Assembly (NCBI RefSeq): GCF_963675905.1
Contig: NZ_OY780936.1
Location: forward strand, 186,001 to 250,000
Direction: 5' to 3'
From: an uncultured Bacteroides sp.
Lineage (GTDB): Bacteria; Bacteroidota; Bacteroidia; Bacteroidales; Bacteroidaceae
DNA length: 64,000 bases
Part shown: one piece after another, positions 1 to 64,000 of the stretch
Layout of the letters: the number at the start of each line of letters is the position of its first letter
Position numbering within the stretch: position 1 is the stretch's first letter
Translations under genes and position numbers: made by a program
The notes under the pieces: generated by a model
The model's input: only the letters and a program-made list of their open reading frames with translations
Told to the model about the DNA's origin: nothing
Database searches by the model: none

Positions 1-639
1 CATCAGAATAATCTTGCCATCCTTCTTACCAAATTCATATTTAGTATCAACAAGGATAAGACCCATTTGTTTTGCAATTTCACATCCGCGTGCATAAACA
101 GCCAATGTGTATTTTTCTAATTGCTCATAATCTTCTTTGCTTACAATGCCCTGTGCAATAATCTCTTCTTTAGAGATATCTTCATCATGACCTTCATAAG
201 CTTTTGTTGTAGGAGTAATGATAGGAGTAGGGAATGGTTGGTTTTCTTTCATTCCTTCAGGCATTGCAACACCGCAAAGTGTACGTTTGCCTTCTTTATA
301 TTCTCTCCAGGCGTGTCCGGTAAGATATCCACGTACTACCATTTCCACTTCAAAAGGAACACATTTAATACCTACAGTAACCATTGGGTCTGGAGTAGCT
401 ATTTTCCAGTTAGGTACAATATCAGCAGTTGCATCAAGGAATTTGGCAGCAATCTGATTCAGCACTTGTCCTTTATAAGGAATACCTTCTGGCAGAATAA
501 CATCGAATGCAGAGATACGGTCACTTACAACCATCACCAATAATTCGTCGTTGATATTATACACATCACGTACTTTTCCGTGGTAAACACTTTTTTGTCC
601 CGGAAAATTAAAATCTGTTTTTACTAATGCTTTGCTCAT
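1..639 (-). CDS. purC: Phosphoribosylaminoimidazole-succinocarboxamide synthase, C-terminus cut by window edge
   Basis: Reading the minus strand from the ATG at 637-639 gives an open frame of 213 codons running off the left edge. It begins [20 protein letters not shown] and contains GKVRDVYNI, the [16 protein letters not shown] block and [14 protein letters not shown], all typical of SAICAR synthetase. This cytoplasmic enzyme joins CAIR and aspartate in purine synthesis. About the last third is missing. The ATG overlaps the phoH stop codon by one base (TAATG), so the two genes are probably co-transcribed and translationally coupled. Identity is firm; the true 3' end lies outside the window. 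Confidence 0.96.
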
Positions 640-1622
640 TATTGTATTTGTTTTTGGGATTCTTCTAATTGTTTTTCTTTTTTCTTTTTCTCGTCGAATT
701 TTTCATAAGCTTCAACGATTCGTTCCACTATCTTGTGACGAACAATATCTTTCTTTCCAAGTTCTACAAAGCTGATACCTTTTACTCCTTTCAGAATACG
801 CATTGCCTGAACAAGTCCGGAAGTTTGGGCAGCCGGAAGGTCAATCTGAGTAAGGTCGCCCGTAATAATCATTTTAGTATTCATCCCCATGCGGGTAAGA
901 AACATTTTAATTTGTTGAGTGGTAGTGTTTTGGGCTTCGTCGAGAATAACGACAGCGTCGTTTAGTGTACGGCCGCGCATAAAAGCCAGCGGTGCAATCT
1001 GAATAATATTTAGTTCCATATATTCCTTTAACTTAGCAGCGGGAATCATATCCTGAAGTGCGTCGTATAGAGGTTGCAGATACGGATCAATCTTTTCTTT
1101 TATATCACCCGGAAGAAAACCTAGTTTCTCACCAGCTTCAACAGCAGGGCGACTTAAAATGATTTTTTTAATTTCTTTTTGTTTCAATGCTCTTACAGCC
1201 AGAGCAATAGAAGTGTAAGTCTTTCCCGAACCAGCCGGGCCGATAGCAAAGAGCATATCATTCTTTTCAAATCCTTCCACTAGTTTTAATTGATTGTCAC
1301 TGCGTGGAATGATAGGCTTTCCTGTAACACTGAATACAATTACGTTTCCGTTTTTTTCAGTCTGGGGAGCGTTACCTTTTATAATATCTATAATGACCTC
1401 TTCTTTTAAAGAATTGTATTGAACACAATGTTTTTCTAAAGCTAAAATATTCTCCTCAAACGCGCACATCTCCTCTTCGTCACCCATCACCTTAATTACA
1501 TTTCCACGAGCTACTATCCTTAATTTTGGGAATAAGGCTTTTATTAGTTGAATGTTGGTGTTATTCACACCATAGAAGATAACCGGATCGATGTCTTCGA
1601 GAACAATCAGTTTTTCTATCAT
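639..1622 (-). CDS. phoH: PhoH-family ATPase
   Basis: A 327-residue cytoplasmic P-loop protein of the PhoH/PhoL type. An N-terminal KH-like segment (about residues 1-80) precedes the ATPase core. Walker A GPAGSGKT lies at residues 128-135 and Walker B VVILDEAQ at about 224-231, followed by the sensor-like [13 protein letters not shown]. Length is normal for the family. The family is linked to RNA metabolism and ribosome or stress functions; the exact role here is unknown. It is the first gene of a phoH-purC unit, with a -7 box (TAAATTTG on the minus strand) at 1666-1673. Confidence 0.93.
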
Positions 1623-1665
1623 TGAATCAATTTAAAGGATCAAATGTTTATTTCTAAATTGCTTG

Positions 1666-1673
1666 CAAATTTA
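1666..1673 (-). promoter_or_regulatory. -7 box of phoH-purC
   Basis: Minus-strand TAAATTTG fits the Bacteroides -7 consensus TAnnTTTG, about 45 bp before the phoH ATG. No good -33 TTG is visible at the usual spacing. Confidence 0.5.
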
Positions 1674-1820
1674 CATAAAAACTTCGAATTATATACCTCT
1701 CTAACGAAAATAAACTGAGCGCTCTTGCATTATGCAGAAACTTTATTTGCAGCTCTGAATTCATTTACTTTTTTAATTGAGTTTATTCAGAAATTGTTTT
1801 TATAGAAAGGCATTTTAATA

Positions 1821-1828
1821 TATATTTG
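1821..1828 (+). promoter_or_regulatory. -7 box of the lipoprotein gene at 1872
   Basis: TATATTTG fits TAnnTTTG, 43 bp before the ATG at 1872. The nearest upstream TTG (1794-1796) is 24 bp away, a little too far for a canonical -33 box. Confidence 0.5.
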
Positions 1829-1871
1829 CAAAATAAAGTACATAATATAAAATCTGATAAATTACTTTCTG

Positions 1872-2522
1872 ATGCGCAAACTTATACCAATTGTAGGCTT
1901 GTTTTTTTTAATTTGCTGTCTGTCTGCCTGTAAGGATAAAACCTTAAAGCTAAATCATCCTAAAAACATACGGGGTGTGATAAGTTTTAAACGTTCATTT
2001 GGTGATTTAAATGATTTGCATTTGTCGGCAGCTCAAGCTATTGGTATTCGTCCTATATCTTCACGCGAAGATGCCGAAAAGCTGAAAGGCGATTTGGTGT
2101 TTATAGAAAGTAATGAATATTATATAGTAGATTCTCTTACTCACTCACTTCCTTACCTTGTACCAAAAGCAAGCGATTTATTGTCCAGTATAGGTTCTAA
2201 TTTTCTCGATTCTTTAGAATCTAAAGGATTAAATCCTAATCAGGTTGTTGTAACATCAGTGCTTAGAACACAGGATGATGTTAAGAAGCTGCGCAAACGT
2301 AATGGGAATGCATCCGAAAAGTCGGCTCATTTTTATGGAACAACTTTCGATGTAAGCTGGAAACGTTTTACAAAAGTAGAGGATGATCGCCCGATGCAGG
2401 AGGTTAACCGAGATACTTTGAAACTGGTACTTTCAGAGGTACTTCGCGATCTTCGTAAAGCAGAAACCTGTTACGTAAAGTATGAGTTGAAACAAGGCTG
2501 TTTTCATATTACTGCCAGATAG
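1872..2522 (+). CDS. Lipoprotein with a peptidase M15-like (DUF5715-type) motif
   Basis: A 216-residue protein with a lipoprotein signal peptide ending LSAC (Cys 20). The C-terminal half carries SAHFYGTTFD, which fits the SxHxxGxxxD zinc motif of M15 (VanX/VanY) D,D-peptidases, and near the C-terminus FHIT offers a second His. In M15 enzymes a catalytic Glu normally lies three residues before that His; here the position is Gly (GCFH). It may act on peptidoglycan in the periplasm or be a non-catalytic relative. I recall DUF5715 as the family name but cannot confirm it. It precedes truA by 53 bp, and truA has its own -7 box. Confidence 0.7.
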   Translation: MRKLIPIVGLFFLICCLSACKDKTLKLNHPKNIRGVISFKRSFGDLNDLHLSAAQAIGIRPISSREDAEKLKGDLVFIESNEYYIVDSLTHSLPYLVPKASDLLSSIGSNFLDSLESKGLNPNQVVVTSVLRTQDDVKKLRKRNGNASEKSAHFYGTTFDVSWKRFTKVEDDRPMQEVNRDTLKLVLSEVLRDLRKAETCYVKYELKQGCFHITAR

Positions 2523-2547
2523 CAACTTACATAAAAGAAAAAAAACG

Positions 2548-2555
2548 TACCTTTG
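2548..2555 (+). promoter_or_regulatory. -7 box of truA
   Basis: TACCTTTG matches TAnnTTTG exactly, only 20 bp before the GTG start of truA, which implies a very short 5' leader. Confidence 0.6.
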
Positions 2556-2575
2556 CGCCAAAATAATAAAAACGC

Positions 2576-3328
2576 GTGCAACGATACTTTATTTATTTAG
2601 CCTACGAGGGGACAAATTATCACGGTTGGCAGGTGCAGCCCAACGGTGTGAGTGTACAGGAATGCTTGCAAAAAGCACTTTCTACTCTACTTCGCGTTGA
2701 AACAGAAGTAGTAGGTGCCGGCAGAACTGATGCCGGTGTTCATGCCAAACTGATGGTGGCACACTTTGATTCAGAGAAAGAAGATCTTAATCTTGCATTG
2801 CTGACCGATAAACTGAACAGATTACTTCCACCAGATATTTCCGTATATCGTGTTTGTAAAGTACATTCCGAAGCGCACGCTCGCTTTGATGCTTTGTCTC
2901 GTACCTATAAATATTACATCACCTCTGTAAAATCACCGTTTAACCGTCATCTGAAATGGCGGATACATGGATCGCTCAACTATGGACTGATGAACGAGGC
3001 TGCAAAGATACTGTTTGAATTTACCGACTTTACCAGTTTTAGTAAACTCCATACCGATGTAAAAACCAATAATTGCAAAATTATGCAGGCGGAGTGGATT
3101 CAGGAAGATGAAACAACCTGGGTATTTACTATAAAAGCCGACCGTTTTCTTCGCAATATGGTGCGTGCCATTGTGGGGACGCTGGTAGAAGTAGGGCGAG
3201 GTAAAATGAGTATTGAAGAATTCCGTAAAGTGATAGAACAAAAAGACAGATGCAAAGCAGGTGCTTCTGTTCCGGGTCATGCATTGTTTTTAGTAGATAT
3301 TGAATATCCTGCTGAAACTTTTATATAA
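2576..3328 (+). CDS. truA: tRNA pseudouridine(38-40) synthase TruA
   Basis: A 250-residue cytoplasmic enzyme that converts U38-U40 in the tRNA anticodon arm to pseudouridine. The catalytic Asp is D52 in [11 protein letters not shown]. The C-terminal [15 protein letters not shown] block is also typical. The start is [21 protein letters not shown] is the expected N-terminus of the family, so this start is preferred despite the rarer codon. The EamA gene follows after one base (TAA-T-ATG), so the two are likely co-transcribed. Confidence 0.95.
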
Positions 3329-3329
3329 T

Positions 3330-4229
3330 ATGTGGTTATTATTAGCTTTTACTTCAGCCTTTTTATTAGGCTTTTATGATGTTTTTAAAAAGAGATCTTT
3401 AAAAGATAATGCTGTATTGCCGGTGTTGTTTCTTAATACACTATTTTCCAGTCTGATATTTTTGCCGTTTATTATTTGTTCTGCCATGGGGCAGGAGTGG
3501 ATTAGCAATACCATTTTTTATGTTCCGGTCGAAGGATGGGAAGTTCATAAATATGTGTTGCTGAAATCGGTAATTGTACTTTCTTCATGGATTTTTGGCT
3601 ATTTTGGAATGAAACACTTGCCGCTTACCATTGTAGGACCAATCAATGCAACTCGCCCGGTTATGGTATTGGTCGGAGCTATGCTTATTTTTGGCGAACG
3701 TCTTAATCTTTATCAATGGATTGGGGTTTTGCTTGCAATAGTCTCATTCTTTATGCTTAGTCGCTCGGGTAAGAAAGAAGGAATAGACTTTAAAAGCAAT
3801 AAATGGATTTTCTTTATTGTGATGGCAGCCTTAACAGGAGCTATCAGCGGACTTTACGATAAATACCTGATGAAGCAGTTTAATCCAATGCTTATTCAGT
3901 CGTGGTATAATGTTTATCAGCTCTTTATTATGGGCGGAGTACTGATGCTTTTATGGTGGCCGAAGCGAAAAGATACTACTCCGTTTCGCTGGCACTGGAG
4001 TATTATACTAATCTCAATATTTCTTGGTGCAGCCGATTTTGTTTATTTCTATGCGCTTAGTTATGACGATTCCATGATTTCTATTGTATCTATGGTTCGC
4101 CGAAGCAGTGTAATAGTTTCGTTTATCTTTGGTGCAATGTTTTTCCGTGAAAAGAATTTAAAAAGCAAAGCAATCGATCTTATTCTGGTGCTAATTGGAA
4201 TGATATTCTTATATTTGGGCTCAAAATAA
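3330..4229 (+). CDS. EamA/DMT-family inner-membrane transporter
   Basis: About 300 residues with ten predicted hydrophobic segments, in the two-repeat layout of EamA drug/metabolite transporters. Typical features are LPLTIVGPINATRPVMVLVGAMLIFGE closing the first half and a matching MVRRSSVIVSFIFGAMFFREK in the second. A TTG codon at 3300 is in frame, but ATG at 3330 is preferred because it follows the truA stop by one base and begins directly at the first membrane segment (MWLLLAFTSAFLLGFYDVF). Substrate unknown. The next gene follows after 9 bp. Confidence 0.85.
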   Translation: MWLLLAFTSAFLLGFYDVFKKRSLKDNAVLPVLFLNTLFSSLIFLPFIICSAMGQEWISNTIFYVPVEGWEVHKYVLLKSVIVLSSWIFGYFGMKHLPLTIVGPINATRPVMVLVGAMLIFGERLNLYQWIGVLLAIVSFFMLSRSGKKEGIDFKSNKWIFFIVMAALTGAISGLYDKYLMKQFNPMLIQSWYNVYQLFIMGGVLMLLWWPKRKDTTPFRWHWSIILISIFLGAADFVYFYALSYDDSMISIVSMVRRSSVIVSFIFGAMFFREKNLKSKAIDLILVLIGMIFLYLGSK

Positions 4230-4238
4230 ATTAATAAG

Positions 4239-4877
4239 ATGAAAAAGATATTCCTTCTTTGTTTTTTGATGGCTTGTGTCATCTCCTTGCATGCACAGGA
4301 TGCCAAATCGGTATTTATTAATATGCCCGATTCCTTGTCGCCTTTGCTCACAAAAGTAAACCGGGAAGACTTTGCAGATTTTCTCGAAAGCAATATGAAA
4401 GCGCAAGTCAAGAATAAGATGGAAAAAATGTCGGAAATGAAAACTCTGACTAAAGATTATGTTTATTTGCAGACTACCCCTCAGAGTAGCTTTCAGATGA
4501 AATTGCTTCAGTTGAACGATACCACAAAAATTATTTGTGTAGTTAATACCGTTTGTGGTCCGGCTTGCGATAGTCGCATCCTTTTTTATACCACAGCATG
4601 GAAAGAACTACCGGCGAAAGATTATATAGAATTACCAAAGATGGAGCAATTCTTCGTAGCTCCGGATTCTACTCAACTCGAAGCATATAATAATGCACGG
4701 GCTGCATTGGATTTTTATTTGTTGAAGACTGATCTTTCAAAAGATAACAGTGATATTACTTTTACTTATTCTTCCCCTGAATATCTGGATGAAACTGCAG
4801 CAAAGGATTTGGCTCCTTTCGTAAAGAAGGCACTTGTTTATGTTTGGAAAGAGGGTCGGTTTACATTGAAAATGTAA
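4239..4877 (+). CDS. Secreted DUF3256-type protein
   Basis: A 212-residue protein with a signal peptide (MKKIFLLCFLMACVISLHAQ) and no other membrane segment. The body contains AKSVFINMPDSLSPLLTKVNREDFADF and VVNTVCGPACDSRILFYT, features I associate with the Bacteroidota family DUF3256, of unknown function. The two cysteines in CGPAC could form a disulfide or bind metal. It is the last gene of the truA-EamA-DUF3256 run and ends before a repeat array. No strong hairpin terminator is seen directly behind it. Confidence 0.72.
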   Translation: MKKIFLLCFLMACVISLHAQDAKSVFINMPDSLSPLLTKVNREDFADFLESNMKAQVKNKMEKMSEMKTLTKDYVYLQTTPQSSFQMKLLQLNDTTKIICVVNTVCGPACDSRILFYTTAWKELPAKDYIELPKMEQFFVAPDSTQLEAYNNARAALDFYLLKTDLSKDNSDITFTYSSPEYLDETAAKDLAPFVKKALVYVWKEGRFTLKM

Positions 4878-4929
4878 CTTAAAGGGAAATGTTAGATTTC
4901 TCTCTCTAAAAATAATATTTTCGCGAATT

Positions 4930-5031
4930 AGTCTAGCAGTCTAGCAGTAGCCATTTAATGTGCTGTGAATGAATGGAATGGAGGTGCTAGACTTCTTCAA
5001 GTAAGTCTAGCGCTAATCTAGCAGTCTAGCA
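4930..5031. repeat. Short-repeat array A, unit GTCTAGCA
   Basis: Six copies of a CTAG-centred unit (GTCTAGCA and close variants). CTAG lies at 4933, 4941, 4987 (inverted TGCTAGAC), 5007, 5018 and 5026. Copies come in close 8-bp pairs at both ends. The array sits between DUF3256 and the truncated IS3 transposase. Confidence 0.75.
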
Positions 5032-5049
5032 CTCTGTCTCGTCCTGATT

Positions 5050-5868
5050 TTGGCAGATTATGTTTTGCCTTTTAAATCAAACCTTTATCAGGTTATTACA
5101 GATGTTCGAGAGGAGGATCCCGGTATCGGCGGCGAAAAGCTATGGGTGATGTATAGTCAATACTTCGGCAAACGTTATAGAATAGGTCGTGATGCTTTTT
5201 TAAAAGTGCTCAAGCGGTACAACTTGATGCTCAAGGCACCCAGAAAAAGTTGTCGTACCACAGACTCCACCCACGACTTGCCGACCTACCCCAATCTAAT
5301 TAAGGATTTGGCTATCACCCGTTCTAACCAAGTCTGGGTTAGTGATATTACCTATATCCGCTTGCGGGAAGACGATTTCTGTTTTCTCTCCTTGGTGACA
5401 GATGCGTACGACCATGAAATCGTAGGTGCTTACGTCGGCCCTACGCTAGCCACTGTCCACACCATAGAAGCCCTTAAACAGGCTTGCAAGAAGAGAAACA
5501 TACAAAATACAGAAGGGCTGACTCATCATTCGGACCGAGGGGTGCAGTATGCCAGCTACATGTACGTAAATGAACTGAAACAAAAAGGAATAAGGATTAG
5601 TATGACGGAAAATGGAGACCCTAAAGAAAATGCAATAGCGGAAAGAGTAAATGGGATTCTCAAAAAGGAATTCCTTAACCAATATTCCTTTGAAACAATC
5701 GAACTGGTTAGACAAGCAGTGCAGCAGGCTGTCACATTCTACAATACCAAACGCCCCCATAGGAGTTTGGATATGCTTACTCCACAACAGGCTTTTGGGA
5801 AGACCGGAATGATCAAGAAACGATGGACAAGTTATAAAGATAAATACAGAGAAGCTTGCCCGCAATAA
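5050..5868 (+). CDS. IS3-family transposase OrfB, probably truncated at the 5' end
   Basis: A 272-codon frame with an HTH_21-like segment (about residues 20-60) and a complete rve integrase core. The DDE triad is visible as WVSDITYI, HHSDRGVQYAS and ENAIAERVNGILKKEF. A TTG at 5050 is the only start offered. The N-terminal DNA-binding segment that normally precedes GIGGEKLW in OrfB is short, and no orfA lies upstream, so the element looks 5'-truncated and probably immobile. The bases at 5082-5100 inside the frame recur exactly at 6091-6109, downstream of the gene. Confidence 0.8.
   Translation: MADYVLPFKSNLYQVITDVREEDPGIGGEKLWVMYSQYFGKRYRIGRDAFLKVLKRYNLMLKAPRKSCRTTDSTHDLPTYPNLIKDLAITRSNQVWVSDITYIRLREDDFCFLSLVTDAYDHEIVGAYVGPTLATVHTIEALKQACKKRNIQNTEGLTHHSDRGVQYASYMYVNELKQKGIRISMTENGDPKENAIAERVNGILKKEFLNQYSFETIELVRQAVQQAVTFYNTKRPHRSLDMLTPQQAFGKTGMIKKRWTSYKDKYREACPQ
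5082..5100 (+). repeat. Direct repeat, copy 1 (inside the transposase frame)
   Basis: The 19-mer CCTTTATCAGGTTATTACA is identical to 6091-6109. With two single-base gaps the match extends upstream to about 28-30 bp (5071-5100 against 6082-6109). Confidence 0.85.
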
Positions 5869-6090
5869 AGAGAAAAACTATCTTTGTCTTGAAAGCAAAA
5901 AAATGATTCTACTAAGAATCCGAACGAGATAGAGAGAGAAGGCTGCGGACCTCTCTTCTCGTTTAAATATTTCAAGCTAAAGAAGGCCTATCAACCACAA
6001 TTAGGGACTATAGAGAATTTAGTCAACCGAAGCTAGAGATTAAAATATAACCAGTCAACTCCAAAAAGGGGGAAGAACAAATTTAATCAA
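5869..6090. other. IS3 tail, no gene
   Basis: Non-coding sequence after the OrfB stop. It includes a purine-rich stretch, TAGTCAACCGAAG and CCAGTCAACTCC, which look like decayed IS end sequence. No intact terminal inverted repeat could be paired with anything upstream, so the borders of the element are not defined. Confidence 0.4.
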
Positions 6091-6131
6091 CCTTTATCAG
6101 GTTATTACAAACTCTTATCAGTTTATTACAA
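6091..6131 (+). repeat. Tandem pair with core TTATCAG(G/T)TTATTACA
   Basis: Two copies, with TTATCAG at 6094-6100 and 6115-6121 (pitch 21 bp), each followed by (G/T)TTATTACAAA. The first copy is part of the exact 19-mer shared with the transposase frame at 5082-5100. Confidence 0.75.
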
Positions 6132-6154
6132 AACAAACCAATAAATTCTTATTC

Positions 6155-6236
6155 CATCCGGGTGTAGGATATTGGTACACCCGGGTGTAGAGGGTCGTTA
6201 CATCCGGGTGGATGGGTGTTGTACATCCGGGTGTAC
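6155..6236. repeat. Array B, four CATCCGGGTGTA units at exact 23-bp pitch
   Basis: The CCGG cores start at 6158, 6181, 6204 and 6227, exactly 23 bp apart. The units are CATCCGGGTGTA, the perfect palindrome TACACCCGGGTGTA, TACATCCGGGTG and TACATCCGGGTGTA. The 11-bp stretches between cores are not conserved except for a final TA. The array sits in the convergent gap before the rpmE terminator. Confidence 0.85.
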
Positions 6237-6243
6237 AAGCAAT

Positions 6244-6282
6244 AAAAAAAGCTCCAATACAAAAATGTATCAGAGCTTTTTT
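6244..6282. terminator. Terminator hairpin behind rpmE, A/T-flanked on both sides
   Basis: GCTC/GAGC flanked by A-rich and T-rich tracts, with an inner ATACA/TGTAT stem. It suits termination from either strand and lies 23 bp past the rpmE stop. Confidence 0.75.
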
Positions 6283-6304
6283 ATCAGATATAATCTGAAA
6301 TATC

Positions 6305-6559
6305 TTATTTCTTGCTACGATCTCCGTAACGGTTCTTAAACTTATCAATACGACCGGCAGTATCAATCATTGTAGATTTACCAGTGTAAAAAGGGTGAGA
6401 AGTGTTAGAAATTTCAAGCTTAACCAATGGATAAGTTGCACCTTCGAATTCGATAGTTTCTTTAGTGTTGCAAGTAGATTGAGATAAAAATACATCGCCA
6501 TTAGACATATCCTTAAATACGACTGGACGATATGATTCTGGATGAATACCTTTTTTCAT
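6305..6559 (-). CDS. rpmE2: 50S ribosomal protein L31, type B
   Basis: An 84-residue protein starting [20 protein letters not shown], with [20 protein letters not shown] in the second half. This is the long, zinc-ligand-free type B form of L31 common in Bacteroidota; the CxxC motif of type A is absent. It is a single gene with its own -7 box at 6634-6641 and a hairpin terminator downstream. Confidence 0.96.
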
Positions 6560-6633
6560 TTCAGTATTTGTTTTTTAATTATTATTACTTTGTACTATTT
6601 GGTAAGAATAGTGTAATGGTCTATTTCAGAGCG

Positions 6634-6641
6634 CAAAGATA
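6634..6641 (-). promoter_or_regulatory. -7 box of rpmE
   Basis: Minus-strand TATCTTTG matches TAnnTTTG, 75 bp before the rpmE start. Confidence 0.55.
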
Positions 6642-6817
6642 ATGCTTTTCTTTAAATTGGAAAATTATTTGAGGAACTTTTTCGTATGATAATAAAATAA
6701 TGTTTGTTTTGTGTTAATTGTTAATTTTTAAAATGAAAAAACGAACCGATAATCAGATTGTAATATAACTGACAAATAAAATTAACCCTTATGGCAGATT
6801 ACTTATTGTATAATTAT

Positions 6818-6825
6818 TAACTTTG
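6818..6825 (+). promoter_or_regulatory. -7 box of the endonuclease gene
   Basis: TAACTTTG matches TAnnTTTG, about 100 bp before the ATG at 6924. Confidence 0.5.
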
Positions 6826-6923
6826 CATTCCTTAATGAGCTAAATGTCTATGAACTACTTTTTTATATACTATGAAAGGATTATATTGAAGTGTATTTAA
6901 ATTGGTCAATAAAAAACGATAGA

Positions 6924-9314
6924 ATGAGAAAAATTTTCCTGCATTTGTTAATGCAATTATTAATTGTCTGTATAGGTGGACAATTAATGGCACAGATCCC
7001 GAGTGGCTATTACACACCCGCTGTAGGGAAGAAAAAAGCAGAGTTGAAAACGGCTTTACATACCATTATTATGAATGCAACAGTGCTGAATTATGGTAGT
7101 GGAGATGGTAAAACATGGTCTGGATTTGCAAAGACAGATGTTCGTCCTGATGGAACAGTTTGGGATATGTACTCAAACAATAGGGTTCCAGTAAACGGCA
7201 ATTCTGCTGCAGCAGGAATGAATATTGAACATTCATTCCCCAAAAGCTGGTGGGGAGGTGATGAACGTCAGGCATATAGAGATCTTTATAATCTGAATCC
7301 GTCAAATAGTGTTGCTAATGAAGCAAAGAGTAATTATCCAATGGCTGTTGTTGATGGTACTGTTACATATTCAAATGGAGTGATAAAAGTTGGGAAATCA
7401 AGTAGTCGCCCTGGAAGTTTAATTGATGCCTGGGAACCTTCCGATGAATACAAAGGCGATTTTGCACGTGGATATATGTATATGGTAACATGTTATGAAG
7501 ACTATTCAACTGATTGGACTGGTACATCAGCTCTTTATGAACTGGAAAAGAATGCTTATCCTACCTTTCAGCAATGGGCTTATCAGCTTCTTTTAAAATG
7601 GAGTCAGGAAGATCCGGTTAGTGATAAAGAAATAAACAGAAACAATGCTGTTTATAAAATACAGGGAAACCGTAATCCGTTTATCGATTATCCGGATTTG
7701 GCTGAATATATTTGGGGAGCTAAGACGGAAACCGCATGGAGTGAGAGCGCTGATCCTGCTTTGTATTCACCAACAAATAATTCAACTTTGGATTTGGGGG
7801 TTACTTCAATTAGTAAAGTACTAGAGAAAGAAGTCTCTGTAAGCGGGAAAAATCTGACTGGAGATTTGGCTATAACCATTTCCGGAACCGGATTTACTGT
7901 TAATGCATCTTCTTTAACGAAAGATCAGGTGGTCGCAGGTGCAAAAATTACTGTTCAGTATACTTCTGCTTCAGCTGCAACTGCAACAGGTACACTTTCC
8001 TTATCAGGAGGCGGAGTAACTGTTTCTGTAAATCTTAAAGCTGAAGCTGTTGATGGCATACCTGTGCTTGCGGCTTCAAATGTAACTTCAAAATCATTCG
8101 TTGCTTCATGGAAAAATGTGAGCGATGCGTCAACTAAATACGACTTTAGTCTTTATCAATCGGATAAAACAACTTTGGTTAGCGGTTATCCGGTAAGTGT
8201 TGATGCTTCTTTAGAAACTCAAACTGTTACAAATCTTACACCGGATACACAGTATTATTATAAGCTTACCGGTGGTGGACTCTCTTCAAATTTTATAGGT
8301 GCAAAAACATTAGTTGCTGTACCTGCTGTAACAGCAACCTTGCAGGGTGGAAGCCTTGACTTTGTAACATCACCCAATGCTGCATCATCTGTAAAAAGCG
8401 TAACTGTTTCAACAGAATATATCAATAGTAATATTGCTGTTAAGGTTGGTACACCTTTTGAAGTGTCATTAGATCAACAAACGTGGTCAAATGCTATCAC
8501 TCTTGCTTCTGCAGGAGGAACGTTCTATGTTCGTATGGCTTCTTCTGCTGCAGGTAGTTATCAGTCAACACTATCTCTTTCATGCACTGAAATTTCAGAC
8601 GATCAGGAAATACCGGTAACTGGGGTTGCTGAGTTGGCTAAAACTTTTTTTGAGGATTTTGAAACAGGATCAAAAGGATCTTATACAACTAGTTCTGCTG
8701 ATTGTACAACTGGTAACTGGACTTTTGTGAATTCATTGTTTATGGCGGGCGAACTGAAAGATTTGAAGAATGGTACAAAATCAGCTCGTTTAAAACCTAC
8801 TGGTTCTATATACATGAACACTGATAAGCAAAATGGTGCAGGTACACTTTCTTTGCTTGCAGGAACTTTTGGTACAGATGCTGCTACTACAATTGGAATT
8901 TATTATTCTTCTGATGCAGGAACAACATGGAATACAGTAGCTGAAAATGTAGCTGTATCAAACTCATTAAAGGAATATAAGTATTCAATAAATATATCTG
9001 GTTCGATACGAATTAAAGTTGTAAATTTAACAGCTTCAAGTGGTTCTTCTCGTGTAAATGTTGATGATATCTCTATGACAGATTATACTTCAACCGCTAT
9101 TTCCAAGAATGAAATTGATTCATTCCGTTTCTATGTACAAAGTAACCAACTTGTTATTCAGAATGATAAGATTCAAAATATCAGTATCTATAACATCTCC
9201 GGGCAAATTGTATATAAGCATAAACTGAATCCGGGTGTAACTTCTGTCACACTTCCTCAAGGTATATATATACTTAATGGAGATGGAGTAGTGAAGAAGA
9301 TTATTATTAAGTAA
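6924..9314 (+). CDS. Secreted endonuclease I with C-terminal T9SS-type sorting domain
   Basis: The ATG at 6924 is chosen over an upstream in-frame ATG (6891) because it begins a clean signal peptide (MRKIFLHLLMQLLIVCIGG, cleavage after LMAQ). The first ~270 residues are an EndA/NucM-type nuclease: NIEHSFPKSWWGG carries the catalytic His, and DLYNLNPSNSVANEAKSNYP the metal-binding Asn region. The middle is Thr/Ser-rich, with Ig- or Fn3-like modules. The last ~70 residues (SIYNISGQIVYKH, LPQGIYILNGDG, VKKIIIK) match type A sorting domains of the type IX secretion system. It probably degrades extracellular DNA or RNA. It is a single gene with its own promoter and terminator. Confidence 0.9.
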   Translation: MRKIFLHLLMQLLIVCIGGQLMAQIPSGYYTPAVGKKKAELKTALHTIIMNATVLNYGSGDGKTWSGFAKTDVRPDGTVWDMYSNNRVPVNGNSAAAGMNIEHSFPKSWWGGDERQAYRDLYNLNPSNSVANEAKSNYPMAVVDGTVTYSNGVIKVGKSSSRPGSLIDAWEPSDEYKGDFARGYMYMVTCYEDYSTDWTGTSALYELEKNAYPTFQQWAYQLLLKWSQEDPVSDKEINRNNAVYKIQGNRNPFIDYPDLAEYIWGAKTETAWSESADPALYSPTNNSTLDLGVTSISKVLEKEVSVSGKNLTGDLAITISGTGFTVNASSLTKDQVVAGAKITVQYTSASAATATGTLSLSGGGVTVSVNLKAEAVDGIPVLAASNVTSKSFVASWKNVSDASTKYDFSLYQSDKTTLVSGYPVSVDASLETQTVTNLTPDTQYYYKLTGGGLSSNFIGAKTLVAVPAVTATLQGGSLDFVTSPNAASSVKSVTVSTEYINSNIAVKVGTPFEVSLDQQTWSNAITLASAGGTFYVRMASSAAGSYQSTLSLSCTEISDDQEIPVTGVAELAKTFFEDFETGSKGSYTTSSADCTTGNWTFVNSLFMAGELKDLKNGTKSARLKPTGSIYMNTDKQNGAGTLSLLAGTFGTDAATTIGIYYSSDAGTTWNTVAENVAVSNSLKEYKYSINISGSIRIKVVNLTASSGSSRVNVDDISMTDYTSTAISKNEIDSFRFYVQSNQLVIQNDKIQNISIYNISGQIVYKHKLNPGVTSVTLPQGIYILNGDGVVKKIIIK

Positions 9315-9614
9315 TAAGAGAACTGATATACTTCTTTTTAGTTTCTAGAACTATAGGGGAAAAATATATAAATAACTGTATAAGGTTAGAGAGTACTTGT
9401 TTGTCTCCTCTAACCTTATTTTATTTTTAAGCATTTCTCTTTTTGCTAATAATAAAATATTGTTGTTCTGAAATGCTTTATAGTTTTTTTAGGTATAAAT
9501 GTTCTATTAATATGCCCTTCTTTCGTTTTTTTTTAAGACTTTTGTGTATGATTGGCATATTGCCCACCTTTTATAAATTTAGTGATATATAAATATAATA
9601 AAAATAGATTTAAA
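9315..9614. other. Intergenic region with a terminator, no gene
   Basis: It holds the strong hairpin at 9380-9428. The rest is AT-rich leader for the EEP gene. A TTG-initiated extension of that gene to 9552 is possible but would spoil its signal peptide. Confidence 0.5.
9380..9428 (+). terminator. Terminator of the endonuclease gene
   Basis: A perfect 12-bp stem (9380-9391 with 9408-9419) with a 16-nt loop, followed by TTTTATTTTT. Confidence 0.85.
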
Positions 9615-10646
9615 ATGAAGAAACTGCTGATAGCATTGAATTTGCTTCTTTTATTTTCCTTATCAATAAATGCACAGGAAAAAAGGAAGTATGCGCTTTA
9701 TAGCGTAGCTTTTTATAACATGGAAAACTTATTTGATTACACTCATGATCAGGGCAAAGATGATTATGAATATCTTCCCGAAGGGAAAAATAATTGGGAT
9801 TCTACCAAATATGTATCCAAACTAAAGAATATGTCCGAAGTGCTTGGCATGTTGGCACGTGATAAACAGCCCGAAGGTCCGGCTTTTATCGGATTGGCCG
9901 AGATAGAAAACAGGCATGTGCTTGAAGATTTGATTAAACAACCGGCACTTGCTTCTAACGATTATCAGATTGTTCATTATGAAGGTCCGGATAAACGTGG
10001 AATTGATTGTGCACTTTTGTACAATCCTGCTTTGTTTAAAGTTAAAACAAGCAAGCTTCTTCCTTATGTAAATCCTGATGATACTGTTCATAAAACACGT
10101 GGATTCCTGGTTGTAAACGGAGTAATGGCCGACGAAAATGTTACTGTCATTGTTAATCACTGGCCATCCCGGGGAGCTGATTCGCCGGCCCGTATATTAG
10201 CTGGCAAGCAAGTTTATGCTATTAAAGACTCTTTGCTTCGCGAAAATCCTACTTTAAAGATTGTTATTATGGGAGATATGAATGACGACCCAATGGATGA
10301 AAGTATGAGCAAATCTTTAGGTGCACGGAGAGAAATAGCAGACGTGGAAGTAGGCGGACTGTATAATCCATGGTGGAATACTTTGCAGGTAAAAGGAATG
10401 GGAACATTAACTTACCGGGGAAAATGGAATCTTTTCGATCAGATTGTGGTATCATCCAATTTGTTGGGTGATGACAGAAGTACATTAAAGTTCTGCAAAA
10501 ATGAAATTTTCTATCGTGATTTCATGATACAGCAAGAAGGTAATTATAAAGGCTCGCCTAAAAGAACCTTTGGAGGCAGTTTGTGGCTGAATGGCTATAG
10601 CGATCACTTGCCAACTATTATTTACTTTCTTAAAGAGGTTAAATAA
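9615..10646 (+). CDS. Secreted endonuclease/exonuclease/phosphatase-family protein
   Basis: A 343-residue protein counted from the ATG at 9615, which starts a standard signal peptide ending SINAQ. EEP-superfamily motifs run in order: VAFYNMENLFDY (metal-binding Asn), FIGLAEIENR (catalytic Glu), VNHWPSRG, IVIMGDMNDDP and GYSDHLP (catalytic Asp-His). Such enzymes hydrolyse phosphodiester or phosphomonoester bonds; the substrate cannot be told from sequence. Location is periplasmic or secreted. Its neighbour is another secreted nuclease, which hints at nucleic acid scavenging, but a terminator separates the genes. Confidence 0.88.
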   Translation: MKKLLIALNLLLLFSLSINAQEKRKYALYSVAFYNMENLFDYTHDQGKDDYEYLPEGKNNWDSTKYVSKLKNMSEVLGMLARDKQPEGPAFIGLAEIENRHVLEDLIKQPALASNDYQIVHYEGPDKRGIDCALLYNPALFKVKTSKLLPYVNPDDTVHKTRGFLVVNGVMADENVTVIVNHWPSRGADSPARILAGKQVYAIKDSLLRENPTLKIVIMGDMNDDPMDESMSKSLGARREIADVEVGGLYNPWWNTLQVKGMGTLTYRGKWNLFDQIVVSSNLLGDDRSTLKFCKNEIFYRDFMIQQEGNYKGSPKRTFGGSLWLNGYSDHLPTIIYFLKEVK

Positions 10647-10842
10647 AAAGGAGTTTTGATTGCTCAATAAATATTAAAGGGACAGATTCTGTTGAACTAA
10701 AATTTGCTCTTTTTGTTTTTATTGCCATATAGAGATTACAATATGATATTAATTCATAGGTAAAGAATGTTATTAGTAATGAAATATAACGTTTTATAAG
10801 ATAAAATCTTTCGCAGAACATTTTTATTCAAACTATTCTTTT

Positions 10843-10850
10843 TAATTTTG
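10843..10850 (+). promoter_or_regulatory. -7 box of the aldolase gene
   Basis: TAATTTTG matches TAnnTTTG, 40 bp before the ATG at 10891. Confidence 0.55.
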
Positions 10851-10890
10851 CGAAGAATTTTAATTCACTAACAATAAATATTTAAAAAAC

Positions 10891-11892
10891 ATGGTTAATT
10901 ACAAAGATTTAGGCCTCGTAAACACAAAAGATATGTTTAAGAGAGCTATCGCTGGAAAGTATGCCATTGCAGCGTTTAACTTCAATAACATGGAGCAAAT
11001 GCAAGCTATTATTCAGGCTGCAGTAGAAACAAAATCTCCTGTTATCCTTCAGGTTTCAAGTGGCGCTCGTAAATATGCAAATCAGACTTTACTTCGTTAC
11101 ATGGCTCAGGGTGCTGTAGAATATGCTAAGGAATTAGGTTGTGCTAATCCTGAAATCGTTCTTCACTTAGACCATGGTGATTCTTTCGAACTTTGCAAAT
11201 CTTGTATCGATATGGGATTCTCTTCAGTAATGATTGACGGATCTCATTTCCCATACGAAGAAAATATTGCATTAACTAAGAAAGTTGTTGAATACGCTCA
11301 CCAATTTGATGTAACAGTTGAAGGTGAACTTGGTGTATTGGCAGGTGTTGAAGATGATGTTGTTGCAGAACACCACACATATACTCAACCATCTGAAGTT
11401 GTAGATTTCGTATCTCGCACAGGTGTTGATTCATTAGCTATTTCAATCGGTACTTCTCACGGAGCAAACAAGTTTACTCCAGCTCAATGTACTCGTGATG
11501 CTAATGGTATCTTGATCCCACCTCCATTGCGTTTCGATATCCTTGAAGAAATTGAAAAAGAAATCCCTGGATTCCCAATCGTTCTTCACGGTTCTTCTTC
11601 AGTTCCTCAGGATTTGGTTGCTCAAATCAACCAATACGGAGGTAAGTTAGTTGACTCTATCGGTATTCCAGAAGAACAACTTCGTAAAGCTGCTTCTTCT
11701 GCTGTATGTAAGATCAACATCGACTCTGATGGTCGTTTGGCAATGACAGCTGCAGTACGTAAAGTATTCGTAGAACAACCAGGAGAATTCGACCCACGTA
11801 AATATCTTGGTCCTGCTCGTGATACTTTGAAAGCTCTTTATAAACTGAAACTAGAAAATGTTCTTGGTTCAGCTGGTAAATTAGCTAAGTAA
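10891..11892 (+). CDS. fbaA: Class II fructose-bisphosphate aldolase
   Basis: A 333-residue cytoplasmic zinc aldolase of glycolysis and gluconeogenesis, splitting fructose 1,6-bisphosphate into DHAP and glyceraldehyde 3-phosphate. Visible features are LHLDHGDSF (catalytic D94, zinc ligand H95), SVMIDGSHF, EGELGVLAG, SIGTSHGANKF (H190) and VLHGSSSVP (H233). Codon use (GCT, GGT, CGT) looks like that of a highly expressed gene. It is a single gene with promoter and strong terminator. Confidence 0.96.
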   Translation: MVNYKDLGLVNTKDMFKRAIAGKYAIAAFNFNNMEQMQAIIQAAVETKSPVILQVSSGARKYANQTLLRYMAQGAVEYAKELGCANPEIVLHLDHGDSFELCKSCIDMGFSSVMIDGSHFPYEENIALTKKVVEYAHQFDVTVEGELGVLAGVEDDVVAEHHTYTQPSEVVDFVSRTGVDSLAISIGTSHGANKFTPAQCTRDANGILIPPPLRFDILEEIEKEIPGFPIVLHGSSSVPQDLVAQINQYGGKLVDSIGIPEEQLRKAASSAVCKINIDSDGRLAMTAAVRKVFVEQPGEFDPRKYLGPARDTLKALYKLKLENVLGSAGKLAK

Positions 11893-11921
11893 TCAATTAA
11901 CAGATTATAGCATAGACAGAG

Positions 11922-11956
11922 TCCTGTCCGAAACTATTCGGGCAGGATTTTTTTTT
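11922..11956 (+). terminator. Terminator of fbaA
   Basis: 11-bp stem TCCTGTCCGAA / TTCGGGCAGGA (one G-T pair), followed by nine T residues. Confidence 0.9.
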
Positions 11957-12002
11957 GTTGATTACTACTGTATATTAATTAAATAAAAAACGAAAGTATT
12001 AA

Positions 12003-12032
12003 TTGCTAAAAAAGGTATAAGTTGTATCTTTG
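12003..12032 (+). promoter_or_regulatory. Promoter of the OPT transporter gene
   Basis: TTG at 12003-12005, a 19-bp spacer, then TATCTTTG at 12025-12032. Both boxes and spacing fit the Bacteroides sigma-ABfr consensus. Confidence 0.65.
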
Positions 12033-12092
12033 TGAATTATGGACAGAAAAATAAGTTTAATTTATTATACAATTTAATCACAAAAGCAGAAT

Positions 12093-14117
12093 ATGGCGGA
12101 TGAAAAAAAGTTCGTGCCTTTCGTTTCGGCGAATGCAAGCATGAGAGAATTTACCGGTAGAGCAGTGCTCATCGGTTTGGTACTGGCCGTTATTTTGGGA
12201 GCAGCGAATGCTTATCTTGGCCTTAAAGCCGGTATGACAATTGCTGCTACTTACCCGGCAGCAGTAATTGGTATGGCAATTTTGCGTTTCTTTAAAGGAA
12301 CAATCCTGGAAGAAAACATAACCCGTACCGTTGGTTCCATTGGCGAGTCGGTTGCAGCAGGTGCAATCTTTACTTTACCGGCATTTTATATTTCCGGTGT
12401 TTGGAGTGGCGAACAGTTCAGTTCAATAGGCAGTTACTTTATTGCTTCATTGATTCTTATCACCGGTGGTATCCTTGGTGTTCTTTTCGTAGCTTTACTT
12501 CGCAGGGTGATGGTGGAAGATAAAGAACTTCCTTTCCCTGAAAGTGTGGCAGCAGCCGAAATTCATAAATCAGGTCGTACTGGTTCTGGTGGTTCTAAAT
12601 ATTTATTCTCTGCAATGATTGTAGGCGCCGTTGTTAAAATTGCTGGTGATCTTCGCCTGTTTGCAACAGAATGGACTACGTTCTTTAAATCATCTATCGC
12701 TAAGTTTGCCGGTGGCAAAACACTTGATGGAGGTTTCCTTGCTGGTGGACCATCTATCAGTCCGGCATATTTAGGTGTAGGTTACATTATCGGTCCACGT
12801 CTTTCAGCGCTTAACTTTAGTGGTTCTGTAATGGCATGGGGATTAATGGTTCCTATGTTGCTTACTGTTCTTGGTTCTTCTTTTGTAGGATCTTTACCAC
12901 AAAACGCAGGATTAGCAGTCGATTCTCCTGATGCATGGATGAATGCGGCAAATGTAGTTTGGAAAGAAGTTGTTCGTATTATTGCTATCGGCGGTATGCT
13001 GGTTGCAGCATGTTTTACTTTGTACAGAATGCGTGGAAGCCTGGGCACAGGATTGAAACGTTCTGTAAAGGACTTGAAACGTGCAACTCAGGGAAGTGCT
13101 GCTGATGTAGAACGTACAGAAAAAGACCTTAAGTCATCATGGATTCTTTTAGGTATCTGTTTTGCTGCTATCGCTACATTTGTAATCACATATTTCATCT
13201 TCAATACAAGTATTCTTGTAGCCATTGTTGCTTCAACCATTATGATTGTGCTTGCATTCTTCTTTGCAGCTGTTTCAGGTTATCTGGTTGGTATCATTGG
13301 TTCAAGTAATAACCCTATCAGCGGATTGACTCTTACAGCTTTAGTTGTTACAGCATTGATTCTTGTTGCTTGCGGTGTAGATTCTCATAATGGTGGCGTT
13401 GCAGCAGTATTAGGAATTGCAGCCATTGTTTGTGTGGCGGCGGCCGTAGGTGGTGAAATGTTCCAGGACTTAAAGGCAGGGCACATCCTTGGTGGTACAC
13501 CATGGAAAATGCAGGTAGGCGACCTTATTGGTGTTGTTATTGCAGGTTTTGTAATGTTTGGTGTTTTGATTATCCTTAACCAGGGTGATATTAACATGGG
13601 ACTTCAGCAAGGTTACGAAGGTGGTTTCGGAAGCAAGAACCTTTCTGCTCCACAAGCCGGTTTAATGGCAGCCTTGTCACAAGGAATCATTGGTGGACAA
13701 ATGGCTTGGGTGCTTATTATTGCCGGAATGGTTATGGCTGTAGCATTTATTTTGATGGGAATTACAAGTCCGATGCTAATTTTTGTGGGAATGTATCTTC
13801 CATTTAACACAGTATTTGCTATTTTTGTGGGTGGCTTGATTAAAGGAGTTCTCGATCTATATGTAGCACGTCGCAAATATAGCGTTGGTCAGCTGGCTAC
13901 CGTGGAAAATACCGGGGTGCTTCTCGCTTCCGGATTGATTGCCGGAGAAGCATTGATGGGGTTGGTTGTTGCTATTTTTGCAATGTTCAATATCTTCTTT
14001 GCTGATATGCTTCCATTTGCCAGTCCAAACTACGTAGTTGGTTTGGTTATTATGTTGGTAATAGGCTACTTCTTTGTTCGTGTTCCACTTAAGAAAGCCG
14101 ATTCTATCAAAGAATAA
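12093..14117 (+). CDS. OPT-family oligopeptide transporter
   Basis: A 674-residue polytopic inner-membrane protein with about 15 hydrophobic segments. Family signatures include GAANAYLGLKAGMTIAATYPAAVIGMAILR near the N-terminus, NITRTVGSIGESVAAGAIFTLPAF, and ELPFPESVAAAEIHK. OPT proteins are proton-coupled carriers of peptides or metal chelates; the substrate is unknown here. The next gene, a PqqD-like protein, starts three bases after the stop, so the two form an operon. The start sits 60 bp behind a good promoter. Confidence 0.92.
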   Translation: MADEKKFVPFVSANASMREFTGRAVLIGLVLAVILGAANAYLGLKAGMTIAATYPAAVIGMAILRFFKGTILEENITRTVGSIGESVAAGAIFTLPAFYISGVWSGEQFSSIGSYFIASLILITGGILGVLFVALLRRVMVEDKELPFPESVAAAEIHKSGRTGSGGSKYLFSAMIVGAVVKIAGDLRLFATEWTTFFKSSIAKFAGGKTLDGGFLAGGPSISPAYLGVGYIIGPRLSALNFSGSVMAWGLMVPMLLTVLGSSFVGSLPQNAGLAVDSPDAWMNAANVVWKEVVRIIAIGGMLVAACFTLYRMRGSLGTGLKRSVKDLKRATQGSAADVERTEKDLKSSWILLGICFAAIATFVITYFIFNTSILVAIVASTIMIVLAFFFAAVSGYLVGIIGSSNNPISGLTLTALVVTALILVACGVDSHNGGVAAVLGIAAIVCVAAAVGGEMFQDLKAGHILGGTPWKMQVGDLIGVVIAGFVMFGVLIILNQGDINMGLQQGYEGGFGSKNLSAPQAGLMAALSQGIIGGQMAWVLIIAGMVMAVAFILMGITSPMLIFVGMYLPFNTVFAIFVGGLIKGVLDLYVARRKYSVGQLATVENTGVLLASGLIAGEALMGLVVAIFAMFNIFFADMLPFASPNYVVGLVIMLVIGYFFVRVPLKKADSIKE

Positions 14118-14120
14118 TTT

Positions 14121-14468
14121 ATGAAGGAAAAAGAAAAAATAAACCTGTTTGATGTTATTCCGTACATTAGCGAACATGTTACGACGGAAAAGAAAGATGA
14201 TTTGTGTGTGATTGTCTTTCCTCGTTTTCGTAATAAGTTTATGCAGAAAGTTTTTGCTCCATGCGGAAGGTCGGCCAATCTTCATGTTAAGCTCGAAGAA
14301 CATGGCTCTGCAGTGTGGAGTTTGATTGATGGAAATCGTACAGTGAGAGAGATTACGGAACAGCTTGCAGAACATTTTGGTCACGAGGATAACTATGAGT
14401 ACCGTATCACCACATATATTTCTCAGTTGTATACTAATGGGTTTATAAAATATAAAACGGCTCTTTAA
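14121..14468 (+). CDS. PqqD-family peptide-binding protein
   Basis: A 115-residue soluble protein with the PqqD fold signature LEEHGSAVWSLIDGNRTVREITEQLAEHF and a C-terminal helix YISQLYTNGFI. PqqD proteins chaperone precursor peptides for modifying enzymes in RiPP pathways, yet no radical SAM gene or precursor peptide is visible nearby. Tight linkage to the OPT transporter suggests a role in that transporter's function or regulation, which is inference. The pair ends in the terminator at 14494-14531. Confidence 0.82.
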   Translation: MKEKEKINLFDVIPYISEHVTTEKKDDLCVIVFPRFRNKFMQKVFAPCGRSANLHVKLEEHGSAVWSLIDGNRTVREITEQLAEHFGHEDNYEYRITTYISQLYTNGFIKYKTAL

Positions 14469-14493
14469 ACAAAATTGAAGAGTCTTGAAATGT

Positions 14494-14531
14494 AAAAAGA
14501 GGAAATGAAGTTGTTTCATTTCCTCTTTTTT
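14494..14531. terminator. Terminator of the OPT-PqqD operon
   Basis: A perfect 16-bp stem (14494-14509 with 14515-14530) and 5-nt loop, ending in six T residues. The left arm begins with five A residues, so it may act in both directions. Confidence 0.9.
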
Positions 14532-15335
14532 GCTACGAGTACCCATGTATTAATTAGGGTTGCTGAATAATTGCTGAAATTGAATCTATTGATGATTAAT
14601 TAGAGTTATAGTCTTTTTGAAATTACGTAGATCAATGCGATACAAATTCCGGGAAGGTGATTTCGAGAAACTATATTCCTCAAGTCCTCCAAGTATGTAT
14701 AGCATATTGTTTGCATAAAGTAATTCGCTAAACTTTAAAGACAGATCAATTTTTCATCCTTGCAAATAAATAAATGGACTGTAGCTCCTTGTTGGTGTTT
14801 CTTTTAACCATTTTGAAAATATGTTTTTACCTCATAAATTTTATGGGTGTCGTCCATTATTCTCTCTCTCATTGTTTTCTGTTACTGATTTGCTGCAACA
14901 TTTCTATGTTTTTTTTATAAGGTTGTAAAGGTAATAATTGATAACTAATAGTTATTTATATTATAATTTATAGTGATATTTGTTTTTATTAATATGTAAT
15001 TATATAAATATATAAAATGTAATATATATTATGTATTTATTTTAATATGTAATATGTTTACTGTTTTTTATGTATTACTGTTTTATCAATTTTATACTCT
15101 GATAGTCTATGTTTAATTGTTTATATGTGTGATTATATATTTATTTATATTAAAATACATGGTGTTAATTTCTTATAAGTTACCTTATGATATAATATGT
15201 GTTAAAAATATTATATTTGTTGATGTTTATATTTTATTTGTTGTATTTAATAATATATTTGTAAATAATATATATAGTGAAATGTATGCAGATATAATTT
15301 GAAATCTATTGTAATAACTAATAAAATTAATATCT
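14532..15335. other. AT-rich region, no intact gene
   Basis: About 800 bp. The first part holds a possible gene remnant on the minus strand (14586-14753). From about 14930 the sequence is extremely AT-rich, with long runs of TATA/ATAA-type text and no convincing coding frame. A 61-codon plus frame at 15117 has only low-complexity hydrophobic content and is not called. Confidence 0.5.
14586..14753 (-). pseudogene. Possible C-terminal remnant of a repeat or beta-propeller protein
   Basis: A minus-strand open frame of 56 codons bounded upstream by an in-frame TGA and without a plausible start. It reads LYANNMLYILGGLEEYSF, then NLYRIDLRNFKK, and ends in TAG. The LYILGG...LYRIDL pattern resembles blades of kelch or six-bladed propeller proteins. 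It is better protein-like text than expected here but could be chance. Confidence 0.3.
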
Positions 15336-15851
15336 ATGAAAATTAAGTATTATTTAGTGATTTATTTGCTTCCTCTATTTTGCTTTTTAGGGTGTTCGGA
15401 TAATGATGATATTATACTCAATAAGCAATTAAAAACAGAAGTTGAAATAGATCAAGAATCTCAAAATGATATTGCAAATTTTGTTAATTCAGTAAAAAAA
15501 GCGGAAGTTAAAACTAGATCTGGTCGAATTTATTTAAAGAGAACCTGGGTTGAATTAGTTTTAGATTGTTGGACTATTGCTGGAGGTAATTGTTTGTATA
15601 AAGATGTAATTGTTACTAAAGAAACGGATGATGATGTGATGGTGAAATCATCTGAAAAAGTAATTGAATCATCTGACATAGACGAACTTTGGAAAACAAC
15701 AATTCAAGCAAAAGAATTACAAAATTTAATTGATTCAAATGAAGTTTCTGTAACAAAATTCTACAATAGTAGCGCTAAGAAAATATTCTATAGATATAAA
15801 AGTTTAAAGAATTCTAGCTTAGAAATAGTTATTCCAGTTAAAGTTAAATAA
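15336..15851 (+). CDS. Lipoprotein of unknown function
   Basis: A 171-residue protein with a lipoprotein signal peptide ending FLGCSDNDD (Cys 20). The mature part is Lys/Glu/Asp-rich and mixed alpha/beta in appearance, with two close cysteines in CWTIAGGNCLYKD that may form a disulfide. I do not recognise the family. It sits alone between AT-rich gaps and is followed by a hairpin at 15957-15988. Its very low G+C compared with the housekeeping genes suggests recent acquisition or relaxed constraint. Confidence 0.6.
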   Translation: MKIKYYLVIYLLPLFCFLGCSDNDDIILNKQLKTEVEIDQESQNDIANFVNSVKKAEVKTRSGRIYLKRTWVELVLDCWTIAGGNCLYKDVIVTKETDDDVMVKSSEKVIESSDIDELWKTTIQAKELQNLIDSNEVSVTKFYNSSAKKIFYRYKSLKNSSLEIVIPVKVK

Positions 15852-15956
15852 AAAATGATTATTTGTTGAATTTTAAGGATGAATGTAAAATGGTATTTTA
15901 ACGAAATAGTTATATTAATGTTTATTTCTTAATTTAATTATACGTATTTCTGATAG

Positions 15957-15988
15957 AAACAATGGTAGAATAAAAGCTACCATTGTTT
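15957..15988 (+). terminator. Hairpin, possible terminator of the lipoprotein gene
   Basis: A perfect 12-bp stem AAACAATGGTAG / CTACCATTGTTT with an 8-nt loop. No long T-run follows, so termination is uncertain. Confidence 0.5.
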
Positions 15989-16118
15989 GATATTATATGA
16001 AAATAAAAGATCTTGCTATATTTATTTAATTGTCGTACGCATTGTTCTCTACTATAACTAAATGATGTTAATTTTTTAGATACTTCTTAAAGGATGTTTG
16101 ATTTGTAACTAATTATAT

Positions 16119-17282
16119 ATGGGGAAATTAAAATATATATGTTTATTGCTTGCTTTGTCATTAAGTAGCTGCCAAAAAAAGGCTAAGCCAATGAAAGATC
16201 TTGTTATAAATGTTGGCTTTGATAATCTTAAGATGCACCAAGGAATTTATCTAGATAAGCAAACAAAAAAAGAAGAGATTTTTTTTGTTAAAACAGCTTT
16301 TAATTCATGTATTAAGTTTTATGATTTAACAGGAAAGCAAGTTGATTCAATTTCACTCAAAAAAGCAGAGCAGGAACTTGGACGGATTAACAGAGTCTCA
16401 ATAATGTCTAAAGATTCGATAATTGTATTTTCTGCCACTAGCAATAAAATAGTGTGTGTTAATAGAAACGAAAAATGTCTTTTCAGATATAGTTTGGATT
16501 CTTTAACTAAAAACATTAATGATAAATATAAGTTTTGGGGAAGTTTATTGCCTACGTCAATTATGTTTCATGATAAATTGATTTTAGCAACTTTTTGGGA
16601 AGCAAATAAAATAGATTATAAAAACGGAATAGTATCAAAATTTACCTCTGATTACGAATTCTTCTCATATTTTTATAAATATTTTATTCGTTCTTCTCAG
16701 CTATGTAATATAGAATCTTTATTCAGCGGTTCACCTAAAGTTAAATTTGGGTTAAAAAATTTTTATTACAATAAATCTCATCAATTAAAGCCTTATTTGC
16801 TTGGTAGTAGATATTCGATTGTAAATGATAAGTTGTTTTATATTAATGTGTTTGATAGAAATTTATATGATATCGATGTGAATTCAATGAAAATACTAGA
16901 CACAATACGAATTATTCCTGATCAATACAAAATACCTCAAAGTATTGAATATACAAAAAAAAATTCTTCAATGAATATTGCGTCTGTGGAACAAGAAAGT
17001 ATCAAAAGGAATTGTTATATATCTAATATTCTTTATAACGGAAAAAGTAAAGAATATCTTGTATTTATAAAAACAGGTCAAGACTATAGTAATGTAGATG
17101 AATTAGGATATAAATTTAAGATAGTTGTATATAATGAATCATTTAAAAAGAAAAAAGAATTAGATTTTAAATCAACCGATTATGCTCCTCATTCAGCTAT
17201 GATGACATCCAAAGGAATACTAATTGAAAAAATACTAAAAAATGCATATGGAAAGAGGTCTTTTGAATTTTTTAATTTATAG
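16119..17282 (+). CDS. Lipoprotein, probable six-bladed beta-propeller (DUF4221-like)
   Basis: A 387-residue protein with a lipoprotein signal (LALSLSSC, Cys 18). Regularly spaced beta-rich segments with aromatic and charged turns (SCIKFYDLTGKQVDSISL, KIVCVNRNEKCLFRYSL, KLFYINVFDRNLYDIDV) look like propeller blades. In Bacteroidota such lipoproteins occur in small accessory clusters, sometimes beside peptide-modification genes. The function is unknown. The next lipoprotein gene overlaps its 3' end by 41 bp, so the two are translated from one mRNA. Base composition is very AT-rich. Confidence 0.6.
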   Translation: MGKLKYICLLLALSLSSCQKKAKPMKDLVINVGFDNLKMHQGIYLDKQTKKEEIFFVKTAFNSCIKFYDLTGKQVDSISLKKAEQELGRINRVSIMSKDSIIVFSATSNKIVCVNRNEKCLFRYSLDSLTKNINDKYKFWGSLLPTSIMFHDKLILATFWEANKIDYKNGIVSKFTSDYEFFSYFYKYFIRSSQLCNIESLFSGSPKVKFGLKNFYYNKSHQLKPYLLGSRYSIVNDKLFYINVFDRNLYDIDVNSMKILDTIRIIPDQYKIPQSIEYTKKNSSMNIASVEQESIKRNCYISNILYNGKSKEYLVFIKTGQDYSNVDELGYKFKIVVYNESFKKKKELDFKSTDYAPHSAMMTSKGILIEKILKNAYGKRSFEFFNL

Positions 17283-17718
17283 CTTTATAGCTATATTAAC
17301 TTTAATGTTCTCTCAATGTTCAAAGGAGGATGCGGAGACAAAGCAAATACAAGAATATGTATATAAGAATTATGAAATTGAGATTCCTCATAATATTAAG
17401 AGAATCTATATTTTAAATGATTCTGGCTGTGGAAATTGCATACTTACTTTTTCTGAATTTGTAAAAAATAACATTAATGATCATGAATCTATGGTTATTA
17501 TAAATTCAAGAGGGGCAAATATTGATTTAGAAGGCTTTGAAAATAAAAGGAAAAGTAATTCTAATATTGTGATTTCTCATAATGTAATATCTAATACCCA
17601 AGATTTGTTTTATAAATCTGGAGTTGCTTTATTTAAAGGTGCTGTCTTAGATTCTATAATTCGAATAACGCCTGATAGTTTAATTGAACAATTAGACTAT
17701 ATTAAAAATATCCACTAA
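17242..17718 (+). CDS. Small lipoprotein with a CxxC motif, thioredoxin-like
   Basis: A 158-residue protein whose signal peptide ends LMFSQC. ATG at 17242 or 17248 would both serve. The segment RIYILNDSGCGNCILTF has a beta-strand followed by CGNC at a helix start, the layout of a thioredoxin active site. The remainder (SMVIINSRG, VALFKGAVLDSI) fits a short thioredoxin-like fold. It could be a periplasmic thiol-disulfide protein acting with the overlapping propeller lipoprotein. The assignment is from motif and layout only. Confidence 0.55.
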   Translation: MHMERGLLNFLIYSFIAILTLMFSQCSKEDAETKQIQEYVYKNYEIEIPHNIKRIYILNDSGCGNCILTFSEFVKNNINDHESMVIINSRGANIDLEGFENKRKSNSNIVISHNVISNTQDLFYKSGVALFKGAVLDSIIRITPDSLIEQLDYIKNIH

Positions 17719-17827
17719 TTATATTAAATGGTTTTTACTATTTTTTTTATTAGTTAATGAAACTTAATTGTTGATGTGTGACTTTATCAATATAAAATGA
17801 AAATTACTACATGAAACAAAAAAAATA

Positions 17828-17857
17828 GGTTCTTCTTCACTTTAGGTGCAAGTTATT
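17828..17857 (+). repeat. Left terminal inverted repeat of the ISL3-type element
   Basis: 30 bp starting GGTTCTTCTTCACTTTAGG. It matches the right end (19774-19803) with one mismatch and overlaps the transposase stop codon by two bases. Confidence 0.9.
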
Positions 17858-19523
17858 AGGTTTTAAACGCAATGAGTTTCACATTAAGTAGTCTATAGCT
17901 TGCCCTATTAAACATCTGCCTCTTGATTGCCTTTATTTTATTGACAGTTCCTTCCAAGAGTCCGTTGTTCAAATAAATATCCATTGCATTTTGCACCGCT
18001 TGTTGGTCTGCTTTTATTCCACAAGCAAATGCCCTCATGGTTTTTGAATCACATTCCATAGCCTGTTTTATCCAGTTTGCCAGAGACCATTGCCTGAGAT
18101 TTCCATTTATCATTTCCTTGAATCTCAATCCTAATGTTACAACCTGTTTTATTGATGGATTCTTCAATAGATCAGTAAGACTTTGCACGGCGGATTCCCC
18201 TTTCAATATAAATTTCCGTATACTCCTTATTGATGCGTGTTTTTTGTTTTTCCTTTCAGCTATATTTTTGTTATATTTCCTGACTTCCTGTTGTTCTTGC
18301 TTTATTTTGTTTCTGATTCCTATCGTGGCAGCCGAGATTGCAATCGCATCCATCTTGTCTTCCATTTTCTTCTTCAAATTCTTTATATCCGTACATCCAT
18401 GGCTGATTTCCAAAGCCAGTTCATCGACATGTTTTAATATACTCTTTTGCTGCGCAGACATATAATCCTTGCCTGTATGGTGACGTACCAAACGCCAGAT
18501 AACCTGTGAATGCACTCCTAATTGGCGGGCTGTTTCTGAAATGCTCATTCCTTTTCTGATAAGGCTATCTGCTTGCACAAACAGGTTCAGTTTATGTCGA
18601 TGTCTGGCATCCCCCAGGCCATAAAGAGCTTCCATGATTTTGGTTCTGCATTCTTCCGTGGAGGGATAAGAATAAGTTTGCTTATGCACACTTAGCCGGG
18701 ATAATGAGGCTATTTCTTCCGTCAGAGCATCCACCAGATTCTTTATCAAATGGAATCTGTCACAGATTTGGGTAACACCGGGTAGGATACGATTAATAGC
18801 TTCAACAAAGTTTCGCCCCCGGTCTCGGGTTATATATTGTATCTGAGGATTATTTCGCAAGAACTGCTCTAATTCATCCCCCTCCCGGCAAGGAAGTACT
18901 GCAATGGGACGATGGGTCATCTGGTCTACAATAACACTCCCATAGATATGCCCTTTCTTCTGTGCAAAGTCATCTATACCTATAGCCACAGGTAGAGAAT
19001 TACTACTTTTTGAGGGCAATTCCTTGTGAGCACTCCGTAGACAGGCAGATTGACTGCAGAAGATGTTCTGCCCGTGTAAAAGCTCACTGGCAGTACGGGA
19101 TGTGACTTTTAGAGATACTTCACGGATACGTTCTTCTACCTCCAGAGTGTTGCGGCCATAGGGAGAAGCCAGACAGGAATGGTCCTCACTAAAGACCTTG
19201 CGGAGACAATGCTCATTTCGGCAACGAAATTTGCGGGTTTTGACCAATAGAGTCAGGGAATGATTAAAGATCTCTGAACCCTGAAGTTGGCGTATATAGT
19301 ACCCATGTAAGCTTTGACTCAAACAACCACAGGCCGGGCAGCGGCTACTATTAGAGTTACGAGACAATTCTACAGTGTACGATTTCCCACTTATAGAGAC
19401 TCTATCCTGGCGATAATGGGGAATATGAAGTTTAAAAGATATAGTTGATTTCTTTTTGTTAACATTGATGTAAATAGGCTTATTTGTAGTAACTTTGCCA
19501 ACTGTAGATATGCTTTGATTCAT
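17856..19523 (-). CDS. ISL3-family transposase
   Basis: 555 residues, full length for the family. The N-terminal zinc-binding region has CPACGC and a second Cys pair (CRNEHC), typical of ISL3. The DDE_Tnp_ISL3 core begins at VAIGIDDFAQKKGH (first Asp), followed by ITRDRGRNF and CDRFHLIKNLV; a recombination-type HTH (ISETARQLGVHSQVIWRLV) lies in the insertion domain. The start codon sits in the loop of a potential mRNA hairpin: 19564-19577 pairs with 19504-19518. Confidence 0.93.
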   Translation of the reverse strand: MNQSISTVGKVTTNKPIYINVNKKKSTISFKLHIPHYRQDRVSISGKSYTVELSRNSNSSRCPACGCLSQSLHGYYIRQLQGSEIFNHSLTLLVKTRKFRCRNEHCLRKVFSEDHSCLASPYGRNTLEVEERIREVSLKVTSRTASELLHGQNIFCSQSACLRSAHKELPSKSSNSLPVAIGIDDFAQKKGHIYGSVIVDQMTHRPIAVLPCREGDELEQFLRNNPQIQYITRDRGRNFVEAINRILPGVTQICDRFHLIKNLVDALTEEIASLSRLSVHKQTYSYPSTEECRTKIMEALYGLGDARHRHKLNLFVQADSLIRKGMSISETARQLGVHSQVIWRLVRHHTGKDYMSAQQKSILKHVDELALEISHGCTDIKNLKKKMEDKMDAIAISAATIGIRNKIKQEQQEVRKYNKNIAERKNKKHASIRSIRKFILKGESAVQSLTDLLKNPSIKQVVTLGLRFKEMINGNLRQWSLANWIKQAMECDSKTMRAFACGIKADQQAVQNAMDIYLNNGLLEGTVNKIKAIKRQMFNRASYRLLNVKLIAFKT

Positions 19524-19577
19524 TGGAGTCTTGATGCTTTGGTCAGCTTAAAGATACTAATTTTCAAGCATATCTAC
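19504..19577 (-). promoter_or_regulatory. Hairpin around the ISL3 transposase start codon
   Basis: In the minus-strand mRNA, GTAGATATGCTTGA (19577-19564) can pair with TCAAAGCATATCTAC (19518-19504), a 14-bp stem with one bulged base. The ATG (19523-19521) lies in the loop, two bases before the 3' arm. Confidence 0.6.
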
Positions 19578-19773
19578 AACTTTTTAAACACCTTATTATC
19601 TGATAATCAGATATGTACAAATATCTAAGTGGCTTAATTTTAGAGGTTGTTAGAAATTTCTATAGAAATTCCCTTTATTACGACTTTTGACAATATCATG
19701 ACTTTAGATAGCTAGGCATAATATTCAATATGGAAAAACAGCTGAAATGCTTATGAATAAAGACTTTTATCTG

Positions 19774-19803
19774 AATAACTTGCACCTAAAGTGACGAAGA
19801 ACC
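19774..19803 (-). repeat. Right terminal inverted repeat of the ISL3-type element
   Basis: Partner of 17828-17857 (29 of 30 bases match). Confidence 0.9.
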
Positions 19804-19827
19804 CAAAAAATATAAAATTATCTGCTT

Positions 19828-19925
19828 ATCTGCCACTAAATGCTTAAAAGTACTTACTATAAAGCTTTTTAGGTAGTGGCAGATAAAAAATCATCTGCTA
19901 CTAAATCAAATGATCTGCTACTAAA
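19828..19925. repeat. Array C1, unit ATCTGC(T/C)ACTAAA
   Basis: Units at 19828-19840 (+), 19872-19884 (inverted, TGGCAGAT side), 19893-19905 (+) and 19913-19925 (+). Start-to-start steps are 44, 21 and 20 bp, as if one slot of a ~21-bp ladder were empty. Confidence 0.8.
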
Positions 19926-20015
19926 ATCCGTACTGAAAACTGTTGTTTTTTTATTATTATCCTATACTCGTAGGTACTTACTTCGTTTGGGTTGATTCTC
20001 TAATACATTAATACA

Positions 20016-20179
20016 GGTTCTTCGTCACTTTTGGTGGAAGCAAACTGTCTCAAATGCTTATCCAATCAAGATTCTACATGCTTTTTGATAAGCCATTTAT
20101 TGACTCTGATAAAAAGCCTGCAAAATGCCATAAATAAAAGATTCAATGTAATATCTTCCACCAAAAGTGATGAAGAACC
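20016..20179. mobile_element. 164-bp MITE with ISL3-like ends
   Basis: 25-bp terminal inverted repeats (GGTTCTTCGTCACTTTTGG... and its complement, one mismatch) enclose about 114 bp without a frame. The flanking 8-mers TTAATACA (20008-20015) and TAAATACA (20180-20187) agree at 7 of 8 positions, which fits an 8-bp target duplication. The first 16 terminal bases are those of the neighbouring ISL3 element, apart from one variable position. Confidence 0.85.
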
Positions 20180-20311
20180 TAAATACACCATCTTATTATT
20201 CTCTTGTTAGAAACTGTCTTTTCTTGAAGCTGTTGTTTATGATAAATCACTCTAGAGTTATACAAAACTCTCGCCTTCTTTTTATAAAACTACTAAATTA
20301 GTTTGTGTGTT

Positions 20312-20386
20312 CTTGTACAAAAGAATATATTATTCTGTACAAAACAAATTATTCTTTTGTACAGAAGATTGAATTGTTTTGTACAA
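20312..20386. repeat. Array D, four GTAC-centred units at exact 22-bp pitch
   Basis: GTAC occurs at 20315, 20337, 20359 and 20381, each step exactly 22 bp. Orientation of the longer unit TGTACAAAA is + + - -. Unit 1 (20314-20327) is an exact 14-base complement of unit 3 (20350-20363); unit 2 pairs with unit 4 apart from one inserted base. Confidence 0.88.
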
Positions 20387-20527
20387 GATTAAATAATGGG
20401 CCCGCCTGAAAAATAAAATATTACGAGAGAGATTAAAAAATGCTCGCCGCAAGTTGATAATCATAGTCAGGTAAGATAATATTTAATTGTAAAATTAGAA
20501 TTTATATAATGCAGTATTGGCTGTGAC

Positions 20528-20585
20528 TTTAGTTTAGTAGCAGATAATTTTATCTGCTACTAAACTAAAATGATCTGCTACTAAA
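20528..20585. repeat. Array C2, unit ATCTGCTACTAAA, with a 19-bp perfect hairpin
   Basis: Units at 20533-20545 (inverted), 20552-20564 (+) and 20573-20585 (+). The first two form a perfect 19-bp inverted repeat (20528-20546 with 20551-20569, 4-nt loop). The order inverted, direct, direct at 19-21 bp steps repeats that of 19872-19925. Confidence 0.85.
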
Positions 20586-20632
20586 ACGTAACCTGATAAC
20601 CAGCCATTTATAAATTTATAGGTGGTAGTCCC

Positions 20633-20640
20633 TATATTTG
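20633..20640 (+). promoter_or_regulatory. -7 box before the IS110 transposase
   Basis: TATATTTG fits TAnnTTTG, giving a leader of about 80 nt. It is directly preceded by a TATAGG/CCTATA hairpin (20617-20636). Confidence 0.4.
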
Positions 20641-20663
20641 TAATTAATATGCAGAAGAACAAA

Positions 20664-20731
20664 GCATAAGCCAAGAGTATTAATATATTTGAGGTATCAG
20701 TCTTAAACAATTAAATACTCAAAGCTTATGC
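20664..20731 (+). promoter_or_regulatory. Hairpin covering the IS110 transposase start codon
   Basis: The arm GCATAAGC...GAGTATTAA (20664-20683) pairs with TTAAATACTC...GCTTATGC (20711-20731), interrupted by a small internal loop. The 3' arm includes the ATG at 20728-20730, so the start would be paired. In IS110 elements the non-coding end can also encode a bridge RNA; this region is a candidate. Confidence 0.55.
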
Positions 20732-21807
20732 GTACACAAAGTAACAAACTAAATTTTGAAGGAGAAAATATTTATGTTGGAATTGATGTTCATTTGAAAA
20801 GTTGGAATGTGACAATTTACACAGAATTCCTTCATCATAAAACATTCAACCAACCTCCTGTACCATCAATTTTAAGGGACTATCTGAATACTAATTTTCC
20901 TGGTGGGACTTATTATTCAGCCTATGAAGCCGGATTCTGTGGGTTTAATATTCATTTCGAACTTAAAAAGCTAAATATAAATAATATTGTGGTTAATCCA
21001 GCTGATATACCAACTAGCCAGAAAGAACATGTACTTAAGAATGATTCCCGTGATAGTATGAAAATTGCCCGTTCTTTAAGAGCTAATGAACTCGTAGGCA
21101 TACATGTCCCATTCATTGAGACATTGGAAAACCGCACATTGATACGCACTCGAGACGTAATGGTGAAAGATATGACTAGATTTAAACAACGCATAAAAGC
21201 TTTGCTTTATTTTTATGGTATATCTTACCCTCCAGAATTTGAGAAATCAACCAGTCATTGGTCCAGACGTTTTCTTAAATGGTTAAAAGAGGAGGTATCA
21301 CTTAATACAGCCAATGGAAACGATGCCTTATCATTACTTATCAGAGAAGTAGAGCAACAAAGAGTTCTTATATTGGAAATCAATAGAAAAATCCAGAATC
21401 TTGCTGTTTCTGAAAAATATGTAAAGGAGATAGAGTTAATAAGAAGCATTCCGGGAATTGGTTTGGTTACAGGGATTACTTTTTTGTCGGAGATAGAAGA
21501 TATTGAACGATTCCCAAATACAGACAAGTTAGCTGGTTTTGTAGGACTAATCCCTACCTGTCACTCCAGTGGAGAGGTGGAAAATTATGGAGAGATGACA
21601 TTTAGGAAGAAAACGACTTTAAGAAGATGGCTGATTGAAAGTGCCTGGGTTGCAGTAAGAATAGATCCGGCACTGACAAGGTGTTTCTCACAACTCTGTA
21701 AAAGGATGGAGCCTAATAAAGCTATAATACGAATCGCAAGAAAACTATTAAACAGAATGTATTATGTTTTAAAAAAGAGACAAAAATATGAATGTGGAGT
21801 GGTTTGA
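20728..21807 (+). CDS. IS110-family transposase (DEDD type)
   Basis: 359 residues. The N-terminal DEDD_Tnp_IS110 domain begins IYVGIDVHLKSWNVTI (first Asp) with YSAYEAGFCGF (Glu) and KNDSRDSMKIARSL (last Asp pair). The C-terminal transposase_20 domain has SIPGIGLVTGITFLSEI and DKLAGFVGLIPTCHSSGE with the conserved Ser region. Length is normal, so the gene is probably functional. IS110 elements lack clear terminal inverted repeats; the borders cannot be fixed here, but long non-coding flanks lie on both sides. Confidence 0.93.
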   Translation: MRTQSNKLNFEGENIYVGIDVHLKSWNVTIYTEFLHHKTFNQPPVPSILRDYLNTNFPGGTYYSAYEAGFCGFNIHFELKKLNINNIVVNPADIPTSQKEHVLKNDSRDSMKIARSLRANELVGIHVPFIETLENRTLIRTRDVMVKDMTRFKQRIKALLYFYGISYPPEFEKSTSHWSRRFLKWLKEEVSLNTANGNDALSLLIREVEQQRVLILEINRKIQNLAVSEKYVKEIELIRSIPGIGLVTGITFLSEIEDIERFPNTDKLAGFVGLIPTCHSSGEVENYGEMTFRKKTTLRRWLIESAWVAVRIDPALTRCFSQLCKRMEPNKAIIRIARKLLNRMYYVLKKRQKYECGVV

Positions 21808-22408
21808 TAATAATGCCTATATAAATATCTTTCAGAACAAGAGTGATCGCTTCTTTCATCTTGCAGCTTAGTCTGCTTTAGCAGTTTGCGGCCTCTTCCT
21901 ATTGAACTGAAAAAGGAAAATGTAGAAAACTGATAACAATATCAGTTTAAACTACTGATAGAAGGTTGTTTATATAGGAGTTATTAATAAATAGAAAATA
22001 AGAAAATAAACAATAAAGGTTTTCTTAGCCATATAGCGATATCTGTAACATAAGGGGGAAACATACAAGCCTCCCCCCAGAAAAAAATGATGTTACAGTG
22101 TAACGCAGGAAGTTTATTGCTGACAAGTTGCTCTTCAGCAGAGCTTGCTTCCTCTTCAACTACCTGATTACAAAGCTAATAAAAAGTATAAATAATATTA
22201 ATAATACTCTTGTTATTTGGATTACAACATAGAAGATAAAATGGTAATTATTTTTATCTGCTACTAGATAATGTGTTTGTAATTAATGTATTAGCCTAAA
22301 TTGGTGGCAGATGGTCGGAAATTTTGTTCGCAAAAAACTGCTGTAGCTAAATTTAGCCATTACCATCTTCATTCTTATTAGTGGAAGATTTGATGCCACG
22401 AAAGTACT
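21808..22408. other. Gene-free region behind the IS110 transposase
   Basis: It holds a 9-bp perfect hairpin (21927-21948), array F (22043-22104), a single ATCTGCTACTAG unit at 22256-22267 with an inverted relative at 22301-22312, and the palindrome GCTAAATTTAGC at 22346-22357. The first ~150 bp may be the IS110 right end. No coding frame. Confidence 0.5.
22043..22104. repeat. Array F, TGTAAC units enclosing a G5/C5 hairpin
   Basis: CTGTAACAT (22043-22051) is the perfect complement of ATGTTACAG (22090-22098), and a third copy completes the near-palindrome GTTACAGTGTAAC (22092-22104). Between them lie GGGGG and CCCCCC, which can pair. Confidence 0.6.
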
Positions 22409-23476
22409 CTATTTGCTAAGAGTTTCTCTATCAATTTTAATTAAACCTCCGGTAGAAGGATCGAATGTAACCTTTACAACAGATTTCTTCTCAAATAATT
22501 CCTTCATTAATGTATCTGTACTGCCGAATTGAGTAATCATGAAATCACCGTCGAACAAATTGGTTTGTGAAGTGAATATAGAGAAATGAGCCTTGCCTGG
22601 CACATTATAAACAACTCCTTCAATCTTTTTAGGTTTACCAGTTTCTGGTGTTTTTTCGGGAACTGTTTTTAAATTGGTTAGTGTATAGTAAACAGGTGAT
22701 CCTGCTAAGTCGTTCACTCCAAGAACTCCTAGTTTCTTTGAGAAACGGAATGCTATTGCTTTGTTTACATCTTGGGTAGGAGCGATGGTGAACTTATAGC
22801 TCTTGGTCTCTTTTTCTACTGTTCCCGAAAATAGTTCGGTCAATGCCTTCTCTTGTTCGTCCAGTTTCTCGAGTACCAGTTTCAGAGAAGCACCGTCCTT
22901 TGGCATACTTTCTACTTCGCCTCTAAGCAGTGAACTTTTACTATCACGAACTTTGTAGATTTCTTTAGCAACAAGCTCAGCAACTTTTGCGCTGGAACCA
23001 GCCATCAGGATTTCTTCCGTCATAAAGTCGCGTGCATTTGGTTTTGCCTTCTTTTCAACAGGTATCTCTTTTATCGGGGCAACCTTTGGGCTCAACGGAA
23101 GATTGATAGTTTTAATAATACCATTTTCTGTCAATTCCATTAAAGGAGCCAGGGTTTTATCTTTCAGCTTTATGAAGTAAGTCTTTTCGGCATCCGGGGT
23201 ACCAATGCTTTTAGCTTTTACGCCGGTTATTTCCCAATGTTCTTCTTTTGTGTCGGAAATGTTTGTTAATCTGAGATAGCGGTCGGCATATTTGCAGAAT
23301 TCGCCTGGTATATAAGTGGATTTTACAGTTTCAACTTCTATTTCAATTACACTTTTAGGGAGTGTGTATGTAACTCCATACTCCTGATCCTTTCCTCCAT
23401 ATTTACTAACTTCTGTCTGCGCAAATGTGTTTGCAGAAAGAAGAAGAAGGCTCAATAATGCTATTGATTTTTTCAT
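22409..23476 (-). CDS. Secreted DUF4831-type protein
   Basis: 355 residues with a signal peptide (MKKSIALLSLLLLSANTFAQ). The sequence GVTYTLPKSVIEIEVETVKSTYIPGEFCKYADRYL and DFMTEEILMAGSSAKVAELVAKEIYKVRDSKSSLLRGE are features I associate with DUF4831, a Bacteroidota family of unknown function. It is exported to the periplasm or outer membrane. It lies 79 bp downstream of nnr on the same strand and has its own -7 box (TACATTTG, 23515-23522). Confidence 0.78.
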   Translation of the reverse strand: MKKSIALLSLLLLSANTFAQTEVSKYGGKDQEYGVTYTLPKSVIEIEVETVKSTYIPGEFCKYADRYLRLTNISDTKEEHWEITGVKAKSIGTPDAEKTYFIKLKDKTLAPLMELTENGIIKTINLPLSPKVAPIKEIPVEKKAKPNARDFMTEEILMAGSSAKVAELVAKEIYKVRDSKSSLLRGEVESMPKDGASLKLVLEKLDEQEKALTELFSGTVEKETKSYKFTIAPTQDVNKAIAFRFSKKLGVLGVNDLAGSPVYYTLTNLKTVPEKTPETGKPKKIEGVVYNVPGKAHFSIFTSQTNLFDGDFMITQFGSTDTLMKELFEKKSVVKVTFDPSTGGLIKIDRETLSK

Positions 23477-23514
23477 ATAAATCTCTGTTTTAACTTTACC
23501 TATATATTAAATCA

Positions 23515-23522
23515 CAAATGTA
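23515..23522 (-). promoter_or_regulatory. -7 box of the DUF4831-type gene
   Basis: Minus-strand TACATTTG matches TAnnTTTG, 39 bp before the ATG. Confidence 0.5.
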
Positions 23523-23555
23523 GAGAAAAATTCTCTAAGAACATATTTATTTGCG

Positions 23556-25079
23556 TTACTTATCTGTGTTTTGGGTTAATTTAAGCCATGCAAATGGAAT
23601 ATTATCGGCTATATCGCCCGATGTTAATCCTCTTTCTCCCAGCTTTTCCTTAGCAATATCTCCTGCCAGCCCGTGTAAATAAACTCCTAGTTTGCATGCA
23701 TCTTCGGATGTGTAGCCTTGAGATAATAAAGAGAGCAGAACTCCTGTCAGCACATCACCACTGCCGGCTGTTGCCATTCCCGGATTTCCGGTTGGGTTAA
23801 AGAAGCAGTTACCTTCGGGAGTAACAACAATGGTGTATGCTCCTTTTAGTACGATGTAGATTTTACAATTGGTTGCCAGATCGCGTGCCTTAATCATGCG
23901 TGCAAAACTGCTTTCGCATTTACCCACCAAGCGTTCCAGCTCTTTTGGGTGAGGAGTGAGGATGGAACCTTTTGGAATAGAAGGCAGAATCTGACGGTGT
24001 TCTGCAATAATATTCAGAGCATCGGCGTCGAGCACAATTGGTTCCTGACAAAGTTTAATCTGTTCCATTAAGGCTGCAGCTGTTTCTTCAGATTTTCCTA
24101 ATCCCGGACCGATGGCTATTGAGGTATAACTATCGGGATATACGGGCGTGGTGAAGTAGTTTTCGTGCATATCATGCTGAGCCATTGCTTCGGGAACTGC
24201 AGTCTGAAGTATGTCGTTGTTCTTTAAAGGTGTATGAACAGTTAATAAACCAACACCGGTTTTCAGGCAAGCCTTAGCTGCCAGTACAGAAGCACCGGCC
24301 ATGCCGTACGATCCTGCAATAAGCAGTGCATGCCCGTAGTTTCCTTTGTGAGTGAAACGCTTGCGTGGCTTAATCAGTTTCTTTATATCACTTTCTTCTG
24401 TAAGATACCATGATGTAAAATTGTTTTCTATTCCTTCCTGACTTAAATTTATGTCTAAAAGTTCCCATTCACCCAGATAATCTTCATTTTCAGCGAAAAA
24501 GAAAGAAAGCTTTGGTAATTGTAAAGATAGCGTTCTATCTGCGCGAATTATATGATTCTTTATATTGTAAGTATTGTCTTCGCACATTAATCCAGATGGA
24601 AGATCAATAGAAACCACCTTTGATGGTGATGAGTTAATGTATTTTACTACTGCGGCAAAGCCTCCGGATAGTGCTTTCTTGAGTCCGGAACCAAAAAGTC
24701 CGTCAATAACCAAACAGTCTTCACTCAATACCGGGGGCTCAAATGCACTGGTGATTTCTGTAAATTCTACCTCTGCGTTTTGCAACAGACGTTCTTTATT
24801 CATCTCGCAATCTTCCGATATATGGTCGCCGGTATTAAACAGGTATGCTTTTACCTTGTAGCCTTGTTCAGCCAAAAGACGAGAAACAGCAAGCGCGTCA
24901 CCGCCATTATTGCCTGGACCTGCAAATACAATAACCGGAGTTTCCTTATTGTAATATTTTATAATTGCACCTGTTAAGGCTACGGCTGCGCGTTCCATAA
25001 GATCTATGGACAAGATAGGCTCATTCTGTATAGTGTAAGCATCTAACTGTTTAATTTGTATGCTTGGAAATATTTTCAT
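23556..25079 (-). CDS. nnr: Bifunctional NAD(P)H-hydrate repair enzyme (epimerase and ADP-dependent dehydratase)
   Basis: 507 residues, two fused domains. The N-terminal YjeF_N epimerase (about 1-215) has VFAGPGNNGGDALAVSRLL and LVIDGLFGSGLKKAL. The C-terminal ribokinase-like dehydratase (about 225-500) has GHALLIAGSYGMAGA, ILTPHPKELERLVG and the nucleotide-binding GNPGMATAGSGDVLTGVL. Together they restore NAD(P)H from its hydrated forms in the cytoplasm. Length is normal for the fused form. The gene is divergent from the POT transporter, with a good promoter between. Confidence 0.95.
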   Translation of the reverse strand: MKIFPSIQIKQLDAYTIQNEPILSIDLMERAAVALTGAIIKYYNKETPVIVFAGPGNNGGDALAVSRLLAEQGYKVKAYLFNTGDHISEDCEMNKERLLQNAEVEFTEITSAFEPPVLSEDCLVIDGLFGSGLKKALSGGFAAVVKYINSSPSKVVSIDLPSGLMCEDNTYNIKNHIIRADRTLSLQLPKLSFFFAENEDYLGEWELLDINLSQEGIENNFTSWYLTEESDIKKLIKPRKRFTHKGNYGHALLIAGSYGMAGASVLAAKACLKTGVGLLTVHTPLKNNDILQTAVPEAMAQHDMHENYFTTPVYPDSYTSIAIGPGLGKSEETAAALMEQIKLCQEPIVLDADALNIIAEHRQILPSIPKGSILTPHPKELERLVGKCESSFARMIKARDLATNCKIYIVLKGAYTIVVTPEGNCFFNPTGNPGMATAGSGDVLTGVLLSLLSQGYTSEDACKLGVYLHGLAGDIAKEKLGERGLTSGDIADNIPFAWLKLTQNTDK

Positions 25080-25100
25080 TGCTTTTTATTATTGATCGCG

Positions 25101-25131
25101 CAAAAGTACTAAAAGCTCACAAAAAAGTCAA
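25101..25131 (-). promoter_or_regulatory. Promoter of nnr
   Basis: On the minus strand TTG (25131-25129), a 20-bp spacer, then TACTTTTG (25108-25101), a full match to the Bacteroides -33/-7 pattern. Confidence 0.65.
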
Positions 25132-25161
25132 CTCTTTACCTATAAACTACTGTAAAATCAC

Positions 25162-25169
25162 TACTTTTG
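25162..25169 (+). promoter_or_regulatory. -7 box of the POT transporter gene
   Basis: TACTTTTG matches TAnnTTTG, 37 bp before the ATG at 25207. Confidence 0.55.
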
Positions 25170-25206
25170 CATCCAATTAATAAAAATATAGAATAATATA
25201 GTATTT

Positions 25207-26748
25207 ATGAGTCAATCTAAAGGGCATCCCAAAGGTCTTTACCTCATCTTTGCAACAGGTACCGCTGAACGTTTCAGCTACTACGGTATGCGTGCAATTT
25301 TTATTTTGTTTTTAACTCAGGCTTTAATGATGGATAAAGAGCTTGCTTCGTCCATTTACGGTAGTTACACAGGTTTGGTATACTTAACTCCACTGATTGG
25401 TGGCTATGTTGCCGATAAATTCTGGGGTATCCGCCGCTCTATTTTCTGGGGAGCAATCCTGATGGGGCTTGGACAGTTCTTTTTATTTCTTAGTGCATCT
25501 TTTCTGAATTCGGTGGAGTTATCTCACATGCTGATGTATACAGGCTTAGGATGCATTATCTTCGGAAATGGATTCTTTAAACCTACCATTGCCACTTTAG
25601 TTGGACAATTATACGAACCGAATGACCGCCGTCTGGATTCTGCATTCACCATTTTTTATATGGGTGTAAATGTAGGAGCATTCCTGGCACCTCTTGTTTG
25701 TGGATATTTCGGTGAGACAGGAGATCCTAACGATTTTAAATGGGGATTCCTGATTGCTGCCATTGGTATTGTGTTTACCGTTTTGGTATTTGAAACGTTG
25801 AAAAATAAATATTTGATTTCTCCTACTGGAGAACAGATTGGTATTATACCGGATGCACACAAGGCAAAAATGGAAGCTACTGAAGAAGAAAAGCAACCTA
25901 CAATCTCAAAGGAAGACGCTATTAAAAAGGCTTTGTTCTTTGTTGGTGTTACAGTTGCTCTTTTTGCATTATTCATGTATCTGTTTAATGGTGATATCAT
26001 TAGCGCGGGTATCTTCTCTTCATGCATTGGTATCCCTGCTTATATTATTTGTGATAGTTCATTGAATAAGATTGAAAGACAGCGTATCTGGGTAATTTAT
26101 ATCATTGCTTTCTTTGTTATTTTCTTCTGGGCTGCTTACGAACAAGCAGGAGCTTCATTAACACTCTTTGCTGCCGAACAAACTAACCGTACACTTTTTG
26201 GATGGGAAATGCCTGCTTCTTACTTTCAGTCATTCAATCCTTTGTTCGTAGTTGCTTTAGCCTTTATTATGCCGGCTATCTGGGGTTTCCTGAACAAAAG
26301 AAAGATGGAACCATCTTCTCCTACTAAACAGGCTATTGGTTTGTTCCTTTTGTCGCTTGGTTATTTGCTTATTGCTTTTGGTGTGAAAGATCTTCAACCG
26401 GGTGTTAAAGTTAGCATGGTTTGGCTTACTGGTCTTTACTTTATTCACACCATGGGTGAAATGGCATTGTCTCCAATTGGTTTGTCTATGGTAAACAAGT
26501 TAACTCCTGTTCGTTTTGCATCTTTAATGATGGGAGTTTGGTATTTGTCTACAGCATCTGCTAATAAATTTGCCGGAATGCTTAGTGGTTTATATCCTGA
26601 AGCCGGAAAAGTAAAGCATTTGTTTGGTATTGAAATTGCGTCATTATACGATTTCTTTATGGTGTTCGTTGTAATGTCGAGTATCTCTGCCGTTATCTTA
26701 TTCCTGCTTTCTAAGAAATTGCAGAAATTGATGCATGGTGTAGAATAA
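25207..26748 (+). CDS. POT/PTR-family peptide MFS transporter
   Basis: 513 residues, about 14 membrane segments, major facilitator type. Near the N-terminus it has AERFSYYGMRAIFILFLTQ, the second part of the ExxERFxYYG proton-coupling motif. The first Glu of ExxER is Gly18 here, an unusual change. GYVADKFWGIRRSI is the MFS loop motif, and FYMGVNVGAFLAPLVCG fits the PTR2 signature. It likely imports di- or tripeptides with protons, although the missing Glu leaves the coupling mode open. Monocistronic by context. Confidence 0.9.
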   Translation: MSQSKGHPKGLYLIFATGTAERFSYYGMRAIFILFLTQALMMDKELASSIYGSYTGLVYLTPLIGGYVADKFWGIRRSIFWGAILMGLGQFFLFLSASFLNSVELSHMLMYTGLGCIIFGNGFFKPTIATLVGQLYEPNDRRLDSAFTIFYMGVNVGAFLAPLVCGYFGETGDPNDFKWGFLIAAIGIVFTVLVFETLKNKYLISPTGEQIGIIPDAHKAKMEATEEEKQPTISKEDAIKKALFFVGVTVALFALFMYLFNGDIISAGIFSSCIGIPAYIICDSSLNKIERQRIWVIYIIAFFVIFFWAAYEQAGASLTLFAAEQTNRTLFGWEMPASYFQSFNPLFVVALAFIMPAIWGFLNKRKMEPSSPTKQAIGLFLLSLGYLLIAFGVKDLQPGVKVSMVWLTGLYFIHTMGEMALSPIGLSMVNKLTPVRFASLMMGVWYLSTASANKFAGMLSGLYPEAGKVKHLFGIEIASLYDFFMVFVVMSSISAVILFLLSKKLQKLMHGVE

Positions 26749-26785
26749 CTTATTAAGTTGTTGCACTTCTTTTCGTAAAAAGTAG

Positions 26786-26793
26786 TACTTTTG
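26786..26793 (+). promoter_or_regulatory. -7 box of the hpt-adk-obgE unit
   Basis: TACTTTTG matches TAnnTTTG. TTG at 26761-26763 lies 22 bp upstream, slightly long for a -33 box. Confidence 0.6.
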
Positions 26794-26819
26794 CGCAATT
26801 ATACTAAAATATAAATGTT

Positions 26820-27356
26820 ATGAAAACAATTCAGATAAAAGATAAAACATTTGCTCTTTCTATTAATGAAGAAAGCATTCAAAAGGAAGTTACTCGTGTT
26901 GCTGACGAAATTAGTCGTGACCTGAAAGACGAGAACCCTGTTTTTATTAGTGTTCTTAACGGATCTTTTATGTTTACCGCTGATTTAATGAAACAAATCA
27001 ATATACCTAGTAAGGTGACTTTTGTGAAGCTTGCTTCTTATGAAGGTGTTGCTTCTACCGGAGTTATCAAAGAAGTAGTTGGTTTGTCGGAAGATATTCA
27101 GGGTAAAACTGTGGTTGTTGTGGAAGATATTGTTGATACAGGTCTTACCATGCAACGTTTACTTGAAACACTTGGAACAAGAAATCCTAAAGCTATTCAT
27201 ATTGCAACTTTACTTGTGAAGCCAGACAAACTACAGGTGGAGCTGGATATCAAATATTGCGCTATGAAAATTCCTAATGATTTTATTGTAGGATACGGTC
27301 TGGATTATGATGGATATGGTAGAAATTACCCGGATATCTACACTTTAGCAGAATAA
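26820..27356 (+). CDS. hpt: Hypoxanthine phosphoribosyltransferase
   Basis: 178 residues, a cytoplasmic purine-salvage enzyme forming IMP or GMP from the base and PRPP. The PRPP loop VVVVEDIVDTGLT is at residues 98-110, and VFISVLNGSFMFTADL near residue 41 is typical of HPRT. The C-terminus DFIVGYGLDYDGYGRNYPDIY carries the base-binding and metal-binding part. It heads a run of five same-strand genes with gaps of at most 25 bp. Confidence 0.95.
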   Translation: MKTIQIKDKTFALSINEESIQKEVTRVADEISRDLKDENPVFISVLNGSFMFTADLMKQINIPSKVTFVKLASYEGVASTGVIKEVVGLSEDIQGKTVVVVEDIVDTGLTMQRLLETLGTRNPKAIHIATLLVKPDKLQVELDIKYCAMKIPNDFIVGYGLDYDGYGRNYPDIYTLAE

Positions 27357-27381
27357 TTTTAAATAAAATAGGTAAAAAGAA

Positions 27382-27951
27382 ATGTTGAACGTTGTTATTT
27401 TTGGTGCTCCCGGTTCTGGTAAGGGAACACAAAGCGAATTTATTATTAAGAAATTTGGTGTTAATCATATCTCTACTGGAGATGTACTTCGTGCAGAAAT
27501 TAAAAACAATACCGAACTTGGTAAAACTGCAAAAGGTTATATCGATCAGGGACAATTGGTTCCCGATTCTTTGATTATTGACATCCTGGCTAGCGTACTT
27601 GATAACCTGAAAGAAAGCAAAGGGGTTATCTTTGACGGTTTCCCAAGAACTATTCCTCAGGCTGAAGCTTTGAAAGTTATGCTTAATGAAAGAGGACAAG
27701 ATGTTTCTATCATGCTTGATCTTGATGTGCCAGAAGAAGAATTAATTACTCGTTTAATTAAACGTGGTCAGGAATGTGGTCGTGCTGATGACAATATGGA
27801 AACTATCAAAAAACGTTTGGTTGTTTACAATACTCAGACTTCTCCATTGAAAGATTACTATAAAAAAGAAGGAAAATATCAGTATATCAAAGGTCTTGGC
27901 ACATTGGAAAGCATCTTTGCTGATATTGTTACTGCTGTTGAAAAATTATAA
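27382..27951 (+). CDS. adk: Adenylate kinase
   Basis: 189 residues, converting ATP and AMP to two ADP. The P-loop GAPGSGKGTQ is at residues 8-17, with the AMP-binding ISTGDVLRAEI and GVIFDGFPRT blocks following. It is the short-lid form (no four-Cys zinc lid), usual for Bacteroidota. It lies 25 bp after hpt and 20 bp before obgE, consistent with one operon. Confidence 0.96.
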   Translation: MLNVVIFGAPGSGKGTQSEFIIKKFGVNHISTGDVLRAEIKNNTELGKTAKGYIDQGQLVPDSLIIDILASVLDNLKESKGVIFDGFPRTIPQAEALKVMLNERGQDVSIMLDLDVPEEELITRLIKRGQECGRADDNMETIKKRLVVYNTQTSPLKDYYKKEGKYQYIKGLGTLESIFADIVTAVEKL

Positions 27952-27971
27952 TTTAAGAAGAATATATTATT

Positions 27972-29126
27972 ATGGCTGAATCGAATTTTGTTGACTACGT
28001 TAAGATCTATTGCCGCTCCGGAAAGGGAGGCAGGGGCTCTACGCACATGCGAAGAGAAAAATATATCCCCAATGGCGGACCCGACGGTGGCGACGGCGGA
28101 AGAGGAGGTCATATTATATTACGTGGTAACCGTAATTACTGGACACTCTTACACCTGAGATACGACCGTCATATTATGGCCGGACATGGTGAATCGGGTG
28201 GTAAGCAACGTAGTTTTGGTAAAGACGGTGAAGATAAATATATTGAAGTTCCTTGTGGTACTGTAGTGTATGATGCCGAAACTGGTGAATATATCTGCGA
28301 TGTAACGGATCACGGACAGGAAGTAATGCTACTGAAAGGTGGTAGAGGTGGTCAGGGTAACTCGCATTTTAAAACTGCGACTCGTCAGGCTCCTCGTTTT
28401 GCTCAACCTGGTGAACCAATGCAGGAACTTACAATTATTATGGAGTTGAAGTTGCTGGCCGATGTTGGTTTGGTAGGTTTCCCTAATGCAGGTAAGTCTA
28501 CATTACTATCTGTTGTGTCGGCTGCTAAACCAAAAATTGCCAATTATCCATTTACTACGCTTGAACCAAATCTGGGAATTGTCCCATATCGTGAAGGCAA
28601 ATCTTTCGTGATGGCTGACATTCCAGGTATTATTGAAGGTGCAAGTGAAGGTAAGGGACTGGGACTCCGCTTCCTGCGTCATATTGAGCGAAATTCTCTT
28701 TTGCTTTTTATGGTTCCTGCTGATGCAGATGATATTAAGAAGGAATATGAAATTCTGCTCAACGAGCTTTCTACCTTTAATCCGGAAATGCTCGATAAGC
28801 AACGTATTCTTGCAATTACTAAATGTGATATGCTGGATCAGGAACTGATGGACGAAATAGAAAAGACCCTTCCGGACTCTCTTCCGCATGTGTTTATCTC
28901 TTCAATCACAAGTCTGGGTATTGCAACTCTAAAGGATCTTCTTTGGGAAGAACTGAATAAAGAGGGAAACAAGATTGAAGGAATTGTTCACCGTCCTAAG
29001 GATGTGACTAAGCTTCAGGCTGAATTAAAGGAAATGGGTGAAGACGAAGACTTCGAGTATTCTTATGAAGATGAGGATGAAGAAGAGGAAATCTTTGATG
29101 ATTGCGAAGAAGAAGACTGGGAATAA
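27972..29126 (+). CDS. obgE: GTPase Obg
   Basis: 384 residues. The N-terminal Obg fold (about 1-160) has the glycine-rich [18 protein letters not shown]. The G domain has G1 GFPNAGKST (169-177), the G2 TTLEPNLG, G3 [10 protein letters not shown] and G4 TKCDML. The C-terminus is strongly acidic (runs of D/E over the last 45 residues), a feature of Obg proteins in this phylum. It acts in ribosome assembly and stress control. Two bases separate its stop from the pgeF ATG. Confidence 0.97.
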
Positions 29127-29128
29127 TC

Positions 29129-29941
29129 ATGACAGAATTAACAGAAGATAAAGTAATATTGGGTTTTGAACAACTATGTTCAATTCCCAATATTTCTCAT
29201 TTTGTAACCACACGTAAAGGTGGTTATAGCGAAGATACTTTCGCATCATTTAATTGTGCGCCTTTTTCGGGTGATGATCTAGAGAAGGTAAAGCGTAATC
29301 AGGAAGTGTTATGTGCTAAAGTAGGTATTCAACCGCAGCAGTTGGTAATTCCATTTCAAACTCACGGAAATACAATCAGGGCAATTGATCCTTTCTATGT
29401 GAGTTTATCTGTGGAAGAACAGCAACGCAGACTTCATGGCGTGGATGCTTTAATTACCAACATACCGGGTTATTGTCTTTGTGTTTCTACTGCCGACTGT
29501 GTTCCGGTTCTTTTATATGATACGGTTAATAAGGCGATAGCTGTAATTCATGCTGGATGGAGAGGTACTGTTGCTAAAATTGTTAAACAGACTCTCGATT
29601 TTATGGATAATACATATAATACTGATGCGAAGGATGTTTTAGTTGCCATTGGTCCAAGTATTTCCTTTGATGCCTTTGAGGTAGGAGAAGAAGTTTATAG
29701 TGCTTTTCTTAAGATTGGATATGATATGACGAAGATCTCTTCCTGGAATGAAGATACTCAGAAACATCATATTGATTTATGGGAAGCTAATCGTATTCAA
29801 TTGACTGAAGCTGGAGTGTTACCGGATAATATAGAGGTGTCGGGTATCTGTACCTACGAACAACATGAACGCTTTTTTTCTGCCCGTCGTCTGGGTACTA
29901 AGTCCGGACGTGTTTTGTCTGGTATAATGTTGAAAAAATAA
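29129..29941 (+). CDS. pgeF: Peptidoglycan-editing factor PgeF (YfiH/DUF152, laccase-like fold)
   Basis: 270 residues counted from the ATG at 29129, which follows the obgE stop by two bases; an upstream in-frame ATG at 29102 lies inside obgE and is less likely. Metal-binding residues are visible: H79 in QTHGNTI, C124 in STADCVPVLLYD and H141 in VIHAGWRGT. The family acts as a purine nucleoside phosphorylase or multicopper-like enzyme and removes wrong amino acids from peptidoglycan precursors in E. coli. Part of the hpt operon by spacing. Confidence 0.92.
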   Translation: MTELTEDKVILGFEQLCSIPNISHFVTTRKGGYSEDTFASFNCAPFSGDDLEKVKRNQEVLCAKVGIQPQQLVIPFQTHGNTIRAIDPFYVSLSVEEQQRRLHGVDALITNIPGYCLCVSTADCVPVLLYDTVNKAIAVIHAGWRGTVAKIVKQTLDFMDNTYNTDAKDVLVAIGPSISFDAFEVGEEVYSAFLKIGYDMTKISSWNEDTQKHHIDLWEANRIQLTEAGVLPDNIEVSGICTYEQHERFFSARRLGTKSGRVLSGIMLKK

Positions 29942-29950
29942 CAAGATCTG

Positions 29951-30613
29951 ATGTTTATTCTCAAAGTATCTGAAGAAGTCCGTAAGGCTTGTCCTGATTA
30001 TAATGGTGCGGCTATACTTGCAACGGTAAAGAATTCCTCTTTCAACGGGGAATTGTGGAAGCGGATAGATTTGGTGGCAGCAGAGTACAAGGCTTCTCAC
30101 AAGATAGACGAGGTGAAGAATAATCCTCATATTCTTGCAACGCGTAATGCGTATAAAAAGTTTGGTAAGGACCCTAATCGTTATCGTCCGTCGGCTGAAG
30201 CTCTTTGCAGAAGAATTGTCAGAGATTTACCTCTTTACAGAATAGATACTTTGGTGGATCTTATAAACCTGGTTTCTATCCGTACCGGATATTCAATAGG
30301 TGGCTTTGACGCTGCGAAGATAGTAGGAGATACCGTGGAACTGGGCGTTGGTAAAGCGGACGAACCTTTTGAAGGCATTGGCAGAGGCGTACTTAATATT
30401 GAGGGATTACCTGTTTACCGTGACGCAATTAGCGGAATCGGCACACCAACCAGTGATAATGAGCGTACAAAACTTTCGGTTGAAACAACTCAGTTATTGG
30501 CTATAATCAATGGTTACAGCGGAAGTGAAGGATTGGCCGAAGCTGTGAATTACATGCAATCTCTGCTCAGGGAATTTGCTGAATCCGATGGTGGTGAAGT
30601 TATTTATTACTGA
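29951..30613 (+). CDS. B3/B4 tRNA-binding domain protein
   Basis: 220 residues made almost wholly of a B3/4 domain as in the beta subunit of phenylalanyl-tRNA synthetase. Visible features are ATRNAYKKFGKDPNRYRPSAEAL and DLINLVSIRTGYSIGGFDAAKI. Stand-alone versions are thought to edit or bind mischarged tRNA, which is inferred from the domain only. It starts 9 bp after pgeF and ends the operon. Its last 7 bp overlap tail-to-tail with the minus-strand gene that follows. Confidence 0.85.
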   Translation: MFILKVSEEVRKACPDYNGAAILATVKNSSFNGELWKRIDLVAAEYKASHKIDEVKNNPHILATRNAYKKFGKDPNRYRPSAEALCRRIVRDLPLYRIDTLVDLINLVSIRTGYSIGGFDAAKIVGDTVELGVGKADEPFEGIGRGVLNIEGLPVYRDAISGIGTPTSDNERTKLSVETTQLLAIINGYSGSEGLAEAVNYMQSLLREFAESDGGEVIYY

Positions 30614-31326
30614 TTAACAAGCGTACTATCTTTTACCTCCTGCTGATCAATGGCAGGACTGGGATGATTTCTTTTCGTTTTTGAATCAAACTCATACATC
30701 ATAAAGATAACAAATGCGTAAGAAAGAATCATCAGTGTTGAGTATGTCATTATTTTCTTTGCTCTTTTAGGCTTATAGACCATTCTCGACAAACGAATTA
30801 TGGAGATTACCAATCCTGTAATCATGCCTACCCCTACCAAGTAAGGAAGAATTCCCAAAAATAGGAATACGATGAAGTATATTATGTAGTATAATACTAC
30901 TGCCGATATAACAGGTATTACTACTAAAATAGTCAATCCTGGAAAAAGATATTTTTTAAGTTTGCTTTTATTTTCTTCTTCCGGTTCTGTTTCGGTGTCT
31001 GTAGCTGGTAAAGTATCTTCTTTTACCTCTTTCTTGCCAAATCCAAGAATGCCTAGTCTGTGAGCCAGTGCAATGAATACACCAACAAACCACAGGATGC
31101 AAAGAATGGCCACATCATCGAATATATTTATACTCAGCGGATTTGTAATATAAGTGAGAGACCCATTTATAATAAGGTATCCGGCCCATACAGTGAACAG
31201 AGTAAGTATGCATAAAACTCCAATCACTATATTTTTCCACTTTTTAGTGGCTGAAGAATTTTCGTCAATCATAACCTGAATTTCAGAATTCTCTTTCTCG
31301 CTGTGTTCATTATATTCTGTATTCAT
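30607..31326 (-). CDS. Membrane protein of unknown function
   Basis: 239 residues with an acidic, Ser/Glu-rich N-terminus (about 1-30) and roughly five membrane segments: about 31-54, 67-87, 127-150, 155-176 and 195-212. A charged cytoplasmic-looking loop (KKEVKEDTLPATDTETEPEE) separates the second and third. I do not recognise the family. A -7 box (minus-strand TATATTTG) lies at 31349-31356. The convergent 7-bp overlap with the B3/4 gene leaves no room for a terminator between them. Confidence 0.65.
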   Translation of the reverse strand: MNTEYNEHSEKENSEIQVMIDENSSATKKWKNIVIGVLCILTLFTVWAGYLIINGSLTYITNPLSINIFDDVAILCILWFVGVFIALAHRLGILGFGKKEVKEDTLPATDTETEPEEENKSKLKKYLFPGLTILVVIPVISAVVLYYIIYFIVFLFLGILPYLVGVGMITGLVISIIRLSRMVYKPKRAKKIMTYSTLMILSYAFVIFMMYEFDSKTKRNHPSPAIDQQEVKDSTLVNQ

Positions 31327-31348
31327 AATTAGTGTGTTTAGTTATATG

Positions 31349-31356
31349 CAAATATA
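31349..31356 (-). promoter_or_regulatory. -7 box of the membrane protein gene
   Basis: Minus-strand TATATTTG, 23 bp before the ATG at 31326. Confidence 0.5.
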
Positions 31357-31399
31357 ATTAAATAAATTATTCATGTATCTAAATCTTAATGTTTCTTTG

Positions 31400-31431
31400 T
31401 TTGGAAATATCATTTCAATTCATTACGTTTG
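31400..31431 (+). promoter_or_regulatory. Promoter of the SIMPL gene
   Basis: TTTG (31400-31403), a 20-bp spacer and TACGTTTG (31424-31431): a full match to the Bacteroides TTTG / TAnnTTTG promoter. Confidence 0.7.
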
Positions 31432-31467
31432 ACAAAATATTAGATCTAACTAAAAAAGATGTAAATT

Positions 31468-32172
31468 ATGAAAAATTGGATGAAAGAAGCTGCTATTGTG
31501 GCACTTGGACTATTTCTGTTGGGTATTTGTATTAGAGCTGGTATAAATGATTTTAAAGATAAGGACCGGGTAGTCTCGGTTAAAGGCTTAGCTGAAATGG
31601 AAGTTCCGGCTAACAAAGTTACATGGCCATTGATGTTTAAAGATTTGGGGGATGATCTTCCTACCCTTTACAATAATATTAAAGCGAAGAATAATATCAT
31701 TGTGAACTTTCTTAAATTAAAAGGAATTACAGAAAAGGAAATTAGTATCTCAGCTCCTGAAATCATAGATATGCAAGCAGAACGATATACCGGGAATAAC
31801 ACTTCTCCATATCGTTACAATATAACATCGGTTATTACTGTTACTTCCGAAAAAGTAGATAAAGTAAGAAGTCTGATGGCTGAGCAAAGCGAATTGCTGA
31901 AACAAGGTATCGCTCTTACCGGAGGAGACTATCGTTATAATGTGACTTATGACTTTACTAAACTGAATGAAATTAAACCTCAGATGATAGAGAATGCAAC
32001 TAAAAATGCACGAATAGCAGCAGAAAAGTTTGCTAAGGATTCTGATAGTAAACTGGGAAAAATTAAGACTGCTAATCAAGGGCAATTCTCTATTGTAGAT
32101 CGTGATGCAAACACTCCTTATATTAAAAGTGTTCGTGTAGTAACAACGGTGGATTATTATTTGCAGGATTAG
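31468..32172 (+). CDS. SIMPL-domain (DUF541) protein
   Basis: 234 residues. An N-terminal membrane anchor (IVALGLFLLGICIRAGI) precedes a periplasmic SIMPL domain beginning DRVVSVKGLAEMEVPANKVTWPL. The typical central YRYNITSVITVTSEKVDKVRSL and C-terminal ARIAAEKFAKDSDSKLGKIKTANQG follow. The family function is poorly known, with links to envelope stress in other bacteria. Monocistronic, with a good promoter before and a hairpin terminator after. Confidence 0.85.
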   Translation: MKNWMKEAAIVALGLFLLGICIRAGINDFKDKDRVVSVKGLAEMEVPANKVTWPLMFKDLGDDLPTLYNNIKAKNNIIVNFLKLKGITEKEISISAPEIIDMQAERYTGNNTSPYRYNITSVITVTSEKVDKVRSLMAEQSELLKQGIALTGGDYRYNVTYDFTKLNEIKPQMIENATKNARIAAEKFAKDSDSKLGKIKTANQGQFSIVDRDANTPYIKSVRVVTTVDYYLQD

Positions 32173-32488
32173 TATGTACTATACTTGTTTCTTTTGATAA
32201 TATTCCTGTTAATTACAGGTTATCAGACTCGTAAATGCAATATATTTAATAAGAGAAAGGATTTTTCTGATAGTTCCTGTTCCTGATATATAAACCTGTA
32301 ACCGGTTTGGAATTTAATTCCTGACCGGTTTTTTATTTATGCTTTTATGTCGTTTAACATAGATTGGATATATGAACAAATATTTACTAATGTGGGTAAA
32401 AATTAAATTTAATTAAAATGTTATCTTTAAATTAAAAAATATGTATATTAGGCTGTTTTTTTGAAACACGAATCTTAAATCTTAAACA
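32173..32488. other. Intergenic region between the SIMPL and hppA genes
   Basis: No gene. It holds the terminator at 32300-32334 and an AT-rich leader for hppA without a clear -7 box. Confidence 0.5.
32300..32334 (+). terminator. Terminator of the SIMPL gene
   Basis: Outer stem AACCGG/CCGGTT and inner stem GGAATT/AATTCC, followed by six T residues. Confidence 0.85.
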
Positions 32489-34999
32489 ATGAATGCCATG
32501 AATAAACTCATGAAATTTTTCTTTTTAACGTTTTCGTTATTTGGACTTTGTTTGAATATGCAGGCTAGTGAAGCTGATTTAGCTATACCTGATCTGCATC
32601 AAGGTACTTACCACATTTTTGGTGGAACTGTCTCCTCTTGGGATTTTCTTTTCTATGGAGCTTTAATTATTGTAGGAACGTTGGGATTCAGCTTGATCTT
32701 GTTCCATCAGATTAAAAAGTTAAAGGCTCATGATTCGATGCTAAAAGTGGCTGCTACAATTTATGCTACATGCCGAACTTATTTGTTGCAGCAAGGTAGA
32801 TTCCTTTTGATGCTTTTTTCTATTGTTGCAGCTATTCTATGTATATATTTCTTTGGATTATTGGGGAAACCGATCGAAGTGGTTCTGGAGGTTTTGTTAT
32901 TCTCTATTGTTGGTATGGCCGGATCTTACTGTGTGGCATGGTATGGCATTCGTGTAAATACCTTCGCAAATGCACGAACTGCTTTCGCTTCTTTGCGTGG
33001 CAAACCACTGGATGTGGTCAATATTCCTTTGAAAGCCGGTATGAGTGTGGGTTTATTCCTTATCTCTCTGGAATTAGTGATGATGGTGATTATCCTGTTG
33101 TTTGTTCCACGCGACAGAGTTGGTATTTGCTTCCTGGGATTTGCTATTGGTGAATCTTTAGGTGCAAGTGCTTTGCGTATTGCCGGTGGTATTTTTACCA
33201 AGATTGCAGATATTGGTTCGGATTTGATGAAAGTTATATTTAAAGTTAAAGAAGATGATCCTCGTAACCCTGGTGTTATTGCTGATTGTACCGGTGATAA
33301 TGCTGGAGATAGTGTAGGGCCTACTGCTGATGGTTTTGAAACTTATGGTGTAACAGGTGTAGCTTTAATTACATTTATAACTTTGGCTATAAATGATCCT
33401 ACAATACAAGCTAAGTTGATCGTTTGGATTTTTGGTATGCGTTTCTTAATGGACTTCCTTTCTGGATGTTCTTTCTTTATCAATCAGGCAATTTCTAAAA
33501 AACTTTATGCTAATAAGAAGGACTTTAATTTTGAGAGTCCGTTGATGCGTTTAATCTGGATTGCTGCAATTCTTTGTATATCTGTCAGCTTCTTTATGAG
33601 CCACTTGTTACTGGGTGATCTTCCAAATCAGACTCTATGGTGGAAAATGGCTATTATAATTAGTTGTGGAACCTTGGCTGCTGTGCTGATTCCTGAATTT
33701 ACCAAGATGTTTACTAGTTCAAAATCAAATCATGTGCAGGAAATTGTAACTGCTTCACGTGAAGGTGGTGCATCTTTAAATATTCTTTCAGGTATTGTAA
33801 CGGGATATTTAAGTGCTTTCTGGACCGGGTTACTGATTGTTGCTCTAATGACTATTGCATATTTTACTTCAGAACAAGGTTTGGTTGAGATTCTTGGTCC
33901 TCATGCTTCAATCTTTGCATTTGGATTAGTTGCCTTTGGCTTTTTGTGTATGGGGCCTGTTACCATTGCGGTTGATAGTTATGGACCTGTTACAGATAAT
34001 GCACAATCTGTCTTTGAACTTTCACAGATAGAACAAATTCCTGGTATCAGCGAATCAATTAATAAAGAATTTGGCTTTACACCTGATTTTGAAGTAGGAA
34101 AGCATTTCCTTGAAGCAAATGACTCTGCAGGTAATACATTTAAGGCAACGGCGAAGCCTGTACTGATTGGTACAGCTGTTGTTGGCGCTACAACTATGAT
34201 ATTCTCCATTATTCTATTACTGGAAAAAGTAGGAATGCTTAAACTTTCTCTTACCGATGCACCGGTTATTCTTGGTTTGATTTGTGGAGGTGCAGTTATT
34301 TTCTGGTTCAGTGGAGCTTCAATGCAGGCAGTAACAACCGGTGCTTATCGTGCTGTGGAATTTATCAAGAAGAACTTTGATATGAGCAAGAAGGAGGCGG
34401 ATATTGAAGATTCTAAAGCGGTAGTGAAGATTTGTACTCAATATGCTCAGAAAGGTATGTGGAATATTTTTATAGCATTGATCTCTCTTACTTTATCTTT
34501 TGCCTTTATGGATCCGAACTTCTTTGTTGCTTATCTGGTTTCTATTGCTGTATTTGGTTTATTCCAGGCAATCTTTATGGCAAATGCCGGAGGTAGCTGG
34601 GATAATGCAAAGAAAGTGGTGGAAGTAGACTTGAAACAGAAAAATACACCATTACATGAAGCTGTGGTTGTGGGTGATACAGTAGGAGATCCATTTAAGG
34701 ATACTTCATCTGTGTCATTGAATCCTATCATTAAGTTCTCTACCTTGTTCGGGCTTTTGGCAACAGAAATTTGTATTGAGATGAAGCAAAATCCGGATTT
34801 GGATTATTCAATGTATATTGCTATTCCCTTCTTAATTCTCAGCCTTATCTTTGTATGGCGTTCATTCTATGGAATGAGAATCCCCGTAGAGAAGAGTCAT
34901 CATGCAGGTAAAAAAGTTTCGGATGAATCATCTACCGATGAGGCTATAGCTGATGATTCATGTGTTATGACTCCATGTAGAGAAGAAGTGAAATCATAA
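32489..34999 (+). CDS. hppA: Membrane-bound ion-translocating pyrophosphatase
   Basis: 836 residues with about 16 membrane segments; it hydrolyses pyrophosphate to pump H+ and/or Na+ across the inner membrane. The catalytic block reads IADIGSDLMKVIFKVKEDDP, then GVIADCTGDNAGDSVGP, ADGFETYG, a variant of the usual VGDNVGD...AADLFE text. Near residue 550, GNTFKATAK aligns with GNTTAAIGK of K+-dependent or GNTTKAxTK of K+-independent enzymes and carries Lys at the deciding position. An extra ~30 residues at the C-terminus are Ser/Asp/Glu-rich. Whether it moves Na+ or H+ cannot be settled from sequence alone. Confidence 0.94.
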   Translation: MNAMNKLMKFFFLTFSLFGLCLNMQASEADLAIPDLHQGTYHIFGGTVSSWDFLFYGALIIVGTLGFSLILFHQIKKLKAHDSMLKVAATIYATCRTYLLQQGRFLLMLFSIVAAILCIYFFGLLGKPIEVVLEVLLFSIVGMAGSYCVAWYGIRVNTFANARTAFASLRGKPLDVVNIPLKAGMSVGLFLISLELVMMVIILLFVPRDRVGICFLGFAIGESLGASALRIAGGIFTKIADIGSDLMKVIFKVKEDDPRNPGVIADCTGDNAGDSVGPTADGFETYGVTGVALITFITLAINDPTIQAKLIVWIFGMRFLMDFLSGCSFFINQAISKKLYANKKDFNFESPLMRLIWIAAILCISVSFFMSHLLLGDLPNQTLWWKMAIIISCGTLAAVLIPEFTKMFTSSKSNHVQEIVTASREGGASLNILSGIVTGYLSAFWTGLLIVALMTIAYFTSEQGLVEILGPHASIFAFGLVAFGFLCMGPVTIAVDSYGPVTDNAQSVFELSQIEQIPGISESINKEFGFTPDFEVGKHFLEANDSAGNTFKATAKPVLIGTAVVGATTMIFSIILLLEKVGMLKLSLTDAPVILGLICGGAVIFWFSGASMQAVTTGAYRAVEFIKKNFDMSKKEADIEDSKAVVKICTQYAQKGMWNIFIALISLTLSFAFMDPNFFVAYLVSIAVFGLFQAIFMANAGGSWDNAKKVVEVDLKQKNTPLHEAVVVGDTVGDPFKDTSSVSLNPIIKFSTLFGLLATEICIEMKQNPDLDYSMYIAIPFLILSLIFVWRSFYGMRIPVEKSHHAGKKVSDESSTDEAIADDSCVMTPCREEVKS

Positions 35000-35018
35000 A
35001 ATATGAATTTGTAATTTT

Positions 35019-35052
35019 AGGCTCTTTGATCTTTTGATCAAGGAGCCTTTTC
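35019..35052 (+). terminator. Terminator of hppA
   Basis: A 13-bp stem (35019-35031 with 35036-35048, one G-T pair), tetraloop TTTT, then a T-rich tail. Confidence 0.88.
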
Positions 35053-35152
35053 TATGAATAATAGTATATTATTGAATAAAGATTGATTTAGTTGAATATT
35101 CTCAAAAAAAAGATTTGCGATAGATAACTCCTACGTATTGCTTTTAATTTCT

Positions 35153-35160
35153 TATTTTTG
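35153..35160 (+). promoter_or_regulatory. -7 box of the GH2 gene
   Basis: TATTTTTG matches TAnnTTTG, 30 bp before the ATG. Confidence 0.5.
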
Positions 35161-35190
35161 TCTCAAATAATATAAATTAAACGAAGACTT

Positions 35191-37686
35191 ATGAAAAAAC
35201 TCTTGCTCTTAACTTTGGTATGGTGCTGTTTTCTTTGCTTAATTTCTGCTCAAACCCGTACTGAGTTCTTGTTGGAAAAAGGTTGGAAGTTTGCCAGAAC
35301 TGATAATCCCGAATCATATTATCCTGGTTTTAATGACAGCAAATGGCAATCTGTAGTTGTACCGCATGACTGGGCTATTTATGGTCCTTTTAGTTCTAAG
35401 AACGATATGCAAAAAGTTGCTATTACACAAGATGGGCAGAAAGCAGCTATGGAACATGCCGGACGTACTGGTGGACTTCCTTTTGTTGGTGTTGGTTGGT
35501 ACAGAATAAACTTTAAAGTGCCCGAATTCAACAAAGGTAAAAAAGCAGCAATCCTTTTTGATGGAGCAATGAGTCATGCTCGTGTTTATTTGAATGGAAA
35601 AGAAGTTGGATATTGGCCATATGGGTATAATTCTTTTAAATTTGATATTACTCCTTATTTGAATGAAGGTGGAGAAAATCTGCTGGCTGTGCGTTTGGAA
35701 AATCTCACAGAATCTTCACGTTGGTATCCGGGAGCTGGATTATATAGAAACGTTCATGTGATTATCACAGAAGATGCACATATACCTGTTTGGGGAACAC
35801 AGTTGACTACTCCTAAGATTACTTCTGAATTCGCAAAAGTGAACTTAAAGACTAAAGTAGTACGTCCGGTTGATTCTAACGTTGATAACTTTCGTCTGGT
35901 TACTGAAATAAAGGATGCTAATAATAGAGTTGTAGCAAAAGGTGAAGAAAAACTCTCAAAATATGATGGTGACGTTTTCGAACAGAACTTAATTGTAAAT
36001 CAACCAAAGTTATGGGATACTGAGAATCCATATCTTTATAAAGCTGTATCTAAACTATATGATGGTTCTTCTTTGAAAGACGAATATACTACAACATTTG
36101 GTATTCGTTCTATTGAAATTATTCCAGGTAAAGGTTTCTTTCTGAACGGGAAGCTTACAAAATTCAAAGGTGTTTGTTTGCACCATGATTTAGGTCCTCT
36201 GGGTGCTGCAATAAATGAAGCTGCTCTTCGTCGTCAGATTACTATATTAAAAGATATGGGTTGTAATGCTATTCGTACTTCTCATAATATGCCTTCTCCT
36301 GAACAGATTAAGATTTGTGATGAAATGGGTATGATGGTTATGGCCGAATCTTTCGATGAATGGAAGATTGCTAAATGCCAAAATGGTTATAATCATTTGT
36401 TTAATGAGTGGGCTGAAAAAGATTTGGTTAATCTGATACATAATTTCCGTAACAGTCCTAGTATTGTAATGTGGAGTATTGGTAATGAGGTCCCTGAACA
36501 AGGTTCTAAGGGTGGAGTAAAAGTAGCTCGTTTCCTGCAGGATATTTGTCATCGTGAAGATCCTACCCGTCCTGTAACTCAGGGTATGGATAATCCGGGA
36601 ACTGTTGTCAATAATAACTTTGCGGCAATTATGGATGTTGCCGGATTTAATTATCGCCCATTTAGATACAAAGAGAGCTACGATAAGCTTCCACAGCAGC
36701 TTATTCTAGGTAGTGAAACAGCTTCAACTGTAAGTTCTCGCGGTACTTATAAATTCCCGGTTGAACGTAAGGCTATGGCAATGTATGATGATCATCAGTC
36801 TTCTTCATACGATCTGGAATATTGTAGCTGGTCAAATCTTCCAGAAGATGATTTTATTCAGCATGATGATTTACCTTATTGTATGGGTGAATTTGTATGG
36901 ACAGGTTTCGATTATTTGGGTGAACCGACTCCGTATTATACAAACTGGCCAAGTCATAGTTCATTGTTTGGAATTGTAGATCTTGCCAGTCTTCCAAAAG
37001 ACCGATATTATCTTTACCGTAGCCATTGGAATCCAACTAAGGAGACTTTGCATATTCTTCCTCATTGGAATTGGGCAGGTCGTGAAGGGGAGATTACTCC
37101 GATATTTGTTTATACCAATTATCCTTCTGCAGAACTCTTTATAAATGGTAAGAGTCAGGGAAAACGCACAAAAGATATGTCGGTTACTGTTGATAATAGT
37201 GGCGATGATGCTTCTATGAAAGAGCTGAAACGTCAGAAGCGTTATCGTCTGATGTGGATGGATACTAAATATGAACCAGGAACTGTAAAGGTTGTAGCTT
37301 ATGATAAGAATGGCAAAGCTGTAGCTGAAAAAGAAATTCATACAGCAGGTAAACCTCATCATATTGAATTGGTAGCTGATAGAACTTCATTAACAGCTAA
37401 TGGAAAAGACTTGGCTTATGTTACAGTTAAAGTTGTTGATAAAGATGGCAATCTTTGTCCGAATGTTAATCAACTGGTTAAATTCAAGGTAAAAGGTGCC
37501 GGAGCTTATCGTGCCGGTGCAAATGGCGATCCTATATCTATGGATTTGTTCCATTTACCTCAGATGACATTGTTTAATGGAATGCTTACTGCAATTGTTC
37601 AGACAACTGATAAAGCTGGTGAGATTATTCTTGAAGCTTCATCAAAAGATTTTAAGAATGGAAAAATAATTCTGAATAGTAAATAA
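35191..37686 (+). CDS. Glycoside hydrolase family 2 (beta-galactosidase-like)
   Basis: 831 residues with a signal peptide (LVWCCFLCLISAQ). Domain order is GH2 sugar-binding (about 25-200), Ig-like (about 200-310), TIM barrel (about 315-610), then Ig-like and Big-type domains. The acid/base is E433 in WSIGNEVPEQ and the nucleophile E567 in CMGEFVWTGFDYLGEPTPY, in the region of IRTSHNMPSPEQ and DEMGMMVMAES. It is periplasmic or surface-exposed. Likely substrates are beta-galactosides; closely related enzymes act on other beta-linked sugars. No susC/D gene adjoins it, so it is an orphan glycosidase with its own promoter and terminator. Confidence 0.9.
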   Translation: MKKLLLLTLVWCCFLCLISAQTRTEFLLEKGWKFARTDNPESYYPGFNDSKWQSVVVPHDWAIYGPFSSKNDMQKVAITQDGQKAAMEHAGRTGGLPFVGVGWYRINFKVPEFNKGKKAAILFDGAMSHARVYLNGKEVGYWPYGYNSFKFDITPYLNEGGENLLAVRLENLTESSRWYPGAGLYRNVHVIITEDAHIPVWGTQLTTPKITSEFAKVNLKTKVVRPVDSNVDNFRLVTEIKDANNRVVAKGEEKLSKYDGDVFEQNLIVNQPKLWDTENPYLYKAVSKLYDGSSLKDEYTTTFGIRSIEIIPGKGFFLNGKLTKFKGVCLHHDLGPLGAAINEAALRRQITILKDMGCNAIRTSHNMPSPEQIKICDEMGMMVMAESFDEWKIAKCQNGYNHLFNEWAEKDLVNLIHNFRNSPSIVMWSIGNEVPEQGSKGGVKVARFLQDICHREDPTRPVTQGMDNPGTVVNNNFAAIMDVAGFNYRPFRYKESYDKLPQQLILGSETASTVSSRGTYKFPVERKAMAMYDDHQSSSYDLEYCSWSNLPEDDFIQHDDLPYCMGEFVWTGFDYLGEPTPYYTNWPSHSSLFGIVDLASLPKDRYYLYRSHWNPTKETLHILPHWNWAGREGEITPIFVYTNYPSAELFINGKSQGKRTKDMSVTVDNSGDDASMKELKRQKRYRLMWMDTKYEPGTVKVVAYDKNGKAVAEKEIHTAGKPHHIELVADRTSLTANGKDLAYVTVKVVDKDGNLCPNVNQLVKFKVKGAGAYRAGANGDPISMDLFHLPQMTLFNGMLTAIVQTTDKAGEIILEASSKDFKNGKIILNSK

Positions 37687-37705
37687 GCAGATTTAATATA
37701 CTAAT

Positions 37706-37754
37706 AAAAAGCAAACGGCCGGAATGAAAATCTTATTCCGGCTGTTTGCTTTTT
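37706..37754. terminator. Bidirectional terminator between the GH2 gene and the minus-strand gene
   Basis: 20-bp stem (37706-37725 with 37735-37754, one G-T pair) with five A residues on the left and five T on the right. The right arm also encodes the last codons of the minus-strand gene. Confidence 0.92.
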
Positions 37755-38326
37755 ATTTGCACATTTTCTTTAAGCATATATTCGCGTACAGATTTAATTT
37801 TGCTTGTCAGATAGTTATAAATGAATAAAATAGAATTGTATTTTGCTTTTAATGAACCGGCAGATAATTTCATCTTCTCGTAATATTCTTTTTTAAGCAA
37901 GTCGGACAACATAATTGTGAAGTCTCCTTCACTTTCAGAAATATCGTAAATACTTAATTTGTAAGCATTATCCATGCATTCAATTTTTATTGTAAATCGA
38001 TATATGTATGTGTTCAGCACTGTTGAAAATGTTTTTTGTGTCCTGTCGAAGCGAATAAACTTTCCTTTATATATTATTATATTATTTACGTCATCATAAA
38101 GAGGTATAGTTGTTGATGGGGCATTTTTAAAGCTATAATCAGTAGCCTGAATAGCTTTTATATAAATAACTCCTTTACTTGAGTTTTTAATTGAATCAAT
38201 TATACAGAAATTTACATCTCCTGATTTATTAACCGGAAATTTATCAATCAGGTAGAATAGGTCTTGTTTTGTTTGTGCAAAAACCATAACTGGCAAGAAT
38301 AATACAAGAAGTAATAATTTTCTCAT
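37733..38326 (-). CDS. Secreted protein of unknown function, DUF4468-like
   Basis: About 197 residues. The start at 38326 (MRKLLLLVLFLPVMVFAQ) makes a compact signal peptide; an ATG four codons upstream is also possible. The mature part contains YRFTIKIECMDNAYKLSIYDI and a helical YYEKMKLSAGSLKAKYNSIL, which recalls small TBP-like DUF4468 proteins, but this is uncertain. The stop codon and the last eight codons lie inside the bidirectional terminator hairpin. No clear promoter box is visible. Confidence 0.6.
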   Translation of the reverse strand: MRKLLLLVLFLPVMVFAQTKQDLFYLIDKFPVNKSGDVNFCIIDSIKNSSKGVIYIKAIQATDYSFKNAPSTTIPLYDDVNNIIIYKGKFIRFDRTQKTFSTVLNTYIYRFTIKIECMDNAYKLSIYDISESEGDFTIMLSDLLKKEYYEKMKLSAGSLKAKYNSILFIYNYLTSKIKSVREYMLKENVQIKSKQPE

Positions 38327-38439
38327 CACTGATATCATTTTATATTCTTCCTTAATTTAAATGATTCTGTTACTTATGCTATTTTTATATGTAACAATCT
38401 ACTTTAATGAATAGTTTTATGAATTGTCGATAAAAAAAC

Positions 38440-38447
38440 TAACTTTG
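38440..38447 (+). promoter_or_regulatory. -7 box of the GH3 gene at 38470
   Basis: TAACTTTG matches TAnnTTTG, 22 bp before the first ATG. Confidence 0.5.
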
Positions 38448-38469
38448 CATCTAACTATTTATCTATAAA

Positions 38470-40629
38470 ATGATTATGAAACAAGCATTTACCTTGTTGT
38501 TCCTTTTAGTAAGTCTTTTTACAGCAAAGGCACAGTACTCATTTAATGATGTAAATCTTTCGGATGAAAAGAGAATAGATAATCTTTTGTCTTTAATGAC
38601 GCTTGATGAAAAGATCAATGCTTTGGGTAATAATACCTATATTCCACGTCTTGGTGTTCGGAGTGCTGGAAGTGTGGAGGGTATTCATGGAGTTGTGTTG
38701 GGTGGACCGGCGTGGAATGAGAGTAGGGGGCAAAAGGTTCCTACTACTGTTTTTCCTCAGGGATATGGTCTAGGAGAAACGTGGGATACGGAACTTATTC
38801 ACTGTGTTGCCGAATATATTTCTACTGAGAGTCGTTATATTTTTCAGAATGCTAAATATCAGAAAGGCGGATTAGTGATATGGTCTCCAAATGCAGATTT
38901 GGGGCGCGATCCGCGTTGGGGACGCACGGAAGAATGCTATGGGGAAGATGCTTATCTAACTTCCCGGTTAGTGGTCTCTTTTGTGCGAGGCTTACAAGGG
39001 GATGATCCTAAATACTGGCGTGCATCTTCGCTGATGAAACATTTCCTGGCAAATAGTAATGAGTTTGGACGTACCTATAGCTCTTCTGATTTTGATGAAA
39101 CTCTTTTCAGAGAATATTATTCTTATCCTTTTTATAAAGGTGTTACTGAAGGCGGAAGTAATTCTATGATGGCTGCATATAATTCATACAATGGAATTCC
39201 TTGTGCGTTGAATCCTGTTTTGCGAAATGTTGTAATGAAGGAATGGGACCTCAATGGTGCATTGATTACTGATGGAGGAGCTTTTAAGTTATTAATGACT
39301 GATCATAAAGCTTTTACAAATTTGGCTGATGCTGCTTCTGCTTGCTTAAAAGCTGGTATTACAAAATTCTTGGATGATTATCGTCCATCCGTAGTCGAAG
39401 CTTTGAATAAAGGGTTAATAACAGAAAAGGAGATTGAACAATCTATTCGGGGAAATCTAAGGATTGCTTTAAAACTGGGCTTGTTGGATGGAAATTTTTC
39501 GGCAAATCCTTATGCCCGTATTGGTGTAGAAGATTCGCAGGAACCATGGAATAAGCCTGAGACAAAAGCTTTTGTTCGTAAAGTGGCTGATAAATCTATA
39601 GTGTTACTGAAAAATGAAAATCATTTTCTTCCCTTAGATAAGTCTAAGCTGAAAAAGGTAGCGGTGATTGGTAAACGTGCAACTGAGGTTATTGAAGATT
39701 GGTACAGTGGAACTCCGGCATATAAAGTTACGGTATTGGATGCAATCCGTGAAGAATTAAAAGATTCCGGAGTTGAAGTTCGCTATGTGGCGACTAACAA
39801 AATGGATAGTGCCCGTACCATTGCGAAGTGGGCTGACGTGGCAATTGTATGTGTGGGTAATCATCCCTGGTGTGATGCCGGATGGGAAAAATCTCCCGTT
39901 GCCAGTGAAGGGAAAGAGGCAGTTGACCGTTTAGCACTTTCTATGGAACAGGAGGATTTAATACTGCAGGTCTATGATGCCAATCCTAAAACGGCAGTTG
40001 TACTTATCAGTAGTTTTCCTTATGCTATTAATCGTACCCAGCAGTTGGTTCCTGCCATTCTTCATTCTACCCAAAGTTGTCAGGAGTTAGGGCATGGAGT
40101 TAGTGATGTTTTATTTGGTCAATATAATCCGGCAGGGAGATTAACACAAACCTGGCCTAAAAGTATTACCGATCTTCCTCATATGATGGATTACGATATT
40201 CGTCACGGACGAACTTATATGTATAGTAAAGCTGCGCCTCTTTATCCTTTTGGTCATGGATTGAGTTATACTTCCTTTGTTTATTCCAATCTGAAAACAG
40301 ATAGTCGGATTGTTCACTCGGGCGATACTTTAAGAGTTACATTTCAGCTACGCAATAGTGGAGCAAGAGATGGAGAAGAAGTAGTGCAACTTTATGTTAG
40401 TAAGCTAAACCGTAAAGCCAATGATCCTATAAAGCAACTTAAAGCTTTTAGTAGGATGGCACTCAAAAAAGGAGATCGGAAAGAAGTTACTTTGGAGGTT
40501 GCTGCAACGGAATTGATGCATTGGAGTGAGGAGAACCATTCTTTTGTTCTTACGAAAGGAAAAGTTGTATTGGAGATTGGTGCCTCTTCAGTTGATATAC
40601 GTCTTAAATCGATTGTTGAAATTCAATAA
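38470..40629 (+). CDS. Glycoside hydrolase family 3
   Basis: 719 residues with a signal peptide ending FTAKAQ. Domain order is the (beta/alpha)8 domain (about 20-340), the alpha/beta sandwich (about 370-590) and a C-terminal Fn3-like domain starting after LYPFGHGLSYTSF. The nucleophile region is GALITDGGAFKLL with D268, instead of the common SDW. SSLMKHFLANSNE carries the K-H substrate-binding pair. Such enzymes act on beta-glucosides or beta-xylosides; which one is not clear. It is not linked to a susC/D pair. ATG at 38476 is an equally good start. Confidence 0.9.
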   Translation: MIMKQAFTLLFLLVSLFTAKAQYSFNDVNLSDEKRIDNLLSLMTLDEKINALGNNTYIPRLGVRSAGSVEGIHGVVLGGPAWNESRGQKVPTTVFPQGYGLGETWDTELIHCVAEYISTESRYIFQNAKYQKGGLVIWSPNADLGRDPRWGRTEECYGEDAYLTSRLVVSFVRGLQGDDPKYWRASSLMKHFLANSNEFGRTYSSSDFDETLFREYYSYPFYKGVTEGGSNSMMAAYNSYNGIPCALNPVLRNVVMKEWDLNGALITDGGAFKLLMTDHKAFTNLADAASACLKAGITKFLDDYRPSVVEALNKGLITEKEIEQSIRGNLRIALKLGLLDGNFSANPYARIGVEDSQEPWNKPETKAFVRKVADKSIVLLKNENHFLPLDKSKLKKVAVIGKRATEVIEDWYSGTPAYKVTVLDAIREELKDSGVEVRYVATNKMDSARTIAKWADVAIVCVGNHPWCDAGWEKSPVASEGKEAVDRLALSMEQEDLILQVYDANPKTAVVLISSFPYAINRTQQLVPAILHSTQSCQELGHGVSDVLFGQYNPAGRLTQTWPKSITDLPHMMDYDIRHGRTYMYSKAAPLYPFGHGLSYTSFVYSNLKTDSRIVHSGDTLRVTFQLRNSGARDGEEVVQLYVSKLNRKANDPIKQLKAFSRMALKKGDRKEVTLEVAATELMHWSEENHSFVLTKGKVVLEIGASSVDIRLKSIVEIQ

Positions 40630-41086
40630 AAAATGCTCTAATAGCTTGATTTATAATTTAGTAAATAAAATAATTGATTTTTGTAACTTATTTTATTTGA
40701 GTTTAAATGTGTGTATTTGAAAGATTGTTATATTGATTTATAAATTACATATTATTAAGTGTAATGTTGATTAATCATATTTTATATTAGATTATTGTAT
40801 AAATAGAAATTGATATAATGATTTATAGAATACTTTTATCTATTAAGCTGTTTGTTCTCTACTTTATATATTTTACTTTTAATATTCAGTATATCAATTG
40901 TATATATTCATGTTTTATAGTGAATTCTTCCTTAAAATAGGTTGTATTTAAAAATTCACTCTTGTTGTATTGGTAAATTTGTCTATCTTTTTTAAGTAAA
41001 TAGATTAAGAATATTTCTTTTATTCATTCAAATGAATTAATTTTGCAAATTATTTGAAGTGAAAAGGAAATATTGAATATAGTAAG
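40630..41086. other. AT-rich intergenic region, no gene
   Basis: About 460 bp of very AT-rich sequence without a coding frame, hairpin terminator or clear repeat. A -7 box for the next gene lies at 41038-41045. Confidence 0.5.
41038..41045 (+). promoter_or_regulatory. -7 box of the leucine-rich repeat gene
   Basis: TAATTTTG matches TAnnTTTG, 41 bp before the ATG. Confidence 0.45.
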
Positions 41087-42721
41087 ATGATTAATTTGAA
41101 ATACTTATTTGCTGTTTTGTTGCAAATATTATTTGTGTTACCACTTGGCGCACAAGTAACTAAAACGGTTTATATATCTATGCCGGGGAAATTGAGTAGC
41201 CTAATTACTCCTGAAGAACTAAAAACTGTAACTAATTTAATTTTGGTTGGTAGAATTGACCAAAAGGACTTTGAAACAATGAGAGATTGTATGCCTGTGC
41301 TTTCAAATCTTGATCTTGAGGCTACCACTGTTATTTCTAATAGTCTTGATTATAATGCAAATGTTATTCCTGGATATGCTTTTAGTAGTAATGATGGAAA
41401 TTTTAGAGGGAAAACTTCTCTTAAATCAATAAAATTACCATTCACAGTAACTTCAATTGAGTTTAGTGCTTTTTCAGGATGTACGTCATTAACCAAGGTA
41501 ACGTTTCCTTCAACTCTGAAGAATATTGGTAATTATGCTTTTGATGGTTGCGTTAATTTAACTGATGTGGTTTTTCCTGATGCGCTTTCAAGCATAGGTG
41601 ATTGTGCCTTTTATGGTTGCTCTAGTCTGACTAATATTACTCTTCCTAAATCTCTGTCAATGTTAGGTGATGATACGTTTTATGGCTGTAGTGCTGCAAC
41701 CTGTAAAATAAAGGCCACAACTCCTCCTTTTATGCACTCTGGTTCTTTGGATAAAAGAGTGGTTGCAATATATGTTCCGGATGGAGCCGGAGACCTTTAT
41801 CAGTCGGCTTTTTACTGGAATAGAAAAGCCATTGTTGAAGGCGATGGGAATGCGCTTCGTTTAAATATTGAAAAAGCCGGTACACTGGCTTCAGAAATAT
41901 TTGCTGCGGGCGTTGTTCTTAATAAGGTGAATTCCCTTATTCTGGAAGGAAAGCTGGATAAGAATGATTTTTATGTGATAAAATCTCATATGCCCAATTT
42001 GGTTTCTATTAATTTAAGTGCGGTTAAGATGCTGACTATACCAGATTCTCTCTTTATTAATAAAAAATTGTTGAATATTGATCTTCCATTGTCATTGGTT
42101 TCAATAGGAAATTGTGCCTTTAAAAATTGCAGAGGTTTGAAACAAGTTAATTTTCCGTCTACGCTAACTACCATAGGCAAAGAAGCATTTGCCGATTGTG
42201 CGTGTCTGACGAAAATCACTCTTCCGGCTAAAATTACAAAAATAAACCCTTCTGCTTTTAAAAATTGCTGCGGCATATCCGAGATTAAAAATTACAACTC
42301 CGTTCCACAGACTATATTGGATAATGTTTGGGAAGGTATAGATAGAAAAAGTTGCAAACTAATTGTGCCTGAGAATTCATCTACAGCTTATATGACAAAT
42401 AAAGTGTGGGGTCAATTTTCAGAAGTAGCAGAACAAAGAATAGAGAGCGAGTATGTTTTAATTGTCAAAAAGAATTCAGGGGGAATTGTTCTCTGTAAGA
42501 ATAATACTCTGTTGAGTGGACAAGCAATAACAGTGCCTGCCGGTGAAGTGCTTACTTTTAATATCTCACCCAAAAAAGGTTATCATATTGGAAAAGTTAT
42601 TTTTAATGATAAAGATGTTACCGGATTATTGCAAAATGGCAACTTTAAAACCAATTCGGTTAATAATTCAGCCACTTTATCTGTTCTCTTTGTGAAGGAT
42701 TTGGATGTACAGTTGGTGTAG
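41087..42721 (+). CDS. BspA-type leucine-rich repeat surface protein
   Basis: 544 residues with a signal peptide ending PLGAQ. Two blocks of LRR_5 repeats (about 100-205 and 320-410) follow the pattern FxGCxSLTxVxFPxTLxxIGxxAFxxC. The last ~80 residues (NTLLSGQAITVPAGEVLTFNISPKKGYHIGKV) look like an InlB-B/Ig-like repeat. It is likely displayed on the surface or secreted, possibly in adhesion; the ligand is unknown. No type IX tail is seen. It ends 13 bp from the convergent tRNA-Ala gene. Confidence 0.85.
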   Translation: MINLKYLFAVLLQILFVLPLGAQVTKTVYISMPGKLSSLITPEELKTVTNLILVGRIDQKDFETMRDCMPVLSNLDLEATTVISNSLDYNANVIPGYAFSSNDGNFRGKTSLKSIKLPFTVTSIEFSAFSGCTSLTKVTFPSTLKNIGNYAFDGCVNLTDVVFPDALSSIGDCAFYGCSSLTNITLPKSLSMLGDDTFYGCSAATCKIKATTPPFMHSGSLDKRVVAIYVPDGAGDLYQSAFYWNRKAIVEGDGNALRLNIEKAGTLASEIFAAGVVLNKVNSLILEGKLDKNDFYVIKSHMPNLVSINLSAVKMLTIPDSLFINKKLLNIDLPLSLVSIGNCAFKNCRGLKQVNFPSTLTTIGKEAFADCACLTKITLPAKITKINPSAFKNCCGISEIKNYNSVPQTILDNVWEGIDRKSCKLIVPENSSTAYMTNKVWGQFSEVAEQRIESEYVLIVKKNSGGIVLCKNNTLLSGQAITVPAGEVLTFNISPKKGYHIGKVIFNDKDVTGLLQNGNFKTNSVNNSATLSVLFVKDLDVQLV

Positions 42722-42733
42722 TATCCTTTCTTG

Positions 42734-42807
42734 TGGAGCATATCGGACTCGAACCGATCACCTCGACACTGCCAGTGTCGCACTCTAGCCAGATGAGCTA
42801 ATACCCC
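42734..42807 (-). tRNA. tRNA-Ala(GGC)
   Basis: 74 nt on the minus strand. Acceptor arm GGGGTAT pairs with ATGCTCC (one G-T and one T-G pair), discriminator A. D arm GCTC...GAGT, anticodon stem CGACA/TGTCG around the loop CTGGCAG (anticodon GGC), T-arm with GGTTCGAGTCC. CCA is not encoded. Confidence 0.93.
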
Positions 42808-42852
42808 ATATAATTACGGCGTGAATTTAGATATTTATTTCGAATTATAAAC

Positions 42853-42860
42853 TATCTTTG
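42853..42860 (+). promoter_or_regulatory. -7 box of the DUF4286-ruvC-pulA unit
   Basis: TATCTTTG matches TAnnTTTG, 13 bp before the ATG at 42874, so the leader is very short. Confidence 0.6.
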
Positions 42861-42873
42861 CCAAAACAATTTT

Positions 42874-43185
42874 TTGAATATGCTAGTTTATAATACTACT
42901 TACAATATTGACGAAGAAGTTTTAAGTAACTTTCTTATCTGGATAAACGAGGTTTATGTTCCTGAAACCGAAAAGAATGGGATTTTAAAGAATCACAGAT
43001 TAATGCGTGTGCTGAGTCATCGTGACGAGACAACAGAATGTTTTTCTCTGCAATGGGAAGTAGAAAGTAGTGCTTTGCTGCACCGTTGGCATACGGAAAT
43101 AGGAATCAGGCTGAATGGAGAACTAACAAAAATGTTCGGAGATAAGGTTGTGGGATTCCCTACATTACTGGAGGTAATGGAATGA
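42874..43185 (+). CDS. DUF4286-family small protein
   Basis: 103 residues, cytoplasmic, without signal or membrane segment. It reads as a small alpha/beta (dimeric alpha-beta barrel-like) protein: [45 protein letters not shown] and [15 protein letters not shown]. The function of the family is unknown. Its TGA overlaps the ruvC ATG (ATGA), so the two are translationally coupled, a linkage I recall as common in Bacteroides. Confidence 0.82.
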
Positions 43186-43748
43186 TTAAACCGGTAAAGG
43201 AAAAGATTATTCTGGGAATCGACCCAGGTACCAATCTGATGGGATATGGCGTGCTGAAAATTGTTGGCACAAAACCGGAGATGATTGCTATGGGAATAGT
43301 CGATTTGCGGAAATATAAAAATCATTATCTTAAACTGGGTCATATCTATGAACGTGTAATTGGAATTATTGATGCTTATCTTCCCGATGAGTTGGCTATT
43401 GAAGCTCCTTTCTTTGGAAAAAACGTGCAGTCTATGCTTAAACTTGGGCGTGCACAAGGTGTAGCTATGGCGGCGGCTTTAGGAAGAGATATTCCGATAA
43501 CCGAATATGCTCCGCTTAAAATTAAGATGGCTATAACCGGCAACGGTAAGGCAAGCAAAGAACAGGTTGCTGATATGTTGCAAAGAATGCTCAGAATTCC
43601 CAATGATAATATGCTTCCTTACATGGATGCTACAGATGGACTGGCTGCAGCTTATTGTCATTTTCTACAATCCGGCCGTCCTCAGCTGGATAATGCTTAT
43701 CATGGCTGGAAGGATTTTATTAGTAAGAATCCCGACAGAGTAAAATAA
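43182..43748 (+). CDS. ruvC: Holliday junction endonuclease RuvC
   Basis: 188 residues, resolving four-way DNA junctions in recombination. The catalytic acids are visible: D14 in [15 protein letters not shown]74 in [11 protein letters not shown] and the D149/D152 pair in [13 protein letters not shown]. Length is normal. It overlaps the upstream DUF4286 gene by four bases and lies 30 bp before pulA. Confidence 0.96.
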
Positions 43749-43778
43749 AGAGTGAGATATTTATAAAAAACAACCATT

Positions 43779-45773
43779 ATGAAGTTAAAATCAATTGTCC
43801 TGATGGGATTAGCTATTTTTGCAATGAGTTGTACACCGGAGAAGAGAGCCTATAAATCGTTTGACGAATATCCGGTTCCTTCGGCACCTATTAATGAGAT
43901 GGTTTACACACCTTCTCAAACAACCTTTACGCTTTGGTCTCCAACGGCCGAGCAGGTGGAATTAATGTTATTTGATTCGGGAGATGAAGGCTCGGCTTAT
44001 CAGTCGGTTACGCTCGAACCTAAGGAAGATGGTCTTTGGAGTGCTTCTGTAAACCAGAACCTTAAAGGTAAGTTCTATGCATTTAATGTGAAGATCAAAG
44101 AAAAATGGCTGGGAGAAACTCCGGGTATCATGGCTAAAGCTGTGGGATTGAACGGTAAACGAGCAGCTGTTATAGATTTGGCGGATACCAATCCACAAGG
44201 ATGGTCGTCCGATCAACGTCCCCCTTTAAAGAGTGACGCCGATATTATTCTGTATGAAATGCATAATCGTGATTTTTCGGTGGATACTACTTCGGGCATA
44301 AAGAATCAGGGGAAATTCCTGGCATTGACAGAGAAAGGTACAAAGAATACTGCTGGTGATGCAACCGGAATAGATCATTTAAAAGAGCTTGGCATTACAC
44401 ATGTGCACCTTATGCCATCGTTTGATTTTGCATCTATCGATGAATCAAATCTGAAAGCAAATAAATATAATTGGGGATACGATCCGCAAAACTATAATGT
44501 GCCCGAAGGATCTTATTCAACAAATCCCAAAGAACCGGCAGTACGTATTATTGAATTTAAAAAGATGGTACAAAGTCTGCACAAAGCTGGCATTCGTGTG
44601 GTAATGGATGTAGTTTATAATCACACTTCCAGTTTGCAAGGCAGCAATTTCGAACTGACTGTTCCAGGTTATTTCTATCGCATGAAGAAGAATGGAAAAT
44701 GGGCAAACGGTTCAGGATGTGGTAATGAAACGGCTTCCGAAAGAGGAATGATGCGTAAGTTCATGATTGAATCGGTTGTTTACTGGGCAACGGAATACCA
44801 TGTTGACGGATTTCGGTTCGATTTAATGGGAATTCACGATATTGAAACCATGAACCAGATACGTGCAGCTCTGGATAAAGTTGACCCTAGCATCTATATT
44901 TACGGTGAAGGATGGGCTGCCGAACAACCTCAGTTGCCAAAAGAAAAACTGGCTATGAAGGAAAACATTACTAAGATGCCGCGTATTGCAGCTTTTAGTG
45001 ATGAACTTCGCGACGGTCTTCGTGGACCTTTCAATGATGATAAGAAAGGTGGTTTCATGACAGGTATTTCTCGCAAAGAAATGAGTGTGAAGTTTGGTTT
45101 GGTAGGAGCCATCAAGCATCCGCAGATACTGAATGATTCTGTTAATTACAGTAAAGCTCCATGGACTTTGCAACCCACTCAGATGATTAGCTATGTAAGC
45201 TGCCACGACGATATGTGTTTGGTAGACCGAATAAAATCATGTATGCCAGATGCTTCTCCTGCAGTTATTGCCGCCATTGATAAACTAGCTGTTACGGCCG
45301 TGTTTACTTCTCAAGGTGTACCGTTTATATATGCCGGTGAAGAAATTATGAGGGATAAGAAAATGGTGCATAACAGCTTTGAAAGCCCCGATGCTGTAAA
45401 TGCAATAAACTGGAATAATAAGACGCTTTATAAGGATGTTTTTGATTATTACAAAGGACTTATTGCCATGCGCAAAGCACATCCGGCCTTCCACATGGGA
45501 AATGCTGACTTAGTTCGTAAAAACATGGAGTTCCTTCCGGTTGCCGGAAGCAATCTTATTGTTTTCCGCTTAAAGGGATATAGTAACGGTGATAGCTGGG
45601 ATGATATTTATGTAGCATTGAATGGAGACAGAGCTCCCCGTAAGTTTGCAGTTGAACCGGGTAAATATACTGTTGTATGCAAGAATGGAACAATTAATCA
45701 ATACGGCTTAGGAACGATGTACGGCGGAGAAGTTTATGTTCCCGGACTTTCTGCGCTGATATTCCATAAATAG
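43779..45773 (+). CDS. pulA: Type I pullulanase, lipoprotein
   Basis: 664 residues. A lipoprotein signal ends FAMSC (Cys 18). A CBM48-type N-terminal domain (about 30-140) has TTFTLWSPTAEQVELMLFD. The GH13 barrel follows: HVHLMPSFDFA with NWGYDPQNYN (the type I pullulanase motif), VVMDVVYNHT, VDGFRFDLMG (nucleophile D348), YIYGEGWA (acid/base E377) and VSCHDDM. It cleaves alpha-1,6 links in pullulan, starch or glycogen fragments, anchored in an envelope membrane. It follows ruvC by 30 bp and ends in a strong terminator. Confidence 0.94.
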   Translation: MKLKSIVLMGLAIFAMSCTPEKRAYKSFDEYPVPSAPINEMVYTPSQTTFTLWSPTAEQVELMLFDSGDEGSAYQSVTLEPKEDGLWSASVNQNLKGKFYAFNVKIKEKWLGETPGIMAKAVGLNGKRAAVIDLADTNPQGWSSDQRPPLKSDADIILYEMHNRDFSVDTTSGIKNQGKFLALTEKGTKNTAGDATGIDHLKELGITHVHLMPSFDFASIDESNLKANKYNWGYDPQNYNVPEGSYSTNPKEPAVRIIEFKKMVQSLHKAGIRVVMDVVYNHTSSLQGSNFELTVPGYFYRMKKNGKWANGSGCGNETASERGMMRKFMIESVVYWATEYHVDGFRFDLMGIHDIETMNQIRAALDKVDPSIYIYGEGWAAEQPQLPKEKLAMKENITKMPRIAAFSDELRDGLRGPFNDDKKGGFMTGISRKEMSVKFGLVGAIKHPQILNDSVNYSKAPWTLQPTQMISYVSCHDDMCLVDRIKSCMPDASPAVIAAIDKLAVTAVFTSQGVPFIYAGEEIMRDKKMVHNSFESPDAVNAINWNNKTLYKDVFDYYKGLIAMRKAHPAFHMGNADLVRKNMEFLPVAGSNLIVFRLKGYSNGDSWDDIYVALNGDRAPRKFAVEPGKYTVVCKNGTINQYGLGTMYGGEVYVPGLSALIFHK

Positions 45774-45807
45774 ACTCTTTTAGAATAATCATTGCAATAA
45801 TAGATAG

Positions 45808-45843
45808 AAATAGGAGACTGCGAAAACAGTCTCCTATTTTTTT
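45808..45843 (+). terminator. Terminator of pulA
   Basis: A perfect 13-bp stem (AAATAGGAGACTG / CAGTCTCCTATTT) with a 6-nt loop and a T-run to 45843. Confidence 0.92.
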
Positions 45844-45937
45844 ATTCCATATTATGGAAGTAATATATGCTACAAAAAGGCTTAGGTAATATATGGCCTA
45901 ATTTAAACAAGCGCCTCAGATTATAATATTTTAATAG

Positions 45938-46010
45938 AGTACAGCTAAATATAATAAGTAGTACAGTTTAATTATATAAGCTGTACACCTTTTATAATTT
46001 AGCTGTACTT
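45938..46010. repeat. Array E, four GTAC-centred units at exact 22-bp pitch
   Basis: GTAC occurs at 45939, 45961, 45983 and 46005, each step exactly 22 bp. The longer unit GTACAG(C/T)TAAAT is oriented + + - -; unit 1 (AGTACAGCTAAATATAA) and unit 4 form an inverted pair with one inserted base. Confidence 0.88.
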
Positions 46011-46170
46011 AAAATAAACAAATCAACCTGAATAAAAAACTTAGTTACCTTGAAAAAACATCTAATAGCCTTGACTCTTTCGCTAAGTAAACTTCTACCA
46101 TTGGTTTATTACTACATTACTTTTCTCTCTAATTCTAAGCCGTTTTATAGCTTGCTTTCATTAATACTCA

Positions 46171-48390
46171 TTATTTCAATTCAAAAGAAACTTTTGATCG
46201 GATATCTGTAGAAGAAGCACCTACAAGAGCTTCAAACATTCCTGGTTCGGCTATCCATGAATGTTTAGCATCATCAAAGAAGCTTAACTCTTCTTTAGAG
46301 ATAGTAAATGAAACCTTTTGCTCTTCGCCTGCATTCAGCTGAATCTTCTTAAAACCTTTCAGCTCTTTTACCGGACGAGGAAGAGAGGATTTTAAATCAC
46401 TGATGTATAGCTGAACAACTTCCGAACCGGAACGTTTACCGGTGTTTTTAACTTTTATACTGACGGTAAGCTGCTCATCTGCAGATATCTTTGATTTATC
46501 TATTTCTGCTTTTCCATAGGCAAAAGTTGTATAACTCAGTCCATGACCAAAGCTAAACAATGGTTTGGCTTTCTGCTTATCAGCCCAACGGTATCCCACA
46601 AAAATATTCTCTTTATAAGTTTGTTCCTTGCCATCGCCCGGATAGTCGCCCATAACAGTGGCACCGTTATCTTTCAGGCTTACCGGAATGGTGAAAGGTA
46701 GTTTGCCCGATGGATTAACATCACCCATCAGTACAGAAGCAATGGCATTTCCTGCTTCCGTTCCGCTGTACCATCCTTCTACAATAGCAGGAACCTCTTT
46801 AACCCAGGGCATTGCTACTCCATTGCCTGTAAGAAGCACAACCACAAGATTTGGATTGGCTTTTACCAATGCGCTGATCAGTTCATTCTGGTTATAGGGC
46901 AACTCATATTCTTTGCGGTCTACTCCTTCGCAATCCTGATGCTCATTTTTGTTTAGTCCACCAAAGAAAAGAACTACATCTGCATTTTTTGCTGCAGCAA
47001 CGGCTTCCTCTCTTAATCCCAACACATCTATTACTTTCTGTTCGGGCGCTTTGGCACCTTTCACATCCTGTTCGGCTACAGCAGGTGATTCGTATCCCGG
47101 AGCATAGATAATCTCAGCCTGAGATCCGATTCGTTGTTTTAATCCGGCCAAAGGAGACTGCTCATATTTAACTTTCAAGGAAGAGCTTCCACCTCCGACG
47201 GTCATTCTTTTAACGGCATTCTCACCGATAACGGCAATTCTCTTTACCTTTGCCAGATCAACCGGCAAAACGTTCTTGTTGTTCTGCAATAAGACGATAC
47301 CTTCCTGAGCAATTTTTCGTCCTGCCAAAGCATGTTCCTCGGTTCCAAACGATCCGAATGGACGGTTTCTATTCATGGTAGTACGGAAAATCATCCGAAG
47401 GATGTTCCGCACTTTCTTGTCCACCTCTTCTTCTTTTACTTCGCCCGAACGAAGCAACTTCAAGAACGGCATGGCAAGATAATAATTATCGTATGCATTG
47501 CTGGCACTCCAGGTCAGTCCGTTGGTCCAGCTTCCGAATTCCATATCCAGTCCGTTATAAATAGCCTGTTTTGTATCATGCACACCTCCCCAGTCGGAAA
47601 CTACCACACCATCAAATCCCCATTCCTTGCGAAGAATATCGTTGAGCAAATATTGATTGTGACAGCAATGTTCTCCTTTGTACTTATTGTATGAACCCAT
47701 TATAGCCCATACTCCACCTTTTTGCACTGCGGCTTTGAAAGCTGGGAGGTAGATTTCATACAAGGCACGGTCGCTAACATTTACGTTGATATGGTCTCGG
47801 TCTACTTCCTGATTGTTTAGTGCGAAGTGTTTTACACAAGCTGCCACTCCATTCTTCTGAACTTCCTGAATATAAGGCACCACCATTACTGAAGAAAGGT
47901 AGGGATCTTCTCCCATATACTCAAAATTTCTTCCATTCAGAGGAGTGCGGTATATGTTTACTCCCGGTCCCAATAACACATTTTTGTTGCGGTAACGAGC
48001 TTCTTCACCAATAGATTTGCCGTAAAGTGCAGACATTTCGGGATTCCAGGTAGCAGCCAGACAAGAAAGAGCCGGGAAAGCTATGCAGGAATCGTTTGTC
48101 CATCCTGCAGTATTCCACTCATCCCAGAACACTTCGGCACGAATACCGTGCGGACCATCACTGCACCACACCTCAGGTATTCCTAAACGTGGCACGCCTG
48201 CCGAGCTGAACTTTGACTGTGCATGACACATAGCTACCTTCTCTTCCAGTGTCATGCGTGAAAGAGCATCCTCAATTCTTTCTTCAATCGGTTTTTTATC
48301 GTCTAAATAAACAGCCCCCTTCGGCTGTGCAAAGGAGGGGGCTGCAAGGAGAGACAGACTTAAAACGATAAGCTGTTTTATTCCATTCAT
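46171..48390 (-). CDS. Glycoside hydrolase family 3 beta-glucosidase
   Basis: 739 residues with a signal peptide (LSLSLLAAPSFAQ). The catalytic domain has WCSDGPHGIRAE, AACVKHFALNNQEVDRDH and the nucleophile D266 in GVVVSDWGGVHD. The second domain follows from residue ~390 (IAVIGENAV), and the Fn3-like domain from LFSFGHGLSYTTFAYG. It is the last gene of the susC/D locus, 40 bp after the binding lipoprotein. By context it trims oligosaccharides, probably gluco-oligosaccharides, in the periplasm. Confidence 0.93.
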   Translation of the reverse strand: MNGIKQLIVLSLSLLAAPSFAQPKGAVYLDDKKPIEERIEDALSRMTLEEKVAMCHAQSKFSSAGVPRLGIPEVWCSDGPHGIRAEVFWDEWNTAGWTNDSCIAFPALSCLAATWNPEMSALYGKSIGEEARYRNKNVLLGPGVNIYRTPLNGRNFEYMGEDPYLSSVMVVPYIQEVQKNGVAACVKHFALNNQEVDRDHINVNVSDRALYEIYLPAFKAAVQKGGVWAIMGSYNKYKGEHCCHNQYLLNDILRKEWGFDGVVVSDWGGVHDTKQAIYNGLDMEFGSWTNGLTWSASNAYDNYYLAMPFLKLLRSGEVKEEEVDKKVRNILRMIFRTTMNRNRPFGSFGTEEHALAGRKIAQEGIVLLQNNKNVLPVDLAKVKRIAVIGENAVKRMTVGGGSSSLKVKYEQSPLAGLKQRIGSQAEIIYAPGYESPAVAEQDVKGAKAPEQKVIDVLGLREEAVAAAKNADVVLFFGGLNKNEHQDCEGVDRKEYELPYNQNELISALVKANPNLVVVLLTGNGVAMPWVKEVPAIVEGWYSGTEAGNAIASVLMGDVNPSGKLPFTIPVSLKDNGATVMGDYPGDGKEQTYKENIFVGYRWADKQKAKPLFSFGHGLSYTTFAYGKAEIDKSKISADEQLTVSIKVKNTGKRSGSEVVQLYISDLKSSLPRPVKELKGFKKIQLNAGEEQKVSFTISKEELSFFDDAKHSWIAEPGMFEALVGASSTDIRSKVSFELK

Positions 48391-48430
48391 TATTTCTTTA
48401 TTTTTTCTTTAGTTCACAGAATCTTCTATA

Positions 48431-49765
48431 TTATTTTTCAACCACTGTAAGGACACCAGCTGTTTTTCCACCTGTTACATCAAGTGTAAACACATAAGTT
48501 TTTCCAACTGTGAGTTTCTTGTCAGTAGCTAAGCTAAGATTTCCACCTCCGGCTATAACAACAATATCAGTGCTCTTAGAAGTAATTGATGTTTCACCAA
48601 ATTCACCACCCCAACCTTTTTGATGGAAAAATTTGAAGTTTATAGCATCCGGGTCTACATTACCCAAAGCACCCTTACCCGCAACAACCGTTACCTGATA
48701 TTTGCCGGCGGCAACAGGGGCCATACAAAGAGCTTTATCTGTATTCCAGCCCACTTCATTAGAGAGTGAAGGTTTACCAATCTTTTCACCAATAATCCAT
48801 ACTGCACCACTTCCATCATCAGCCAGTGTAGCAAGTCCGGTACCGGTCATACGCTCTACAATGAAATAGTTATATTTAAAGTTGGCTGTAATACGATATT
48901 TTCCACTCATAGGGAGGAATGTAAGTTTACCTTGAGCATCTTTAGTGAAATAATCAGGATCAATCCACCATGAACTGAAATTACTAATACCTGCAACTTC
49001 AAGAACTTGTCCTGTAGTCAGATTTTTCTCTATCTTGTAATTATTATCATCTATCATAGTCATCTCTTCACCACCAAAAAGCAGTTTGATGAATGGAGAA
49101 CCTGCATAGGTTAATGTATTAAAGGTAATATCATACGTTCCGGCATTAGAATTCGAGAAAGTAATTGCGTTTGTGGTTCCTTGAGTAATAGCTCCGCTAG
49201 CCCATCCGAAGTTAATATCATTTCCCTGAGTTCCTGCTTTTGGTGCTTTTATATATGCTTTTACCTTTTGAGAAAAATTGGCAGTTACTTTATACTGATA
49301 CAAGCCAGTGCGAGCCATTGTATATTCTTTACCTTCAGCAGTAACCAAAGTAAGGTGATCATAGTCCGGACGTGTAAGTGGCAAGGAAATGTCCTGCACA
49401 GTAGTACCGAAATGTGTATTCTGAAGAATAAGTTTTAATGTAGCCGCTCCGTTAGGAATATTTGCCATATAAGGAATAAAGATCTTACCTGTATAATCAC
49501 CGTTTTGTTTTGTACGAATAACTGTTTCCGATACTTTGTCGGTGCCAAAGAATAGCTGGGCTTTCAAAGTAGAAAGAGGAAATTCTGCATCAGTAGCAGT
49601 GGCATTGAAAGTCAGACTGTCTCCAAACATTGCAGAAGTTAACTGTGATTTGAGAGTTATAACCGGAGTTCCTTCAACAGGTGGTTCCGAATAATTCTCA
49701 TTATTGCAGGCATTGAATGTAGCCAAAGCAATAAGTGACCATAAAATTGATTTATATTTTTTCAT
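48431..49765 (-). CDS. Surface glycan-binding lipoprotein (SusE/SusF-type position)
   Basis: 444 residues with a lipoprotein signal ending ATFNAC (Cys 20). Several beta-sandwich-like modules of about 100 residues are rich in Trp, Gly and Asn (FGWASGAI, SNFSSWWIDPDYF, GAVWIIGEKIGKPS, FFHQKGWGGEFGE). It occupies the place where sus-like loci encode a surface glycan-binding protein, between GH30 and GH3. It probably holds polysaccharide at the cell surface. Such proteins are poorly conserved, so the function is inferred from position and signal. Confidence 0.78.
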   Translation of the reverse strand: MKKYKSILWSLIALATFNACNNENYSEPPVEGTPVITLKSQLTSAMFGDSLTFNATATDAEFPLSTLKAQLFFGTDKVSETVIRTKQNGDYTGKIFIPYMANIPNGAATLKLILQNTHFGTTVQDISLPLTRPDYDHLTLVTAEGKEYTMARTGLYQYKVTANFSQKVKAYIKAPKAGTQGNDINFGWASGAITQGTTNAITFSNSNAGTYDITFNTLTYAGSPFIKLLFGGEEMTMIDDNNYKIEKNLTTGQVLEVAGISNFSSWWIDPDYFTKDAQGKLTFLPMSGKYRITANFKYNYFIVERMTGTGLATLADDGSGAVWIIGEKIGKPSLSNEVGWNTDKALCMAPVAAGKYQVTVVAGKGALGNVDPDAINFKFFHQKGWGGEFGETSITSKSTDIVVIAGGGNLSLATDKKLTVGKTYVFTLDVTGGKTAGVLTVVEK

Positions 49766-49794
49766 GTTTTTATTCTATTTAATGATTAACCTTT

Positions 49795-51288
49795 TTATTT
49801 GTTCCATTTATAAGAAGCCACAGCTTTAGCTGGTACAGAGTAAGCAAAAGAGTGCTTTCCGTCAGACAATGTTATGTTCATAGCACTGTTAGTATCGTTT
49901 TGCAATACTACTGCGTATGAACCATCGGTATTTAGGAACGCAGCATAGTAAAGTCCGTTTACCTTATAACCCGTTGTACCAATTCGTTTGGCTCCCGGCT
50001 TAATGACTTTAGCCAAATGACTGATGGTGTAATAGTGTGAGTTCTTTGTCATGGTCTTGTAATCGAGATTGATATCAATAGCTCCATAACAAGTAGTACA
50101 TCCTCCCGGACGGTTGGGCCCGCGGTTTTTATCCAGCATAAAGTTCCAAACAATAACTGCTTTTGTCCAGTTATTAATGGTTCCGATACAAACCTCAGCC
50201 ATGTTCCACATTAAGTCTCCTGCGAAACTGTAATTCCATTCACCGATAGACATTTCTGTGAAATAGAGATTCTTTTCGGGATTTGCATTATGAACGTCAA
50301 GCAATTCGGCTTTATCACCTCCGTAAGCATGGAATCCAGCTCCGTCAATATATTGAGCAGCGTCAGCATCTTTGTAAATGTTGATTGGATAATCTTTTTG
50401 ATCGGCAATGTCGTCATAATTATAATTATGATCAAAGATGATAATCTTTGTGTTGATCCCCGCTTTGCGGAAAGCTGGTCCTAAAGCTGTTTTAATGAAA
50501 TCTCGCTGCTCTTGCCACGTCATGTACAATGAAACAGAGTTACCACGGTTTAATGGTTCATTCTGAATTGTCATAGAAGCAATATTAATTCCTTCTGCTT
50601 TCATTGCCTGAATATACTTCACGAAATATGTGGCATAATCCTGATAATAATCAGGGTTTAACTGTCCACTTGTCCATGAATCAAAAGGCTTTTTCTCTGT
50701 CAGGTTATTCACCTTCATCCATTTTGGACAAGTCCATGGCGAAGCCAGAATCTTAACATTAGGATTGATAGCCAATATCTCTTTCAGTACAGGAATAACA
50801 TAGTTCTTATCCTCAGATTGCAAAGCAAAGTTTTCGATGCCTTGATTATCACAATAAGTATACTCGCTTAACGAAAAGTCCGAAGCTCCAATGGATATAC
50901 GGATATAACTGTATCCCATTCCATCTTTAGGATCGAACGTTTCTTTTAATAGCTTAGCCCTATCCTTAGCTGTCATCTTTAATAGATTATAACAAGAAGA
51001 ACCTGTCATAGCTGCTCCGAATCCATCCATCTCCTGAAATACTTCAGATGGATTCATTTGAATTGTGAACGGAGACATATTGTCTTTTGTGCTGAATGAC
51101 AATGGAATCTTTTTGAACAGTAAAGATTGATTTGCCGTTGTAACATACAAATCGACATCAGAGGTTGTCGTTTCTCCGGGTTCTTCGGGAGAAGGCACAG
51201 TACCATTTCCACATCCCAAGAAAGCAAATCCTGTGATAAACAACCCGGTCAAGACTGATAACATTTTTTTTCTATAATCAACTTTCAT
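49795..51288 (-). CDS. Glycoside hydrolase family 30, probable endo-beta-1,6-glucanase
   Basis: 497 residues with a lipoprotein signal ending FAFLGC (Cys 26). The GH30 barrel begins QEMDGFGAAMTGSS and has ILASPWTCPKWMKVNN. The acid/base is E244 in TIQNEPLNRGN and the nucleophile E345 in LYFTEMSIGEW; a C-terminal beta domain (KVIKPGAKRIGTTGYKVNGLYYAAFLN) follows. The order susC-susD-GH30-binding protein-GH3 matches what I recall of the 1,6-beta-glucan (pustulan) locus of B. thetaiotaomicron. It is likely an outer-membrane-anchored endo-enzyme. The start lies two bases after the susD stop. Confidence 0.88.
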   Translation of the reverse strand: MKVDYRKKMLSVLTGLFITGFAFLGCGNGTVPSPEEPGETTTSDVDLYVTTANQSLLFKKIPLSFSTKDNMSPFTIQMNPSEVFQEMDGFGAAMTGSSCYNLLKMTAKDRAKLLKETFDPKDGMGYSYIRISIGASDFSLSEYTYCDNQGIENFALQSEDKNYVIPVLKEILAINPNVKILASPWTCPKWMKVNNLTEKKPFDSWTSGQLNPDYYQDYATYFVKYIQAMKAEGINIASMTIQNEPLNRGNSVSLYMTWQEQRDFIKTALGPAFRKAGINTKIIIFDHNYNYDDIADQKDYPINIYKDADAAQYIDGAGFHAYGGDKAELLDVHNANPEKNLYFTEMSIGEWNYSFAGDLMWNMAEVCIGTINNWTKAVIVWNFMLDKNRGPNRPGGCTTCYGAIDINLDYKTMTKNSHYYTISHLAKVIKPGAKRIGTTGYKVNGLYYAAFLNTDGSYAVVLQNDTNSAMNITLSDGKHSFAYSVPAKAVASYKWNK

Positions 51289-51290
51289 GA

Positions 51291-52799
51291 TTAGTACCCT
51301 TTGTTTTGTGTTAAGTTTGGATTACTGTCTATTTGAGTCTGTGGAACAGGCATAAGCAATGAATTTTCAGTGAAAGTAGCCATCTTCTTACGACCAGAAT
51401 CGCGTGAATTTAAAGTATTCATAACCTCATATACCTTTCCTGTACGAACAAGATCGAACCAACGTTGTCCTTCGAAAGCTAATTCCAGACGGCGTTCTTT
51501 GAGTACAGCATTCACCATGTTATCTTTAGAAGACTTAACTGAAGCATCCAGCTTCGCTAACTTTGCGCGAACTCTGATTTGATCAACTAAATCTGCAGCG
51601 GCAGTTAAATTACCCTGAGCCGTATAAGCTTCAGCTTCCAGCAAAAGAACATCAGCCAAACGGAACTTAAGGATACTGTTATAACGAGAACGGGTTTTAT
51701 ACATAAATGGGTAATGATCTGATGGATAATGAATACTCCAGGATGGTTTTGCCCATACAATTGCTTCGTTCATACGAACATTATCACCTTCGTTTTCATA
51801 AGCCTGAATCAAATCTCTTGAAGGAGTAATCCATTTAGCCCAGTTATAGGTACTGCTTGGATCGCATTGATCAATGCCAAACATCCATGTAACCCAGCTT
51901 CCGCTACCTAGAGGATAAATAACCTCAAAGATAGATTCAGAAGTATTTCGGTAATTCACATCTGTCTTAGTATCGTTTACAGAGAATAAATCTGAGTAGT
52001 TAGCTACAAGTGAAAAACCATCTTTTTTTATAGATTCACAATATTCAATAACTTTGGCGTAATCTCTAACAGGTGCTTCAGCATATACTTTGGCAAGAAG
52101 AGTTTTAGCCACCGATTGTGTTAATTTGAATTTATTAGTTGCATCTACTTTGGGTGCATATTGAAGTCCGTACTGTAAGTCACTTATAATTTGCTTGTAA
52201 ACATCTTCAACATTGTTGCGGGCAGGGAAGAGGATAGGATACATTTCTTTTACGTTTGTAGCAGTTATATTTGGAGTTTCCTGAGTAACTACAGGAACTT
52301 CACCCCATAATCTGGTCATGTCAAATAATACCCATGCACGCCATATAGAAGCTTCAGCTTTCCATTGTTTGCGCTCAGCATCAGTTAGAGTTTTATCTGG
52401 AACGGAATCCACATTACATATTACTCGATTTGCTGAAACAATATATCCAAGAAAAGATGTCCAATCGCGTTCAATATTCTTATTTGTGGCATCTTGTTTG
52501 TTCGATTCCAGTGAAATAAGTTCTGCATCAGTAGCTCCGCTATAAGAATTGTCTGCATGAGTTTCAGCAAATACTAACATATCCATGTACCAGGATTCCT
52601 GCGCATTTTGTATACTCTTATAAATATTATCGTACTGTTGCTGCATTTCAGCTTTGGTTTCGTATTTGTTACCAGTACCTCCGGTTTCATTACCAAAAGT
52701 GAGTTCGCTATAATTAGATATTGGGTCATAATTTAGTGAACAACTTCCCAGAAGAAGAGCTGTGCCCAATAATAAACTAAGTTTTATTTTATTTTTCAT
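51291..52799 (-). CDS. SusD/RagB-family outer-membrane lipoprotein
   Basis: 502 residues with a lipoprotein signal ending LLLGSC (Cys 20). SusD features are the TPR-like N-terminal part (ERDWTSFLGYIVSANRVICNVD and AEASIWRAWVLFDMTRLWGEVPVV) and the C-terminal FRLADVLLLEAEAYTAQGN and RLELAFEGQRWFDLVRTGK. It forms the lid of the SusC transporter and captures oligosaccharides. It starts 14 bp after susC, so translation from one mRNA is likely. Confidence 0.96.
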   Translation of the reverse strand: MKNKIKLSLLLGTALLLGSCSLNYDPISNYSELTFGNETGGTGNKYETKAEMQQQYDNIYKSIQNAQESWYMDMLVFAETHADNSYSGATDAELISLESNKQDATNKNIERDWTSFLGYIVSANRVICNVDSVPDKTLTDAERKQWKAEASIWRAWVLFDMTRLWGEVPVVTQETPNITATNVKEMYPILFPARNNVEDVYKQIISDLQYGLQYAPKVDATNKFKLTQSVAKTLLAKVYAEAPVRDYAKVIEYCESIKKDGFSLVANYSDLFSVNDTKTDVNYRNTSESIFEVIYPLGSGSWVTWMFGIDQCDPSSTYNWAKWITPSRDLIQAYENEGDNVRMNEAIVWAKPSWSIHYPSDHYPFMYKTRSRYNSILKFRLADVLLLEAEAYTAQGNLTAAADLVDQIRVRAKLAKLDASVKSSKDNMVNAVLKERRLELAFEGQRWFDLVRTGKVYEVMNTLNSRDSGRKKMATFTENSLLMPVPQTQIDSNPNLTQNKGY

Positions 52800-52812
52800 T
52801 GTATTATTCTAT

Positions 52813-55806
52813 TTAAAATTCAACATTTACACCAAATACATAGCTTTTTGTCTGAGGATAGGTACCCCAATCAAGTCCTTGTACCAAAGCACTTCCTCCC
52901 CATTGGTTTACTTCAGGATCAAATCCTTTGTAATTAGTGAACGTTAGCAAATTCTGAGCTGTGAAATATGGCTGAAGACGACCAATATTCAGTTTCTTCA
53001 ATAGCTTTCCGGTAACGTTGTATGATAATGTTAATGATTTCAATCGCAAGAAACTACCGTCTTCTACAAAGCGACTAGATGTCTTCAAGTTTTCTTTAGA
53101 AGCAACAGCTCTTGGCATATCAGTAATTTGTCCGGGAATTTTCCATCTGCCAAGTACGGCTGTAGATTGATTCTTAGCATCGTACATGCCTTCTGTTTCC
53201 ATGCGTGAAAGGTTATAAATATCGTTTCCTACCGAACCTTGGAAGAATACATTTAAATTAAATCCTTTATAGGAAAGATTATTTGTTAGTCCAAAAGTAA
53301 AATCCGGATTTGGGTCACCTATGTATGTTTTATCATTAGGAGTAATACTTCCACTTTTATCTAGATCTCTGTACATGATATCACCTGTTTCTGGATTTAC
53401 TCCATCAGAAATATATCCCCAGAACATTCCCAAAGGTTTTCCTGTAGTAAGCTTGGTAATATATTCACCTGTAGTAGATTGTGCATAGAAATAGGATTGA
53501 CGCGTATCGAACTTCTTTACTTTATTCTTATTAAATGAAATATTAAAGTCTGTATCCCATTTAAATTTACCTACTAAATTTTTTGAGTTGATGCCAAATT
53601 CAATTCCCTTGTTTTCCATTTCGCCTTCATTTCTATAGATATCGCTAAAAGATGCTGTTGGGCCGAGAGGTACATCCATCAACAAATCTGTAGTGTGTTT
53701 ATAGTATGCATCTGCGGTAAATGTCAGTCTATTATTTAGAACTGTGAAATCAACTCCAATATTTGTTTGAGTTGTTGTTTCCCATGTAAGTTCACTGTTA
53801 CTCATGTTAGCAGGAGAGGTTATAGGAAGTGCATTTGCCTTTCCGGTTTCCCACCAGTTTTGACGGGTAATGTTACGAAGCTGTAAATAGCCATAATCTC
53901 CAACTCCAGATTGATTACCAGTTTGTCCCCAACCTCCGCGAATCTTTAAGTCATCAATCCATTTAAGATCTTTCATAAATTCTTCAGATGAAATTCTCCA
54001 TGCTGCAGAAACTGAAGGAAAATAACCCCATCTGTTTCCCGGAGCCAACTTTGATGAACCATCGGCACGGAAATTAGCTGTTAATAAGTACTTACTGTCG
54101 AAGTTATAAGACAAACGACCTACGTATGACATGATTGCCCAGTCGGAAGCAGTAGTCCCATTACCTTGTTCAACTTTGTTTCCTGCATTCAGTGTTTTAA
54201 TATCACCATTTATGAAATGGCTTACAGTTTGGTAAGTTTGAGACCACTTAGAAGTAGTACCTGATGCTCCGGCCATAACATTGAAATTATGCTTTTTTAT
54301 GCTTGTGTCATAAGTCAGAATGTTATCATATACCATAATAGTGCTTAGTGAACGGTTATCGCTGGCACTTCCATATTGAGAACGTCCGTATTCTGTTTTG
54401 ATAGGGTCAAGAAAACTTGTATTGTGATAATATACACGGTCAATAGAGACAGAACTTTTAAACTTCAATTTTGGAGAGAATGTAATTTCAGCATTGGCAC
54501 TTCCAAGCAAACGGTTGTTATTTGTTTTATTATCTTCAGTACGTGACATGTTTTCTAAAGGATGAGTAACATTGGCTCCGTAGAAGTTGTTATAGTACTG
54601 ACCAGGATTATTCTCGTCCCAGATTTTTGCATAAGTTGGAGTATTTATAACAGAAAGAATAACTCCGGCACGATTGGCACCTTGTCCTGAGATAATGCCG
54701 TTGCTACTGTAATCTGAGTATGCCAGATTAGTTCCTATCTTCAACCATGAACGAATTTGATTTTCAAGATTAGCTCTTAAGTTATATCTTTCATAAAAGG
54801 CAACTTTAATAATTCCGTCTTCCTTTGTATAACCTCCTGAAATGAAATATTTCAGTTTATCGTTTGCACTAGATACTGACAGCTGATAATTTTGAGTAAC
54901 TCCAGTACGATAAGTTTCGTCAAACCAATTTGTTTCATCCTTCAATCCATCTGGTAGGTTTATTGAACCAAGCTCATCCATTAAATCCTTATATTGTGCT
55001 ACATTTAAAGACTTCATTTGTTTGGCAACCTCTGTAATACCAGCCTGAGCAGAGAAATTAATCTTTGCTTCACCTTTTACACCTGCTTTTGTAGTTATTA
55101 ATACTACACCATTTGATGCTCTTGAACCATAGATAGCAGCAGATGATGCGTCTTTTAGAATTTGCATGCTTTCAATGTCATTCGGAGATAAGAAATTAAT
55201 CTCTGTCATAGGTACTCCGTCCACTACATAAAGCGGATCATTGCTTGCATTAATAGACGAATTACCACGAATCCGGACAACCATTCCTGCACCTGGCTCT
55301 CCATTTGGCTGAATAACATTAACTCCGGCAGCTTTTCCCTGAATAGCCGCTGCTGCAGAAATAATTGGTCGCTCGTCTAAATCTTTTGTTGATACACTTG
55401 CAACAGAAGTGGTTACATCTTTTCTCTTTACAGATCCATAACCAATAACTACAACTTCTTCTAGTAATTCTGCATTTTCTTGTAATACAATATTTAAAGG
55501 GATAGAACCTTTTACTGCAATTTCCTGACTTTTATAGCCAATATAAGTAATAGTTAAAGTTGCTTTTGGAGATACGGTGAGAGAAAATTTTCCATCCATA
55601 TCTGTCATCGTTCCGTTAGTTGTGCCTTTTTCAACAACACTGGCTCCAATTATACCTTCGTTTGAAGGATCCTTAACTTGTCCTGAGACTGTTATTTTTT
55701 GTGCTAAGGCACTTAGAGATACAAATAAACCTATAAGAATGAAGAAGAAACTTCTACGAAAGTTTGCGTCATTCTTTGAAATTGGTTTTTCCTTGCTTTT
55801 TTTCAT
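52813..55806 (-). CDS. SusC/RagA-family TonB-dependent outer-membrane transporter
   Basis: 997 residues. After a signal peptide (FFFILIGLFVSLSALAQ) come a carboxypeptidase D-like domain (about 40-115), the SusC signature VVVIGYGSVKRKDVT, a plug domain with IQGKAAGVNVIQPNGEPGAG and DASSAAIYGSRASNGVVLITTK, then a beta-barrel ending with ...SYVFGVNVEF, which closes with an aromatic residue. It imports oligosaccharides, energised by TonB. It heads the minus-strand locus and has a -7 box at 55869-55876. Confidence 0.97.
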   Translation of the reverse strand: MKKSKEKPISKNDANFRRSFFFILIGLFVSLSALAQKITVSGQVKDPSNEGIIGASVVEKGTTNGTMTDMDGKFSLTVSPKATLTITYIGYKSQEIAVKGSIPLNIVLQENAELLEEVVVIGYGSVKRKDVTTSVASVSTKDLDERPIISAAAAIQGKAAGVNVIQPNGEPGAGMVVRIRGNSSINASNDPLYVVDGVPMTEINFLSPNDIESMQILKDASSAAIYGSRASNGVVLITTKAGVKGEAKINFSAQAGITEVAKQMKSLNVAQYKDLMDELGSINLPDGLKDETNWFDETYRTGVTQNYQLSVSSANDKLKYFISGGYTKEDGIIKVAFYERYNLRANLENQIRSWLKIGTNLAYSDYSSNGIISGQGANRAGVILSVINTPTYAKIWDENNPGQYYNNFYGANVTHPLENMSRTEDNKTNNNRLLGSANAEITFSPKLKFKSSVSIDRVYYHNTSFLDPIKTEYGRSQYGSASDNRSLSTIMVYDNILTYDTSIKKHNFNVMAGASGTTSKWSQTYQTVSHFINGDIKTLNAGNKVEQGNGTTASDWAIMSYVGRLSYNFDSKYLLTANFRADGSSKLAPGNRWGYFPSVSAAWRISSEEFMKDLKWIDDLKIRGGWGQTGNQSGVGDYGYLQLRNITRQNWWETGKANALPITSPANMSNSELTWETTTQTNIGVDFTVLNNRLTFTADAYYKHTTDLLMDVPLGPTASFSDIYRNEGEMENKGIEFGINSKNLVGKFKWDTDFNISFNKNKVKKFDTRQSYFYAQSTTGEYITKLTTGKPLGMFWGYISDGVNPETGDIMYRDLDKSGSITPNDKTYIGDPNPDFTFGLTNNLSYKGFNLNVFFQGSVGNDIYNLSRMETEGMYDAKNQSTAVLGRWKIPGQITDMPRAVASKENLKTSSRFVEDGSFLRLKSLTLSYNVTGKLLKKLNIGRLQPYFTAQNLLTFTNYKGFDPEVNQWGGSALVQGLDWGTYPQTKSYVFGVNVEF

Positions 55807-56105
55807 GAATTAATAATTTAATTAGTTAACATTAGATTGTTCATTCGTTGTATCGAATATCTCGAAAGCAAATGTAGAATAGAAATAAATGCATTCCTAT
55901 CACCTGTGGTTATTTGGTGGATTTGTTTAATAAATGTAGTTGTGCAACTTATTTATTATTAATAAGTTATCAGTTTGAAGTGGCTTTGAAAAAGTGGAAG
56001 ATATATTAATAAAAAGAAGCAATATTTTTGTTGTTATAACTTTCTTTAAAAAGAATATAAGCTCATTTTTAGCAAGAATAATAATCTGAAGTAGATATTA
56101 TTGAG
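55807..56105. other. Upstream region of the susC operon
   Basis: No gene. It carries the -7 box at 55869-55876 and an AT-rich stretch between the regulator's 3' end and the susC leader, the likely place for the operon's regulatory site. Confidence 0.45.
55869..55876 (-). promoter_or_regulatory. -7 box of the susC operon
   Basis: Minus-strand TACATTTG matches TAnnTTTG, 63 bp before the susC start. No good -33 box is present, which fits an activator-dependent promoter. Confidence 0.5.
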
Positions 56106-57713
56106 TTATGAGAATGCTCCAATTCTCATAACCAGACTTTCAAAATCATCTCTAGATCCTAATGCTTTGTTCTTAACTTTTGCACGATAGTTATAGATCG
56201 TATTTACTGAATAGCGCAGAAGGTTAGCGATTTTAGAACTATCATCAATACCTAGACGAATTAAGGCGAAGATACGTAACTCTGTATTCAGTAATTCTCC
56301 TTTTTTCAAAACAATTCTTTCTTCTTTTACTAAAAGGCTATTAAACTCTTCAACAAATTTGGGATATAGATGCAAGAATGTATTATCGAAATTAACGTAG
56401 AACTCTTTCAATTCGCTTTCAAGAACTTCAGAAGATTTGGTTATCTTAAGCAACTCGGTAACTTGCCCGCCATTGATTTTCTTATTTACCATTTTACGGT
56501 AACTTTCCAATTTATCTATATAAGTAGAGCATATTCCTAGGAAATGAGCAATGTATTCTTCTTTTATATGATTAGCTTCGGCAAGTTCATTATTCAATGA
56601 TTTCAATTGATTGTTGATTACTCCTAATTCATTACGAGCTTTGCTCAATCGCTTCATCTGTTTATAAATATAGCCAAGAGCTCCAAATAAAAGGAGTGCA
56701 AGAGCGCTTATACATATCAGACTTGTTTTTAATTCATTTTTTTGTTTTTCACTTTTAATCTGATAACTCTTTTCTATAATTGGAAGGGTATTTGAAATTT
56801 GAATATTTCGTAAACGAGCATTATAGAAATTAGCATCTTCTAGTGAATATTTTATATATTGATAAGCACGGTCAATATCTCCTTCTTCATAAAGTAGATT
56901 TGCGAGGTTTGATAAAGATGCATTATCTTTTATTGCAGCTTTAATATCAGACATTGCAGAAAAAATTAAATGCTTTTTCTCATCTTCAAGCTTTTTTTCT
57001 TCTCTGTCAATAAGAGAGACTTGAAAGGTTATCAAAGCATACTCTGGAGTTCCGAAAGGGGCTTTTGACAATCTAAGAGAATTTATTTTTCGTGCTTCAA
57101 CTAAATTTTTTTGTTCAAGAGCTTTTTGTTCTTTTATTGCCAGATAATTTTCTGAAGAAGGATCAAAAACAGTTAGCAAGGTGTCCTGGTAAGTTTGAAA
57201 TAATTTAAAGTAGTTCTTTTTTAGTTTTTGATCGTGAGTGTAAAGGTACATTTCATTGTATAAATGCTCGTAACATTTATAATAGTATGGAATCAAATCT
57301 TTTGTCAGCTGATTTTTATTTATGGAATATAATATATCGCTACTTTCTCTATACATACCTGAAGAAGAGTGAAGATGAGATAAAAATAATTTTGTTTCAT
57401 TTATCCATCCCTTATTCTTCGAAATTTCAGCTATTTCAAGATTATTATTTAGATAGTGTATTGCTGAGTCACAGACAAAAGTTCTGTATTCTTTATATAG
57501 TAATTTGTTAATAGAATAAATTTGCTCAGGGGAGAATGTACTATTACTAAGCCGCTTTTTTAGGCTATTAATGCGGCTTTCGCGTGTTTCTACATAACTT
57601 TTGCTTTCTTTTATTGTTTTATCCAATACATTTAATAAGGAATCAATTTGATTTCCTGCAAGAGAAACAATTGAATATAGAGTAAAAACAAATAATAAGG
57701 TTAGCTTTTTCAT
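56106..57713 (-). CDS. Membrane-spanning TPR/HTH transcription regulator of the glucan locus
   Basis: 535 residues. After a signal peptide (LLFVFTLYSIVSLAG) comes a helical, TPR-like periplasmic domain (about 20-325), one membrane segment (LICISALALLLFGALGYIY, about 330-348), then a coiled coil (ELGVINNQLKSLNNELAEAN) and a C-terminal LuxR-like HTH (LIRLGIDDSSKIANLLRYSVNTIYNYRAKVKNKAL). The layout recalls SusR-type regulators that sense sugars in the periplasm and bind DNA in the cytoplasm (DUF6377-like). It lies just upstream of susC on the same strand and probably controls it. Its own -7 box is TAACTTTG at 57740-57747. Confidence 0.82.
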   Translation of the reverse strand: MKKLTLLFVFTLYSIVSLAGNQIDSLLNVLDKTIKESKSYVETRESRINSLKKRLSNSTFSPEQIYSINKLLYKEYRTFVCDSAIHYLNNNLEIAEISKNKGWINETKLFLSHLHSSSGMYRESSDILYSINKNQLTKDLIPYYYKCYEHLYNEMYLYTHDQKLKKNYFKLFQTYQDTLLTVFDPSSENYLAIKEQKALEQKNLVEARKINSLRLSKAPFGTPEYALITFQVSLIDREEKKLEDEKKHLIFSAMSDIKAAIKDNASLSNLANLLYEEGDIDRAYQYIKYSLEDANFYNARLRNIQISNTLPIIEKSYQIKSEKQKNELKTSLICISALALLLFGALGYIYKQMKRLSKARNELGVINNQLKSLNNELAEANHIKEEYIAHFLGICSTYIDKLESYRKMVNKKINGGQVTELLKITKSSEVLESELKEFYVNFDNTFLHLYPKFVEEFNSLLVKEERIVLKKGELLNTELRIFALIRLGIDDSSKIANLLRYSVNTIYNYRAKVKNKALGSRDDFESLVMRIGAFS

Positions 57714-57739
57714 TATACTAGAGTAACTTTTAATCGCTT

Positions 57740-57747
57740 CAAAGTTA
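57740..57747 (-). promoter_or_regulatory. -7 box of the TPR/HTH regulator gene
   Basis: Minus-strand TAACTTTG, 27 bp before the ATG at 57713. Confidence 0.5.
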
Positions 57748-57900
57748 GAAAAAATATTGTGATAGACCTATATGATGTGAAATATTAAAATAGTTTAATG
57801 ACTTTAGCTATTCTATTAAGTTAATTACGCTTTAATTTATAATGTAACGCTAGAACAATTTTGTGTAACAAATATATATTTTTTTGTATATTGATGTATT

Positions 57901-57908
57901 TATATTTG
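57901..57908 (+). promoter_or_regulatory. -7 box of the GH8 gene
   Basis: TATATTTG matches TAnnTTTG, 26 bp before the ATG. Confidence 0.5.
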
Positions 57909-57934
57909 CATGACAATATAAATTTAATTGATTT

Positions 57935-59212
57935 ATGAAAAACATCTTATTCCGTTTTCTGTATTTATTATTCTGTAGTCAGATATCATTAAGTCTATTT
58001 GCATTAACCCCTAAACAGACTATTTTAAAACCTTGGGAAAAGGGGGCATGGGAAACCGGAAGGTATAGAAATCTTTTTGCAGAGGCTGGATATAACCAGA
58101 AGGATATTGATGCTAAGTTGGAAAATGCATTCAAAGGAGTATTTGAAGGACCTAACAAAGTCTACTTTGAAATTGGTGATTCCATGGCCTATATATCTGA
58201 TATAAAAAATCACGATGTTCGTACAGAAGGTATGTCTTATGGAATGATGATTGCAGTGCAATTTAACCGAAAAGATATTTTTGATAAGCTGTGGAGATGG
58301 TCAAAGACTTATATGCAGCATCAGGGTGGAAGCAGTGACGGTTATTTTGCATGGAGTTGCCAGACTTCGGGTAAGCGTAATTCAGAAGGTTCGGCTTCGG
58401 ATGGTGAGCTATATTTCGTTACGTCGCTTATTTTTGCCTCAAATCGTTGGGGAAATAATTCAGGAATCGATTATCATGCAGAGGCTAAACGAATTTTAGA
58501 TGCCATGATGACCAAAACTGGCGAGAATGGAGTCACGAATTTAATTAATAAGGAACATAAACTTATTGCGTTTGTTCCGAGCAAAGGAGGAGATCAATTT
58601 ACTGATCCTTCTTATAACATACCTGCATTTTATGAGGTTTGGGCAAAATGGGGTGGTGATGGAAGAGCTGATTTTTGGAAAGAATGCGCCAAAGCTGCCA
58701 GAGAATATCTTCACAAGGCTTGTCATCCAAAGACTGGCCTTACACCTGATTATTCAGAATATGACGGAACTTCTAAAGGAACATTATTTCATCCTGGGGC
58801 ACAGTTTCGCTTTGATTCCTGGCGCGTTCCAATGAACATAGCACTCGATTATTCATGGTCGGCTGCAGATAAAGAATGGCAGCAGCAATATGGAAATAGG
58901 ATTCAGGATTTTCTGTATTCACAAGGAATAAATAAGTATGTAGACCAGTATAATATAGATGGAACTCCTGTGGAAAGGGTTTTGGATGCCGGAGGTTATA
59001 CAAAATTACGCCACTCTTTGGGATTAGTTGCAACATCGGCGGCTGTGTCTCTTACTACTACACATCAAAAGAGTAAAGAATTTATAGATGCTTTGTGGAA
59101 TGCTAAGCACGAGCCTTATGAGGATGGGTATTTTGATGCTTATTATGATGGATTACTTTATCTGTTTAGCATTATGCATCTGAGTGGAAATTATAGGATT
59201 ATTGAGCCATAA
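57935..59212 (+). CDS. Glycoside hydrolase family 8, reducing-end exo-oligoxylanase-like
   Basis: 425 residues with a signal peptide ending SLFAL. The (alpha/alpha)6-barrel motifs are clear: HDVRTEGMSYGMMIAV (general acid E98), SASDGELYFVTSLIFAS (D156), FRFDSWRVPMNIALDYSW (base D294) and YTKLRHSLGLVATSAA with H360. A His in that last position is known from reducing-end xylose-releasing exo-oligoxylanases, which favours xylo-oligosaccharides over cellulose or chitosan. It is periplasmic. It is convergent with the hybrid two-component regulator, with a shared terminator between them. Confidence 0.87.
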   Translation: MKNILFRFLYLLFCSQISLSLFALTPKQTILKPWEKGAWETGRYRNLFAEAGYNQKDIDAKLENAFKGVFEGPNKVYFEIGDSMAYISDIKNHDVRTEGMSYGMMIAVQFNRKDIFDKLWRWSKTYMQHQGGSSDGYFAWSCQTSGKRNSEGSASDGELYFVTSLIFASNRWGNNSGIDYHAEAKRILDAMMTKTGENGVTNLINKEHKLIAFVPSKGGDQFTDPSYNIPAFYEVWAKWGGDGRADFWKECAKAAREYLHKACHPKTGLTPDYSEYDGTSKGTLFHPGAQFRFDSWRVPMNIALDYSWSAADKEWQQQYGNRIQDFLYSQGINKYVDQYNIDGTPVERVLDAGGYTKLRHSLGLVATSAAVSLTTTHQKSKEFIDALWNAKHEPYEDGYFDAYYDGLLYLFSIMHLSGNYRIIEP

Positions 59213-59262
59213 AAGGTTAAGTTAGTTGGTTTGGTTAGTTTTTAGAATTGTTTTTTGAAGAG

Positions 59263-59291
59263 AAAGGGCACTCCGTGAGGAATGCCCTTTT
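59263..59291. terminator. Terminator between the GH8 gene and the hybrid regulator
   Basis: Stem AAAGGGCA / TGCCCTTT with an inner TCC/GGA pair, followed by a short T tail. It lies between two convergent genes and may serve both. Confidence 0.8.
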
Positions 59292-59302
59292 GCATAATTC
59301 TA

Positions 59303-62300
59303 TTATGATTTTTGATCTGTTTTCTCCTTATCCAGATGTTCTGATGCATATTCAGTTGGAGATATTCCATAAAATTCGCGGAAAGTATTCGAGAAATGAG
59401 ATAGGTTACTGAATCCGGTAGCATAAGCCACTTCAGAAACGTTGATCTTTTTGCTCGACAGGAGCGATGCTGCTTGTTTCAATCGGATACCTTTGATGAA
59501 ATCACGGGCAGACTGATTAGTCAGCTCTTTAAGTTTTCGGTGCATATGCACCCTGCTCATTCCAACATGACTGGCCAGCATTTCAACATTAAGTGCCGGA
59601 TCGGCTATATTTTCATTTATCACTTTTATTACTTTCTCCATAAGGACTTCGTCAGACGACTTCATCTTTATATCCTGAATCTTAATCTGCAGCTGTTCAT
59701 TTCCATTAAACTTATTCTTCAACCGTTCTCTGTTTTCAATTAAGTTTGCAACTGTTGATTTCAACAGTTCTGTATTGAATGGTTTTACAATATAAGCATC
59801 TGCACCAATATCCAGACCCTCAATTTTATCTTCTGTTTTTGATTTGGCAGTAAGCAAGATAACTGGAATGTGACTGATATTTATATTTTGCTTAATCTTT
59901 TTGCAAAGTGTAATTCCGTCCATTTCAGGCATCATAACGTCGCTGATTATTAAATCAGGCATATCCTTTAGCGCTGCTTCAAGTGCTTCCTTACCATTCT
60001 GACTTTCACTGATTCTGTATTCACTGGCAAGTTCTTCTTTAATATACTTGCGTATTTCGTATTCATCTTCAACAATTAAAACCTTAAAACGAGTTCTCGA
60101 TTTAATCTTCTTCTTTTCTGTGCCTTCTTCCAGCTCAAATTCTTCAACCATTTCTGCTTCTTTGTGATGAATACTGGTAGAAACTGGTGATTCAAAATCT
60201 TCAGGATTCTCGAATTCTTCAGATTTTAGGTGGTCACAGCCTAAAGGTAAGCGAATGATGAACCGGCTTCCCGTCCCTTCTTCTCTGTTTTCGGCCTTAA
60301 TTGTACCGTGATGAAGTTCAACCAATGAACGAGAAAGGTGCAGACCAATTCCTGTTCCGAAGTTAGAATTGGTAAGATCATTATTGATTTGATAGAAACG
60401 CTCGAATATCTGCTCAATCTTGTCGCTGTCAATACCAATCCCGTTATCGCTGATAACTATCTCAAAGTAATGTTTTGATGCTCCTCTTGCAGATTCATCT
60501 TTGCCTGTTGATAACTCTACTTTAATTTCACCGTTCTCAGGAGTGTATTTAAATGCATTCGATAGAATATTGAGAATAATCTTATCAAAGTTATTGAGAT
60601 CAATCCATGCTTTCAGACTTTCATCCTGATGGTAGAATGCAAATTGGATATTCTTTTTCTGAGCCTGATATTCAAATGTTGTCATTAGGTCGTCAATGAA
60701 ACCAACAATGTCTGTTTCCCTGAACTTCATGTGCATCTGACCTTTATCGAGCTTCCTAATGTCCATTAATTGGTTAATAAGACGCAGAATTCGTTGTGCA
60801 TTACGATAAATCATCATGTAAGTTTTCTGCTTTTCTATATCATTATTCTCTTTAATGAGCTTTTCCAATGGATTGATAATAAGAGTCATCGGAGTACGAA
60901 TTTCATGAGATATATTAATAAAGAACTGCAGTTTGGCTTCGTTTATCTGTTCGGCGTGTTCTCTACGCATAATCTCCTGACGATGCCTCACTTTGGAGAT
61001 TATAAACATGGCTATACTGTAAATCATGATTCCAATAAGCAAAGCATATATACATTTTGCCCACCATGACAGATACCATGGAGGAGTAATTATAATGGTT
61101 ACTTCTTTGGTAGGCGATACATAGTCATTGTTTCTGGCTCTGAATTTAAACTTGTAGGTTCCCGGACTTAAGTTAGTGAAGCTGGCTCTGTTCATTCCCG
61201 GACGAGTACTAATCCAGTTTTTGCTAAGTTCTTCCATCTGGTATTCGTAAACAATACGCTCCGGATTGCTAAAGTCTAATACAGATAGCTCAAAACTAAA
61301 AGCATTGTCACTGTATGAAAGAACAAAAGTATCTTCGTCGATAACCGCTTTAGTTATAATATTGTTTCTGCCAGATTTGTCACCTTCACGAACAGGCTTT
61401 TCAAATCGGTAGAAATCGGTTATAAACACATTCTGATTGCTCACTCTGTCGCTTATCTCTTTAGGATAGAAATAGGTGATACCCTTAATTCCACCGAAGA
61501 ATATTTCGCCGTTGGCTGCTTTGAAGCCAGCACCTCTATAAAACTCGTTACTCTGTAATCCGTCAAATGAATAGAAATTGATAAATTTTCGTTCATTACA
61601 TTTAAATTTGGAAATTCCATAGTGCGTACTGAGCCATAAATTCTTCTGCTCGTCTTCAAACATTGAGCATATTACATTACTAGGCAATCCGTCGTCTACC
61701 GTGTAATGAGTGAATCTTTTAGTATGTTTATCGAATGAAGCTAGTCCTTCGGATGTTCCTATCCAGATTTTATGAGATGAATCTTCGAGAAGAGCAAAAA
61801 CTACATCACCGGGAAGTTTATTGTTTTTGCTTGAATAAGTGATATATCTTTTTGTTTTTGGATTGTAGCAGCATACCCCTTTGTAAGTTCCAATCCAGAT
61901 TAAACCTTCATAATCGGAAATCACACAGTTTATCCAGTTACTTGGAACAATATTCTGTCTTAAATCCTTGTCGTCTCTGCTTGATGGGTGATGAGTAAGC
62001 TTATTGCTCTTTAAGTTGAGGCTGTATATTCCATATCCATAGGTCCCAATCCACAAGTTTTTGTTATTGTCTTCAGATATGCATGACACTCTATCGTTGG
62101 GTATATCTTTTTCTTTAGGAAACAAATCTTTAGCATATAAACAGGTATTGCTGTTTCTGTTATATTGTTCAAGTCCATTAATATACGATCCGAGCCACAG
62201 AGTGTTATTAGAGTCCTCAAAAATGCTCATAATTGTATTAGCAACAGATGAAGACATATTAGTTTGTGTATAGTGTGTTGCTTTTTTCCCGTTTTCGCTG

Positions 62301-63442
62301 ATACCGTAAAGCCCGTCATTATCCGTACCAACCCATATTGTATTGTTTTTGTCTTTAAAAATAGACATCACACAACTGGAACCAATATTGTTCTGTTTAA
62401 GTGATCTGTATCCAAAATAATTAAACTTATTTGAGTTTCCCGGAATAAAATAAACACCTTTCTGAAAAAGTCCGGCCCATAGATTACCCGCTCTATCTTC
62501 AATAATTGAATGTACTTTTGCTTTGGAAAAATCAAACTGTATAGTGTTTATTTCATAATCATCAATGATATTCTTACTATAATTATATGTTTTCAATCCC
62601 TGTCCGTCTGTTCCAATAAGTAATTCTCCACGGCTGTTTATCAATAAGGACTTGATACGAAGTTTGGTTGAAGAATTTTTATAAGATATAGGAGCAATTT
62701 TTTGTGTCTTAGGATTAAAAACGTTTAGTCCTCCGGAAAGTGTTCCGATAAATATATTCCCTTTTTTATCTTCACATATTGATGTAATGTTGTTACTGGT
62801 AATATTCTCGGGAGCTTTTAGCAATCTGGCTTTTTTTGTGTACGGATTATAAATATTAAGTCCCTTGTTTTCAGAACCGATCCAAAGCAGGTGATTTGAA
62901 TCTTCAAAAATATCAGTGAGGAAAGCACTGCATAGAGTCTTCGAAATTTTACTTTCAACAGTAAACTGTTTATCTCCTTTTTTAAGTGAAATTAATCCTT
63001 CGCCGGATGTAGTCATCCAAATATCCCCATTTTTTGTTTCTAAAATAGATATTACCTGTGGATGTATTATTTGCTTGTCTCTGTGTACTATAACCTCAGA
63101 AAAGGAGTCTTTTGCTCTGTTATAAAGCAAGAGCCCGTTAATACAAGCTACCCAGAAACGTCCCTGGCGATCTTCGTATATCGTTTTTACATAGTTGTTT
63201 TTTAAAGATGTATCATCTTTTAATATGCTTTTGTAGATGGTGAATTTTGTTCCATCATATTTATTGAGACCATCTTCTGTTGCTATCCACACAAAACCCT
63301 TCTTATCCTGATAGATTTCATTGATTAAGCTATTCGAAATATCTTTTTCTGTTGAGTAGAACTTCTCTACCTGAGCAAAAGATTTTCCGGACGAAAAGAA
63401 TATAATTATTAAATACAGGAAAAAACGTATCGTGTTTTTCAT
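59303..63442 (-). CDS. Hybrid two-component system regulator (HTCS)
   Basis: 1379 residues. In order: signal peptide (about 1-23); a periplasmic sensor of about 14 beta-propeller repeats (pattern EDxxGxxWIGTxxGL) in two propellers; a Y_Y_Y domain (about 720-790); a membrane segment (about 795-817); HisKA with H846 in FINISHEIRTPM; HATPase with NAFKYTPENG and GIGLHLSRSLVELHHG; a receiver domain with D1168 in LIISDVMMPEMDG; and an AraC-type HTH (about 1265-1370). All steps from sugar sensing to DNA binding are in one protein. All key residues are present. It may control the GH8 gene and genes beyond the window. Its -7 box is at 63470-63477. Confidence 0.96.
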   Translation of the reverse strand: MKNTIRFFLYLIIIFFSSGKSFAQVEKFYSTEKDISNSLINEIYQDKKGFVWIATEDGLNKYDGTKFTIYKSILKDDTSLKNNYVKTIYEDRQGRFWVACINGLLLYNRAKDSFSEVIVHRDKQIIHPQVISILETKNGDIWMTTSGEGLISLKKGDKQFTVESKISKTLCSAFLTDIFEDSNHLLWIGSENKGLNIYNPYTKKARLLKAPENITSNNITSICEDKKGNIFIGTLSGGLNVFNPKTQKIAPISYKNSSTKLRIKSLLINSRGELLIGTDGQGLKTYNYSKNIIDDYEINTIQFDFSKAKVHSIIEDRAGNLWAGLFQKGVYFIPGNSNKFNYFGYRSLKQNNIGSSCVMSIFKDKNNTIWVGTDNDGLYGISENGKKATHYTQTNMSSSVANTIMSIFEDSNNTLWLGSYINGLEQYNRNSNTCLYAKDLFPKEKDIPNDRVSCISEDNNKNLWIGTYGYGIYSLNLKSNKLTHHPSSRDDKDLRQNIVPSNWINCVISDYEGLIWIGTYKGVCCYNPKTKRYITYSSKNNKLPGDVVFALLEDSSHKIWIGTSEGLASFDKHTKRFTHYTVDDGLPSNVICSMFEDEQKNLWLSTHYGISKFKCNERKFINFYSFDGLQSNEFYRGAGFKAANGEIFFGGIKGITYFYPKEISDRVSNQNVFITDFYRFEKPVREGDKSGRNNIITKAVIDEDTFVLSYSDNAFSFELSVLDFSNPERIVYEYQMEELSKNWISTRPGMNRASFTNLSPGTYKFKFRARNNDYVSPTKEVTIIITPPWYLSWWAKCIYALLIGIMIYSIAMFIISKVRHRQEIMRREHAEQINEAKLQFFINISHEIRTPMTLIINPLEKLIKENNDIEKQKTYMMIYRNAQRILRLINQLMDIRKLDKGQMHMKFRETDIVGFIDDLMTTFEYQAQKKNIQFAFYHQDESLKAWIDLNNFDKIILNILSNAFKYTPENGEIKVELSTGKDESARGASKHYFEIVISDNGIGIDSDKIEQIFERFYQINNDLTNSNFGTGIGLHLSRSLVELHHGTIKAENREEGTGSRFIIRLPLGCDHLKSEEFENPEDFESPVSTSIHHKEAEMVEEFELEEGTEKKKIKSRTRFKVLIVEDEYEIRKYIKEELASEYRISESQNGKEALEAALKDMPDLIISDVMMPEMDGITLCKKIKQNINISHIPVILLTAKSKTEDKIEGLDIGADAYIVKPFNTELLKSTVANLIENRERLKNKFNGNEQLQIKIQDIKMKSSDEVLMEKVIKVINENIADPALNVEMLASHVGMSRVHMHRKLKELTNQSARDFIKGIRLKQAASLLSSKKINVSEVAYATGFSNLSHFSNTFREFYGISPTEYASEHLDKEKTDQKS

Positions 63443-63469
63443 TGTGTGTTCTTCAATTTATGTACGATA

Positions 63470-63477
63470 CAAATTTA
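63470..63477 (-). promoter_or_regulatory. -7 box of the HTCS gene
   Basis: Minus-strand TAAATTTG matches TAnnTTTG, 28 bp before the ATG. Confidence 0.5.
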
Positions 63478-63703
63478 TATAAATTTTTAAATATATCACA
63501 AAAAAATGCAATAAAGTTACGTATACAAAAGTAGATGGTATAGGAATTCAGATGTACATAAGCATATCTGTGAGATAAGAATTATGCAAAGAAACACTCC
63601 TATAAAGTTGTTGTTGATGATTTAGTCGAAAAAATGTAAGTGTCTCGTTTAAGAGATCAACTTAAATATTAATGGCTGAGATTGATGGTTTGTGAAAGCG
63701 AGT

Positions 63704-63731
63704 ATGGAGAGTAAATGCCTCTCCATTTTTT
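63704..63731 (+). terminator. Orphan terminator hairpin
   Basis: 8-bp stem ATGGAGAG / CTCTCCAT, 7-nt loop, followed by six T residues. No plus-strand gene precedes it in the gap, so it may end a small RNA. Confidence 0.6.
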
Positions 63732-63903
63732 AAAGCATTATTCTATTTCAAAATTGAAGAATCAAAGCGACTATGTGTTTAAATTGCTCGTAAACAGCCT
63801 TGATGTAACGGGTATAATATATAATGTAACCATTATATAAATGAATGTATCGCCGTTTCAATTTTAAGATACTATTTTTATCTGATTTTGAAAACTTATA
63901 TTT

Positions 63904-63911
63904 TACCTTTG
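63904..63911 (+). promoter_or_regulatory. -7 box of a gene beyond the right edge
   Basis: TACCTTTG matches TAnnTTTG. The ATG codons that follow lead to a stop within a few codons, so the true start is probably outside the window. Confidence 0.5.
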
Positions 63912-64000
63912 TTGTATCACTAGAAAATATGTTGAACACTTTAATATATAAATTTATGAAAACTTGAAAGAAGTCTTTTAATCACACCTAATTAAAAAAG

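Follow-up and report, generated by a model that had tools for sequence, protein, structure and literature searches.

What are the compact repeat clusters in the intergenic gaps of this stretch of an uncultured Bacteroides genome, and what might read them? An earlier note on the window, by which we mean the whole stretch of 64,000 nucleotides that was analysed, described at least six of them as locus-specific arrays, each with its own motif but all of one design, with about four copies of a short unit two helical turns apart. The existence of the clusters at 4.93, 6.16, 19.83, 20.31, 20.53 and 45.94 kb is confirmed. Together with an insertion sequence in their midst they are as follows.

4925..5040, plus strand: GTCTAGC element, a dispersed repeat with doublets 85 bp apart.
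5102..6107, plus strand: IS3-type insertion (rve ORF 5050-5868) between the GTCTAGC element and the CCGGG array.
6153..6235, no strand: CCGGG-family array, four TACAYCCGGGTGTA units at steps of exactly 23 bp.
19826..19925, plus strand: ATCTGCYACTAAA cluster, end-type repeat, a hairpin plus direct repeats at 20 bp.
20311..20388, no strand: TGTACA-family array, four TGTACA cores (20314, 20336, 20358, 20380) at steps of exactly 22 bp.
20533..20585, plus strand: ATCTGCYACTAAA cluster, end-type repeat, units at 19-21 bp.
45938..46010, no strand: GTAC array with other half-sites (AAGCTGTACACCTT-like), four cores at 22-bp steps.

The idea of a single design does not hold for all of them. When the window was scanned, without regard to motif, for sets of four palindromes whose pitch is constant and between 18 and 28 bp, the arrays at 6153 (pitch 23), 20310 and 45934 (both pitch 22) scored 25.9, 19.5 and 15.4, respectively. 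A fourth, AT-rich call at 15186 scored 13.6, no more than the highest value (13.6) reached in 10 dinucleotide shuffles of this sequence. In 400 kb chosen regardless of arrays, nine arrays scored at least 15 as compared to none in shuffles. The significant four-unit palindrome arrays of the window are thus three only, those at 6.16, 20.31 and 45.94 kb, and it is for these that four copies at two helical turns stands. The clusters at 4.93, 19.83 and 20.53 kb gave no score as four-unit palindromic arrays, and neither did a weaker item noted earlier at 22.04 kb; the 4.93 kb repeats recur at 8 and 85 bp, and the unit of the 19.83 and 20.53 kb clusters is non-palindromic, recurs at 20-21 bp and is ATCTGCYACTAAA in both, so that these two do not have a motif each.

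Nor are the motifs locus-specific, as four of them are dispersed genome-wide far above controls. In the 4.17-Mb genome ATCTGCYACTAAA has 43 exact matches (reversed control 0) and TTCTTTTGTACA, from the 20.31 kb array, has 111 (control 1), and we counted 74 matches of the 6.16 kb motif against 2 in the control (at most one mismatch; a near-palindrome, counted on both strands) and 26 of the 4.93 kb motif against 0 (at most two mismatches). Arrays found in 1.25 Mb of the genome fall into a GTAC family (54 arrays, 22 bp), a CCGGG family (14, 23 bp) and a GATGTACATC family (13, 23 bp), whose geometry is exact at the level of the sequence: four units are present in 53/56 GTAC arrays with 166/167 steps of 22 bp, in 13/14 CCGGG arrays with 41/41 steps of 23 bp, and in 12/13 GATGTACATC arrays, one being called with five. 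A further family, TTATTGGCCAATAA, has two arrays with a pitch of 21 bp and no known cognate HU-HIG protein.

Genes for such HU-HIG proteins (PF18291; Bacteroidales members of the HU/IHF superfamily) are linked to the arrays in the genomes. Among loci of relatives picked by protein similarity, an array (z of at least 5) lies directly upstream of 25/35 HU-HIG ORFs as compared to 3/123 other ORFs, these three being divergent neighbours across the same gap, and in the genome of the window itself the start codons of ten HU-HIG genes have an array no more than about 70 bp away. Of 72 distinct HU-HIG genes, a set that includes the own-genome genes which suggested the rule and one found by pattern, 44 are array-positive, with a pitch of only 21, 22 or 23 bp where 20-25 was allowed; TAnnTTTG occurs at most 60 bp before the array in 20 of these 44 (2.2 expected), and 28 genes, including five near-identical ones of the own genome, have no scored array. 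Arrays at the loci L145, L146 and L158 are found by the score-based detector, the first detector having given only three weak units at L146 and none at the other two. The motif upstream of HU-HIG gene L156, searched as a prediction, yielded the 13 arrays of the GATGTACATC family, the third dispersed one, and a pattern-only search in genome G036 came upon a TGTACA array that stands 46 bp ahead of an HU-HIG gene. Nineteen of 20 genome matches to the HU-HIG profile, a model which also matches ordinary HU genes in control genomes, lie above the curated cut-off, the C-type protein with 89.8 bits against 26.2, and the profile matches IHF and HU structure chains with E down to 7e-11. A single HU-HIG query has matches in 121/151 genomes, plain HU and distant paralogs counted. 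No paper on HU-HIG DNA targets was found in the literature searched, with subscription literature mostly outside it.

The arrays that adjoin HU-HIG paralogs differ in motif and are alike in geometry, which supports the earlier suggestion that unrelated motifs of one geometry may be read by a protein. An HU-like protein probably binds the arrays of its own family, and the best reading of the genomic evidence is that site-specific HU paralogs would use the arrays as operators and as dispersed binding sites. We assign a probability of about 0.72 to the proposal that the three arrays of the window are dispersed members of four-palindrome families with units 22-23 bp (two helical turns) apart, and that these families are HU-HIG binding sites with a founding array at the own gene and dispersed copies on the chromosome.

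The positions of arrays are conserved between species. The CCGGG array of the window recurs with the same four units in G149 and B. luti at the orthologous locus, and the TGTACA array has an orthologous copy in G149 and was not found in the B. luti stretch examined. The array at 45938..46010, whose four units are all in register in both relatives with one core altered in G149, is similar by eye to the array upstream of HU-HIG gene L146. Both flanks are orthologous to those of a G000 array (G000 being the genome of the window) at 17/20 array loci of G149 and G121, a figure that is biased because the G000 stretches compared were mostly chosen around arrays; likewise, core bases are identical at 312/312 positions in 13/14 pairs, an overestimate, since the cores served to select both sides. 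Six pairs picked by gene orthology give 140/144 for cores, 323/342 for the rest of the array and 969/1056 for flanks, with no significant difference between core and rest (p = 0.24); the adjoining-flank rule removed two arrays from this set, the window's CCGGG one and the GATGTACATC one at 1466816, the TGTACA array at 206314 had one flank only, and many loci were matched by a single short repeat flank. The AAAGAAT-flanked TGTACA type is abundant in G000, G121 and G149 (116-125 pattern matches, other TGTACA motifs counted too), which alone among 151 genomes possess an orthologue of L151, the putative cognate HU-HIG gene (97-100%, the next best being 36%). A TGTACA family with other flanks, of four-unit GGTGTACACC arrays, is represented by 170 matches in G068, and G074 has 15 of CTTGTACAAG-type arrays; no cognate HU-HIG gene carrying these was found in either genome (G068 being 84% complete). 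Viral contigs hold 33 pattern stretches, and none of them encodes an HU-HIG relative of the searched subgroup. Repeated independent birth of such arrays, which had also been considered, is unlikely because arrays of one family have their motif in common, in the TGTACA family also flanks and half-site pattern, and occupy orthologous positions in sister species.

Confinement to convergent gaps is true of the window if insertion sequences are disregarded but not of the genome. With gap classes from simple ORF-based gene calls, the 81 arrays of three families in 1.25 Mb divide into 41 co-directional, 21 convergent and 7 divergent ones, 3 inside short ORFs and 9 unclassifiable at stretch ends. Divergent gaps are clearly depleted (7/69 classified arrays versus 33% of gap length, p = 7e-6) whereas the convergent excess is marginal (21/69 versus 21%, p = 0.05). 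The proposed insulation or termination between convergent genes is unsupported because most classified arrays (41/69) lie in co-directional gaps. A strict location at 3' ends was rejected as well, since only 15/26 co-directional TGTACA arrays are closer to the 3' end of the upstream gene than to the next start.

But are the arrays binding sites at all, or simply repeats that once moved? The strongest alternative, to which we give slightly less than an even chance, is that they are short repeats of a REP- or MITE-like kind, selfish or once mobile, which spread in cassettes and as deletion derivatives, with the HU-HIG gene as cargo and the dispersed copies idle. TGTACA-family arrays have flanks and an asymmetric half-site pattern in common, in either orientation, as expected if copied from one ancestor, and at some loci homology extends 300-650 bp past the array. 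GTCTAGC doublets stand inverted (815458/815543, plus; 818324/818409, minus) at the ends of a cassette containing a CCGGG array, an HU-HIG gene and a VapE gene, and inverted ATCTGCYACTAAA copies (2425918-2425972, plus; 2428527-2428617, minus) bound a VapE-gene cassette, so that elsewhere in the genome both repeats have the inverted arrangement of MITE or transposon ends; the two ATCTGCYACTAAA clusters of the window are not an inverted pair. Furthermore, 4/17 GTCTAGC loci have a CCGGG array at a distance of at most 500 bp (expected 0.06 if uniform, 0.46 if intergenic only). The clusters at 4.93, 19.83 and 20.53 kb thus look like end-type repeats, resembling the ends of mobile cassettes with an array plus VapE (primase-helicase-like) and/or HU-HIG genes. 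G149 and B. luti both have the window's GTCTAGC element at the orthologous locus and lack the IS3-type insertion there; the GTCTAGC cassette occupies one and the same position in the three species compared, so that no empty site was seen. IS3 copies adjoin five CCGGG arrays. Around the ATCTGCYACTAAA clusters, positions 19799-20015 with the first of them can be aligned to G149, and for 20464-22404 the G149 and B. luti stretches examined offer nothing beyond a 54-bp partial match. Depletion of divergent gaps, too, could be the outcome of tolerated insertions. Mobility would not readily explain, however, that GATGTACATC arrays are alike over about the array alone, that four units at exact pitch recur in unrelated motifs beside HU-HIG genes in many genera, or that array positions are kept between species. 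It does explain spread, and it is compatible with protein binding. As for REP/BIME elements with their RAYT, the arrays are dispersed extragenic palindromes (3/81 lie inside short ORF calls), but this candidate was rejected as G000 has no match to the Y1 (TnpA-REP) transposase family PF01797, for which the same search was positive in 5/14 control genomes.

VapE cassettes suggest another role for the arrays, as iteron-like, origin-like sites at which HU-HIG would bind and the VapE primase-helicase be loaded, the dispersed copies being relics. Replicons built with a few iterons of about 22 bp are known. Arrays adjoin VapE genes at 816232 (through the HU-HIG gene), 2108281 and 1833641 (the array and the HU-HIG gene lying on the far side), and another separates the 2425968 gene from its right end repeat. 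The neighbourhoods examined around L151, L153, L154 and L156, all of which have arrays, contain no VapE gene, and we consider this explanation unlikely.

Less probable still is that the arrays act as RNA, their long hairpins serving as bidirectional terminators at gene ends. Judged by eye, some could be folded as hairpins and several have terminator-like hairpins nearby, and divergent gaps are avoided. Yet the half-sites expected to pair over the centre of the array do not match (R2/L3 concordant in 6/50, discordant in 44/50), array polarity is unrelated to gene strand (9 versus 7; 5 versus 4), co-directional gaps predominate as described above, and no array matches Rfam, a search of the window returning tRNA only. 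An RNA hairpin or intrinsic terminator was rejected on this lack of kept pairing and on the strand tests; R1/L3 half-sites are concordant in 41/51, leaving room for a hairpin centred on an inner unit. Chance or independent local birth at each site has nothing in its favour beyond the low complexity of AT-rich gaps and is already refuted for these families by genome-wide counts far above controls and by the nine arrays scoring at least 15 where shuffles gave none.

If the arrays are HU-HIG binding sites, how would they work? The founding array often lies between the promoter and the start codon of the HU-HIG gene, where the bound protein would block transcription and thereby regulate its own synthesis. 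Four dimers in phase would hold some 90 bp of DNA bent or wrapped within a single plane, and at the dispersed copies the same complex would assemble at chromosomal sites. There, as a guess, it might provide local architecture or a roadblock in gaps other than divergent promoters; the dispersed copies may also be inert.

IHF is a site-specific DNA bender whose sites are single and asymmetric. HU-HIG proteins resemble IHF and HU (DNABII) in that their profile matches the chains of both, and differ in having many paralogs per genome, each preceded by a palindromic array. The REP/BIME elements known from enterobacteria and other bacteria are likewise dispersed extragenic palindromes with adjoining insertion sequences (PMC1525189), but strict four-unit phasing, several motif families tied to HU-HIG genes and a genome without Y1/RAYT transposase set the present arrays apart. 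In the passages of PMC3969353, the HU protein PG0121 of Porphyromonas gingivalis prefers a nearby 77-bp inverted repeat over a non-specific 77-mer, which is like the binding proposed for HU-HIG; its target, in the same passages, is one structural inverted repeat with no phased array and no dispersal. BrickBuilt of P. gingivalis, a 23-nt minisatellite/MITE dispersed in gaps of a Bacteroidales chromosome, is similar too, and its smallest copy, BrickBuilt_14, is with 84 nt as long as a four-unit 23-bp array and precedes the gene PGN_0872, whose DNA-binding product belongs to PF00216 (HU family), a link not drawn in the passages of PMC4596501. BrickBuilt differs in its tandem units, 1 to about 23 in number, and in its leader and tail TIRs (PMC4596501). 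Judged from the table and text of that paper, both are possibly of the same class.

The earlier note is thus partly confirmed in what it observed and partly supported in how it interpreted it. Tentatively, and with odds clearly against it, the Bacteroidales might possess a multi-channel system of chromosome addressing, in which HU-derived proteins with private palindrome codes read four phased sites, regulate themselves via their own array and mark tens of positions; new channels would arise and spread on VapE cassettes, whose internal array would be operator and origin, and BrickBuilt would be one channel. HU-HIG genes are widespread in Bacteroidaceae, and a genomic rule that reads a probable target beside each gene would make these proteins testable as site-specific architectural proteins. 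It would supply a partner for unexplained repeats such as BrickBuilt, and HU-HIG proteins with their arrays would form a natural set of protein-DNA codes that diverge within the HU fold.

The earlier note had taken repeat clusters at 4.93, 6.16, 19.83, 20.31, 20.53 and 45.94 kb of the window (bases 186001-250000 of G000, the Bacteroides sp. genome studied here, a single contig of 4,166,832 bases) as one class, each cluster with its private motif and all confined to gaps between convergent genes. A motif-blind scan, scoring four palindromic units at constant pitch (18-28 bp allowed), retains three of them as four-unit arrays, those at 4.93, 19.83 and 20.53 kb being other repeats; an AT-rich fourth call at window 15186 scores 13.6, the top value among ten shuffles. 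The gaps singled out at first reading are crowded with insertion sequences.

Features of the window
5050-5868, IS3-type ORF
6153, four-unit array, score 25.9
17856-19523, ISL3-type transposase
20015-20180, 166-bp element whose 26-bp near-perfect inverted ends match ISL3-side sequence
20310, four-unit array, score 19.5
20728-21807, IS110-type transposase
45934, four-unit array, score 15.4

The 166-bp element is absent from the same place in G149, a relative. At 20728-22107 the IS110-type transposase gene is followed by inverted sequence, first read as a weak array at 22.04 kb, which is possibly the non-coding end of that element.

Such arrays are dispersed through the genome in several families. 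The control by shuffling proposed at the outset comes out in their favor, as in 400 kb chosen irrespective of arrays the scan finds nine scoring at least 15 and the shuffles none; their pitch is 21 (two arrays), 22 (four), 23 (two) and 24 bp (one, which is not palindromic). In the whole genome TTCTTTTGTACA has 111 exact matches against 1 in the control. In stretches chosen mostly around matches, 1.25 Mb in total, there are 54 arrays of four GTAC cores with a pitch of exactly 22 bp, the 45.94 kb array among them; an earlier set of stretches contained 56 GTAC-type chains of at least three cores, of which 53 have four cores, and of their 167 steps 166 measure 22 bp. The CCGGG family, sampled likewise, comprises 14 arrays (13 of four units, one of three), with 23-bp steps throughout (41/41). 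Arrays of TTATTGGCCAATAA at 21 bp, with no known partner gene, lie at 3594750 and 3813158.

A CCGGG array (815689) and a TGTACA array (1207085) each lie just upstream of a gene for an HU-HIG protein (PF18291, HU/IHF superfamily), a link that emerged when relatives were sought for the HU-like gene of a cassette bounded by GTCTAGC repeats. HU-HIG was reportedly named in a 2017 paper. Among the 20 PF18291 matches in G000, ten genes have an upstream array (L145, L146, L151 and L153-L159), with TGTACA, CCGGG, GACCCGGGTC, GATGTACATC, GACCTGCGCAGGTC, GGTCGCGACC, AACATGTACATGTT (two genes, three units), CTAG-centered (L146) and CGGCCG-centered (L145) motifs, the last two being the weakest. None was found upstream of five near-identical 141-aa genes (L147-L150, L152) or three plain HU genes (L161-L163), two matches yielded no ORF, and no downstream array was found at any gene scanned in G000. 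With up to three mismatches the motif upstream of L156 matches 98 times per strand (control 32), and in the stretches examined it yields 13 arrays with 23-bp steps, of which 12 have four units and one was scored as having five.

The association extends beyond this genome. When loci were chosen by protein, pooling 14 loci in other Bacteroidales from a scan with one HU-HIG subgroup with loci matching the L151 protein, a significant upstream array was found at 25 of 35 HU-HIG ORFs, compared with 3 of 123 other ORFs; these three are divergent genes sharing the gap with an HU-HIG gene. Overall, 44 of 72 distinct HU-HIG genes have an array, in a set that takes in genes of G000 and one found by pattern; the pitch is 21 (4), 22 (18) or 23 bp (22) in a permitted range of 20-25. 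In 20 of the 44 (2.2 expected) a TAnnTTTG box, the Bacteroides -7 motif, stands no more than 60 bp ahead of the array, which thus usually lies between promoter and HU-HIG gene. In another genome, G036, pattern matching by itself led to a TGTACA array 46 bp from an HU-HIG gene.

Among 151 genomes, 13 carry the triple-TGTACA pattern, with 125, 125 and 116 matches per strand in G000, G121 (B. luti) and G149, which are also the only three in which an orthologue of L151 occurs (identity 97-100%; the next best match has 36%). What counts against a link between each pattern and a cognate gene comes from two other genomes, G068 (2.5 Mb, 170 matches of GGTGTACACC type, four-unit arrays at 22 bp at L257-L261) and G074 (15 matches of CTTGTACAAG type): none of the HU-HIG genes found there is preceded by these arrays, though 11 of 31 HU-like ORF rows in the two have some upstream array (z >= 5).

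The remaining clusters of the window consist of dispersed end-type repeats. That each motif is private to its locus does not hold, since ATCTGCYACTAAA is common to 19.83 and 20.53 kb and has 43 exact matches in the genome (control 0); the GTCTAGC motif of 4.93 kb has 26 (control 0). Both enclose genes for VapE, a primase-helicase-like protein.

Cassettes in G000
815458-818424, GTCTAGC inverted ends enclosing a CCGGG array and the genes for an HU-HIG protein and a 693-aa VapE protein
2425918-2428617, ATCTGCYACTAAA inverted ends enclosing a 701-aa VapE protein

Of 17 GTCTAGC loci, 4 have a CCGGG array no more than 500 bp away (expected 0.06 if uniform, 0.46 if in gaps only). A CGGCCG-centered 22-bp array recurs close to ATCTGCYACTAAA ends, among other places at 1427129, 1708598, 2054453, 2428210, 2547701, 2625283, 3377255 and 4068011, a count biased by the choice of stretches around those ends, and also precedes L145, a wHTH-fused HU-HIG gene. 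We infer that several families travel, or traveled, in cassettes of end repeat, array, HU-HIG or VapE gene, and end repeat. The GTCTAGC cassette now occupies one place in all three species compared; in B. luti (L329, 11130-13997) a second GTCTAGC end pair, accompanied by one additional gene and a repeat of the VapE 3' end, adjoins the HU-HIG/VapE cassette. Near-identical IS3-type copies lie about 20-25 bp from five CCGGG arrays (window 5102-6107; genome 2017178, 2778211, 3457767 and 3766735), which may be insertion hot spots for them.

Between species the arrays are largely kept in place. The comparison of orthologous gaps shows the elements at 4.93, 6.16 and 45.94 kb in the corresponding position in both G149 and B. 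luti, where the IS3 insertion at window 5102-6107 is absent. G149 also has the 20.31 kb array, which is absent from the B. luti stretch compared; the matching gap there contains a AACATGTACATGTT array (L325) beside HU-HIG-like sequence and a DUF4831 gene. Of 20 TGTACA loci from the two relatives, 17 match a G000 array by orthology of the flanks on both sides, a rate biased upward by the choice of G000 stretches mostly around arrays; L304 does so on one side, and L300 and L312 have no clear orthologue in the stretches compared. All four cores are kept in 13 of 14 pairs (anchored on 11 G000 arrays) and the other lost exactly one 22-bp unit, although core identity is biased here, the cores having served to find both sides. 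Where pairs were selected through orthologous genes (six pairs), the arrays are free of gaps, and cores (140/144) exceed flanks (969/1056; p = 0.018) but not significantly the other array bases (323/342; p = 0.24). A 16-bp spacer between two TGTACA cores (G000 2984395, L315) is the exact reverse complement across species, which would explain mixed unit orientations.

The six inner half-sites of the 54 TGTACA arrays have G or C as their fourth base, in a patterned manner, most often CGGCGG (12) or its mirror GGCGGC (11). Half-sites symmetric about an inner unit are concordant (41/51 and 40/51), and those facing across the center are discordant in 44 of 50. Array polarity is unrelated to gene strand. 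All this is accounted for if a single polar ancestor was copied in either orientation, but not by a hairpin conserved across the entire array. Nor are the arrays confined to convergent gaps: the 69 classified comprise 41 in co-directional, 21 in convergent and 7 in divergent gaps. Relative to gap length, the divergent class is depleted (p = 7e-6) and the convergent class barely raised (p = 0.05). Avoidance of divergent promoters is compatible both with tolerated repeats and with a role away from promoters.

The closest object in the literature, compared by its description, is BrickBuilt of P. gingivalis, whose smallest copy is 84 nt long and lies in front of a PF00216 gene (PMC4596501). Our literature search found no description of the link between arrays and HU-HIG genes. 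The families, their geometry, their dispersal and the HU-HIG link are supported by the data presented here. Position, phasing and homology to IHF and HU suggest that HU-HIG proteins would bind and wrap these arrays and may thereby regulate their own genes.
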